This document shows positions 1 to 64,000 of a DNA stretch of 64,000 bases, in pieces. The DNA is from Amphirosellinia nigrospora (Eukaryota > Ascomycota > Sordariomycetes > Xylariales > Xylariaceae). Made by a program: the position numbers and the translations under genes. Within the stretch, counting starts at the first letter, position 1. Every line of letters begins with the position of its first letter. The notes under the pieces are model-generated. The model did no database searches. It worked only from the letters and a program-made list of their open reading frames with translations, and had not been told where the DNA came from. The stretch covers positions 186,001 through 250,000 of the forward strand of contig SCHM01000002.1 of assembly GCA_004123355.1 (NCBI GenBank), given 5' to 3'.

Positions 1-1879
1 CGGAGCCGCGAGCCCGTGCGCACCGAGTACAGCGCGACGGTGCCTGGGATATCATCGTGAGCGGCGGCCACGACGCCCGTGTCCGCGTCGTACGCGAAGC
101 CGATGTCGGCGTGTGCTGTGTTCCGGTAGTGCTCGAACTTGATTACCGGCTGGGCTACGGCATTATTCGGGTCATGATCGTTCCCCCATTTTCCCCTGGG
201 GTTTTCACCCCTTCCATCTGGCTTATTCCGATAACGGCGGTTGAAACGGCCCCGTTGGGACTTGTAAGAGAGGTTATTGTCAGTATTACGACTTTTCCCG
301 GCTGTGGTATTGGTCTCGACTCTCTCGCCGTCGTCCTCTGCGCCGCGATACGATCGCACGAACCGTAGGTCGTATACTCCGAGCTGGTTCTGCAGTCCGG
401 CGACGAGGACCTGGTTTCCACCGCCTAGACACCTTAAGTGCGTGATAGTGGAAGGGAGTTTGAGATGTGACCACGATGCTTGCGGTATGCGTGTATCGGC
501 GGTGAACAGTGCCCCCGGCCGTCCGCCAAATCGCAAGACTTCGGGCTGGCTTGGGTGGAAGTCGATGGCGAAACGTCGCGGAATAGATCCGCCTGAGACT
601 GCCGTTTGGGGTTGGGTGAGAAGGGCGCTGGCGGCATCAGCCAGCCGGCGGAATTGCCTGAGGCGCGATCCCACTTGGCAACGCCTCTGCTGGTGCCCAC
701 GAGACATCTCAGTGGTGAGGATTCTGGCGCAGGCGCAATGCAGTGCGCTTCGTCGCCCTTGCTTATCCCGTGTATTCGTACAGTTACCCCAGATCCTATA
801 TCCTATTCAGTAGTGTGAATACTGAGTGCCAACAATTATATAAGGAAGGGGGTAATGAAGCCTACGGGATGATAGGGCAGTAGTGAAGCCATAAGGCGTG
901 GAATCGGGGAAACCAAGATTGGGAGAGTGGACATACTGTGGAGAGGGTCTTCGTCATGGTGGTCATCAGTGGGCAGGAAATACCACAGAGTGGTGAGATG
1001 GGATGACGACCCTGATGTCACAAGAATAAGGTCATTGTACGCGCTATACTTCAGATTTGTCAAGCGTGGTCCAAGATGCTCCTCCCAGTGCGTACGACGT
1101 GAATATGGTAGCCCGTAGTTAGCTAGGAGACGCTGATCGAGGCTATATCAGGACACAAAGTGAAATATTAGTCAAGTTAACATGGCTAGAAGAAGAAGAA
1201 GCTATCAAGTGGTTTATCAAATGAGCATTGATTTTCGGTCGGGATACCTACTGCTTATTCTTATCTCGGGGGAAATATGTTGAGAGTAGCACATCCCAAT
1301 CATTCAGTACTAAACTTTTTTTAGTATATCTCGACGCCATCAGCAAGAAAAGAACAAAGCATAGGTGCTGCCAGTGACGTACTCGCATACGCAGCGCACA
1401 CTCCAGCTCCGTGGTCAGAGCCCGCGATACACATGCGCTTGACTTGGCTTCCTCGGCCGGATGGTTGATCCATCAGGACGCGGCCTTTGTGCCGTAGACC
1501 CTCGACGAAACAAAAGCTTGTATATCGGCTTTCATGGCGCCATACTCGCGGGCAAAAAAACCGCCTGTCAACGGCTCATGGAGCACTCTGGCGCGCCTGA
1601 TCCGACTCTTAGCGAGGTCCGAGTGCCGCAGGACCGTCGCGGCATCCTCATCGCGGAGCTTCCGCCTCTTGACATTGCCAGAGAACCACGCAGCATTTGT
1701 GGGCGCTGTTTTGCCGCTCTCGACTTTGAAATAGCGCTTCTTCTCGGCATCTTCACAGAACTGTTAGTTATATAAAAGAGCGGAATGGTGAATGCATCTA
1801 TGAATGCATCTACCTGCAGCAGAGCAAACTGTGCATCGAGGTTGGGGAACAGACCGAAATAGTACCCAGGGATATCCAT
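1..1879 (-). CDS. DCAF4-like WD40-repeat protein, 3' part cut off by window edge
   Basis: The gene starts at ATG 1877-1879 and runs leftward out of the window. Exon 1 (1855-1879) encodes MDIPGYYF. A 104-nt intron with a CTAAC branch motif follows, and exon 2 resumes as DAEKKRYFKVESGKTAP, giving the PGYYFD..KKRYF signature at the N-terminus of DCAF4/WDR21-type WD40 proteins. Later exons read NYGLPYSRRTHWEEH, SSPLRCLVGTSRGVAKW, FAIDFHPSQPEVLRFGGRPG, TITHLRCLGGGNQVLVAGLQ and YRNTAHADIGFAYDADTGVV, which are beta-propeller blades. DCAF4 family members are substrate receptors of CUL4-DDB1 ubiquitin ligases; that role is inferred. The frame appears broken near 645 and near 1490, each time consistent with one missing base. 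Exon borders between 800 and 1450 are approximate. The family call is good; the exact orthology is not settled. Confidence 0.72.
1789..1812. repeat. Perfect 12-bp tandem duplication inside an intron
   Basis: The unit tgaatgcatcta occurs twice back to back within the first intron of the DCAF4-like gene. It does not touch the splice sites. Confidence 0.85.
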
Positions 1880-2281
1880 ACTTCGTGTTTCTCTTGGTCA
1901 AGCGCGGTAGACATGTAGAGGTGCATAATCCAGACACGGGCATTTTATTTTCTCTAGAGGGAGTGCAGGTGGCAAGGTAATGTACCTATAGGTAGCAATC
2001 CTGCCCCTCCGTGGTCATAACGCCCAAAGTCAAAATATTTAGCCAGTGCTGCAAGCAACATTACAGCAGTCTTTACGCGTACCTGTGTCGAGGCAATTGG
2101 TACAAATCACAAATAGTTAGACATACACGGCCACAATGGTAATAATTTTACTTTCTTCTTATTTATTAAGTCTAAAAGACGTATAGGTAGGGTATATGAC
2201 CGAAGTCCGCCCGCCGCATCGTTCAGTTTACAAAAATGAAATTATAAAGAGTGATTGTTCGACCCCGAGCCAGACGGAGAA
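1880..2281. other. Intergenic: promoter of the DCAF4-like gene and 3' region of pma1
   Basis: This is about 400 bases between two minus-strand genes. It is moderately AT-rich, with short A/T tracts around 2130-2180. I see no gene in it. Confidence 0.6.
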
Positions 2282-5200
2282 CTATCTATACACCGAAAGG
2301 CAAAAGGTATGTAACACAAACAAAGAAGGGGGCCGAGTGGCGTGGCATGGCGGGTGATGCCGCGCCGTCTCACAGTTCGACCAATACGACGACTTTTCGT
2401 GCTGCGTGGAGACGCGTTGGAGTGAGACCACTGTGAAACAAGTTAGCTAGGGGGGGTCAATCATGCGAGGAAGATCCGTATAAAACTCACCAAAGTCCTC
2501 GAGGGAGCGTTGCTTCTGGCTTCCCTTGGGCGACTTGCCGTGCATAAGGTTGTCGAAGCCAGAGCTGTCCTGAAGGAAGTAGTAGATACCACCCATAACG
2601 CTGAAGACACCGAACGAGAAAATCCAGATACGGACGACAGCGACAATGTGAGTATAGCCGTGCTCGAAGAAGCCAAAGAGACAGAAGAAAGTGGCCAGAA
2701 GATCGACGACGAGAATGGCACCGGAAAGTTGCCACGAGGGGATGGAGGACCAGAAAGGACCATTGGCACGGGTAATGAAGATGAGCCAGTTCTCAGTGAG
2801 CGAGATCTCGAGGAACAGGACCTCGTCAAGGTTACCGTTGTTCTGAACAATACCGCCGTTCTCGCCGTTGACGTACAGGGTGGTGACAGTAATCCAAGTA
2901 CCAATAGCAAGAATGATTCCGAGGACGACGGAGAGACCCCACAGCTTGGGCAGGTTCCACTTGACGGGACTCATGGAGTACGGAGCATTGTCGTAGGCGA
3001 TGGCTAGGGTGGCAACGTCGGCGAAAATGGCAATGAAAACGACAAGCTCAATGTTGAGGGATCGGTTGAGGATGGCAATCCACAGACCCAAGTAGATCTC
3101 CAAGTGAAGAGAAAGAGCGATACGGTAGACAACGTAAGCGTACATGCGGTGGAAAATCTGGCGAGAAGTCTTAAGGGCGTCAATAATAGCACCAAGACCG
3201 GGAGCCAAGAAAACGATATCAGCGGCGGAACGAGCAGCATCGGAGGCACCCTCGACAGCAATACCAGTATCGGCCTTCTTTAGCGAGGGAGCATCGTTGA
3301 CACCGTCACCAGTCATACCGACAAGGTAACCACGCTGTTGCAGAATCTCGACGACATTGTACTTGTGCTGGGGGAAAACCTCGGCAAAACCATCAGCAGC
3401 CTCGACGAAATCGTAGACCTCAGAACCAGGCATGTCACCACCACCACCGAGACCGAGACGCTCAGCATTGTAAACGTTGGTACCAAGGCCGAGTTGACGA
3501 GAGGTCTCACGAGCAATACCGACAGCGTCACCAGTAAGCATCTTAATAGAAAGACCCATACGCTTAGCCTCGTTGATAGTGCGAGCAGTATCGTGACGGG
3601 GAGGATCAGAGCAGGGCATGATACCAAGGATTTCCCAGGCACCCTCGCCACGCTTGCGGGCAACACCAAGAGAACGGAAACCACGAGTGGCGAATTCAGC
3701 AACCTTGTTCTTGTAGGCCTGGTCAATATCCTCGGGAACGGGGTGGTCTTCAGCGACAGTCTTCAAGACGAACAGAGGAGCACCCTTGACGCAAGTGATA
3801 ACTTCGCCCTGGGGGGACTCGACGATGGCAGTAACCTTTTTGGAGACAGGGTCGAAGGGGAAAAACTCGCGAACGACGTATCGGGACAGGACACCCTTGG
3901 CACGGGGTAGTACTTGAGAGCCTTAAGGAAAGCCTTGTCGATGGCATCCATACCCTTCTTCTTGCGAGAAGCAGCCAAGCAAGCAGTAAGCATGAGGTCA
4001 TCAGGCTCAACACCAGCAACAGTGAAGGGCTCAGCAAGAGAAAGCTTGTTCTTGGTGAGAGTACCGGTCTTGTCAGAGCACAGGATCTCAACACCAGCCA
4101 GGGACTCAATGGCGGAGAGCTTCTGAACAATGGCCTTCTTCTTGGCGAGGTAGGCAGCACCGACAGCCATAGTGGTGGTGACGACAGCGGGAAGACCAAC
4201 AGGGACACCCACGATGGTGATGGCAAGGGTGAAGGCAAGAATGTCGACGATAGGGTTGGAGCGGTAGAAAGACGAGACCCAGACAACTAGCAGAGTGGCG
4301 ATGACGAGGACTAGCAGAATCGTACCAATGCCGTTTAGAACCTCAGTGAAATGGCCACTGCCGCCAGAAGCTTGGCTGACCAGGGCGGCAGCACGACCGA
4401 CGAAAGTGTTGTCACCAGTAGCAGTGACGACCATGAAGGCCTCACCACGCTTGACGGCAGAAGAAGCGAAGCACTGGTCATCCTTGTGCTTGTCGACAGC
4501 GAGAGACTCGCCGGTGAGGGCAGACTGATCAACTTGCAGGAAGGCATCGTCGGTGACGATACGACCATCAGCAGGAATAATGGTACCCTCTTCAACCTGG
4601 AGGATATCGCCGGGAACAACCTCAGGAGCCTCGATCTCCTGGAGGTTACCATTACGTAGAACAACAGCCTTGAGAGCAAGAGTCTTCTTCAACTCATCGA
4701 CAATCGAACCAGCCTGGTATTCCTGAATGAAACCAACAGCAGCGTTGAGAAGGAGCAGAGCAATAATGACACCGAAATCGACCCAATCTTCCAAACCAGC
4801 AGCGAGGACAGCAGCGGCCTCCATGACGAACTGGATAGGACCAACGAAGAAACCCTGTGACAAAACGGTTAGATCTGTCCCAACCTACAAGCAACCGGGG
4901 CAAGCTTACGAAGAACTTGAGCAGGAGATTCTCCTTCTCCTCCTTCATTTGATTGAGACCATACTTCCGGCGACGCTCAGTAACCTGGGCTATATATTCA
5001 TTAGCGACGATGTTGCCACTAAGCCCTGCGCACCTCACTTCTCCCCAGTGTCGTGGCGGTTGATCACACAGTTGCGCAAGGCCAAGCAGCGTTGAGACTT
5101 ACAGTCGGTCAAACCCGAACGAGTGTCGGTGTTGAGCATCTCCTCGGGAATCGTGCGGCCCTGACCAGGGCTAGCGCCCTCCTCCTCCTCTTCTTCCTCG

Positions 5201-5388
5201 CCACCATCTTGAGACTCGAGGTCCTCGATCAGCGCATCGATATCCTCATCCTCCTCCTCAGGCTCTTCGGCCTTTGTCTTGGTGGCAGGAACGTGCTCGG
5301 GGTTGTGGTGAGCTGCCTTCTCGTCGAAGTTACCCGACTCGATGTTGGTGTTGATTGCCGGCGCAGCGGCGGTATTAGGCTCAGCCAT
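2282..5388 (-). CDS. pma1: Plasma-membrane H+-transporting P-type ATPase (PMA1)
   Basis: ATP-driven proton pump that energises the plasma membrane. Exons: 5103-5388, 4910-4989, 2491-4854 and 2282-2430. The N-terminus carries the acidic [13 protein letters not shown] stretch typical of fungal PMA1, then [16 protein letters not shown]. The catalytic-aspartate motif [12 protein letters not shown], the [20 protein letters not shown] nucleotide-binding segment, the [18 protein letters not shown] hinge and ten expected membrane helices follow. One base is missing in a C run (G run 3904-3907 on the plus strand); with it the exon lengths sum to a whole frame of about 959 codons. The last intron (2431-2490) splits LEDF from [14 protein letters not shown], the C-terminal regulatory tail. 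After HEKS this reading adds about 35 residues not seen in the family, so the true stop is uncertain. The strong conservation argues that the frameshift is a sequence error. Confidence 0.95.
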
Positions 5389-6090
5389 GGCGGCGAGGAC
5401 TATTACTATAGTCGAGATCTACTCGTTTTCCCAAACTACTACTGAAAGAATTGATGTTAGGACGCCGGCTTAACGTAGGGCTGGGCTGGTTATTGAGAGT
5501 GCGGCTCCTGCAGGAAAATACAACAGCTGTGGGGAGGGAGCATCTGCGGTTGGAATGCTAGGAACTAGGGGAAATGATGTTGTTGCGATGGCGAGACGGA
5601 GGGAGCCGACAGGAATTGGGACTGAGATTGGACCTACAGAACAATAACACAAATTGATAAGGGGAGAGAGGGAGAGGGAGAACGTATGGTGGAAGTCACC
5701 AGCGTCGAGAGCTTATTGATAGTTGACGAGTCGCAATGAACAAGTCTCAACGCGGTAAGAGAGAAAAGAGAAACGAAACCGTCAATTGCGACGGGCAGCG
5801 CGCTTTTTTAAAGGATAAGAGGCTAAGGACGGAGGGCAAGCAAGATGCTGGATGGATCCGCCGCAGAAGCTCTTCTCCAAAACGGGTGCAGGTTGGCCAG
5901 GTTAGCAAGGTTAGCCAAGCAAAAGTTAGCCAGGGCCGCCGGGGCCATCGTGCTCGGTGTCTCGCGACCTCGCGCTACAGTGCGGGCCCACCCCGTGCCA
6001 TCCTTCGGTGCGACCTATCACCTAGCAGGGCCATGGTGAATGAGGAGCCAATCTACTGTAGCTCCCAGCAAGCTAGTCATTGCCAGAACT

Positions 6091-6123
6091 GTATTGTATT
6101 GTATTGTATCGTATTGTATTGTA
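6091..6123. repeat. (GTATT)n pentanucleotide microsatellite
   Basis: Six and a half units of gtatt in tandem with one T-to-C interruption, upstream of pma1. Confidence 0.9.
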
Positions 6124-7745
6124 GGTAAGTACACAGCAGATACAGAAGACCCTACTTCAGTATTACCAGTATTACCTTCCTCACACGCCTCCTCACTTCA
6201 TTTATTGATTCAAGTACTCCGTACCCATTCACCTTTGACCCTTCATGGACCCTTCATGACGTTAATGATGTTGTTGACTCGCACATTGTCTACCTAAGCC
6301 CAGCATCTCTGTACTCATTCCAGAGGATAGATTGCTGTGAATGCGCATCATTGTTGCTTGCACTTACCTTGGGCTGACAGTTAATATTACCTTCTAACAA
6401 AGAAAACGAGCTATAATGTGACTACCACAATCCCCAATTACAGGTAGTGCATGCTGTACAGCCGGTCGGTATTCCCAGCGTTGATAAGATGTCGACTTCA
6501 ATGGGGAAAATAATCCCAACCACCTAGACACAGTCAGATTACCGACATAAACACACTGTAAAATCATGTCCCTACTACTGCGCCAAAAGTTGGGTGGCCC
6601 CGCTTTGGCCTGGTGCATCATCTTGGTCCGGAACAAAGTACAGTCGTAGTACATGTAGGTAAATCACTCACTCAACTTTTTCCTCACTTGCCATGACGAC
6701 AGACCGCAACGATGCCAAATATGCCTCGAATCGCCGACTTATTCATTTTCTCTACTCGGCAGCCTCTTAAATAGCAGCATTTTCTTTTTATGGGCTATAG
6801 AAAGCTGACCCCCATGCAATTGGCTAGTTCGGACATCTCTTTGCCCTCAGCGACCCCAAAGTTACTGACTTTTAGGTTCGCCGTTGGGTACGAGATTGTT
6901 TTGATCAGAATTTTCCGATCAAAACACAGGTTCCTGTCTCCGTGCCCCGTCCCGAGCAACATGAGCAAGTAGTGCACTGTACATGGTACATGGCCAGTGA
7001 GGGCCCACATAAGCACGGGCAGCACGGGCCATCCCTGTACCCAGCGGTACTGGCAGTCTACTTTACCCCAGTTATTATATTGTCCGTACAGCAATCTGCA
7101 GTCGGCTGCAGCTACCTAGTACGCCCCAGTCGAGCGACCCAGGTACATGCTAAGTCCCGCATCCTTTAGCATCCTGATGTCTCCCTCGTTGCAGTATCGA
7201 AGGTTAGCTGCCATACCCACTATAGCTTCAGGGTCAAACGCGGGCCTGCTTCAGGGCCTGCGCGGCCACTCGATAAGAGCTGATAGAACAATTGCGGTAA
7301 TAAGGATAGGGTGATGCTGGCACATCGTGGAGCAAGGTTCTCGGTCTTAATCGGTTCCCTAGTTAGAAACCCACACCAGACGATTCGTGCGAGTCGCGAG
7401 GCCAGCCGAGATACATATACATACCCGCATGGTGTACACTGTGTTTTATACTGTACGAAGGTCTCCTTCACGTACACTACATTATACATTATCCCATGAG
7501 CAATTAAACGCTCAAACAGCCACACATGCAACCTGCTGGCACGAGACGTGGCCTTGACAGCATTACCTAAGATAGCAACTACAGCAACTACAGCACACTA
7601 TGCTCTGCGGCCCGAGCTGAGGGTTTACAGACACACAAGGAGGTTGATGTCGAACCTCGGGCAACCGTCCGTGCTTCTTGAGCTATTTTCCTCGCTGCGT
7701 TCTTATACGTAGGCCAACGCTGGTCAGGACCTTACACAAACTGCG

Positions 7746-7772
7746 CTTAATTGCCTTAATTGCCTTAATTGC
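7746..7772. repeat. Three tandem copies of a 9-bp unit (cttaattgc)
   Basis: Three perfect copies of cttaattgc in non-coding sequence. Confidence 0.9.
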
Positions 7773-10700
7773 GCGTATTCACCAAGGAGCTTAGTACGGG
7801 TACGTATGTTGTGTATATAGTTTGCTCTAATGTCTCCGTGGAGATTATTCAGGTGTCGGCCCTTCGAACTGAATCCTACGTATTCTAAAAACGGTGTGGA
7901 ATGGCCTGCTCCTAATTAGAAGCCGCAGGCAATCTATTCAATCTCATCAAACCATGATAGTAAGGAGTCTAGTTAAGAAGGGATGTAGTTGGAACTTCAT
8001 CCAGGGTCTTTTGCTGTCCAGCTGTGGCTGACAACATACAGCATACTACGTCATGCGGCCTTGATTTCGCCTTTCCGTCAGCCTCCATGGGACAGGCGGA
8101 TATTGCATTGCCGGATGGCATGGCCCTTTCACGCCGTGCTTAAGGGGGCCAACTCACGCAAATTCGACGCTACTTCTTGCGTACTACTTGCACGATTAGG
8201 CTAGGGCTCACCGACAAACCGCCCAACACAGCACAGCACCTGACCACGAGGACACTACACTATAAGACGTTCCGTCCCAAGTGTTCCGACCTGTCGCAGC
8301 TAAAGCAGATAGAGTATTCGCTCGGGATGGCCGCTTCCCCACCACCCTTCGGTGTGTGCAGACGCAGAAGCGCCTAAGTTGCGGCAATTCTTCGTCGCTT
8401 CTAGAAGCCGATTTCCCTACGCTACGACAATTTTCCGTGATGTGCTTTCACGCCTGCAGCACCTTGGGCTCCGATACGGCGGTCGGCCATGGTCGCCATC
8501 GCGACCCCGATACCCCACAATCTTTCATCGACGTCCATCGACAATGAATACAAGTAGACAGTACCGACATTAACATGAATATCATTATCTGGCCAGGCCC
8601 CAATGTATAAGTCTCTTCCGACTATGCTAGCACCATAAATACTGCAGTCAAACTACGGGAGAAGGCCCTGTCCAAAGTGTGGTAGATCCTCATGTGCCAG
8701 CTTGACTCGCTCGTGACGCTGGAGCATCACCCATCTCCAGCTGGCTGACGAACCGCCTCAGCTTCCTCTCGTTGCAAGCTCGGCCGCGCAACAGAGCCAC
8801 CGTGCGGTAGCAACGTGCGATGTTGCATTACAAGCAATGAAAACGCAAGCAACCAGCCCTCGTGGGATCCCCACATTGTAGAAATCCCCCATAGCTCATC
8901 TACTTTGTGGCCAATCAAACCGACGTACCATGAAAACAATATCCAGAATGGGATTCGCCCTGCAAGGGTTCAGCTCGTAGTCTCGGCTAGTGTGATTGCG
9001 TTATTACTGGGGAAGTCTCTCCTCAGCGAAGAGACGGTTGGAAGGGAATGAATGACTAAGACAAATATTTCCAGTACCTTGGCCCAGTCCCAGGCACAGT
9101 GTTGTTGCGAGCTGATGAGACGACACGCTGCCCATCGCCACAGTACGCATGTACTGTGCCGACACAGAAAGCGAGAAGCCACCAACACTAACAAACGTAC
9201 TGTAGGTACATGGAAGTATCTTGCGCGCCTCCACGCCGAGTCCCGCCTCTAGCCAATGGGTTCTTACTCGGACATTTGGCTCTTGTCAACGCAGTCTCGT
9301 GGAGATTATTCATCGCTAGTTTGTCTTGTCACAAGCGCGCCTATATCATCTAAGTGTTGAGGCTCGCGCTGTTGACGCAGAATCTGGCATTTCCGGAAAG
9401 CGACAGGCTCAAATAGGCGATCATTTCCTGCCAAGGCACGTACATATAAAGGTAAGATTATGGCGCACGTTACACCGAGCTCGCAGCGTTTGTATGCTCG
9501 CTCCAACGGCGTGTCAAGTGTCAAGCCAGATGACGAAATGCGCCTCCAGCCGAATCCCATCCCACGCGAAGAATGAGACAAACCTGGATCGGATGCTATA
9601 CTACTTGTATGGAAGGAAGCTGATGGGCCTCACCGCACGTGTCACTACATATGCATGTAGAATACACCAATCTGATCAACTACCGGTATAGCAAGGGTCA
9701 TGTCACGCACGGTCGCGCGGATGAAACTCGAACCCAATGCTTAATTGCTGAAGTTTGAAGCTTGAAACAGCCGAATCCGAGGCAATTGCCAATCCGTTTG
9801 TTGTTACATTCATGATCGCAATATCGCTTGCACTGTACATACCGTACTATTGCAGACGAGAAACAATAGGGATTCTGTGAATTGACGACGACCCGCTCGT
9901 TGCCCGTTACCCGTTCAGGACCCGTTGACACTATTCGATACTCGCCCCGACTATCCACTCCTCCGTGGGGCACGAGTCAGCAGTAAGAACCACCAGATCG
10001 CATTATCGTGACGGAAAATGGAATCACGGCTCGGCCAATGGAAGCTATAGCGGCGCTAATTGCGCTAACTTGTGGTTTTCAGTTCGCCGGCGAACGTTCA
10101 CGATACTAGCACCATCAAAGATTTAAAAAATTACCCAAAACAACGTTTCGCCAATCTACTTAGCGAAGCCCAGCGTCCGAGGCTAAAAGATTTAGTACCA
10201 GCTTGTTCCTGACTAACAATCCTAAAATTCCAAGGGTCTTCTCATAATCAAACTTACCACTGTCACCGCCCAATCCAATACTAGCTCATCGACACGGAAC
10301 ATTGTTGTAGAACAACCCTATTAATAGAAAGATGATCTGATAATGACATGCCCACTAGCAAAACTTGTCTACTTCAGGCTTAACAGAAGCCACAAGTGTC
10401 TACTTGAAATATCCAATTGCCAAGATCCATTTCGCCCCAGTATTGGTATTCGTCTTAGTCCATTCGTTTGTTTTGATAGATATTAACACAATATCGCGCG
10501 CTCCCTCGGCCGACCAATTTGGGGCTTACGGTGCTGACCACCTTCGCCTCGTTCATAAAAGCGCGGTTAGAGGTAGACCAGGCCACATCCCGATTCCCCA
10601 TCCGGAAACCCGCCATCAAGATTTGGCCCTTGGCTTCGTCACGCCAAGCAACCCTGGCATGTCTAGCGTATGCGTATCGGAGCATTGTACATATGGCATC

Positions 10701-11559
10701 GTCTAGGTATATAGGAACCACGATCCTTATAAGTCCGATTCCACATCTAAATCTATATTAGAATCATGCATCAAAGCCAGGTAATCATCGAGTTGTTGGT
10801 TGTTCTACCCTATCTCTCATTTCGTACAGTTTTTCGGTATATGTAATAGTACAAGCCAAGGCTTCCGGGCTAGAACGAGTGGGCCGGAAATCGTCGCCAT
10901 CGCCGCAGTCATCTCTTACCCCAGAGTCCTTGCGGTTAGGGGGGGAAGTAGTGCAGTTCCGTATTATGGTTTGATAATAGTGACAGTGACGGTCTCACTT
11001 CTCCGATGCTTGTTCAAGAGCCGCCTATGTTGTAGTATCGGATAATCCGACGCCACAGAGCTTACTATGTAGAAACAATTTCGAGATTCCCTAATGCCAA
11101 GATGACGAGAAGCCTCTGCCATCGACTCAGACATGTTAGTCCAGCAACCCTACAACTTATCGTATGGCTAAAACCCCGAATGGGCTGCCAATCTCTCTAC
11201 CCGCGTCACCGCCATCTCGCATATATCGATTTGGTGTACTGTTAAATATAGCATCATCCCCTATAATCGACTGCCAAGTACAATCGCCGACCACCAAATC
11301 CAAAGGTCTCTCAATGGCGCCAAGCCGTAGATAATCTAGCAAATGGAGGACTTGGCATGTTACAAGTATTGCGAACATCTACGCACCTACACGATTCCCG
11401 TCGCAAGAAAGGAACCGAGTTTTACAGTTAGGCACGGTAATATCCTCTGGGCTAGGTCTTCTTTTCGAATTATCCTTCCCTAAGCCCGGAGTACGTAAAT
11501 GAGACAGCCAAGAATTTCTAGCACCATGGCACAAGATGAGGAAGAGTGCTGAGTTCTCC

Positions 11560-11960
11560 CACGGCCATTGTTTTCACCGCACGATGCCCTGACTGGGTTG
11601 TATCTTGTTTCGGCATTCCCAGCGGAGGAACCGCCTTTTCCCCCGGAGATCGGCAGGGGGTGGGCGTCGTCAACCAACCAACCAACCCCAAATCCGTCCC
11701 CGCGACAACTCCGTTGGCCCAGCTTCGCGCTGCGCGATTCTTGCGTCGCTGCGGCCCCCCGACCGCCTCCTCTGCTCCGTCAGTCACAGCTGCTGCGACA
11801 TTATGGGGAACGCGGGGCGGGATTTTTCAAGGTGCAAAAGGGTCAAGTTGGACAGGGGGTTCTTTTTTTCCTTTCTACACGGGATTCGAGACATTGATTA
11901 ATTGAGGGTTTCTGATTGGGGAGGGGCCCCCCCGGAGCTCTCCACATATGCCGCAATAAG
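11560..11960. other. C/G-rich, pyrimidine-run block without a recognisable gene
   Basis: This block has long C and G runs, a repeated caacc patch and a T-run, unlike its AT-balanced surroundings. It resembles fungal promoter or leader sequence. Frames of about 100-120 residues overlap in several phases, which suggests base composition rather than coding. No gene is identifiable downstream. Confidence 0.35.
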
Positions 11961-12538
11961 CTTGGGCATCGAAGAGCCAAGACGGGAAAGGGTCTTGAGG
12001 CTTTTTTTTCTATGTGCTCGCGTTTCCCCCTTCCTTTTTGGGTGCTAATATCAGGAACGAAAGTGAATTCGCGCGGGTCTTGATACGCGCCCTAACTACA
12101 CGAACGAATCCCGTAAGCTAGGTTGCCGTTGTACTTGTCATGTTACATACATGCTATTATTATTATGATAGCTGGATACTACATTCGAGGGATTCACCCA
12201 GCCAGAGCCCAGCTATCTGGAAATAGGGAGAAGTAACTTTTTATGGGACCTTGACCCGTGATAATTTGTTATTATAGGCCTAGCTTCTGATACTTGGAAC
12301 ATGTGTTTCCCGGAACCGAGGCGAGAGTTACACCGCTCTATAATTATCAGGACTCAGGTTTCGTGTTTGTTTAGGAAGCATTTCCTTGGCTTCTTGTTTC
12401 TAGCGCAACTCGGACTACAACAACAAAGTGCTGTAGTAGGTAGACAAAGCCCAGGTATGTACTTCGGTATCATGGCTACCGTAACCTAGAGTTGTGGATT
12501 AAAGGAGCGATCTGCGCTTGCCTCAAGAAGAATGCACG

Positions 12539-12599
12539 CCGCATGCATGCAGCATGCATGGATCAACCATCCATGCGCCTCGGCAGGCAGGCAGGCAGG
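12539..12599. repeat. Palindromic GCATGCATGC patch followed by (GGCA)n
   Basis: The segment has two gcatgcatg palindromes and an 8-bp hairpin (gcatggat / atccatgc), followed by four tandem ggca units at 12582-12599. Confidence 0.7.
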
Positions 12600-14838
12600 A
12601 CCGCAAACAGAGATGATACGCTAGGTACCCATTGCTTTCACGATAATATTCGTTGGTGACTTGAGTGATTTGATTATACTGTACAGTTTCCCTTCAGTTC
12701 GTAGTGCAACAGTCGCCGCCCTTTCGAGCCGAGACTAGGCCAAACCTATAGACAGAGGTTGAAAGCAATGCCATGCCTTGGCGTCGATCAATTAATTATT
12801 TTCGCTTTACGCCATCATCATGTCCAATTGGCTAATTGGCGGCCATTGGTTAAAGAAAGCAAATAGATGTGATTCATCGGGTCAGAGAAGAGACACTCGG
12901 AATAGCGGCTTGTACGCTCCAATCGTCGTAGGACTTGGGAGACTCAATAGTATCTCAACGGCTTACGGACTCGATCTTGGCTGTCTGAGCCACCACCACC
13001 ATCATCCTCGGTTCCGTGGCTTGGCTCTCGGCCTACAGAGAGGGAAATAAAATAAATTGCGACGTTTCGTTTGCTTGATTTGCCGCAGGGCCCCAGTCGG
13101 AGCACGTGCTTAGTCCCGGGTAAGATTCCAAGTGCCGGGTAGGTCTGGAGAACATGACTGGCCGCTGCAGAACAACCGTAGAATAACGTGAGATGATGGA
13201 TGTGTGGGATTAGCGAGATATGCCGTCAATCGTTGTTTTATTGAAACACGCGTCCCCGGACCCCCGGGAATTCGTACATAGTATGTGCTATAAAACATGT
13301 GATGGGAGCTTGTCGTTTTTGAAACGGATCCCGATGGAGAGCTGACGTCGCGGGAACCCTGCGTTGTCCTACCCGGATACCAATCCTGACGTGATTAATT
13401 GATAGGGAATTTTACTTTCTGAAACAGTTTGTTGTTGTCAACTAACGTATTTCGCACCAACAGCGTTTACAAGAGGCCAATATCACCAAAAATTGTCGAG
13501 GTCTTAGCACTACAACATATTCTTAGGTATCGTTGTGAAAGGGAGCGTACGCTGTGAATGCCTAACCCTCAGATTGGTCTGAGACTCGAGTTATTTTATT
13601 AGGCTCCTTATCTTACAAGTGAATGCGTCCAGAGAAGGCCATGTCACTCAAGTATGTCTGTTCCATTCCTCAAACTTCGTAGTTATGAGGGTAACAGGCA
13701 GAGAGTAGACTAGCAGGATCTACGAGCAAACAGCGTATAAAGGAGAGATCAGGGAATACGCATTTTTGCTGGAACTTCGTTTGAGGCATCACGCGCTGCT
13801 GCATGTTATTGACGAGGTGACGACGACGGTCCAGCAATTGTGTACCAAACGCGACGCTACAGGCTTTAATCCATTTCTCTCTCCTTTAATGCATCATGGT
13901 CTGCTGGAGTCTAGCTATATGAGAAGACTATCACAAGGAAGTATAAGATTATGTCGAGCACATTATGGCAAGACCACCGATGATCTATTGATAGTGTAGT
14001 GATATATAACCCTGGGATCAGGACAAACTATCCCCTTTCCTAAGTTCGTAAGCCAAGTGAGAGAGCTTTCAAGCATACCCCCGACATATCCCACAAATCA
14101 ACTGCAGGGCGTCGCATCTGCTTCATGTCATTCCTATACCCATCCATAAGGTCAGGGACCTGCGTTTTGTAGGTGTTACGTCTACATTGTCAAAAGGGTG
14201 CGAGTAGCTGGAGTAGCGTAGACTAGCAAGCGTGGCCGAAGCTATTCCTTCTCAAGCCCCAGATTTAATAGCATGAAAAGTTTATAACACCAGTATCAGA
14301 GTGCCTCGCGGGAATATTTAGATAGAGCGCACACAGGTACAGGTTCATGTACTCTGTCAGGGCCAAACCTGTCAATGTGAAAAGGCGAACCCGGGTTCAA
14401 AAGGTAGAGCAAATAGACTAAGGAAACCGGGAAAAATGACAAAGGAGTCTAGCCTATAGAGTCCGTCCCATAACCTCACTCGCTATAGGTCATCAAAAAG
14501 ACTAACTAGCGTCACACACGGCTATGAAAAAGATGGGTTATGGAATCTCATAGTTTAGTTCATGACAGTGGCAGAAAAAGGTGCTGCGACAAAGATAGGG
14601 CAGTCTGACAATTCCATTTTATGCAAACAATAGCATATCCTTTAACATAGTACGAACAATAAAGGCATTGTTCTGGAATTTCCCTTCGTGATGTAGTGCT
14701 ATGAGCGGTTGGTGCGTAAATGATCTTTAAAGTCTGGTCTTGTCCCCCCTCGACGTATTCTAGCTAAACCTATTCGTAAAGAACAACACGAAAATTCGAA
14801 GATAACTGTCCCCGAATCATTACCTACCCAAGCTCAAC

Positions 14839-15489
14839 ATGACTTGCACAAACTGCACCAAAAGAAATCATGCCTCATTCACCCCCTTTCTTGGTCCACA
14901 AGGATACCGTCCATGTAGTGAGTAATTTCCTTCCTGTCCCTGGTAACTCTAGAGCACAAGTTTTCCTTCTTGCACTGCGTGTGTGTAGAAGTTTACGAAG
15001 CCCTCTAAGTAGCGGTGACTAACTTCGAATGTTCTAGTGGATGACTATGAGGTATGTGGTGCCATGCACAGAGATATCGAAGGATACAATGACGACTTTG
15101 ACGACATCGTAGAGTACCTCCTCGACGACGCAAATATGCTCGACTACGAGGACAAGGAAGCCATAATTACCATCCAACTTATGTTAGCGGGTTTCGTAGA
15201 GTGCATCTACAACTTGCAGCGAGAGCTTTCCCGTGTGCGGGCTACTGAAGAAGAGCTCTTGGGACCTGGTGCCATCTACTATCACAAAGACCGCCAAGAT
15301 AAGTTTGATTCTCTATGTCAGGAGTTTGAGGTAAAGGCGACGGCGTTATATAATTTCCGCAGACGTATCGCTGCCGCGCCTGGTTCAGAGCTCTGTGGAG
15401 TTGATGTGTCAGCTAGGGACTGGAAAGCTCTGATCAGAGAGCTCCAGCAGGGTGTCTCTAATGAGTATCTTCTCTTCCCTAGACGGTAA
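14839..15489 (+). CDS. Uncharacterised two-exon acidic protein, 176 aa
   Basis: I do not recognise this protein. Exon 1 (14839-14917) begins at ATG in a caacATGac context and encodes MTCTNCTKRNH, a CxxCxxxxH cluster that could bind metal. A consensus gtgagt donor at 14918 and a ttctag acceptor ending at 15037 join it in frame to exon 2 (15038-15489). Exon 2 begins DDYEVCGAMHRDIEGY, has a strongly acidic stretch (NDDFDDIVEYLLDDAN), and then looks mainly helical (IQLMLAGFVECIYNLQREL; RDWKALIRELQQG). There is no signal peptide or membrane segment. The stop codon TAA at 15487-15489 sits inside a perfect gtaagt, so an alternatively spliced longer form is possible. It is the only convincing gene in about 11.7 kb. 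The splice logic supports a real gene; the function is unknown. Confidence 0.6.
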
Positions 15490-17151
15490 GTCGATATATA
15501 TTTATTTCAATGGTTCAAAAGAAAGGTAGACAGTCCTAGAATAGGGACACTAAACTATCCTAAAGAGGGAACATAAAAAGAGAGACTATTATGTAGTAGT
15601 ATGAATACTATAGCATCGACTCTCTTGATTTTGAACCTCTCGCATTAATCATCTCACACGCGTCTGTAGATACCTACTGTAAAGTATGCATCTTGATTGT
15701 CAGCATAGGCCTTCCATCACTTCGTAACCATCCCGTAGTCAATTTGCATGTTCGAACCGTTTGAGACCAAGAGGTAGCTCTTTCCCTGAAAATTCCCAGA
15801 GTGCAAGCAAATACACCCGTGATTCTGATGAAGTCATCATAGTCAGATACATTTTCGTTACGGTTGTCGATATAGACATGCAATGACATTTATTTGGAAA
15901 ATACACCCACAGTCGCCTCTTGTCTCATTTGGCAAGGTGTGTGTAAATTCTCTTGGACATGTCGGTCTCTGTCTACGAAAACCCGTAGAAGCGTTAGTAT
16001 TGCTGTTGCGTTCTCTACTCTGTATCACTCAGGATGTGCAAGTCAACGACGTCTACAACGCAGCTCTACAAATAGACTAACACACCTATATCGGCCCGAT
16101 ATCTCATGATATAGCACCCGATGTGTGTCTTCTAGCCCAAGCAGGCTCTGTGTTAGGAATGTTCAATCTGCGCACCGCACATTTTATATGGACCTTAGTA
16201 TCCAGGGAGTTGTCTTCACACCAATCCTTCAGGGCCGTAAGAGAGATGTTTGCCTGTGGTGAGTATACTGTGTAGCGCCGGATCGAACTACCACTCTGCC
16301 CCCAGAGCCTAGGATATTACGTTGAGTTACAGCTACTTCTTCACCGGGTGTTACGATACCCGTCTCCCCGGCCCCTGGGACAGAGGATGTATGTGTACAA
16401 GTATATAACCGGAGATAGGAGAGCAGCCTGGATACAGTACTAGGGATTTTAGACCCTTCGTGTTACAACAAGAATCATGTTCCACCCATAACCGGAGATA
16501 CTGACACTGGGCCCTAGATACGTATTTCTAGCCTTCCGTAGGCCGTGGTCTAGTTAGAGCAGATCGTGCTTGTATATACGTATATCCATCTATATCACCT
16601 GACAGATTAACTGCCAGTTCGAATACAAGAGCTACATGTCGAGGCCTAATCGTACCCTCGACAAGGTGTTAATCGATTATCTCACATTTACTATACGGCC
16701 ATCGCATGCTTGTTGTTAGAACATGTTACAAATGGTGGACTGTGTATTCCAGAAAGCGCGGAAGGATTTTGTTTATAATTCATCAGCCGCTCGTCATGTC
16801 TCATCTCAGTATAAAACGTAAACTAGACACAACCGACGTCAGATAACCGCACACCTTCCATTTTAGCAACAGTACTGGCTATTCCAAGCCGTCAAGGCAT
16901 GGCAGAATTGCCACGGCCCCAGATAACGTGTCGTCAAAGTCAGCCAAAACCTGATCTGCAAACGTAGATTGTTGAACAGGCTTGCAGGCTCAGCCCCATT
17001 CCAAACACTACTTGTAAATCAAAATGTGAAAAAAGCCCACCAATAACAGAGAAGTCTATATCGGCAAGCTAAGCCATCCGTTCCCTTTTTTTGTTCCCTG
17101 GTATTGTTGAGTGTCTCATAAAAAGCCCGAGCCAATCCATCTAAACGCCGT
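15490..17151. other. Intergenic, no gene seen
   Basis: This is mixed sequence with short frames only. It includes a degraded tRNA-like segment at about 16277-16345 (minus), discussed under rejected items, and ataaccggagata occurring at about 16404 and about 16488. The last few hundred bases are the 3' region of the YHM2 gene. Confidence 0.55.
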
Positions 17152-18329
17152 CTAATGCTTAGCCGTAACCTTGTCGCCAGTCAGTTTCTCGACATAGGCC
17201 TTGGCCCTATTTGTAAGAGTCGTGTTAGTAAACTGTTTATACGGAAGTGGTATACGTTGACCAAGGGGGAGAAGAGGAAACCCACATATCACCCATGGCC
17301 ACCATGCAAACCGTTTGCCAAACACCTAGACCAATACGCGGGGTAACGCCGCGGTACAGACCCTTAATTCCATTCGAATCGTAGATGTACTTGAAAGTGT
17401 TGCCGACCGTCATCTTCTTGGGTCGGTTGGGATCCTCCTTCTTGCTCTGCATTTCCACACGGATGACCTCGATCGGCTGGTTCCAGGCCGAGAGACCACC
17501 GCCAATAGTCGAGGATAGGATCTTCTCGGCGGCGCTAAGCTGTTCACCATGCTCCTTGCCGGTGACGCGGCGAATACCTTGTTCGGCGGCACGCGACAGA
17601 CCGAAACGCGAGCCCCAGTTGGTCATTTGACGGATCGCAACAGCATTCACACCCTTGTTGATGCCGCGGATGCCCTCCTTTCTGTAGATGTCCATGAAGG
17701 TTGCGAATGTGCTGGGGGGCTTGACACCAGTGGCGGCAACCTTGTGCTGGGTGATCTCAACCGTCTTCATGCAGGTGCAGAAGCCCATAGTGGCATAGGC
17801 CTGGGCGACACCACCAGCGACACCACCGAGGATGCCACCACCGAACTCGGAGGCACCAGCAGCGCGGGCATAGTATTCGGCCTCAGAAGCGACGAAAAGT
17901 AGCACGGCGCCCTTGGTCGATGCTTCGATCCAGGCCCAGGGAATCAGACCCTGGTAGACTACAGAGCAACATCACCATTAGCAATGAAAAATCAACGATG
18001 ATAAGCAGTTGCCGTCCCAATGGCGTATCGTACCCTGCCAATACGGCGCGGCTGCATGCTACTGGGGATGCCTAGGGGATAAGGAGAGATGAATGCTTAC
18101 ATCCAAGAGCACCGCCACGACCCCAGATGCGACCGAGGGCAGTACCAAAGCTGTCGCCTCGGTTCGCGGCCATCGTGGTCTTGACGACCTCGAGAGGCTG
18201 GCCGAGGGTAGTGACCTCAAACAAATTGAGACCAGCACCGAGCAACAAGTTGGAGAACTTGATGGGCTTCTTCTCGAGTTTTTTCTCCGTCAGAGGAGGC
18301 GTCATGCCGGCGGAAGTAGAAGTGGACAT
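17152..18329 (-). CDS. yhm2: Mitochondrial citrate/2-oxoglutarate carrier, YHM2 type
   Basis: Inner-membrane carrier exchanging citrate for 2-oxoglutarate, linked in yeast to NADPH shuttling and mitochondrial DNA maintenance. Exons 18101-18329, 17286-17958 and 17152-17206 sum to 957 nt, giving 318 residues with no frame break. The N-terminus has TTLGQPLEVVKTTMAANR, the first carrier-signature variant typical of Yhm2, and the third repeat has WNQPIEVIRVEMQ. GFYQGLIPWAWIEAS spans the first intron, as expected for the family. The C-terminus is AKAYVEKLTGDKVTAKH. It lies immediately downstream of citrate synthase on the same strand, about 1.6 kb apart. The family assignment is firm. Confidence 0.93.
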
Positions 18330-19135
18330 GGCTCGTCGTCGTTACTGGGGAGGGGGGCCTGACCAAGGCAATCGGGTGCTTCGTCGCTGAGGAAGGGGGG
18401 GTGGATGGTGGTGTGGTGATGGATGGGAATGTATGGAGTTGGTTGGTGATGGAGGTAGCAGAAAGAAGATACGTTTTTGTATCGTGAGGCTAGGCTGACC
18501 GTAAGTAAATTGTCGGGACGTAAGCCGCAGGGCCACTGTAACAAGCTGCTAAACTTCAAGCTCTCAAGCCCTAGCTAACCAGCTAACCTACAATACTACC
18601 TTATCTAGGTACTGGTGGCGGTACTGGCTGCTACCTATACCCATGTCGGCAAAGATAACGCTTAGGAACTACTCCCTGATTGGGACTGGGGTCGGGCTAT
18701 TTCGGATGTGGAAATACCAGCTATTTTATGTGGGCCGCCGGTATCCCATGTTGGAATGGCTGATTGGTGCCTCGGGACCCCGATTCTCACAGGCCGACCA
18801 CTACCGACCCAGACCGAAAAGCCACGGGCATGCACACTATATTATACTACTACTGTAGGTAGTATCAAGAGAAACAACAAACCTGTTTCGCTCCGTTTCG
18901 GAGCATGTGCGATCCGTTGTACCTAGGTCCGAGTGCCGATGATTAACAGACGTTCCTGCACACCGAGCACGTGCAGTATAGAATAGCGGTGGGTGGCGCG
19001 GATAATGCCGATAGTCGGAACGGTGTACGTCTGTCGTGCCAAGACTACCTACCTAGGTAGTCTAACCAACGGTCAAGCAAATCCAGTATAAGTACGGAGT
19101 ACATAAGTATACATGATAGCTGCTTCCTTCTCAAC

Positions 19136-19170
19136 AATTGCTAATTGCTAATTGCTAATTGCTAATTGAT
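19136..19170. repeat. Tandem (AATTGCT)5
   Basis: Five 7-bp units, the last with one mismatch, in non-coding sequence. Confidence 0.9.
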
Positions 19171-19622
19171 AATAAGCCCGGCGCAGTACAGTACAGTAAG
19201 CCCTGCCACCGCTCATATCTTGTTTTGTCTTATATCCAGACCCATCTCACCCGCGCAATCGGCCCTCAACATTTCGGACTTTCCCCAAAATATGCAACCA
19301 GGATCCCGGGAAGCCACCGCAACCCTGAGTCTGTGTCGGGATCGTGCGTCTCTACATAATTAATTTGTACTACAATCCAATTCGGTCCAATTTTCGTGAA
19401 AACTCTGCCATTATATTATCGTATCAACATGACAGGCTATGACATTTATTGTTGTTGCGAAACCACCCGCATTCGGCGTCTGGGAGGGTACTAGCTGCAA
19501 AAGATATTTGTGTGAATGAGTCTATGATATGTCACAACTGTTGCGATCAAGAGGCATTCGTATACGAACTGTGCGAGTTTGAAGGATATACTTCACAGTC
19601 TCGATTCGCGGGTACATGTAGT

Positions 19623-19671
19623 ACAGAGCACAGAGCACAGAGCACAGAGCACAGAGCACAGAGCACAGAGC
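19623..19671. repeat. Perfect tandem (ACAGAGC)7
   Basis: Seven perfect copies of a 7-bp unit about 220 bases downstream of the citrate synthase stop codon. Confidence 0.95.
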
Positions 19672-19889
19672 GCGGGACCGGATTCGTGAGTGGAAAAGGA
19701 TGATGATCTTTGTCTTAAAAGCACAATCATGATATTTTAATGTACAAGCGTAGCTTTTGGTATCGTAGGGGACACAGTCTCTAATACAACGCCCCCATTT
19801 GATACACCGAGCCACCCTTAGACCGTCTATAATGCGTAACCGTGCCCCTAAATATCGAAAACATACAACTCCAAGTCGTCAGGAAATAT

Positions 19890-21507
19890 TTACAGCTTCT
19901 TGCAGATCTCGATCCACTTGGCGGTTGAGAAACTCTTGGGGCGCTCGATGGGGGCACCGACAGCACGGTCGATGATGAGCTGGGGAAGCACACCAATGGC
20001 ACGAGACACGCCGAACAGGACGGTGTAGTAGTTGGCCTCGGTCAAGCCGTAGTACTGGAGGAGGACACCGGAGTGGGCATCAACGTTAGGGTAAGGGTTC
20101 TTGGTCTTGCCGTGCTCGGTCAGGACACCGGGGGCGATCTTGTACACTTGGCTGACGAGCTGGAACATGGGGTCCTTGGGCATCTTCTCCTGGGCGAAGG
20201 TGCGCTGGGCCATGTAACGGGGGTCGGTCTTGCGTAGGACGGCATGGCCATAGCCGGGAACAACACGTCCGGCATTCAGGGTAGACCAGAGGTAGTCCTT
20301 GATGTTCTGGTCGCTTAGGTCGTCACCGATGGCCTTCTTCATCTCCGTGAGCCAGTTCAACACCTCCTGGTTGGCGAGGCCGTGCAGGGGACCGGCTAGA
20401 CCGTTCAGACCAGCAGCCAGCGAGAGGAAGGGGGAGCTCAGGGCACTGCCGACAAGGTGGGTGGTGTGAGCGCTGACGTTGCCACCTTCGTGATCTGTGT
20501 GGATGGTGAGGTAAAGGCGCATTAGCTCAATGAAGTCCTTGTTCTCGCCGAAGCCGAGCTGGTTGGCGAAGTTGAAACTGTAGTCCTTGTCCTTCTGGAC
20601 CGGGGCAACCTTGCCACCCTTGAAGACATTCTGGTAGATGCGAGCGGCGATGGTGGGGAGCTTGGCGATCAGATCCATAGAATCCTCGAAGGTGTATCCC
20701 CAGTATTCCTTCTTGTTGATACCCTTGGCATAGGCCTTGGAGAAGGATGAGGTTTGTTCGAGAGCGGTGACGGCGAGGGAGAACTGGGCCATAGGGTGGA
20801 GGTCGGTAGGGCAGCGGTCGATGAGCTCCTCCACAAACTTGGGGATATCGGATCGGGCAGCCCACTCAGCGGACAGGTCACGGACCTGCTGCTCGCTGGG
20901 AACCTCGCCGGTTAGAAGAAGCCAAAAGAGACCTGTAGATATTTAGTTGTTGAACTCTCCGAACCCGACTGATTCGCGCTCCGACTCAACATACCTTCGG
21001 GTAGAGGCTCCTTGCCACCAGGAGCCTTAGGGAGAACCTCCTGGCACTCGGGGATGGTCTTGCCACGGAAGCGGATACCCTCCTCGGAGTCGAGAACGGA
21101 ACCCTCCCATACAAGGGACTTGATACCTCGCGCACCACCGTAGACCTGGTCTAGCGTGACCTTGTCGACGACCTTGGAGCCATGCTCTCTGTGGGGACGG
21201 TAAGCATTGGGTCAGCATATGGGGCGCACACGAAGAGCCTACTTTCGCAATGTCTTGATCTCGTCAATCTTCTCGGGGAGTAGCTCGGCGAAGCGCTCCT
21301 TGAGGGTCTACATGGGCACGGAACCATCAGTCACTCTAATTTGCAGGTGGCAACATGATTCAGGATTGGTTATTGGTTCCGGCTGCGGCATACCTGAGTC
21401 TTGGCCGAGTAGCATCGCGCAGCGTTGAAGGCCGTGGTCCGCGATGTGACAGGCGCTCGGAGCGAGGAGCGCAGAGCAGAGGAGCTCAGACGAAATGTAG
21501 ACGCCAT
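19890..21507 (-). CDS. cit1: Mitochondrial citrate synthase
   Basis: Condenses acetyl-CoA and oxaloacetate to citrate in the matrix. Exons 21394-21507, 21243-21307, 20995-21188 and 19890-20932 sum to 1416 nt, giving 471 residues with no break. The first exon encodes a classical Arg/Ser-rich mitochondrial presequence ([19 protein letters not shown] ... ARCYSAKTQ). Family motifs present are [48 protein letters not shown], the catalytic-histidine segment [15 protein letters not shown] and the catalytic-aspartate segment [14 protein letters not shown]. It ends WIEICKKL without a peroxisomal SKL signal, so the mitochondrial isoform is the best call. The neighbour YHM2 carries its product across the inner membrane. 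Confidence 0.96.
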
Positions 21508-23528
21508 GATGTGATGAAGGAAGAAAAGACGATCCGAGGCTACGGATTGACAAGACTACAGGACGATTGGCGAATGAGGCTCACGAGAGATGGAGGGTAG
21601 GAGGGAGAAAAAATATATTGTACTTAGAAATAGCTCAAGGACGATTTAGTATTCCAGAGGCGGTAGGAGTCTGATTCGATGGGGAAGCAGCCGGCCAATA
21701 GGCGAACGGGATACTAGACCCTGTTCGGACTGGAGGATGCCACCTTGCTTTTCACCCATGCCGTTCCCTGGCCTGGCTACAGTGGACTGCAACCCACCTA
21801 CCTACCTAGGTAGGTACCTAGTCTAAGCCTAAGCAGCATACCCACGCCAAATTTCATCACGTCGCCTATATCGGTATTTTGTTGTGAAGCCGAGCTTGTC
21901 AACCGTTGGTCATGTTGACGCCAAAGCAGTTGTCGCACAACACTTCGAGATATGAGAGGGCTGGGACTAGTGTGTCGCGGAGAAACTTGATCTAATAAGA
22001 CAAAATAAATAAATAAGGATATAAGCGGGACCAATTGGCAATATAGAGCCTGGCACAATCTCAATTATCCTCACTGGATAAATGGAACACAGGTATGTCT
22101 GCCAAGGCTTGAAGTTAAAGAAACATAAAAGTAGGTACTTAGTCAGCTATCTTATAAGGCACAGTATCTGGAACGTGTATCTACCCAAGGTAGGTCAGAC
22201 AAAGAAAATAAAAGGAATGATGCAATGCTCAGAGATTTATTTATATCTTATCTCATCTGCCTGCTCACATGCAGCTTACCTGTAAATTTTTGTGATGGTT
22301 TATCCCCACAATGATTTGTGATCGCAGCAGACTAAGTACCTACGTACTCAGCATGCTCACTGTAAAGTATGCGCATATAAATACACGCAGGTCAGCAAAT
22401 GAGTTTTCCCCATTGAGCCTGTTTGATAAATGGATAAGTTGGTAGCAGCTATTCAAAACCAAGCTTTCTTCAGCAAGAAGCCCATCTTCTTACTTGGCCA
22501 GAACTTGCGACAGGTCAAATTAGGAGGTGGCCGAGGTGCAGTACTTACCTACCTAAGGTAAGGAAGCACCTAACCGATACAGAGGTGGCTTGCAACAGCC
22601 AGTTTGTACTGGGGGGCTGGGTGGGGCTTGATTGGTTACTGATCCGTTTACTGCGGCCCTGTGCGACAACAGAGGAACCACAGAGGCCGAACTGCCGTTG
22701 TTCCCGCTCCACATTGAAATTCTCTGCAGTTCAGAGGCGAGCAGCTCCCCTCATCTCCCTCCATCTTCCCCCATCCCATCCCAACCCTCGTTACCATTGC
22801 CATCCATTTGCAACACCGAACAACACTGCTGCTACTACTACGGCGCGATTGTCGCATATCTTCTCAGTCATAGCCCTTCGGTCATCTATTCTCATCAATC
22901 CATACGAAACTTTGCGACACCGACACGGCGACGTAGCTTCGCGTATCCGACACACCGCGCAAGGATAGACTGCTGCTTGTTGACTCAGCTCCCCCCTTCC
23001 CTACCTTTCGTTCACCTCGGCAAACCATCGCTTTTCAAACCGTAACGCATCACATTGCATCGCATCCTCCAGACACTCCCCCATCCATCCAGAATCCCGG
23101 CGGCAAGTGCTCATTTCGACTCGGCCAGCGGGTTCAGAGTCGACCATCCACGAACACTGGGGTCTCCTGGTTTGACCATCGTTGAATCTTCTCTCGCGCA
23201 TCGTTCATCTACTCGTATTGAGCCTAGTCATCATCGCTCGTGGGGCCAACCAACGGAGGATCTGGCAACTGCGCAACCCTCCTGCGATAAACATTTTCGG
23301 TAGATCTGACCTTCCAGGCTGTAACAACTCTCTACCAAGTGTTCTCGTACATCTCATCTCATATTCAGTAGTCACCAACGTGCTAGAAGACCTCTCTGCT
23401 CGTCTCGGTGATAGTCAACGCCTGATTGAGCGGGCCCTATTTCTCTGCAAATCTCGCGATACTACTATTCTTGTCTAGCTGCGTACATTTCCCATCGCCA
23501 GTAGTCGGGAGACAGCCCGAAGGACACC
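21508..23528. other. Divergent intergenic region: citrate synthase promoter and long pyrimidine-rich seb1 leader
   Basis: A CCAAT box lies about 185 bases upstream of the citrate synthase start (around 21692). A nested CCTAGG palindrome lies at 21796-21821. From about 22735 to 23500 the plus strand is rich in C/T with many CTCC and CATC runs, as expected for the promoter and 5' leader of seb1. Open frames here are short, overlapping and without recognisable motifs. Confidence 0.55.
21796..21821. repeat. Nested ACCTAGGT palindrome
   Basis: The sequence acctacctacctaggtaggt reads almost the same on both strands. It is the longest example of a CCTAGG-centred motif dispersed through the non-coding parts of the window. 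Confidence 0.85.
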
Positions 23529-26117
23529 ATGTCGTCGGCAGTAGCAGAATTAGAGGCTGGTCTGAATACCATGCAGAATTTGAAGCCTCCTGGAGTCTCT
23601 GGATCATGTATTAAATCACTAACTACGCTCTGCGTGAACAACGTCCAGGTAAGGTGGAACATCGTATCCCGCGCACAGCACCGTTTTGGCCGATGCTAAC
23701 CAGACTCTCGCTGTAGTCCGAGTCTGTACTCATTCAGAAAATCTACACTCACTTCAAGAAGGCCCCGGCAACCCACAAACTGGGCGTGCTCTATGTCGTA
23801 GATTCCGTAACTCGCAAATGGGTCGATCAGGCGAAACAGCATGGACAGCCTATCAATAGCTCTGCACAAGATGGCACATACGCTGCCGGCGTCCATAGAG
23901 TAACGGAGCTACTTCCAGTCTTGATGAATGACATAATTCAAAATGCCCCCGGAGAACAAAAGGTACGCCCTATCTAAATCGCAAACTCACATCCCGTACA
24001 CCGTAATCTCAAGGTCGCGCCGCCGACGACCGACCAAGCTTTTTAAATGACCGATCTCATGGCCGTTGGTTTCATTCACTGGAAGCTTAATACGTGGCGC
24101 CGATGACTATGAACATGCAACGTCCCTAACCAATTCGTAGGAGAAAATTAAGAAGCTCGTTGATATTTGGGAGAAAGGCCAAACATTCCCCGTGGCCATG
24201 ATTGAATCATTCAAGCAGAAACTCAATGCTCCGCCAGTCGCTCAAAGTAGGTCTTCTAATTCTCGTTGAAACCATTCCAGACGTCAAATGCCTCGTGCAT
24301 TCCTGCCGGTTCGTGTATCTGATTTGTGTTTCATATATTATAGACGAGTCGACCACGCCTGTGGGTAGTCCCCCACCAGGCGCCGGCCTTATGGGCTTGA
24401 CCGAGACTAAGCCGCCCATCACTGAAGCCCCGAATGCAATCATGGAGGCCCTCGCAAATATTGCTCGGCAAAATGTCACCGCTCCACCAACGAGTGGTTC
24501 TGTTCCTGCCGCAGCTAGCCCTTTCAATATACCACCGACACAGCTTGGTGTCGTAGCGTCGCAGTCTGCGTTGCAAACAACACAGAGTCAAACCCCCACG
24601 CCGGCTTCGTTCCCAGCTGTGGCGGCTCCTGTAAATGTTCCTGCTATGCCATACCCGTATGCTCCGCAGGCTCAACCTCAGGCTCCCATCCAGAGTCAGT
24701 CTTTTGTACCTCCGGTGACTGCAAGTAATCAAGCTCCCGGTTTCCTAGGCGTTGCTTCTGGTGCACCACCGGCAGCCACGGTTGGTGGCGTAGACCCTAA
24801 TATCCAGCAACAGGTAATGCTAATTAAGTTGCTGGCGGATCAAGGCGTCCCACCGGATAAAATACCTCTAATTATAGCAGGAATACAAAATGGTGCTGGT
24901 GGCGCTGGTGTTCCATCCTCTGCCCAACCCTCTATGCCTCAGCTTCAGCCTGGTCAACAGCCCTACGGTAATTCTTGGGGTCAAGAGAGCTTCCGTCCAG
25001 ACGAGTCGCGTGATCGTAGCTTCAACCAAATGAGATCGCCCCCTAGGTATCATGATAGATCTAGGTCTCGTTCCCCTCCACGCCACTGGGACCAACGTGG
25101 ACGTGACTATGATGGATTTGGGCCAAATTCACCTGGCGCTGGACGTATGGACGACCGCGACCGACGTGGTAGAGGATCCGATTACCGTCAACGTAGTCCA
25201 CAGGGTCGTCGTAACCATAGTCCAAGTCCCCCCCAGGATTATCCTCGTCCCGGTACCAAATGGGTCGAAATCGACAGGGCTCTACCACAAGGCCATATCA
25301 AGGGTATGTCTTTGCGTCCAAAACTTGAGACGGGACCCCCTACTAACAACGCCGTAGTGTTAAGCAGAACCCTCTTCGTTGGAGGCGTGACGTAAGTAAC
25401 CTGTTTAAACTCCTTTGAGCTAAGTGGCTTACACATTCAACACAGATGTTCTGAGGCTGAGCTGCGGTCGGTTTTCGGTCGCCATGGGCAAGTACAGACT
25501 TGTATTGTGAACAAAGACAAGCGCCACGCCTTCGTAAAGATGGTCACTCGAAGGGATGCTGTTCATGCTAAAGAGGCTATGGAGAGTGGTAGCTTTAGGG
25601 TAAGCCTAACATGGAGTCATTAACTGGAGTGCTTGAGCTAACAAGTCTATAGACTCGCTGGGGAGTTGGTTTCGGCCCGCGCGATTGCAGTGATTACCAA
25701 ACTGGCATCAGCGTCATCCCTATCTCCAAACTAACGGAAGCCGACAGGAAGTGGATGTTAACTGCTGAGTTTGGTGGCAGTGGTGGGCGACAAATTGAGA
25801 CAGGTCTTGTTGTTGAAGAACCTGATATAGAAATAGGCGCTGGCGTGTCCTCGAAAGCTATAAGCCGACGTATGCAGACTGATAAAGGCGGTAGACATGG
25901 ACCGAAATCCAGTCGCAGTGGTGATGAGGACGACTTCGGTCGTTGGCGAGGCAAGAGAGACACCCGTCAAGACAACGGCCCCTCCAATGACCAACCCCAA
26001 GGTCAGCCCGATTTCTCTCAGTTCCCATTTGGTATCGGAACCAGCCCCAACGGCATGCCTGTCTTTCCACCTGGATTTTCCTTCCCAGCACCTGATCAGT
26101 ACAATCCAGCTGGGTAG
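23529..26117 (+). CDS. seb1: Seb1/Nrd1-type RNA polymerase II termination factor
   Basis: Nuclear RNA-binding protein that couples the Pol II C-terminal domain to termination and 3' end formation. Exons 23529-23648, 23717-23962, 24141-24246, 24344-25391, 25446-25599 and 25653-26117 sum to 2139 nt, giving 712 residues with no break. Residues 1 to about 155 form the CTD-interacting domain (YTHFKKAPATHKLGVLYVVD, RVTELLPVLMNDIIQNAP). A Pro/Gln/Ala-rich linker follows, then an Arg/Ser/Asp-rich region (HDRSRSRSPPRHWDQRGRD). The RRM runs from SRTLFVGGVT through FGRHGQVQTCIVNKDKRHAF to GVGFGPRDCSDY. The C-terminus is Pro/Gln/Phe-rich. This domain order is diagnostic for Seb1/Nrd1. Five introns lie in the usual fungal positions. 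Confidence 0.93.
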
Positions 26118-27152
26118 GTAGGGTATCAGAATGGAGCAGATGAAAAGAAGGGAGCAATTGATTTTCTTGCGGCAGAACCCATCTGAGGTCGCAACACACT
26201 GTGCTTGACAACAAGCATTGGTTCTTGTATGGTTGCATGGATCGGCGTTGGTGGGGAGGTGCATTGTGCCAGCTCTTGTGTTGGGATTCATGTCAATGAG
26301 TTATACCGTGTTTTGAGGATGAGGGCACATTACCATTGCCGCAGAACCAGTGGCCTGCCTGGTGGACGCAATAGCTTAGAAGGCGCTTATCAGACGTCCA
26401 CTATTGTTGCCCAGTCCATAGTCTAATAGGTTACTAAATAGTATGACCCTATAAATTCAAGTTCTATAATTTTCAGACATGACAAATGCATTTAAATGTT
26501 TGGCTAACATGAACAATAATGAACAGCGTTTGGGATAAGCTACCCTGTATGTTAGGGTAATTATGCTTAACAAGTAACATTTCCTCTCTATAAATTATTA
26601 TATTGGCTGCTTGATTGTTTCTTAATCTGGAGCAACAGAATAGTTGCGTAAGTTACGTCAAATGTATAAATTTATTGTGATGATAAAAACCTACCTAGTA
26701 AGGGGTCGGCGTCGGATTGATTGGGCTGTAGAATTAGCATAGGCATAAATACTACATTCTGCTATGCTAGGTCCTTCCTTCCTCCCAGCTTTAGTCCTGT
26801 ATGCTTACTATGGAGACACTTCTTTCTCGTGACAACAGGCGACCACATGGTTGTACTCGGAGGCCATGTATATCTTTTCTTAACGTATTTTACTGTACTC
26901 ATTAATATTTTTATATAGTAAAAAAATACAATCACCTCAAAGAATTTTTAGTCGTAATAAAAAGTAAGTAAAGACTTTGATTATAAATTTCTCATTTAGT
27001 GTGCTAAGCCTTAAAACCGGCTAACTAGCCGTCAAGGCAGGTATCTTAACGTAAAAAACATCAGGTTGTTAGGCTTGTACAAGGCTTGAAGTTTCCCTTT
27101 AAAATGCTTGCCAGGACATGGAAAGCTTGGGACTTGAAACCTGCTGTACACA
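26118..27152. other. Convergent 3' intergenic region with an AT-rich block
   Basis: From about 26420 to 27110 the sequence is AT-rich with many TA steps and A/T homopolymers, in contrast to the genes on either side. It holds the 3' ends of seb1 and the WD40 gene. I see no gene. Confidence 0.6.
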
Positions 27153-30100
27153 CTACTGTGCTAAACAGTGTTGCTTACAGATCTGCGTAGTATCGACAAC
27201 GTTTTCGTCATCGTCATCATCACTATCTAAGATGCTAGTTTCATAGTTTAACTCAATAAGGCGATCGTCAAGCTCGGCTCTCTCTTTTTTGAGCTCCAAC
27301 CAGGTAGCATGGTCGAATATATCCTCATAGTCATGTTTCTGCTCGTTATCGTCATCGTCATCGTCAACAGACTCATTTGTTGGCTGAAGGGTATGGCTAT
27401 CTTCATGCCAACCATTGACATGAGTTATACCGTTTGTTGACTGCACTTCTTGAAGCAATAAAGGTTTGAAGGAGTTTGTTCGACGGTTCAACTGTTGATG
27501 GTCCCGTTGCTTATTCTGGAAAGTAGCTAGTAAAGGCTCGTATGGGTTTTCGTTGATGTGTGCTTCTGCTCGGAATAGCGAGGTTCCTGCGTAGTTAACA
27601 CCTTGAACCGCGCCTATTGTAGGATCTGGATGGAGCACGAGCTGGGCAGTATTTAGATACTCCCTAGCGCTCTCCTGGCCCTCCATGAGCTTATTACCGC
27701 CAGGAGGAGGGAGTTCGGGATGAGGTAGAAACGGGCGTGGTCGGCGAATAGCGCGTTGGCCGCCGCTGCTCGTTTGTACATTCAAGAAACCTGCCGAGGC
27801 AGTGGCCGGGTTTGATGGTGGGTCTTCGTCCTCAGGGTCTTCCAACCCCAACAGGTACACTCGCCCACTTCCATCTCCAACGACCAACCTGGTGAAGTCT
27901 GGGGAGAATGCGCCATAAGTTATGGGAGCCGCGACTTCGATAAGATCCTTGATAAGAACACCTTTGCCGTGGCGAATGTTCCACACCTTAACCATACCAT
28001 CGGACGATCCGGTGTACAGACGATCGGCTGTGGTTGCCCATGCCATGAACTTGACACCGACATCTTCCTCTTCTCGTTCTCCAAGGAGTTCTTCCACGGG
28101 ATCTAGAGGCTTGTTAGTCTCGTATCATTTCATCCACAAGACGTCCGAACTTACCACCGTGCTCTAGGACACACATTGGTAGGTCGCTTCCTGCTGTGTC
28201 CCAAACATAAACCTTACCGTCAGTGCAACTGGCTGCTGTATAGGAATAAAGAAGGCTATTAGGCCTGTCCTCATATCAGTTATCAGCATTCCAAGGAGTG
28301 GGTAAAATGGCGGAAATACATGATTGAAAGCTCGTTGATATCAACGGCGGCGCAGTCCAGGGTCTTAATAGCACTGTATTGGCCCTTGTCTTTGTTCATT
28401 TCAAAAATTCGGACCTGTGTCCGGCATAATTCATCCGTCCTTTCTAGAGCCTTGGATGCCGAAGTCGCAGCGGCGAAGCTAGCACGTGAAGGGTGCCACG
28501 CCACCTCAAAGACGTTTTGCGTTTTGGCGCTACTTATACTAACTTGAGTCCTCGTGGTAGTATTCCAGAGACAAAGTTCGCCCGTGTCACGCTTATCTTC
28601 GGGTACCTCATGTTCTTTCCCAGTCGGGCTTCTGGGAGAATAACCAATAAGTAGAAGATGGTTAACGTCGGGAGCTCGGCCCCATCGGATGGCGCCGGGT
28701 AATAAGCCCACTTCTCAGAAGGTACATAATCTTCATCATGTACTCTTGTACATGAGTAGGAATCGTATCGGCTACCGGATATATGGGACCAATCGAGATG
28801 ATAGACTCTGACGGCCTCGGTTGGTACGTCAGCAGCGGTAGCCACGGTGCCCATGCTATTCTTTGATGTAACAACGAAGTTCACGCGTCCATCATGATCC
28901 CATGTCCCTAGAGCTATCATCGACTCGCCCTTGGGCTGCCAAATCTTCACTGTCCTATCAAAGCTTGATGTAAAAGCAAGACCATAGGACGGGTCGTAAT
29001 CTGAAGATACAACGGACGTGAAAAGCCATGGGTCTTGACTGGCAACCATTGAATCTAGAGCATTGTCTCCACTAGACACGACGGGGCGGATAATTCGATG
29101 ATCGGGATATGCGCGTAAGGTGTTGGTCACGGCCGAACCTAACAGGAGATTCCCAGGCTTGTTGTATTGTTGGTTATGGGAGTCGGAATGAGTTGTTGTA
29201 CCACAAACAAAGTCCGTGTTAGATAGCCAGCTAACAGTCATAATGTCGCCGGCACAATTTGTCCACTCGACTTGCGGCTCCAGGTAATCTTCCCGATTGC
29301 TTTTGACAGTCGTCTTGAAGTTGTGGTAGGTCCGAGCGGCCCCCAGTTGGTTCCCAGTAATCTCCCTTGACAACAACAATGCGGATATCCGGTTGGCTCG
29401 AATTGCTTCACTTTGAGCGATGGAATTGCCGCATTCAACGAATAGGGACTTTGGAACTGCGTTGAGCCTCTTGTTATGTAGATCGTTCAAAAAGTTGGTG
29501 ACGTCTTCGGAAGAGCGTGTAGTGAGTGTGGGCGGAGGAGGCTCATATCCGACATACCCCTTGGCATGAATTTCAGCCAGGCGAGTTTTGATGCTAGATA
29601 CCTTCTTAAGGACGTTTCGGAGGTCGCGCAGAGTTGACCTTTCACCGTGGACCACTGGCTTGCCATATAATACCCTGGCCAAATATTGAAGGTAATCAAT
29701 TTCAGACTCACTAAAATCGACATGGAATGCTCCAGGAGGAGGGCATTTACGAATTTCAAGAGGCAGAAAAGCCCTTGTAACGCCTGATACGATCTGCTGC
29801 CGTTCCGGAGCCGACTTATAGGGACGTAGACGTAGGCCAAACGAACGAGGTTGCTTAGCTTCCGGGGATGCTAAAGCGTATGATTTGCCCGATTGCCATT
29901 GGTTTGCTTTGGCTCTAGCACGTAGTTGTTGTGGAGATACTAACTCTTTCTTCTTCGGTTTCTGAGGTGGTCGACGACGAGGTGGTCTGCGTATATGAAG
30001 TTGCGGGACTGCCCTCTCTGGCTCTTCCATGTCACCGGGATGTTCACTCTCGACATCTGGCTGACCAGCCTCGCTTGCGTCAGAATTAAAATGGCCATCA

Positions 30101-30947
30101 CTGCCGTCGCCGTTACCGTCACCGTCACCGTCACCGTCGATATCGTTCTCTATAGAGGGTAGGACTACGGGCGCTGTCCTAGCAGTAAGGGCACGGGCCG
30201 TAACAACTGCGGCAACATCGAGAGGTGCAGGGGGTGAAGTCTGTGTAGACCGACGGTAATCCTGTGACGCCAGTGGTAGTTAGTACCTTCTCGACTCGAT
30301 GGACCCAATCGCATCGTCAGAGAACACATGAATACATGAACACATACCTGACCAGAGGAAAGCTCAGTTACAAGCCTGTGGACGCCAGCTGCTATTATGA
30401 GCTCCACGGACGACGACAAGCGTCCGTTGCCTTGGTTGAAGTGCCTTTCGAAGTCCTTATCCACGATCAGTCGGATTACCTTGGCTCCGAGTTTGTCGAG
30501 GTCGTAGACGCCGGCCGGTAGCTTCGCAGTCGCCCGTTCTATGTGAGGAAAGACCTGGGCTTCGAGGCATCGCCCCAACGCTGCCGCAACATCCTGTCTC
30601 CGTTGTTCATGGACGCTATCCTCCACCGACGACGGTGACGGTGACGGCTCGCCCGTTCTTTGGCGCTTCGCGGGCCGTATGTAGTCTCCCTGGTCTGCCA
30701 TGGCCTGGGACGCGGGCGCAGAGAGGCCATTGTGAAAGACGGCGCCATTGTTCGACGCTGGAGCTGCGACGTGGAGTGGGGCAGGTTGGGCCGAGGAGCT
30801 GTTGGCACGCGCAAGGGGAAGGAGTGGAAGTTTTGGACCTATGTTACTCGGGAGGCTCTCAACAATCGGATCTTGTTCATTGGCCACCGAATCAAACATC
30901 TGCCGACCCGGGGCCATTGCTGCCCTGCCAGAGGTAGCCATATTCAC
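27153..30947 (-). CDS. Large WD40-repeat protein, 1197 aa, function unassigned
   Basis: Exons 30348-30947, 28320-30261, 28155-28255 and 27153-28102. With one base missing in a C run (G run 28697-28699 on plus), they sum to exactly 1198 codons. The N-terminal 200 residues are Pro/Ser/Ala-rich with a helical segment (EAQVFPHIERATAKLPAGVY). An acidic GD-repeat linker and a basic Pro/Arg patch (RRPPRRRPPQKPKKKE, a possible nuclear signal) follow. The propeller part has blades such as GLAFTSSFDRTVKIWQPKG, TGELCLWNTTTRTQVSIS, YTAASCTDGKVYVWDTAG and RLYTGSSDGMVKVWNIRHGK. The C-terminus has two Asp-rich clusters and a coiled-coil-like helix (LELKKERAELDDRLIELN). Rik1-associated Raf1/DIM-9-type proteins are one candidate family, but I cannot confirm this. 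Confidence 0.85.
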
Positions 30948-32058
30948 ATGATTTAAAGTAGTAGTAGTAGTTTAAAACACGCGTCAATAAGTGGCCGTAG
31001 CACTAAGCTAAAGGCGTAAAATTAAGTGGGCCGTTTATAGTTTATAATAAAAACATGTTTTAAATATTAAAAAACTAGTAAAATTTATAAGTTTTATTAA
31101 TAATTTTATTTTTAAATTGTTAAATTCAATATTTTTATATATAAAATAATAACTCTACATTAAACTAAGCAAGTTTATTCCTAGGTCATGATTAAGCAAT
31201 TGCAACCATTAAATACCTTGTGATACAATTAATAGCACATTAAGTACTTGCACATAGTTATTGTTGTCTAAGTGTTGTCAGCAGGCGCGCAAACATTATC
31301 TAGTGCAAGAGCGACAGTGTAAGCATACCTATACATGTCCAGTTATGTCTTTGTCCACCTAAGTTTTCAACGCAGTCCTTATCCTTAGAATTTCCTTTAA
31401 TAAAGCACCAATATTATAGTATGCTCTTGCCATCTATTATAATATGTGCCACAACTATACTTACCTTATATCTATTCCATCAATACCTAGGTAGACCAAA
31501 AGATCTGAGATCTAGCTTGGCAGGTTTAAAAGTACTATATAGCTATGACAGCACGAAATCTATAGCAGCCTGCCGGGCGTTATATAGGTCCACAGCGGAC
31601 AGTCATGTTTATAGGGTAGTAGGTACCAACAACTTCACATTCTATAGCTACCTAAATAGCCCACTAAATTTACCTAAAGCTAACCTAAGACACTATAGGT
31701 ACATACATAACAATAGGTAAGCAATCCTGTAGTTTTGCATGGTTTTAGCAAGCCAAAGCTCTTTTAGAGCATTGCTACATTATTTTAAAAGTGTATTAGA
31801 TTAAATCAGCATTTTCTTGGTGGCTTATTAATGGCCTCAAGTGGCCATGCGGCCAGGTACACATGGATGCAAGCTTAAAAAGGGGCCTAAGTTAACTTGT
31901 GCATATTGCGGCTGAAAATGACCAACCAATGAACAATTCCCATGTGAAAGTGGGTTTCCTATAAAATGTATTGAAACTCATGCAACCTCACTACACTACA
32001 CATTTTTGGTACAACAATTTGGAGGAGAACGCCACCTATGCCTTAGCCTGTTGGTTAA
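30948..32058. other. AT-rich intergenic block
   Basis: The sequence is strongly AT-rich, especially 31010-31160. An open frame at 31421-31720 starts with a hydrophobic helix, but its composition follows the AT-rich background and it has no recognisable motif, so I do not call it a gene. The block may be decayed repeat DNA. Confidence 0.55.
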
Positions 32059-34306
32059 TTATAGCTTGGGTGTGATCTTGGAAGCTTCCTCATTAATCTC
32101 ATCGTACATTCTATCGATTTCAGCTCTGAATTTCCTGGCAGTTTGAGGTCTCTTGAGTTTGAGGCTATCATTCATGTTAGCAGGCTTTATTCGGGGTATG
32201 TGACGGCAAAATGTTGACTTGGGATACTTACGTAGGGGTAAATAGCTCATTTTCAATGCTAAATGGCTCAACATCCAAGACGCAGTTTCGTACGCGCTCG
32301 TAGCCATTGAACTTATGACTCTTTCCAATAGCGTCGAGATGTTTCAAGACAGCCTTGACCACCCGAGGATCTTTGGCCGCATCTTTGACAGCTGGGATAT
32401 CTTCAGGAACAACGGTTCGGTTGAGGACTTGGCTTGCAAAGGGTGCAAAGTTGACCGGATCCACGCCAAAGATGGCAACCAGTGAAGACTGGGTACCTTC
32501 GCCGTGCACGTAAGCCATGGCAATGAGGTTAGAGCTGCCCATGTATACGTTCTCAATACGTTCAGGCGAGATATACTCTCCTTGGGACAGTTTCAAAACA
32601 TTCTTCTTGCGGTCAATAATTCGGATACGACCTAGTTCGTCAAATTCAGCAATATCTCCAGTATGGAACCATCCATCAGGGTCAAGCGCCTTCCTGGTTT
32701 CGGCTTCGTTCTTGTAGTATTCGCGGAATATAGAGGTGCCCCTTAACAGAAGCTCACCACGGGGTCGTGGCTTGTCCGTCACAAAATACTCTAGGTCTGG
32801 TTGAGACTCTAGGCAAACCTCGGTACTAGGCAAGGGGCCGCCGTTGTTGCCCAACGAGAAGTCCCCTTCTGTCTGACAAGATGTAGAGGCGTAGGACTCG
32901 GTCAAACCATAACCCGAAACAAAGTTATTGCCGAAAGCAGCCCGGAGGAACTCTTGGACCTTGGGGTCCAATTGCGCGCTCCCGCTCACCATCGAGCGAC
33001 ATCTATCCATGCCGACAGCAGCACGGACCTTGGGGGTCCAGATGCGGTCGTAGAGAAAGTGCTTGTTATGGGCCTTGCCGGGACCCAGCTTCATATTTGC
33101 CAATTTGGTGTCAATCACCCGGCGAGAGAGCGCACCTCTAAAGCCATCGGCCTCGATTGTCTGAGCCTTGAGGCCCATGTTGAAACGGTTAAATAGACGT
33201 GGGACCGAGGGGAAACCGGTGGGCTTGAGGATCTTCAAATCATCGACCAGTTCCAACATGTCTCCGGAAATAACCTATCGAAGCGCCCTCGGCAAGCGCG
33301 GTCTGGTCAATGAGTCGCCCGTATATGGGCTACTGGCAGAATGAAATATTTGTGTCCTTGCGTGTGTATTGACCAGTGGCTCGACCAGCAGCAACACCCG
33401 CAACACAGTTAGCGTGTGTGAGCACGACACCTTTGGGATCGCCGGTGGTGCCGGAAGTGTAGTTGATGGTGATGATATCTTCAGGACGTGGGGGACGCGC
33501 AGGGTGTGCGACCTTAGCTCCCAACTCCTCTACTTGATCCATGGAAAAGATCTGGACTCCATGCTGCTCCGCAATGGCATTCAAGATGGCCCTCTTGGAG
33601 TATCCGGATTGTTCACCAGCATCCAAGGGGTCCATACAGATGATCAACTTCAGCTGGGGTATCCGCGGCGCAATAGCGAGGAGGGTTGGGACGTGAGGCA
33701 GCGATGTCACGACGCAGGAAAGCTCAGCGTGCTTGATGATGAACTCGGATGTGTCGGGGCCAAGGGTCTCGTAGAGGGAAACAGAGAAGAGAGATTGAGT
33801 AATAAGACCGAGATCTATATTTGGTGGTTTAGCATCCATAGAGCTATAAAAGTTAGAGTAGGAGCAAAAGGATACCCACCTGCGATCTGCCACTCGGCAC
33901 GGTTCTGGCTCCAGAGGCCGACGCCGTGATTCCCGGGCGGAATGCCAATCCGGCGATGAAGTTCGAAGATGCCCGATCCAAAGTTCTTGGCGCGGGATGC
34001 TACTTCGGCGTATGTCTTCCAGACATAATTATCCTCCCAGCTCGTGGTAGCCGGATTCCAGATTCGGGTGCCCAAGCACTTATTATTGGGATAGTGCTTG
34101 ACAGTGTGTTCGAAGAGATCGTAAAAAGTGCGAGTCTCTGGGTCATAGGTCGCAAGCAAAGGCTTGTCCTGGAACTGCCAATGACGGTAGATAGGCGTGC
34201 GGCCTTCCCTCTCGGTACCAGGGATGGGCACGGAGTAGGGGGAGCCAGGCGGAGGTGCTGTTGCTATCTCCTGGATATAGGCCTGGATCTGGGCAGGCGT
34301 CGCCAT
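32059..34306 (-). CDS. Long-chain fatty acyl-CoA synthetase
   Basis: ATP-dependent activation of long-chain fatty acids to acyl-CoA, an ANL-superfamily enzyme. Exons 33880-34306, 32232-33814 and 32059-32164. The AMP-binding P-loop YTSGTTGDPKGVVLTH is present, as are GYGLTESYAST, DGWFHTGDIAEFDELGRI and the acyl-CoA synthetase motif RKKNVLKLSQGEYISPERIE. The frame is interrupted between about 33268 and 33346; the gap corresponds to five missing bases at three places around LPVAHIYGRLIDQ and GYFRGDM. With these the length is 707 codons, typical for the family. The protein ends ITPKL; PKL resembles, but does not match, the canonical peroxisomal SKL signal. S. cerevisiae Faa2 ends in EKL, so a peroxisomal role is possible but unproven. 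Confidence 0.93.
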
Positions 34307-34803
34307 CGTGTCAGATGTCTGGGAAGGGTACCGACGGCGCGGAAACCAATGACGGAGAGAGAACTGAGGTGTGACAAAGAGGGTTCGACTCTGCACGTGG
34401 TATTGGTCGCTTTGCGAGCGTCAGTGCCTATAACTCGGAGAAGAATACGACTACAGCATCAAGCACGCGCAGCTACCCGTCGCAAGCAGACTGGCAGTGC
34501 ATGTGGTCTCCAAGAGGATGCAATGTAATATAAAATCAGCAGTGTGAGATGGACTTACGGGCAGCGAGCTGGTGGTCAGACAGGCTATGTCCGGACAAGA
34601 GAGGCGTTGACGTTGCAGGCAACACGAAGGACAAATATCGCGATCACAGGATAGCAAAAGAACGACAGCGCCGGTGCTGGATGAAGATGACGGACCATGC
34701 GCGTGGATGCCCATTCCCATTCCAGAATTCGCAATTTAGCGTTGCTAGTTAAGGGTCCACCGACGCCGCTAAGCGCTCGAAGCCGAGGTTCCTTTCTGGA
34801 TAT

Positions 34804-34835
34804 GACTTAGTCCCGACTTAGTCCTGACTTAGTCC
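34804..34835. repeat. Triple tandem GACTTAGTCC
   Basis: Three copies of gacttagtcc separated by single bases, about 500 bases upstream of the acyl-CoA synthetase start. Each copy contains an AP-1/bZIP-like TGACTTA or CGACTTA core. Confidence 0.85.
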
Positions 34836-35711
34836 ATTGGCTCGTCCCAAGGGGCGGAGGAAACATCGCAACTTCTCATTCCTCGGGCCCCAACTACATT
34901 GGATATTTGACATTTGAACATCTCATGATTGGCTGACGAGGCTTGGAGTCCGTCGGGGCCGGCGTTGACTGTACATCGTCATGTCATCATGTCAATTATA
35001 CGAGCTTGCGAAGCCTCGGTTTTGTCGCGACCACCAATAAACCTATTTTGAGTAAGACAATGAGCGTAATATGCAATGCAGGGTTAACCAGAATGCAAGC
35101 TGTACCCCAACCTAAAAGTGACTGCATCGATAAGATAAGACAGGCCCAACAGATTAGGTACTTGACATATGTCTTCACATGTTTTTTTTTGTTTTTTTTG
35201 GTCTGTCACTTCAACCTATTGAACAGCTAGACTGACTAATGTGCCATCTATCTACCTGCTGTTCCTGTGGGGTATTTGACACGAGCCATCACCCAAACAC
35301 AGGAGGCTATGTCTAAGATGAAAGAGCGTTACCAAGACGATCGTTTGTATTTGAACAGTGTAGTCCGCAAATCCAGTTGGCATCCAACCCACGTTTTGTG
35401 AATCATGTTTGCATTTTCACGGGACAACAAGTCGTCTGGGCGTGGATATCGCGGATACCGCTTCTAGTAACTAGGTAAGCTCCCTGTCACAGGGTCGCTG
35501 TTCTGGCCATTAATTTGGTTTTGATAAGGGCATCACAACTCTATCACTGAAAGCGAGAGCCATGAAAATCTTGGGCGCATAACTCAATTATAACAGGCCA
35601 GGCAGATATCATGTCATTGATTATTTTCAACTATCATGAACAAGGACCTGCTCCTGGAAACGTTCGATTTCTCCATCATCATAATAAAACCAATATCATC
35701 ATCGCCACTCT

Positions 35712-36041
35712 TTATCTCCTACCCTTTGCCATCTTGGCGGTGCGTGATCGAGCCTTGGTGCCGGAGCCTTGACACAACTTGGCTCCCACAGCCAAGCTAT
35801 TCAGAACTGACTTCTGATACTCGAAATCGTTTCCGACGCACTCGAGGCTCTCGCACATCCGAAGTTCATCTTGGCAACGATCCAAGATTGGCTCAATCTT
35901 CGCTGTGGTGTTTCGATGTCGCTTCTTATCGTGATACGCAGTCCTCACTATTAGAAGCTCTCTAGGAACGAGCTTCGCCAGCATCACGATAAGTGCCGGT
36001 AACCCTAGAAATGCTCGACGTATGGGAAGTACATTGTTCAT
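35712..36041 (-). CDS. Possible small uncharacterised protein, 109 aa
   Basis: This is a single ATG-initiated frame. The second half (KIEPILDRCQDELRMCESLE ... FEYQKSVLNSLAVGAKLC) has a plausible helical amino-acid pattern and normal codon use, and the C-terminus is basic (TKARSRTAKMAKGRR). It matches no family I know, has no intron to support it, and a frame of similar length lies on the opposite strand. Confidence 0.25.
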   Translation of the reverse strand: MNNVLPIRRAFLGLPALIVMLAKLVPRELLIVRTAYHDKKRHRNTTAKIEPILDRCQDELRMCESLECVGNDFEYQKSVLNSLAVGAKLCQGSGTKARSRTAKMAKGRR

Positions 36042-36611
36042 AAGCTTTATCGTTAATGCTCCAAGATCATTCTCTCATGTTATTTTTCGATACTTGTATA
36101 ACGGATGCTACCAACGTTTAATTACCTAATAGAGCTCATTTTCCTGGGGAGCGGGATGCAAACATTGATCTTATGTTCAGATTTCTAGATTTATCTCCTA
36201 TTTACTCATTGCCTGCAGAAGCACCTGCATGAGATTGTTCGGCATTTACAACACCCTCGCACGGATTCCTTGTTGGCCAGCGACTATTCGCTATGTGATG
36301 TAGCATCCAAGTGAAATGCATAGCCATCACCCTTGTCATGCCTGTTTCAGATGGATTCAACCCATTGTATCGCAACACCGAATTGGGACGACGATCACAG
36401 GGCCATCCGCTTTGCGAGCGCAATGTCCCCTCACACGGCTTGAGCCTAAAACCGTCGTTCATCAATATCACCGCCTCGAGTGCCGTTAAGGTAGGGTCGC
36501 TTCCCTCATTTGCCTCTCATCCCCTCCCCGACTTCTAAGCCTGGTGCTCCCTCCGCTCCTTGACAAGAAATATCCTGTGCTGGTTTTCCGGTGGTGTTGT
36601 AAAAGTTTAAT

Positions 36612-36626
36612 TCTCTCTCTCTCTCT
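36612..36626. repeat. (TC)n tract upstream of the MARVEL gene
   Basis: A dinucleotide run of about seven TC units within a longer C/T-rich leader, ending about 125 bases before the chosen start codon. Confidence 0.85.
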
Positions 36627-36750
36627 GTCTTTTTTCTTCTCCTCTCTCAGGTGCACTGGCTGCAATAATTTCACATTCATGACTACCGGCACTCACCGAG
36701 ACGCTCGCTTTCCGCACCGCATTCCTCGACTTCTTCGCTCTCACGCCAAT

Positions 36751-37376
36751 ATGTATTCCTCTAATGCCATCATCTTAGCGCTGAGGGTCGCGCAATTTAC
36801 TCTGGCGTTTGTTGTGCTGGGGCTTTCGGCTTATGGTATGTCACAGGACGAAATATTGATGAAAAGGGAGACCAGCAGACAGGGCTAACATGCGGTCTTC
36901 GCAGTTGCCCACTGGTATAATGTCGACATTATGAGCGCTCCGCCTCCGCCCATCAGCTGGCTACTGTTCGTATCGTTATTTACCATCATTTCTATCGGAG
37001 TCCTTGAAGGTCTTCCAAGATTCGCTCCTCGATGTGTGTGCTCTCTCAACGGGATAAAAATGGCAGGACTTGAGAGATTAACCCTGGTCTAGTTTTCCAC
37101 CCCTATGCCGCCCTTTCTCTCGAATTCGGCAATGCCCTATTTTATTTCGCAGGGTTTATTGCCCTGTCGACTTTCATGAGCAGGTTGCTGTACTGCCGCG
37201 GAAGCGTGTGCGGCGCCGCTCGGGCGGATGTTGCATTTGGTATCTTCCAGTTCCTACTTTGGGTTGTCTCGACCTCCCTGGCGGGAAGAGAAGTTGTCAA
37301 GAAAGGGTTCCGCCGCTCCAGCAAGTCGCAGGCCCCTTTAGGTGTATCGCCGATGAAGGAAGCCCCGGCTCCTTAA
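36751..37376 (+). CDS. MARVEL-domain four-helix membrane protein, 165 aa
   Basis: Exons 36751-36835, 36905-37033 and 37093-37376 sum to 498 nt without a break. Four hydrophobic segments are visible: IILALRVAQFTLAFVVLGLS, ISWLLFVSLFTIISIGVLEG, ALFYFAGFIALSTF and DVAFGIFQFLLWVVSTSLAG. The third loop has a Cys pair (LYCRGSVCGAAR), and the C-terminal tail is basic and cytosolic. This is the layout of fungal MARVEL proteins (a superfamily that includes Nce102), which organise plasma-membrane or vesicle membrane domains. An upstream in-frame ATG at 36679 would add 24 Arg/His-rich residues; 36751 is preferred because the membrane helix starts there. Confidence 0.85.
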
Positions 37377-37724
37377 AGGTCGGCAACCTCGCTGCTATCA
37401 GCCCCAGTATGCAGACATCCCATTGTCACCGTACCGGTCGCTGTGGGAAGAAGCTCCGCCGCCGCCGGAGGCGAAGACAGGGTGGGAGAAAGTTTATTCC
37501 TATTTCCCTAGGCGCTGGACAAGCCGTAATGAAGGGGTATATCTCAGGTGATGATACGAGAGCCGAATCATGACTCCGATCTTTTATCACGCCGGCGCTG
37601 AGAGGAGACTACACATGAGAACACGTGATGGGAATGATACTGTGGCTTCGTCTAGATGACATCCACATGCGGACAACTTTGGCTAATGACAAAGAGTGAT
37701 TGGAGTTCTGGAGTTACGTCTTGG

Positions 37725-37761
<37 letters not shown>

Positions 37762-39009
37762 ACAGAAATATATATACCAAGAGGACAGGAGATATAAATC
37801 TGAACACTCCCATCGCTAACATTACTGTTTGAATTCGAGCAGAAAAGACAAAGCATTGCGCGATAGATTCAACTCGTTAACCAGATATTAGAGGAGCCCG
37901 GCCAGCAGCGGGATCCCACCGGCGCCCTCCTGTGTAAGATGTCGCCATGCCGAATGCCAATGGTGCACCAAATAGTAGGGATCGGGTGTATACCTACCCC
38001 GCGCCAGACGCACAAATGCTGCATAGATATCCTAGCGTGTTCTGGAAGAGATCTTGCCAAACTATCTTTTACCCCACTACTGAGATCAGCTTTCGTGAGG
38101 CTGTCTAGAGTAGATATTCGAGTAGACTAATTTGTGTTTTCTCAGACGAGATAGAGGAGTAAGATAATAAGTAACTACAAAGCATTGCCCTATGGTAATT
38201 TGAGGACCCTTGTGTCTCTCTCTGGTAACTACTTATTTGACTGCTCAAAAACAAGACCCCCCATCAAAAGAGGGGTCCATATCGACGAGGAAGAAAAAGA
38301 GTGTGTGAGAGCCTCATTTCCACCTGCCAGGCACAGTTAAGCGCTGCAACATTCATTATACATCCATGTGTCATACAGCATGACAGAGATTTGTAAATCT
38401 TCACTGTAACCTTCCCGCGGGCGGGAGAATACGACTATAGCTACTAACCTATCGCATACCACTTCCACTTTGACACTTTTTTTTTCGCACTACAACCACT
38501 ATTGCTCCCATGCACAAGCGGGCGTAACAACAAATAAGATCTAGAAAGAAAAGGTTGGCGCCGATGGCGTGCTCGCGACCCCGCCAAGCTGAACCGCGAA
38601 TAAGGGCCACGCCCGTCCTGCATCCCCCACGATGACGCGAGATCACGGCTCGGTGTCGGAAGCCCAAAAAGATGTATAGTAGATCCTACCGGCTCAGCAC
38701 AGAGGAGCGAGATACTGCGAAGAGAGACAGAAAAAGGAAAAAGCAACGTCGATGACTCGCTCGGATGGAGGTTAAGAATAAGTAGCTATACTTAGTTTAG
38801 TTGACCCGGCCCAAAGGCTGTCTCCTATAGGTATTCTCGTCTCCGGATTTGATTTGACTTTTGCCCCGCGTGTTCGTCTTAACCTGCCCGTGCCCTATCG
38901 AGTATATACAATACATACCGACCCCCGGGTTTTAATTTACTTGTCAAATATTGCTCCGGATATATTCGAATCTATTAAGATCTTGTGTTTATAGATATCT
39001 AGATTTACA
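37377..39009. other. Intergenic: MARVEL 3' region and promoter of the sulfhydrylase gene
   Basis: The region contains a long poly-G tract (listed separately) and a tcccgcgggcggga hairpin near 38414. No convincing gene is seen. Confidence 0.55.
37728..37760. repeat. Uninterrupted poly-G tract of 33 bases
   Basis: Thirty-three consecutive G residues preceded by ttggtta. It is either a genuine mononucleotide repeat or an assembly or base-calling artefact. Confidence 0.95.
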
Positions 39010-40659
<1,650 letters not shown>

Positions 40660-41300
40660 GGGGGAACTAGAGTTAATGATCTTTGACAAACATGAATAAA
40701 AGGAGAGGAGACAGGGATAGCAGTTGAGAATTATACCCTTTGGATAAGTAGAATAGGCCTGCAATATCAAGATGTCACTTCGTCAGAACCAAAGATGCGA
40801 TTTGTAGCACGTCTGAAGTAATCGATTCTAGTTGTGATACGGTTGAACCCATACTACCCTACAGGTGCCCAGTTGGTACTGGGTAGGCATTCTTCTAAGG
40901 TCGGCATAATCTGCGGGACGAAAGCGGCTTGCAGATGCAATTATAGGCACATCATAGTAGGATTATTTATATTCAAGAAAATGCCGAGAATATATTAGTT
41001 CGGCAGACGGTATGCCTCCTTATAAATCAGCATGAATACTGGTGCCCCTCTACAGTACTATTTAAGTACTATACTGTATCTTAAACTGTGGTGGGGAGAG
41101 GTCTGACGCCATTGGTCGGAGCACCCCTGCTCACGAAGACCAACACCATCACTTCGGGTCCCATTAGTTTAGGAACACCACCAAGTATCACCAGATTTAA
41201 ATCCCACTGGAACTTCGCCCCATGTACCAAGGACTACCGCAAACTTTCTACCTCGACATTGTACTCTCCAGCCGCTATATCAACAACATAAGCCGTCACA
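40660..41300. other. Intergenic, promoter of EMC7 gene
   Basis: This is about 640 bases with repeated tagtac/gtact steps around 41050-41080 and no open frame of note. Confidence 0.6.
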
Positions 41301-42246
41301 ATGCTTCCATCAATACCAACGATACCACTCGCCCTGGCCCTATCTCACCTCCTCTCCCCAGCCGCCGCAGCGACAGTAACATTCAGCGTCCCACCATCAG
41401 CGCAGATCCCGAACCCAGCCGCCTTGCCGCCCTCGACACACGCCACACTGACGGCGCTGGGCGCCTCGTACGCGGCACCTCTGACGGTGGACAACACCTT
41501 CGTCTTCCGGAACGTGACGCCGGGGTCATACCTGGGGATGTATTCTGCGCCACGCACGGCTTCGCGCCCCTGCGCGTGGACGTGATCCCCGTCACCTCGG
41601 GCGAGGGGAACAAGCTTAAAAAGGAGGACGTCATCTTGCGGGTCTGGGAGACGTTCCGCGGGAATGACTGGGAGAACAAGGGCGAGGAGATCAGGCCCGC
41701 CACGCCTGGCGGGGCGTTCGCCGTCAAGGCCCTCGGGTCCAAGGTTTATTATACGGAACGTGGTGGTTGTGAGTTCATTCCTCGTCTATGCGTATAGGTG
41801 GCAGGCGGGAAAGGAAGAGTGAAGGGACTAGATAAGCTAACTGCTGTTTTGCCCACAGTCTCCATCCTCAGCATCCTCAAGAACCCCATGATCCTCATGG
41901 GTCTGGTCAGCTTGGCCCTCTTCATCGGCATGCCCAAGCTAGTTGAGAACAGTACGTTTCCAATCCACATAGACCATCTCCCTTATATTACCGTCTCCTT
42001 ATATGAAGGAGACTCTTGACTGACACTGCCTCCTTTTCCATAGTGGATCCCGAGACCCGCGCCGAATTCGAAGAGCAGTCCAAGAAGAACCCGATGAATA
42101 GCTTAATGGGCGGTTCCCAACCCGGCAGCAGCCCAATGGGCAACTTTGATATGGCTGGATTCCTAGCCGGCCAGGGGAGTGGCAGCAAGGAGGAAGCACC
42201 AGAAGCGAGTGCCAAAAACGGCGCGAAGAAAGGCGGGAAAAAGTGA
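41301..42246 (+). CDS. emc7: ER membrane protein complex subunit 7 (EMC7)
   Basis: Subunit of the ER membrane insertase complex. Exons 41301-41768, 41859-41951 and 42044-42246. With one base missing in the G run 41534-41537 they sum to exactly 255 codons. There is an N-terminal signal peptide (MLPSIPTIPLALALSHLLSP), then a lumenal beta-sandwich (DNTFVFRNVTPGSYL ... HGFAPLRVDVIP). GGAFAVKALGSKVYYTERGG and ILKNPMILMGLVSLALFIGM then give the membrane helix, followed by LVENMDPETRAEFEEQSKKN and a Gly/Lys-rich cytosolic tail ending KNGAKKGGKK. The NPM..M membrane helix followed by DP(E/D) is shared with animal EMC7. Confidence 0.9.
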
Positions 42247-43377
42247 AGTTAGCATTTTCGTACGAAGTTATAAAAAAGACTACGTTTATTAGATTACGAG
42301 AATGAAAACATCTTTTTCGAGAGGACATTCGCATATGTTCATGAAGCAATCTCTTATATGTGCAAATGCGCCGACTTCCGAGGGCAGAGGTAGTTAGTTA
42401 CTGGAGGTTAAATAGCTCGCGGGCAGATCCAACACTCTTCGAGGAATTACAAGCGATCTCAACTGCTGCCAACAGCCCCGAGGCAAGAAGCCAAACGCGA
42501 CAGGCTTCCATAAACCTCCAGTCCAGTCCGGTAGTATAAACATGACGGACCGGAGTATAGCATATGACAGTAGCCCCAATGACATAGGCCCATATAGATG
42601 ATCCAATAAAATAATTCTTGACAGACTAGGAGGCCACCACCTTCTAATAGACAACGACAGCCCCACTGGAAGTTTCACGTGATGGTCTATCCAGCTACAA
42701 GAAAACCAAAAAAAAACTAGACCGTCATCAGCAAGCCTTATGTTTTACTATAAATACGACCTTAAGATGCCGGTTCCCACATCGCCAGCGTCGTGTGACC
42801 AAATACCTCGAAAACAATCAAGATAACCCGGAACAGAACCACGGAGATTTCAATTGAAAGACAAAAACATGTCGTGGAACTAGCCTAATCATCCTACTAG
42901 TCATAGTTAAGATGCAGACTACCCCTACGCGTATACGCTTTACTCCACTCGATAAAACATTCAATGTGAAAGGAATAATGCAGTGTAGGAAAAGTCATCA
43001 TTATGCACCCCTAATATATACAAAGGTTAAGGATGAACTCCATAAGGATAGGTTGTGGAAGCAGCGCAGAAACCTATGGACGGCCCCTCGTAACCGTCAT
43101 TTCGTGGAATCGAGAGTTCTTATGTATGCAGGGCCCTTCCAATGCCTGTGATGTAAATCTCAGTTTCCGTCATTCGTATAACCCGTCGCCTCCGTATTTC
43201 TTGAAGACACTGTAAACGCGCACTCACGCCGAATATATTGTAGCATTGCTCATAGTCGTGCCTTGAGGGACTACATGTGAAGACAAGTAGAAATCAAAGT
43301 GATGCGGACCAATAGCATCACACTCCACTAGAATGCCTGCCCTGGATGGTATTCAGGGGCTCTTCTCCTTTCGATGA
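42247..43377. other. Intergenic, convergent 3' regions
   Basis: Only short frames without motifs are present. An ATG-initiated 79-codon frame at 42912-43151 has no supporting feature and is not called. Confidence 0.55.
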
Positions 43378-44397
43378 TTAGAAATCACCACCATCGTAGT
43401 CCCCCCCATCCTGACCATCGTTGTACCCATCCTGATAAGCCTCCTGCTCATGGTCGTCAATGGCATCGGCAATCAACGCACCACCAAGAACACCGGCACC
43501 CAGACCGAGCGCTGCACCACCGACAGTTCCTAGACCACCTGACTTTTTCGGGGGTTGTTGCTGGTAGCCACCACCGTAACCACCGCCACCATAGGGCCCT
43601 GGTTGTCCATAGCCGCCACCACCATACCCGTAGCCCTGGGGGGTGGTTGTCCATACCGCCGCCTCCGTACCCACCTCCATACTGTCCCTGCGGTGGCCCA
43701 TTACCATAATACCCCTGTGGTGGGGGCTGGAATACCCATATCCCTGCGGGGGTGCCGATGAGCTACCGGGATATCCTCCGCCGCCATACCCGCCGTGGCC
43801 GCCGTACGAGTCCTGCTTGTTTTTGTTGCCGCCGAAAAACTTGCCTAGAAGACCCGGGATTATCGCCGCCGCCGTTGCCGCCGCCTGATGAGCGCGGTGG
43901 CAGCTGGTCAGGGAATGGCGATGAGCCTGAGCCCCTGTACGCTGGATCCGATGTCCTGTGCTGCGGGCGCGTGCATTCTCTTCTTCTTGGAGCTGGCGCG
44001 CCAAACGGGCATCATCGTCTTCGCTATGATTGTGATAAGACCTCGCTTCACCGGCAGACGAGCCCTCGTCTCTAGCGAAGGGATTCTTGCTGTCGCTGGC
44101 CTTATTGGGCCTGAGCCGGAGGTGTAACCGGGCGGTGGACCGGCAGGTGCTGCGTACGGATCCTCGGCTGGAGCGGTGGGCTTATCCCATTGTGACTTCT
44201 TTGTGATTGTGTTGACGTAGAACCTGGTGAGGCGGGTGTGTTAGATTACTGCGATGGCAGTTCATGGAAAGATTATTGCTCCCGGTCGGGGTAAAGCATG
44301 GAGGCAAGGCATTGATGGACTTACCATTCTCTGTATTCGTTGTTCCACCGTGCTATCCAGCCCGCAGGGACCTCGGGGGTGGAGGGTGATCCGCCAT
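43378..44397 (-). CDS. WW-domain protein with Gly/Tyr/Gln-rich C-terminus and glycine-zipper segment
   Basis: The gene starts at ATG 44395-44397. The first exon (44325-44397) and the exon from 44223 join to form one WW domain: AGWIARWNNEYREW, then FYVNTITKKSQWDKPTAP. An acidic segment follows (SEDDDARLARQLQEEENAR), then a low-complexity region with GGYGGGGY, PQGYGY and GQPGPY repeats. A hydrophobic glycine-zipper stretch comes next (TVGGAALGLGAGVLGGALI), and the tail is acidic (DGYNDGQDGGDYDGGDF). WW domains bind proline motifs, and the zipper could self-associate or enter membranes; both are inferences. At least five apparent single-base losses, all at C/G runs, break the frame, so the exact protein cannot be given. 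This architecture recurs in filamentous ascomycetes, but I know of no assigned role. Confidence 0.75.
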
Positions 44398-45792
44398 ATG
44401 TAGTTGCTTGAGATGCGTTGGCCTTGGTGTGGGCTCTATGCTCTCCAAGTAGGAGGTATAGCGAGTAGCGTTTTGTATAGGTGTAGGTGAAGTAAGTGGA
44501 TTTAAGTGCACGCGAGTAGGGGTGAGGATGCGAATGCCACGCCAAAGAGACAATTGTTCTGATTGGACTCTTGCTTATGGCGGTATTGGTGTTGCTGACT
44601 GGCTTGCTAGTGATGGATGAATGAGCGGAGGGTGGGAGGTTTGGGTCCAAGATGTAGCAGCGTAGCAGTAGAGAGAAGGAGGGGTACGGATACTTAGGTA
44701 CCTTACGCAGTACAGTAGTAGCTGCGCTATAAATAGGTACCCAGCCAATGAACACCAGGTACCTAAGTATATGTAGGGAGGTGCAGGAGTTGGAAGTAGG
44801 TTGATAATTACGTTGATGAAACTGTGTAAGTTTTTGGAGGACGGTCCCAAGTATAACAGAGTGATGAATACTTGAGATATTTAGGTAAAGCCCGGTATTT
44901 GTTGCAAAGCTGCCTAAGTGGTGGTTTGATATTTGGAAGGCAAAAGAATATATGTACGTGACAGATGACGTTTGGGAGGCAAGCGGGGCTAGATTGCACA
45001 GCCTCCGCACTCAGCGGGCTCAAGGCTTCGGCGGTCAGAAACCACTGGCAACAGCTTGCATCACGACCTGCTGCAGTATTCTACAGGTGCTACATAGGGT
45101 TGCGTCTGAGGCCTCCACAGCATTGTAAATCTACACCCTACCTACCTGGGTACCAACCTACGATGCCTAGGTAGCAGGTGGCTGGCTCTGGGACGCGTAA
45201 GTATTCATGAATCAGAGCTTAGCCACACTTTAAACTTCCATGTTACCTAGAATCTTCGTTGTGCTATGACTAGCACTAAGTTCAGACGAGCATGGAGTTT
45301 TGCCACATGTGATCGAGACCCAGCCGAGATTTGGAATGCCCCGCCGCCCCTCATGCGTGCAAGAACGGTATTCTTCCGCAGCCTCTCGCCACGCGGCATC
45401 GTGATTGCCGACTGCAGTTCGTACAGTATGTAATATGTAGTATGTAGTATGTAGATACCTAAAGAGATGCCGAGGGGAAAACCATTCATCGTGGGGCTAA
45501 CGTCTATTACCTCACTTCGCATCATATGGGTGAACCATATCTAAAGCTTCATTTCGTGTTAATTCATGCTACACTAGAAAACGGTAGCCCAAACTCCCGA
45601 GGCAAACGCCAAATAATCAAGAATCTCCGTAAAAATCATAGGTATAACGTGGCCATCTCAACTCCGCAAACGCCAAGACATTTAGATCTAGTATCATGTC
45701 GTCCCTATGCCCCTCCATCCTATAAACAGTGACCAAATAGCCCTGTTAGAAATCAGAACCAAACTTCCTACTTACCCTCACCTAACACCGTA
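44398..45792. other. Intergenic: leader of the WW gene and 3' region of upstream gene
   Basis: This is repetitive-looking non-coding sequence with TAGGTACC/ACCTAAGTA motifs (44690-44770, 45130-45175) and a (gtatgta)n patch near 45427-45455. The long minus-strand frame here is compositional and runs into the WW exon in another phase. Confidence 0.5.
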
Positions 45793-46673
45793 CTAACGAA
45801 AGCGATCAGGTCCTTCCAAACTGTAGTGGCGATATAGCTCTAGGAAGCGAAGACAAGCCGCAGCAGTCTCCTCAGGCTTGTCCGCCACCCGTTTGAATAA
45901 GCCCTTCCATCCCCGGCGCACCGCCTTAGCCCCCGAGTTCACCAGCGAGCCTAATCTCTTGCCAGTCGGCGATGAGGATGGTGATCTCGACTCGACTCCC
46001 GCGGGCTCGGGAGGGAAGTCGCAAGATATATCCTCAGCAGTGCTTGTGTTTGTCGTCTCCTCTGACCCAGACATGCTGCTGCTCTCTGATTGCGATTGTT
46101 CCTCGGCGTCGACGGTCGTTTGGTGTTCGCGGACCGTGAACTTCCTTAGGTCCTCTATCAGCGTATCCATCTCGGTATGCCTCTCCTCATCAGTCATTTC
46201 TATCAAGCGGCTGATTCCCGAGTCGAGGCAGCTCATGTACTCGCTGCTGCCGCGCAATTCGGCGCGGTCATCGCGTGTATCTAGGTGGCAGTTTCTTTCG
46301 CTGCTTTGCTCACTTTTCTCTAGGATCTCTGTTTCGTCAGCCTTCGAGACGTACCGCTCGTGCTTCTTCCAGTTGCAATGTTGATGGTTCTCTTATTACT
46401 TCGTCTGTGGTCCGATGGGGTTCAGTCTCATCGGGGCTGCTGGGTCCTGCTCATGCCCCCCTTCGCCAAGCTCGCCGAGCGCCTCTGCTCGTGAGAGACA
46501 CCTCCGTGACCTACGAGAAGCCAGTCACTATTCTCCTCGGCATACCCTTCTATTGTGGCGTGGTATTCACTCTTGTGATGATCTAGATGTGGGAGACGTA
46601 TTAGTGACCGGACAGCGTAGCCATTCTGTTCGCGAGGTTTGGGATATTCATATGCCCGCGAACTGTCCACCAC
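45793..46673 (-). CDS. Uncharacterised acidic/Ser-rich protein, frame disrupted
   Basis: I do not recognise this protein. The best-supported part (about 45793-46340) reads from ADETEILEKSEQSSERN through SSEYMSCLDSGISRLIEMTD, MDTLIEDLRKFTVREHQTT and a Ser/Glu-rich disordered stretch. It then reaches a basic, probably folded end (KAVRRGWKGLFKRVADKPEE, LRFLELYRHYSLEGPDRFR). An upstream segment (46430-46673: YEYPKPREQNGYAVRSLIR, EYHATIEGYAEENSDWLLVG) looks coding but lies in another phase, and the join cannot be fixed by eye. No ATG is evident at its 5' end, so the start is uncertain. There are probably two or more missing bases, as in the neighbouring genes. Confidence 0.42.
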
Positions 46674-46890
46674 CTTGACTCCAATTTAGCTCTGACTGAG
46701 GACGTCGTATGCTAATGACGTAGGGTTATCTGGGTGCGGCAGAGTACTAAAGCATATTCCCATCATCCTGAGTCGGAGCATAAAGATACAAGAAGACGAG
46801 AAAAGTACCTAATGAAAGGGGCAGATATAGCAAATACTGTCGGGTGATCGAATAATGTAAAACAAACACGACGAAATCATCATCATCACT

Positions 46891-47132
46891 TCATGTACAG
46901 AGGCCATCACTCCACTTACTCTTGATCGACTCCACACTGGCTTCACCATCACTACCGTCCATAATCATAGCTGCCATAACCTCTGCAAACCAGGCTGCAG
47001 ATTTTTCGACCGTGTTGGGAGGGTCCTCTTTAGGCTTTGGACCTATTCTTGAAGTCACTTTTTGCCAGCCATTTATACCGATTCGAGACCCGAGGTGACG
47101 TGGTAGGCGAATTCTGCGTACGGATTATTCAT
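46891..47132 (-). CDS. Small uncharacterised protein, about 80 aa
   Basis: The gene starts at ATG 47130-47132: MNNPYAEFAYHVTSGLES. One base appears to be missing in the following GG pair. With it the frame continues INGWQKVTSRIGPKPKEDPP, NTVEKSAAWFAEVMAAMIMD and ASVESIKSKWSDGLCT, to a stop at 46891-46893, 81 codons in total. There is no signal peptide or membrane segment; the second half is probably helical. It lies between the acidic Ser-rich gene and the Pns1-like gene, all on the minus strand. I know of no family; support comes from amino-acid pattern and codon use. Confidence 0.4.
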
Positions 47133-47601
47133 CGCCGAAGAGGTAAAGAGGCATGAAACGAGAACCGAGTAAAAGGCGAGAAGGACCTTAGCAAGAGGAA
47201 GTGGGGAGATGATGCGGGAAATTTTTAAAAAGCAGCGAAAGAAACAAGTTTGAAATAATCTGAGGATCACTGGCTATTTATTTGCCTTTGCTTTACACCT
47301 AATGCATCTAGGAAACCCTTGCGTGCCTCATGGCTCGGCCCGTTGTATAAAGTTACTGTAAGGATATGTCGTCTAATCTTAGAACATAAAACGTAATCGA
47401 AAACAACGCTCGCATAGAGTATATTTCGAGTTGCATACCTAATAGCTGCAGTACATGTCTATTGAGGAATCGCTTTATGTCCAATCTCATAAGAACTCCT
47501 GACCTTATCACCGGTATGGCGGCAATTTCAAGAGAAGCGCCTGACTCCTGATTCTGAACCCAGCTCCTTGAAATGCTTGAGGAAACGAAAGGGACACCAC
47601 C
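47133..47601. other. Intergenic
   Basis: Promoter region of the small gene and 3' region of the Pns1-like gene; no other feature seen. Confidence 0.55.
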
Positions 47602-49961
47602 CTACATTTTATACCATATCCTCTCATATCTTCTATCCTCGAATAGCTTCGCCGCTTCGATACAGTAAGTGGCACGTTCCAGTCTTCTCTCGCTAGCATA
47701 GCAGATGAGAACAGCATCAAGAATACCCGAGAGAATACCTTCCATAGCTCCTAATATGGCCCATCCAATGGCACTGGCTATGATACCTACAACGTACGCA
47801 TATGCGCTTCCCGTGATACTAGGATTGCCTGGGACTTGGATTCGTAGTTGCCGGGCCGTCATCACCCACGCGGCAAATCCTAAAGCAGTTGCCATTACAG
47901 CGCGCGTAGCATGTAGCAGTAGTTTGGCTATCCTATACGGTACCAAAGAGGCAGTTTGGTTTCGCTGTGAGAAGGCGCTTGGTGTGAGCGTTGTGGTAGG
48001 TCCAGTAGCCAAGAACTGAATTCTACCTAGCTGCGAGCGGATTCCATCAACGGTAGGGAATGGACTGAAGCATAGGTTACGGCTAAGGGGTTAGTTAGGA
48101 CCGTAACCGGCCTCGGCGCAAGTTTCCACCCAATAAATTCAAAAATGCCGGCAATGCGCCGAGGGAGGATGAGAATGGCAGCCGGACAGCAAGGGATAAT
48201 AGGGTTGAAGCGCAAATCGTGCCGAAAACCGTTGTGGTAGAGTGCCCTAAGGCCCCCTTAACGATATCGTTCGACGACGCAAGCGTCTGAAGGTTTCTGT
48301 GGAAGTACCAGTTGGACACGGTACCTCCGTTGTAGCACGGACAACACCACTCAGAACGGAGAGTGTCCAGACGTACATTAGGAAGAAAAGATAGCAAGCC
48401 ACCACGTTGCAGTGCCAATCACAAACGCCGACAATTTGGTCGAAAAGTAGCCTCCCAGGAAGACACGAGTGAACATCCAGAGCCACACCCAAGTCCATCC
48501 AACAACGAAAGCAAGGGCGCCAAACCCAAGCAAAACGAGGGCTGGATTCGCGGCCAGGATTCGACTGGAAAAGTCTAGCATATCGACGGCCCTGTGGATT
48601 TCATGACGTCCCTTGTACAAGAGCCAAACCCAAACAATCGAAAGGACTCCGGGGATGATGGCAGATACCTCATAACAACATCTTGAAAACGTGATCCATG
48701 ATCTGGCCCTTGGAAACTAGAGATCATGGGGTATAACGAGAACGAGAACAGCACATGGGAACGCCAAAGAGGATTAATAAGACCAGTTGTATGAAAGATC
48801 TGAGTGCAGCCATCCATACCAGCGCAACACCAATCGAGACAAGTGTATCGACGGCTAACAGATAGAAGGACGATTCAGTGTCGTGTATATGGTATCACCT
48901 ATCTTTCTGGGGTGGGTCGAAGTATGAAGCCATACAAGAATGAAAGTTGCAATGAGCGAAGCAACAGCAATCAAGTACAGCCAGGCGAAGAATTGGTCGT
49001 GCACAAAAATCTCACCATACATCCGAGGTTGTGGAGGAGCAGGGATAACTCCAGGTTGCTCAGTTACCTGCTCTTCCTCGTCCTCATCTTCTCAGCAATA
49101 GCTTGGCGCATAAGACGGTCGCGTTCGAGGTTAGAGTGTGCTCTGCCGGCCGCACTCTTCGAACTGCCTTTTGAAGATCTGAATTGTTGGAATGCGGGTG
49201 GCGACGAGTCGGTTGGGGTCTCCAAGAGAAGATCTTCAGGTACCGAGTTGTCTATGACTGTTGATTCCAGCCCAACATCCACCATCTTTCCCCCACCCTC
49301 GTCGCTGTCCGAGTTTTGTCGCGTGCTCATCTGAGCACCAGCCATAGGCTGCTCTTCCCTTGGCTTCCGTTTGGCTTGTCTACCCTTGAAGCTTGATTCG
49401 CCGTTCCAACTACTCTTGATCCCCATCGGGCGATCCCGGTCTTCGTACAACCTGCTGTCGCGTTCCCCGCTCTGGTCTAGTGATGCCCGGCTTGCGTCAT
49501 TCTCCGAAGCGGAGCTATCGTCCATGCGACTCGAGACAAACACACGGCGCGAGTGCTGCAGAGCACGGAAATCAGCAGCCTCCCTGACATCTTCGTCGTC
49601 GTCATCATCTCGAAACTCGTTCAGGGCGCTGTGGAATAGTGGTGCATCGGGAGCCGTATTGTATCGGGAGGCGAAACCACCGAACCTGGACTGGGACGGC
49701 TGGTATGGATTCCCGAGACGTGACTGGTAGGAGAACCGGGCAGGCTGTCTCGAGAATCTGGGAGGTGTTTCTGATGGCTGTCGATTGGAAGAGTCATTAC
49801 CATCGGGTGGTGCTCCAAAGTTAGAGAGACGGGACTGCGACTGAGAAAGGAAGCGGGAGGCATCTGGACGAGGTCGTGATTAGACTCGTAGGGGCCTTAA
49901 TTTTGGAGGGTCTTGGGGGCACACGAGCGATCCCCAGAAACAACTTACATTCTGAAAACAT
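47602..49961 (-). CDS. Pns1-like choline-transporter-like (CTL/SLC44 family) membrane protein
   Basis: Multi-spanning plasma-membrane protein of the choline transporter-like family; the substrate in fungi is not established. A tiny first exon (MFSE, ATG at 49959-49961) joins a long disordered cytosolic region starting YASRFLSQSQSRLSNFG, rich in Ser, Arg and Asp. Membrane segments follow: FAWLYLIAVASLIATFILVW, RSFIQLVLLILFG, IIPGVLSIVWVWLLYKGRHE, LVLLGFGALAFVVGWTWVWL and TATWWLAIF. The family-typical part comes next (TVSNWYFHRNLQ, ALGHSTTTVFGTICASTLLS, RRIAGIFEFIGWK). It ends GMAEGI-like GAMEGILSGILDAVLICYA and YERIWYKM. At least seven apparent one-base losses split the frame, mostly in C/G runs (for example near 48661 and 48757), so the exact protein is uncertain. 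The family call is strong. Confidence 0.82.
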
Positions 49962-51704
49962 GTTGCGCGATGCTGGAGGAGGGCGACTCCAGCAGATACG
50001 GTGTGTATGGTGAAGGCGGTAGGCCGAGAGCGGGAGGTGGGAAGTAGGGAGCTAGCTGTACGTGCGCTCGATCGCTCAGTCGTTTAGCCAGTCAGTCAGC
50101 ATGGGTGGTTGGTGATGCCCAGCAAGGCAAACCGGCCATACAACTTGGGCGGCGGGTGTGGTGGAGGATGAGGATGGGCAGGTCAGGTCTCGGCGACGGC
50201 GACGGCGACGGCGGAGGCGATCGGGGCTTCGCCAACCACAACAACAAAGTAGGTAACTTATTCAAGCTATGTGACTATTGTAAATTTCTTCTTTATGACA
50301 GCAACTTGGATAGAAACCAATAAAGAATGGGTTGAGATGTTGTAGTTGGGGAGAAGACTTGATGTTTGGAAAGTCGGTCAGTTTGTTCTGAGTAGGTTGT
50401 GCAGATGATTCACTGCAGTGATGACCTGAATTCTGCTGAATGATGCAAGTCAAGTCAAGTCGCCGGCAAATCCAGCTCACAGGTACGGGTAGGTGGATGC
50501 TCACATGCAAGTACGGAAGCGGCCAAGCAGTGGAGTGCTTAGCAGGCAGATTACCTGCCTACAGTGCTGCTAGGACGAATCGATAGGTACACACTCGCCT
50601 GAGAGGAGTCCCCTGACCCTCTCTGGGGACAGCGTCAGTTAGTCAGTTAGGCAGCTACCTAGTACTGTACTCTCGCCCACTACCTAATGAAGACCCTGCA
50701 GTAGCGCACATCATTTACCTAGGTACCAAGACTGGATAGATAGAGAGCTGGACATAAAGATAGCTTCAGCCCAACCTCCTGTCCGCCATCTAGATACATC
50801 TAGATACCATACATGTATATCTCCCGATTCAGATAGATCTAATACTCATAAGTTGGTACGAGGACCTTACATGTGATTTTAATGTCTTGATTTGTAGTGC
50901 TGCGTGAGACTCATCACGCGAGATAAGAGATGCTTGACCAAATACCGTGGATGGACGCCCCTGTCTTATTCTCAAGATAGGTCACGAGCAGGCAGTGAAG
51001 TCATATGTAGATTAGATATCTACTACACTACACTATGTACCTCGATACTTCGTCCGTCGTTTGTCAGCTTGAGACCTTCTGGATGTAGATAGTAGACCTT
51101 ATGTAAGCACGTCGCATATTGAATTATACCGCCTGAAGTGGGTCAGTCCAGGTTTCCTGGCGACGTGGGATTGGGACCTTCAACCTACCTAGGCCCAAAC
51201 CTTGAACCGGAGGCGGCTGGCGGATAGAGAGCTCCATACCTCGCCTAGCCTATAGTACGACTGCCATCCCATATTACAACGCACCGTGACAACTCCCCCA
51301 CGTCTTCCTTTGAACAATCTTTACTTTAGGACCTTTACCGATCACCCGGCCTCCAAAGTTATTGGTTCTTTGGCTGGTCTTTGTCTGCCGTATACCACAT
51401 GCTGGGTTGAGAATCTCCTTCGCTGCCTGAGCTTGAACCGGATCCCTGTAACTAGCTATTGTGTTACGTATCCGTACCCTGGCAGAAGCACCGCAACTTG
51501 AACGCCTGAGAGTTCTTCCTATCTGCTTATCTGGCGCCGCAGCAGGGAAGAAAAACTTAGCGAACAAGGCACGAGGCACACGACGAACTCTCCCCTTTGG
51601 GACGGCTACACCGAGGCTCATATGACCGTCTCTTCTCGCGCCCCCTAGACCCCCGGATTCGGACCACATTCTCGGGACCAGCCGTGCTTCATTCTGCAAT
51701 CACC
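49962..51704. other. Divergent intergenic region between the Pns1-like and Rab genes
   Basis: The region contains a (cgacgg)n patch at 50191-50214, CCTAGG-type palindromes near 50718 and 51186, and ctagata repeats at about 50790-50810. The last 400 bases are likely Rab promoter and leader. No gene is seen. Confidence 0.55.
50191..50214. repeat. (CGACGG)n hexanucleotide repeat
   Basis: Nearly four units in the leader side of the Pns1-like gene. Confidence 0.8.
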
Positions 51705-52653
51705 ATGTCTTCCCCGCCATGGAATTATATAGCCAAGCTTGTCTGCATCGGAGACTCGGGCTGTGGCAAGTCGTCTTTAACCATTCGTCTGTGCGAGGGC
51801 CGGTTTAGTCCCAGCATGACGTGACCATCGGCGTCGAGTTCGGTTCGCGAATCGTGCCCGTCGGCCCGCCGCACTCGAAACAAAAATCGAATCCTCTCTC
51901 ATCCTCTCTCGAAAGCCAAACCCTGCCGTCCACAATATCAAATAATCCGGGTGATGGCAAGAACGCCACCGCTGATGAAGAGCAGAAGCATATGAAGCTC
52001 AGCCTCTGGGATACAGCGGGACAAGAGATATAGTGAGTAGTTTGTGATGGCCACTTTGCATCTTCCAAAGGCCGTAATATGTCACCCGAAGCCTTTGATG
52101 ATCGGCGCAATCCGTCAGCTCAGATCCTGGCTCTCTTGTTGGCCTCCGCAACGTCAGCTAACTTATATCCTTAAAGTAAATCTGTCACGCGGAGCTACTT
52201 TCGAGGCGCATCCGGTGCCCTCCTTGTATTCGATATTACTCGACGAGCGACCTTTGTCCATGCGACCGACTGGCTGAACGATCTGCGCGCAATAGCCGAG
52301 CCCGATATTGTTGTAATCCTAGTAGGCAATAAGCTGGACTGTGTGCAGTCAGAAACAGCCGCTGGTAGCGATAATAGCGATAAACGTGAGGTAACATTTG
52401 CCGAGGCGCAAGAATGGGCGCAAAAGAACGGCGTGCTGCAGTACGTCGAGACGAGCGCTAAGAGTGGCGAGAACGTTGAAGCCGCCTTCATGCGGGTTGC
52501 TGAGCGCATTTTCGAAAACATCAATGCCGGCAAGTACGATCTGAATGATCGTAGGTCCGGCGTCAAGGGGCCTGGGCCCGGCACAGCCGCTACACGAGGC
52601 GTGAAGCTCTCCGCCAACGACGGCAAGGGATCCTCTGCTGGGGCTGTTGTTAA
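51705..52653 (+). CDS. Rab-family GTPase, Rab4/Ypt4-like, with interswitch insertion
   Basis: Membrane-traffic GTPase. Exons 51705-52032 and 52177-52653. G1 is GDSGCGKSSLTIRLCEGRFS; switch I is HDVTIGVEFGSRIV, where GVEFGSRIV is typical of the Rab2/Rab4/Rab14 group. G3 is LWDTAGQE, continuing across the intron as IYKSVTRSYFRGASGALLVF. G4 is LVGNKLD and G5 ETSAKSGENVE. About 40 extra polar residues lie between SRIVPV and MKLSLWDTAGQE, inside the interswitch. One base appears missing near 51814 (CC to C), and one in the G run 52640-52643. With the latter the protein ends SAGGCC at the TAA 52651-52653, supplying the prenylation signal that the raw frame lacks. The corrected length is 268 residues, exactly in frame. 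S. pombe Ypt4 is the nearest named fungal relative I can suggest. Confidence 0.88.
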
Positions 52654-53760
52654 TGATTGGAAGATATGAAGATTCAAAGAAGAACGAGAAGAACAAGAGG
52701 ATATATCTATCTAATTTAATATGAGAGATGAGACTTGGAAGAAAGATGAATAACCTGGGTAATCAACCCGCATAACGCCGCCGAATAAGCTCTCGGCATT
52801 GTACATATTATTATTAACACGGATACAGGCGGCACACGACACGCATTTTTTGGTCATGATACCCTGAGTAATAATGTTTACTGGCACCTAGTTCGTGGGG
52901 AGGAAGGAAAGAAAGCAGGAGAAGGAGAAATCGAAGAGCCAGGAAGCAAAATGAATAATAACTGGCTACACATCATCCTCGCTAAATTTTGCTTATCATA
53001 TATCTGACTACCTACGAGACACTATAGATGAACGCAGCCGCATGTGCCATTGTTAGTATCATCATCCCTTGTTGTCGACCCAAGCACTGTTACGATGTCA
53101 CCGTAGAGCGATATAGATATGATGTTACGAAACATGTATCACACATGAAATACATAGCGATGTATAGCGTTGAGACGTGTATTAGAAAAGCTATAATGCG
53201 ACCGATTGGCTGGCCGAGCATCAGCGAGATAGAGTTCTTTTTCCTGCAATTCCCTTCTATTGTCTTTTCGCTCGATGTGATACTCTGATTTGAGAAAGAA
53301 AAGGCGACGTGTCTCCAGGTGATGATGCCAACACGGGCAAATGCTCCCATTCCGCCCTACACTAATAAAAGAACCCCAACTCCTCCGCCCGCATCCTTTT
53401 CTTTTCCCGTTCTTCCTCGGTCCATTTCATGCAAAGTGGTGTAGGAGATTGAAAGTATCATTATTACATCGGCGGTAAAGGGCAGAGAACCGTGATTGTG
53501 GTTTTCAGGGATGGAGAGTGTGACATAGAAACATGAAGGAAATAATTTCCTCATTTTTTTGCTGTCCGTTGAGAGTCTGACATGTTTCAAGGAGACCATT
53601 ACATGTTACAACCTGCTCGCAACTTCCCAACATGTTGTACACGCACAGAGACTGCCATAATTGCGTGTTCTGTGCTAAAAATAAAGAAAGTCAGACCGAC
53701 AAGATTTTTAGGAAAGCCCGTCAACTCTCATTGCTCCCGTATAATATATGCAGGAGTGCT
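52654..53760. other. Convergent 3' intergenic region (Rab / Pmt2)
   Basis: Only UTR-like AT-balanced sequence with short frames on both strands; no gene seen. Confidence 0.6.
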
Positions 53761-56343
53761 CTAGTCCGAGATTCTCCATGTGTCAAACCACTTCATATAT
53801 TTGTACTGCTGGTTGCTTCCGGTCATACCCCAGCAGATGGGGATGAAGAAAATATAAAGGCCGATAATAATAGCATATAGGACACTATAAATAGACCACT
53901 GTATCAACTTCTGTTGTTTCCTCAATGTGAAGTCGACGAGGAAGCCCAGGGCGAGGATGGCAAAATAAAGTGCAGGGTAGTAATGGTGCACATAGGTCAC
54001 ACGCGCCATGACAACAAATGGGAGATAATGAAGGAACCACCCAGAACAGGGTAGAGGCCAGCGTAGTGAATTTGGTCGATGTCGTATTGCGAGAGGTCTC
54101 TAAAACCCCTTTGCCATCGGAGTATGTACCAAACAGTGACCAAACCGACAAGGCCGAGGGAACCTGTGGAGACCCAGTAGACAAAGGGGTTGCCGAGCAA
54201 GAAATACTTGACGATCTTATCATCCCAGCCACACATGCGTAGACCAACATTGAGAATGGGCCATTGCCACCACTGAGATGCAAGATCGTCTTGCTTATCA
54301 GGGTCTGGGACGAGTGCATTGTTGGATGTCATCATAGCCACGTTCAGGTGAATAAAGTCGTGAAGGAATGGCGACTTGTACTTGCCAGGGTCTCCAGGGG
54401 CACTAGACAGATTGTTAGTAGTTTGAATTCCGACTAGGCCGTATCTACTTACGTTTATCATTCGTGTGGGCTTCCACATTCCAGTGAGTGAAGGCATCTT
54501 TTGGATTGTTCTTCTTATCACAGGTTACTTCAATCTGCTTGAAACCCCACTGGGGAAGGTTGACATTAGCAGCTCGGAGGTAACACCCCATCACAGCGTT
54601 CTTCAATCTAAAAGCGGTAGTCAAAGTCCGGAGCTTGCTCTTGTCACGCGACGACACGTCCCTGACAACTTCGATTTTCCAATGATCCTTGTCATCGCCA
54701 ATAGTCAGGTTCCCGTAGCAAGAAACTTCCTTCTGGCTCTTTGTAACGGGTGCCGAGATATCATGACTATGAAGATTGCGTCCAGTCTGTGTATGGATCA
54801 ACCGAACGGTATCGCCATTGTGAATGAGCTGAGGCTCAGACTCCAGAGTCCAATCAGCTACGGAACGGTTAGGATAAAACCACCATTCATTGTTGGCGTC
54901 TTTATGGTGGTAACATGTAACTTGCTGCTGTGAGGAGCCTTCGGGGTAAGCTAATGGGTGTTAGTTGATCTCCTCAGTCGCAGCAAAAATACGTACTTTG
55001 GACATGGCTATGAAGGAGACCGCCACCGTAGCCCATGTTTTTCAGTGTAACCTTGGAGCCCCAGGCTACCTCTAGAGGCGAATTACGGCCAATCTCGCTG
55101 CCTTCGAGGTTTGCTTGAAATAGTGAACTCATCTGGGCATCGCCTGGTCCACTCCGGGTCAAGATGGCGAAGTGCAGGGCAAAGGAGAATAGGTACACCA
55201 AGAAAGGGATAACATGAGACCGACTACGCGAGCGCTAAGATGAGCAGCGAGGACCGGGTAAGAAATGCGCGTGTTGCCAAATTTGTTCCACAAGTCCTCA
55301 ATGGTGTACAGACCAACCATCGCAGTTACGAAAAGTCCAACTAGCTTGATACTGCAGACAAAGCCCAAGCTAAGTCCCGTCATGAACAGCCAGAAAAACC
55401 ACTCTGGTTCAAAGCTGTACCTCTGTTGACCGTGAAACTTTGCCCAGCAGAAGACAGTGGCAAAAGTACCGAACAGCAACATGGAGTCAAGAAGGATGAA
55501 CCGGCTGATAGTCGTGTAGGAGTTTTCGCAAAGAACCATTAGTGTAACTAGCCAGACAGCGGGACGCTTGAGCCTAAGTTCCATGGCTGTGTAGTACGCC
55601 AAGGGCACACATAGTATACCCCAGAAGGCGTTGAAAGCTCGCATGAAAGTGTAGTTGAGTTCCGGTGGATACGTCTCGCCGGATTTGAATTCGAAGGACC
55701 CATTATACCCAGCCAGTACGCCAGACAGACCGACAAGAATCTTGCCTAAGGGAGGATGGCTGGGACGATATTCAGCAGCTATCCTAGGTGAAGGTATAGG
55801 GGTACATGACTAACACATCGAAGAACAGTTCACGTTTAATGTAGTGTGATCCGAATTTACCAAAACTATATCGCGGAATGGCTGGTTAGCTTTTAAGCAG
55901 CAACTGGGAGGGGTTCGGGAGACGGTCGGGGGAGGGCGTACTGAGCTTCCTGTATGATGCTGTTAGTAATCGGCATTGAAAGACACGCAAAGACGTCGGC
56001 AAAGGGGTTCAGAACTTACATCCCAGGTGACAATGGGGCTAAGGCCAATCTTCCACGTCCGTGTGAAGACGGCCAAGGCTGTGAAGATCAGGGGAGCAAT
56101 GATGAATTCCCACTCGTCGAGGATCTGAAGGGCGGAAGGACTCTGAGGTAGATGCATCAGCATACAGCTCTTGGATAATTGCTATCCTTCCCCTACCTTC
56201 TTTGCTCCGTGTATCTTTTTCTCCTCCGGTTGAGGTAGAGGTACAATGGCGCGGGGACTGCTGAGCCGGGCACATTCCGTCGACGAGCGGCATCACCTGC
56301 TGGGTCAGCGCCAGAGGCGATTGTCGCGGTTGTTCTCCGCCAT
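53761..56343 (-). CDS. pmt2: Protein O-mannosyltransferase, PMT2 family
   Basis: ER enzyme transferring mannose from dolichol-phosphate-mannose to Ser/Thr of secretory proteins. The likely start is ATG 56341-56343 (MAENNRDNRLW). Domains in order are EWEFIIAPLIFTALAVFTRT, IVTWDEAHFGKFGSHYIKRE (catalytic DE in the first loop, split by an intron) and HPPLGKILVGLSGVLAGYNG. These are followed by FMRAFNAFWGILCVPLAYYT, CENSYTTISRFILLDSM, and a MIR domain from EVAWGSKVTLKNMGYGGGLL through ITCDKK-like EVTCDKKNNP. A C-terminal multi-helix block ends YKYMKWFDTWRISD. There are about five introns. At least five one-base losses interrupt the frame, including G run 54397-54400 and sites near 54038, 55209 and the N-terminus. 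The sequence matches the PMT2 subfamily rather than PMT1 or PMT4. Confidence 0.92.
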
Positions 56344-57457
56344 CCGGTTTCTTGTCGGATGTGAGAGGAATTAGAAAATGGTCGACCAGGTGTAGAAAGC
56401 GAAGCGGGTGGTTCTGTAGGCCTCGGGCAAGGCGTGGCTGAAGTATAAAGTTACAAAATAACGAGAGTCATACGAATTGAATAAAAGAAGCTTGGCTGAT
56501 CATACATCGACCATAGCACCTCGTCCTGGAAGGAAGACGACGAGGGAAAATGGAGGCTATCGACAGGCGTCGAATGATGGAATATGAAATAAGGAGCAGG
56601 AGCAGCTGAGATTATGTCGTGTCCGTGGTATCCATATAGGTGGAGGGTACTTCGGTACGACCCGACCCATTCTAGACCACCAGCGCCAATTTAGGATCCC
56701 GATGCAATATGAAAGTGGATCCTTCGATACAACAATAACATCGACGCCCCTTGTTGGGGGCCATTGCATTTGTCGATGCCATTTGCTTTTGCCCCACCCT
56801 GGTCTGTCACAAGCTTAGGCACGGCTTTGGCGGAGGCCACGTAAACCTCACAAAAAAGCTACCACATTGTCTCACATTCAATTTTAAATAGGAATTTGTT
56901 TCAACACAGGCTTAAAGTTCTAGCCACACCGAACCCAAGATCCTGGTTAGATCAACGATTGGGGAAATCACATTGACCACATCTATGACATGCTCATAGC
57001 CTTGCATACATCCACAAATAGTATGTGGTACAGTAGGTAGTATTGAGTGCGCAGCATCCATATTATCCAAACCCTACTATTGGGAACCCAGTTTCTGGCC
57101 CGGTTATCGATGTACCTTCTCCGTCCACATGTTTCCTCCCAGCATCCAGCATACTGGAATATAGCTTAAAAAAAGATTGGAACCCCCAGAGATATTGCCT
57201 ACCTGGTGGTAGTCGTGTCATGTCTCTTATTCTCATTCAAGACCAGGCCCGCCTATTATAACATGGGATGGGAATTAAGTTACATTCTGGAATCAAGGCG
57301 CTCTCTTTGGGCTCTCAATCCATCCTGTTCATGGTAATCACAAGACCAAAACCAAATCGGAACCTTGATGGTCCTGAGACGCCGCCACCGTCTATTATGG
57401 AAAAGGAAACTCTATCATCTTTCTTACTTGTCCTTGGGATAAATATGTATACGTAGT
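56344..57457. other. Intergenic between Pmt2 and the MFS gene
   Basis: Promoter of pmt2 and 3' region of the transporter gene; no gene or structured repeat recognised. Confidence 0.55.
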
Positions 57458-59713
57458 TTAGTCGTCGCGCTGGTCGAGCGCTGTATACCTAGCGCCACTC
57501 GCTGGACTGCTGCTTGAGCCGCGGGTTTGCCCAACCATCCTGCTTAACCACTCGCCTACGCGACCACGTGAGTTGCGACTCTCGGATCGCTGTCGCGGCG
57601 TGGGTTTTCCATCTACGACATTGACAACCGGTGGGTCGATATCTAATGGGGGAATGGTTGCATCTGACCCGAGTGGTCGTCCTCGAAGATCGAGTGACGG
57701 TACGGGAGACCCAGCTCGGAACAGAGAGCCAGTTTCGGATCGTACCCCAGGGGTCCCAATGGCAGTGCTGGCATCCCCAAATAATGAATCCATGTCTTCT
57801 AATCTAACACCACAAGTCTCGGGATAAATGAAGTACACTATTAAACGTTGTTAGCAACGATGCCTTACACACGGTAGGGTTGATCAAGATACTTACCAAC
57901 CACAAAACTGACAACGCAGAAAAATGCATGAAGTAGGTAGAGTCGCCATTTGATCCATTCCTGAAGGATGGGAGTCATTTCTCCCACGAGCCAATTGAAT
58001 GCCCAATTCGAAGCAGTCGACAGACTCGCTCCCTTCGATCGAATACTAAGGGTAGGATTTCCGGTGGGTAGAGCCATGGAATTGGGCCCCAAGAATATCC
58101 AAAGGCAGCATTGTATATCATGACGAAAACAACAACCAATGTGGGCGTAGACTTCACATCCAGATAGATGAAATAGGAAACCAGCGAAAGCGATATAGCC
58201 ATAGCAACTGCGCCGCTCAGGAGGATAACTCGACCCCATCGATCCACTATGTACCAGGGAGGAATCGTGGAAAGCAGATAGGTGATACCGTTGATTCCCG
58301 TCATTTTGATGGCGTCGTGGCCAACCCAACCAGCCGACTCGAAGACGTAAGGTGCATAGTAAGATATGACGTTAATACCGTTTAGTTGAGCGAGAGCTTG
58401 CGCCGACATAGCAATGAAGACTCGTGTCTTGTAGCGACGGAACATCTCGCTATAAGTTCGTTCTCCCTCCATGCGTTGAAGCAGAACGTTCATCTTGATC
58501 TCGCGGTACTCATCTCTTGCTTTGGGTTGTGGATATCGCCTCCGCCATACAGGTTTGCTATGACGACAATTCCCTCCTCATCGTGATCGTTATCAAGCAG
58601 CCATCTTGTAACCAGTTAATATGACGAATAGGTAGGGAAACGGCCATCACTTACCTCGGCGACTCGACAATAATCAAACTTCCCAAGCCTAAAAGAGCAC
58701 CCATGACGCATTGCATCAAGAGAGGGATGCGCCATGATAGGTTGCTGTCTATGTAACCACAGAAGTAGTCCACCCATATCGATGTAGTGTAACCAATAAT
58801 GTTCCCTGAAAATTCAATACAAGCAAGTTTGCCTCGGTTGTGGGGTGGTGAGATCTCGGACTGATAGACAGGCACGATAGTCGATAGTGAGCCGACACCT
58901 AGACCGGCAACAATTCTGCCCAACATCATCATTGGCATATTAGTTGAGAAAGTTTGCAAAGCTCCGCCTACAAAGAATATCATTGAGCCATAGAGAATAG
59001 TTTTGCGGCGGCCAATAATGTCACCGACTCTCCCAACAATTAGAGAAGAAATAAAAGCACCGATCTCTAAAATAGCAACCATAGTACCGATTTCGGCTCT
59101 AGAGGGGTTGTGGAAATAATCTCTAAACCATGGGCCGCTGATGGGTTGATTAGCTCTTGATCTCGCCAAGCAAACCGGAAGTGATAACATACGTGATAAT
59201 ACCTGACATAACACCCTGGTCATAGCCGAATAGAAATACACCCAGTGATACAAAAATACTCGTAAAATAGCTTAGAACGATTAGTTACTAGTACCACGAT
59301 ACGTTCCAGCTTGGACAGGACGTACATGAGGGCCTTGCCCGTGAAACCGTTTACCCCCGTGCCCGGCATGATGGCGGCTATACAACGCTCCCCTGGGGAT
59401 ATGCGGCGCGGAGGAACGTCGGGATCTGGATAGCCTCCTTGTCGATCAGGCCCACAGAGTTGGACCTGGAGCGATAGCTGTGCTCGTCGACGGAACGCTT
59501 GAACTGGACGCGTTTATTGTGTTTGGGGTGGCGCTTTAAGGCGCCCGAGATGAGGTCGTCTTTAAGGGAGGTGTCGGCGAGGCTCTTGCGAAGGGGATCC
59601 TCCTCATCTGCCAACTGCTCGGCTAGATCGCCCGTGTCGGTCCAGGAGTCCGAGTCGGCAGAGTCGTCGGAGCGACGCTCGTGGGAGAAACGATGCCGGT
59701 GGTCGTCGAGCAA
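57458..59713 (-). CDS. MFS sugar-porter-family protein with long cytosolic N- and C-terminal tails
   Basis: Twelve-helix major facilitator protein of the sugar porter family. Family signatures present: FGYDQGVMSGIIT, GRVGDIIGRRK, VPVYQSEISPPHNRGKL, VESPRWLLDND, DRWGRV, PWLYPPEILPLSIRSKGA and YFIYPETCGVRLEDMD. The usual QLSGIN/QLTGIN of helix 7 reads AQLNGINVISYYAP. The N-terminal tail is about 110 residues (DSDSWTDTGDLAEQLADEED, RSRSNSVGLIDKEAIQIP). The C-terminal tail of about 110 residues is Ser/Pro/Arg-rich and ends RYTALDQRDD. One-base losses are evident at C/G runs 58050-58052, 58524-58526 and 59390-59393. The start is uncertain: an ATG at 59945-59947 could lie upstream through another frame change. 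Such tails occur in fungal sugar sensors and regulated transporters; transport versus sensing cannot be decided here. Confidence 0.85.
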
Positions 59714-59947
59714 TGACGTCGACTGGCCGTGGTCTGAACGCGAGGCGAGGGTGCGGAGGGGATGTTGGAGGGAAGACGGTTTGGAGTTGAGGGAGGAATT
59801 TTGGAGAAGATGGCGCTGTTAAGCAGCAGCGCCGGCCCGCAGTGATATTGATGCTGAAGAGAGACGTCGAGAAGGGGGTGGAGTGAGGGTTTCTGGCGGT
59901 AGACTAGAAGAAGCAATCAGCTGTCGTTGACCTGGCCCGATGACCAT

Positions 59948-62900
59948 CACCGTGCAGAGGGTGGGACGTTCGTCCACAGTACTAAGTAGGTATTACATAC
60001 CTACCACACAAATACCTAAGGCTTGGGCCTCGGGCGGCAGGCGTGTACGAGGTACGTAGTGTAGTGTATGTACGTTAGCATGTACAGGTATGCAGGGCCA
60101 ATGGGTTCCAGGTATAGGTATGGGTACGGACGGGCGCGGAAATGGCACTATGCTGTGTGAACCAAAGAAAAAAGAGCGGACGAGCAATGCTGGGAGAAAA
60201 GCCACTTTCACATAGATGCGATTAGCATGAAAAAGTGAATGAGAAAAAGAAAATTGATGGTTTGTAAAGTGTTTGGATTCTACGCAGGCTGGTTGTGGTG
60301 AGAACTACAACTCCTATTACATACAGCCTCCCTGGTAGGTAACAGATCCCTTCATTACGGGTAGATAGGCACCTTACAGCTATCCGTAATGTGTCACTAA
60401 TCCTGCTAACACGGTCCCGCCCACTGCGATTGGGGTACGGAAGTAAGTCGCTTCATGTGTCGAGTCAGCCAGCGAGGCACCGGTACATCTATCAGGCACT
60501 ATAACCAGGAGGCAGGATAGGTACCATAGACTGTGTGGGGCTAACCATCAGCCAGCCATTGCTCATCCATACACAGATCTAGTAATGACTTTCGCTTCTG
60601 TTGTCAAGAGCGTGGGACAGTTTAAAGACCTACTGGGGTTGGAGAAACGCGCCATTGAAAACTTAGATTGAGAACATGTACGCTAATTAAGTAGCTGCCA
60701 GTAGGCGATTATATTATTGCCAGGTCGCTATGTATAAGAGGTTTTGGCGATTTCGACCTAGGCCTATGTGAAGTCTTTTTTGTGTCGGTGTATGCCAGCC
60801 GCTGTTAGGTAGGTAGTTGTAGATAAACTAATGATCCGGTTTCCGGCCCACCGTCGCCTAACTAGGTATAAAGTCGAAGAACGTTCACCGCCGCCCCTGA
60901 CTTTGAACTCTACCTACTAGATCCATAGTGTTCCGGCTTCGCGTATGCTATTCCGCTCTCGGTATAATATACCAAAGAGATGTAGCTTTAGGGGACTCGA
61001 GAATAGGCCGGTTACATTCTTGTTCTATCACTCACCAAGTCTGCAGGCTTCCGGTTCGCTGTCTTGATTTCTGTCTTGGTATTGCCTGTTTCGCACTAAA
61101 GGATGCGAGATCTTCCACACGGTTGCGTCATAGCCTCACTGGTGCTTTTGCATTCGAATGGCGTTCCCCCATGATAACTCTACGGACGTAGGAACGCTAT
61201 CCTCAATAAATGAAGATCCCTGGGCTCTTACGGGCCCCTCAATACGACCGACTTCTAATAGTAGCTTGATATATAGTCACATTCGAAAAGACCCTGATCA
61301 CATGGACAAGCTAGAGTTCTGCTGATCACTGATCGCTCAGCCTACACAGGCCACAGCCTCGGCCACAGTACTCACCATAACGCTCACGAGACATGCTGCG
61401 AGGCAGAAGCAACCAGGACCATTGCTGCAGTACTTAATGTAGCCCTAGTCGCTTTTTAAAACGAACCTGCCCCCTTTGGTGGCTGTAAGCTGTTGGTTGT
61501 GTTCAACAGCGCTTCTCTCAGCTCACCTGAGTCTATGCCTATAAACTCACACACTTCTGATAAAGAGGTCGCGTGCCACACCCTAGCTCATCCGCAGTTG
61601 TACTACCCCTCCGCCATCCATTATCATGGGCTGGACCCGGAGAGCTTTGTATCATCTTTCAAGCCGACATTTTCTACTTCAACTTACACAGTAACCAACT
61701 TGTCACGCAATACTCAGTGCGATGAGCTCAAACATTACCAAATTTCCGTGTTGTCTTTCATGCTTAAGCTGGAGGGGCTGCATTAGTGTCAAACTTGGTA
61801 CATGATACGCTCGCCCTACTAGAAAAAGTGTATGCTACTGAGCACCTGGTTCTGGCAATGCTCAGTGATCGCCTTCGAGTGTTGTTGGTTATAGCCGCAT
61901 AGGTTTCAGTTGCGTCTGACTTTCGTTCTTATTACCTACAATCAGCATTGTTGCAAACGGCCGACTTGTGCGTGTAGACGTGACGTAGTAAAGTCTATAT
62001 ACTCACCTCCTCGACCATTACCAAAAACCTCAAATGCTGTTTACAAGTCTACTCCAAGAGACGCCCTAAAGGTTTCAGTTAGAACCTCGCAGAATAGCAA
62101 CGGGTGGCTGAAATCCTCCTCCCGTCCAAACCGCCGCTCTCATGAGCTTTCAGGTGCAAGCGTGAGCCAGGAGCTTCAACCCTGTAACACGTCTCGTGGG
62201 TCAGAAATAAGTCAGTGCCGCTTCGCCAGTTTTTACCTATAAATACGTCTGAGAACAGCAAGTACTTAGGTAACTGCATGCATTGGGCAGGTAACCAAGG
62301 CATGGTCTTACGTCGTCGCACTGCATGGCATCGAGTTTTCGAGGCTGAGTGAATCGTTTCACCTGCCGAGCGCTTGACAGATGAACACTAAAACCATGTC
62401 CACAAGAATAGCCGTCATGTTGTGTTTACACACGGAGGGAAAACCTTGCCATCTGTGGTTCTCTAAGTGCAGTGTGACAAAATTTAAATGAAGTTTATTA
62501 CTATGCCATATGTCGACGTAGTAGAAGCTGAGACCTAACGGATCTCGATCCCAGAGGCTGGTTGGTTTCTTGTTTCGTGGCTGGAGAGGGAGCTGACAAC
62601 TATCTACCTAGTACCTAGCTGACGCAGCCCTACGACTTACCCAGCCAGGACGGGAGGCAATGACAGGGCAATTTGATGGCGATATGGCGCCCTCTTCAAC
62701 CAACGAATGCCTATATTAGAAGCCAGCAGGCTGTACGGCCGAAGTAATTAAATCATTGTGCATAACCCAATCATATATGCTACATAGTGGTGTAGGTAAT
62801 ATCTTGCATATGAAAAATCATGCGCCAGTAGTGAGATCTTCACAGCTTCGTGGAATGCACTTCACACGTCACTTAGTCTTGATTCAAGACCTGCAGAGCT

Positions 62901-63343
62901 ATTCCCCAACTCCAGCAGAACTAGCTAGTAGCCGCAAACGGCGGTGACGTTTGGTGCTGAGACGTCTAAGCGAGATCAGTTCCAGTGAATTTCTTGACTT
63001 GATCGCGATGTGATCAAGACAAATCAAGTCTCGGCAGTCGGTTACTGATTGATTCCAACAGCAAGGCACCGCAGACAGGATCTCTAGTATGCCCACTAGG
63101 ATCGGTACCTTGCCGTTCTTAGTCCTGTTGCGGGCGATAGTGGGCCTGCTCATTTCCAGAGCAGCCATTCAGGCGCCATGTCTAACCAACCCCAGCCTAC
63201 CGCCGGCAACCGTTGCACTGAAGGCGGGCCTAATCTTGACTTGGTCAGGTACCTTCTCCCAGTAAAATCGCCATAACAACCCACACCCAACCAACCCCCC
63301 CCAAGCTTTTCTCCTTTTACACTGTCGTGCAAGAAAACACCTC
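59948..63343. other. Gene-poor region of about 3.4 kb
   Basis: Short open frames are present on both strands, none with motifs, a good start context or intron support. It contains taggta/tacctac motifs at about 59990, 60796 and 62605. I see no RNA gene or transposon hallmark. Confidence 0.5.
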
Positions 63344-63511
63344 TTACACCTCCTCCATCCACACCCATTGCTGCTGGGGGCTGCGAATGCGAACGTCGAA
63401 CACGGTCCGGACGTGCATCTCATAGCGGACTCGAAAGACTGGAAGCTGAACGGGGGACGGGAAGAAAGCATACATTGCATTGGCATTGTCATTGGCATTG
63501 AACAGTGACAT
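63344..63511 (-). CDS. Possible small protein or 5' exon, 55 codons
   Basis: ATG at 63509-63511 in a caagATGtc context opens a frame reading MSLFNANDNANAMYAFFPSP, VQLPVFRVRYEMHVRTVFDV and RIRSPQQQWVWMEEV, then TAA. The residue pattern is protein-like, with a beta-rich middle, but I know no family. A gtgtaag overlaps the end and could be a donor, making this a first exon. Support is weak. Confidence 0.22.
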   Translation of the reverse strand: MSLFNANDNANAMYAFFPSPVQLPVFRVRYEMHVRTVFDVRIRSPQQQWVWMEEV

Positions 63512-64000
63512 CTTGTCAAACACAAACTTGCAGCGACGACCAATTTTCTGTTGGTACCTGGAGCCAACGCATCCGAGCGACTGGAAGCCCGTCTATTCTC
63601 AGCCTTCTGTACGGCATTCGAGCTACACCCGCATTACATTCGCAATAGTGTAGCCCGGCTGTCGGCAAATACCACGAGGAGCAGCGAGCCTTGTATGTGG
63701 CACCACGACGGATTTCGATCAAGTTGTTCGTCGCATCATCCGCCTCAATCGATAACTCATCGCAGCTCGGTCGCGAAACGGTCCACCTAGTCTACATTAT
63801 TCGAGCTCATAATCGACGCAGCGGTGTCATCGCCCGCTCTTATCCTCAAATGGGGAGCACGAACTTCGGGAATTTCGAGGTATGAATTGGACCCGCTACG
63901 CCATTCTATGTAGATCCAATGGGCTAAGATGAAGCTAACGACGGGCATCGGCGACAACAGGACTTTTGTAGAGACTCGACACTTCCCGTCTGCAATGTAC
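63512..64000. other. Window end, non-coding as far as visible
   Basis: Only short overlapping frames are seen; no recognisable gene enters from the right edge. Confidence 0.45.

What the first reader, a model, noticed from the sequence alone, without database searches (positions are those of the whole stretch)
1..59947. Deletion-type frame breaks at homopolymers across at least ten conserved genes
Frames of pma1 (G run 3904-3907), the large WD40 gene (28697-28699), EMC7 (41534-41537), Rab (52640-52643), Pmt2 (54397-54400), the MFS gene (58050, 58525, 59391), the acyl-CoA synthetase, and the WW, Pns1-like and DCAF4-like genes all break. In every case bases seem missing, never extra, mostly in runs of G/C. 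Adding the expected base gives exact codon arithmetic over all exons where I could check. Simultaneous pseudogenisation including pma1 is implausible, so this looks like residual long-read deletion error. Any automated annotation of this contig will contain many false short or split genes.
Basis: partly seen in the sequence, partly recalled or inferred. Interest (0 to 1): 0.7.

Follow-up and report, generated by a model that had tools for sequence, protein, structure and literature searches.

The report
Missing-base assembly errors across fungal genome
Many genes in this fungal DNA look broken because the assembled sequence has lost one or a few letters at scattered places, which is best explained as an ordinary sequencing artefact rather than biology.

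Summary
The frame breaks are in the sequence, and those that could be measured have bases missing. In the window, homology on both sides with no room for an intron supports breaks in pma1, EMC7, a Sugar_tr-family MFS gene and an acyl-CoA synthetase; Pmt2 is supported but depends on splice sites read by eye. Rab, WD40, WW and Pns1-like rest on reading frames or a motif. MFS 59391 and the DCAF4-like gene were not verified. Citrate synthase and a Cys/Met enzyme beside them show no break.

The effect is not local. The window lies in a 48.1 Mb, 11-contig genome. In six conserved families, 19 of 47 piece-to-piece junctions were cleanly measurable: 18 short (14 by 1 nt, 3 by 2, 1 by 4), one +4. A frame HMM called 25 missing-base and 3 extra-base events. 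Sibling tRNA genes show deletions and no insertions, so the lesion does not depend on translation.

Chaperonin, HSP70 and actin-family genes are hit, so pseudogenisation and ribosomal recoding are very unlikely. Residual consensus deletion error, favouring G/C runs but not confined to them, fits best.

The parts
2450..5388 (-). pma1 (plasma-membrane H+-ATPase); frame one nucleotide short at about 3904-3910; introns 4855-4909 and 4990-5102 are ordinary
27156..30971 (-). large WD40-type gene; frame change at about 28697-28699 of the missing-base kind, by reading frames only
   Evidence: weak WD40 matches; not called by the HMM
32231..34420 (-). acyl-CoA synthetase (AMP-binding); three breaks by eye within 33250-33360
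   Evidence: searches do not cover the break
41201..42243 (+). EMC7; break of the missing-base kind at about 41534-41548
43381..44240 (-). WW-domain gene; frame change of the missing-base kind by eye
47605..48500 (-). Pns1-like (choline-transporter-like) gene; two frame changes of the missing-base kind by eye
   Evidence: (E 0.00026)
51809..52666 (+). Rab-family GTPase; frame change at about 52640-52643, next frame ends in Cys-Cys-stop
54000..55809 (-). Pmt2 (protein O-mannosyltransferase); one nucleotide short just after an intron, at about 54397-54400, given the splice sites read by eye
57868..59271 (-). Sugar_tr-family MFS transporter; breaks at about 58050 (homology) and 58526 (by eye); 59391 upstream not verified
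19893..21211 (-). citrate synthase, no break: an ordinary intron lies where the looser HMM called one
39347..40657 (+). Cys/Met metabolism PLP enzyme, no break seen: profile 49-172 and 172-381 joined by an intron

Best explanation
The breaks are consensus errors of the assembly. The assembly of a haploid-looking filamentous fungus was left with residual deletions, mostly of one base and less often of two or four bases in runs or short tandem repeats, scattered over many contigs and favouring G/C runs. A loss in an exon shifts the frame; a loss in a tRNA gene shortens the tRNA. Shown: the lesions, their one-sided direction, their spread over at least 7 of 11 contigs, and their presence in RNA genes. 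Inferred: that the DNA of the strain carries the longer versions, and that the source is long-read sequencing without enough accurate-read polishing.
For: 18 of 19 cleanly measurable junctions in six families are short, 14 of them by exactly 1 nt. HMM: 25 missing to 3 extra over 28 own-genome loci and the window, 24:3, 35:7, 51:13 and 81:20 outside the window as the penalty is lowered. By eye, 15 of the 17 short stretches fetched round such junctions hold at least one missing-base break; the other 2 show only introns. Sibling tRNA copies: 5 of 22 in the Ala, Val, Met, Thr and Lys groups lack one or two bases, none has an extra one. pma1 has no intact close copy among the 20 matches. Runs of six or more G or C number 47 against about 64 expected in 266 kb. 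Published nanopore data and assemblies show this class of error (passages seen).
Against: One clean junction reads +4 (96-residue overlap in a piece with stops). Inside the window the strict HMM finds 1 break only. HMM call sites are near a G/C run of four or more in 4 of 24 cases against 5.6% background, p 0.04, which is weak. A fungal nanopore paper reports more insertions than deletions after polishing. No reads were available, so the longer version of the DNA was never seen directly.
Confidence: 0.97

Rival explanations
1. True mutations: pseudogenes, or a hypermutator strain that loses bases from runs in the living genome.
For: Loss from runs and short repeats is also what mismatch-repair defects give (recalled); single tRNA copies can be pseudogenes.
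Against: Chaperonin, HSP70, actin-family and pma1 genes are hit together; the chaperonin matches look like about one haploid set, and pma1 has no intact close copy among 20 matches.
Confidence: 0.015
2. Translational recoding: ribosomes shift by one base at these places, so the short frames are real and functional.
For: Many sites lie in runs, which can be slippery (recalled).
Against: tRNA genes, which are not translated, show the same deletions; losses of 1, 2 and 4 bases occur without one shared motif (by eye).
Confidence: 0.005
3. Misread introns: the frame changes are ordinary splice junctions.
For: True for one looser HMM call (20915) and for 2 of the 17 fetched stretches (L045, L051); 19 of 47 family junctions have room for an intron and were not counted.
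Against: The 19 counted junctions overlap, abut or are spaced to within 5 nt of the profile distance, so no intron fits; missed introns should give both directions about equally (inference).
Confidence: 0.005

Closest known systems
Residual indels in nanopore-only fungal assemblies (Drechmeria coniospora, PMC7500977; filamentous ascomycetes, PMC9453082)
   Same: Frame-breaking small indels, mostly in homopolymers, in a fungal assembly of few contigs (passages seen).
   Different: PMC7500977 reports more insertions than deletions after polishing; here deletions dominate. The platform of this assembly is unknown.
Nanopore systematic errors after polishing (Homopolish, PMC8011154)
   Same: In its table for one bacterial isolate, deletions outnumber insertions after Racon, Medaka or MarginPolish (passages seen).
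   Different: Bacterial isolates with a known truth; here the truth is inferred from conserved families and sibling tRNAs.
Nanopore read error profile (PMC8486125)
   Same: Deletions are the commonest error, and runs and short repeats cause about half of errors (passages seen).
   Different: Describes raw reads, not a finished consensus.

Membership tests
Residual consensus deletion error | One-sided: bases missing rather than extra | tested here: met
   18 of 19 clean junctions short; HMM 25:3
Residual consensus deletion error | Genome-wide and blind to function, including RNA genes | tested here: met
   7 of 11 contigs; tRNA siblings. Intergenic DNA could not be tested
Residual consensus deletion error | Concentrated in homopolymers | tested here: inconclusive
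   9 of 15 determined sites leave a run of three or more (by eye) against about 5% of window bases in runs of four or more (arithmetic); HMM sites only weakly enriched
Residual consensus deletion error | Absent from accurate reads of the same strain | not testable with these tools
   no reads held
Pseudogenes | Dispensable genes, or an intact copy elsewhere | tested here: not met
   pma1: no intact close copy among 20 matches. For the other genes copies were not searched one by one
Programmed ribosomal frameshifting | Confined to translated sequence | tested here: not met
   deletions in tRNA siblings

The most novel reading that the evidence does not exclude
The genome really carries the shorter sequences and the cell restores missing bases in both mRNAs and tRNAs after transcription: nuclear, genome-wide insertional RNA editing.
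Probability: 0.002. Interest if true: 0.97.

Novelty: not a real feature. Interest (0 to 1): 0.08.

Why it matters
It matters to users of this assembly rather than to biology. HSP70 and TCP1 matches give 13 clean shortfalls in about 25 kb of matched coding DNA, roughly one per 2 kb and a lower bound (own arithmetic). If that holds elsewhere, a large share of genes would be annotated short, split or as pseudogenes, and claims of gene loss or new short proteins from this assembly need reads first.

Tried and rejected
Local explanation (a badly polished contig end): rejected; the asymmetry is at least as strong outside the window and in conserved families elsewhere.

HMM call at 20915 in citrate synthase: rejected as an intron. 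Other looser HMM calls in the window (missing at 49089 and 52177, extra at 28124 and 54448) were not used as evidence; 54448 lies at the donor of the Pmt2 intron.

rRNA as a second non-coding test: the SSU search failed twice with a machine error; 5S copies were listed (33 matches) but not fetched. A literature search for the assembly by size and contig number found nothing. Rows dropped before the count of 19: 19 junctions with room for an intron and 9 with a mismatch over 5 nt in poorly aligned or divergent stretches; one of those with room (C4, HSP70-like, +38) looks by eye like a one-base loss (L046) and was still left out. The 40 tRNA loci are 40 of 58 listed matches, and the first 20 were picked for low score or odd length, so they give direction, not a rate; Glu (2 copies, one shorter) and Asn (3 copies, one shorter and one different in several ways) were left out of the 5 of 22.

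Full report
Setting. The window is G000:C4:186001-250000 of a 48,114,038-base genome in 11 contigs, about 50% G+C. Its gene content is that of a filamentous fungus; the pma1 pieces match chain 1mhs_A (plasma membrane ATPase) best, which I recall to be that of Neurospora.

The named genes. pma1: piece 3766-4884 matches 1mhs_A residues 117-458 and piece 2450-3922 matches 433-905, without gaps near the break. Residue 433 falls one nucleotide apart in the two frames, so the DNA is one nucleotide short, with no room for an intron. EMC7: profile positions 2-42 and 48-107 lie in two frames, with 14 nt of DNA for 5 unaligned positions. MFS: Sugar_tr positions 217-381 and 379-432 lie in two overlapping frames at about 58050, one nucleotide short; a second break at about 58526 was read by eye, and Pfam gave no match for the 37-aa piece between. 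Acyl-CoA synthetase: AMP-binding positions up to 206 and from 248 have about 20 nt less DNA between them than the profile wants; by eye there are three breaks; PDB alignments did not reach the place. Pmt2: PMT2 chain 6p25_B is matched at 366-533 and 534-658 by the two pieces; an intron lies between, and with the splice sites read by eye the frame is one nucleotide short. Rab: the shift falls just before a Cys-Cys-stop end in the next frame. WD40, WW and Pns1-like rest on reading frames and weak matches. MFS 59391 and the DCAF4-like gene were not verified.

Intact neighbours. Citrate synthase pieces match chain 8gqz_A at 64-131 and 130-475 with an ordinary intron between. The Cys/Met PLP enzyme runs 49-172 and 172-381 across an intron. 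The citrate synthase case shows that frame changes alone can over-call breaks.

Is it local? A frame model trained on this genome, with introns and equal cost for missing and extra bases, was run on 28 loci of the genome and the window. At the strict setting it called 25 missing-base and 3 extra-base events, one of them in the window. As the penalty was lowered, the counts outside the window were 24:3, 35:7, 51:13 and 81:20, and in the window 1:0, 1:1, 4:2 and 10:4. Missed introns should give both directions about equally (inference), so the excess is not an intron effect. The window is not worse than the rest by this measure.

Conserved families. For Cpn60_TCP1, HSP70, E1-E2 ATPase, Sugar_tr, GTP_EFTU and actin, I compared the DNA distance between neighbouring matches with three times the profile distance. 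The searches list best candidates only, so these are samples. Of 47 junctions, 19 have room for an intron, 9 differ by more than 5 nt, and 19 are clean. Of the clean ones 14 are short by 1 nt, 3 by 2, 1 by 4, and 1 reads +4 where two pieces overlap by 96 residues. None reads +1 or +2. Of 17 short stretches fetched round such places, 15 hold at least one missing-base break by eye and 2 (L045, L051) show only introns. The 2-base and 4-base losses lie in runs or short tandem repeats by eye.

Non-coding test. Of 58 listed tRNA matches, 40 were fetched. One or two bases are missing in 2 of 4 Ala-AGC, 1 of 7 Val-AAC, 1 of 5 Met-CAT, 1 of 3 Thr-AGT and 0 of 3 Lys-CTT copies; no copy in these groups has an extra base. 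One of 2 Glu-TTC and at least one of 3 Asn-GTT copies are also shorter, with direction less sure. The lesion thus occurs where no ribosome reads.

Which bases. With those counts 9 or more of 15 at 5% has probability 7e-9, but the classification is by eye. G or C runs of six or more number 47 against about 64 from an order-3 simulation in 266 kb, while A or T runs of eight or more number 25 against about 10. HMM call sites show only weak enrichment, 4 of 24 against 5.6%.

Alternatives. Pseudogenisation is contradicted by the set of genes hit and by the lack of an intact close copy of pma1 among the 20 matches; the nearest relative, at C4:3.64 Mb, 54% identical in its best piece, is itself in several frames. 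Recoding is contradicted by the tRNAs. Editing that also mends tRNAs is not excluded by sequence, but is extremely improbable.

Literature. I saw passages of PMC7500977, PMC8011154, PMC8486125 and PMC9453082, and listings only of the other papers. They describe this class of error in nanopore reads and assemblies; one reports more insertions than deletions after polishing, unlike here. The platform of this assembly is unknown.

Conclusion. An ordinary artefact.

Noticed in passing
window 37728-37760: A run of 33 G, in 266 kb where the next longest G or C run is 8; it may be a sequencing artefact of another kind or a real tract.
   Followed up: no
L009, L010, L011 (C4:1-50 kb sampled), L033 (C5:3.0 Mb), L034 (C6:3.0 Mb): Blocks of only 10-19% G+C, against about 50% elsewhere; possibly repeat-induced point mutation blocks (inference).
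   Followed up: no
G000:C4:3636738-3638145: A relative of pma1 (54% identical in its best piece) matched in six pieces, two of them with stops inside.
   Followed up: no
window 25653-26114 and 37074-37373: An Nrd1/Seb1 domain 2 piece and a MARVEL-domain piece, genes that the finding did not mention.
   Followed up: no
33 matches over G000: Dispersed 5S rRNA genes, 115-132 nt long in the listing, which would be a good further test of the deletion pattern.
   Followed up: partly
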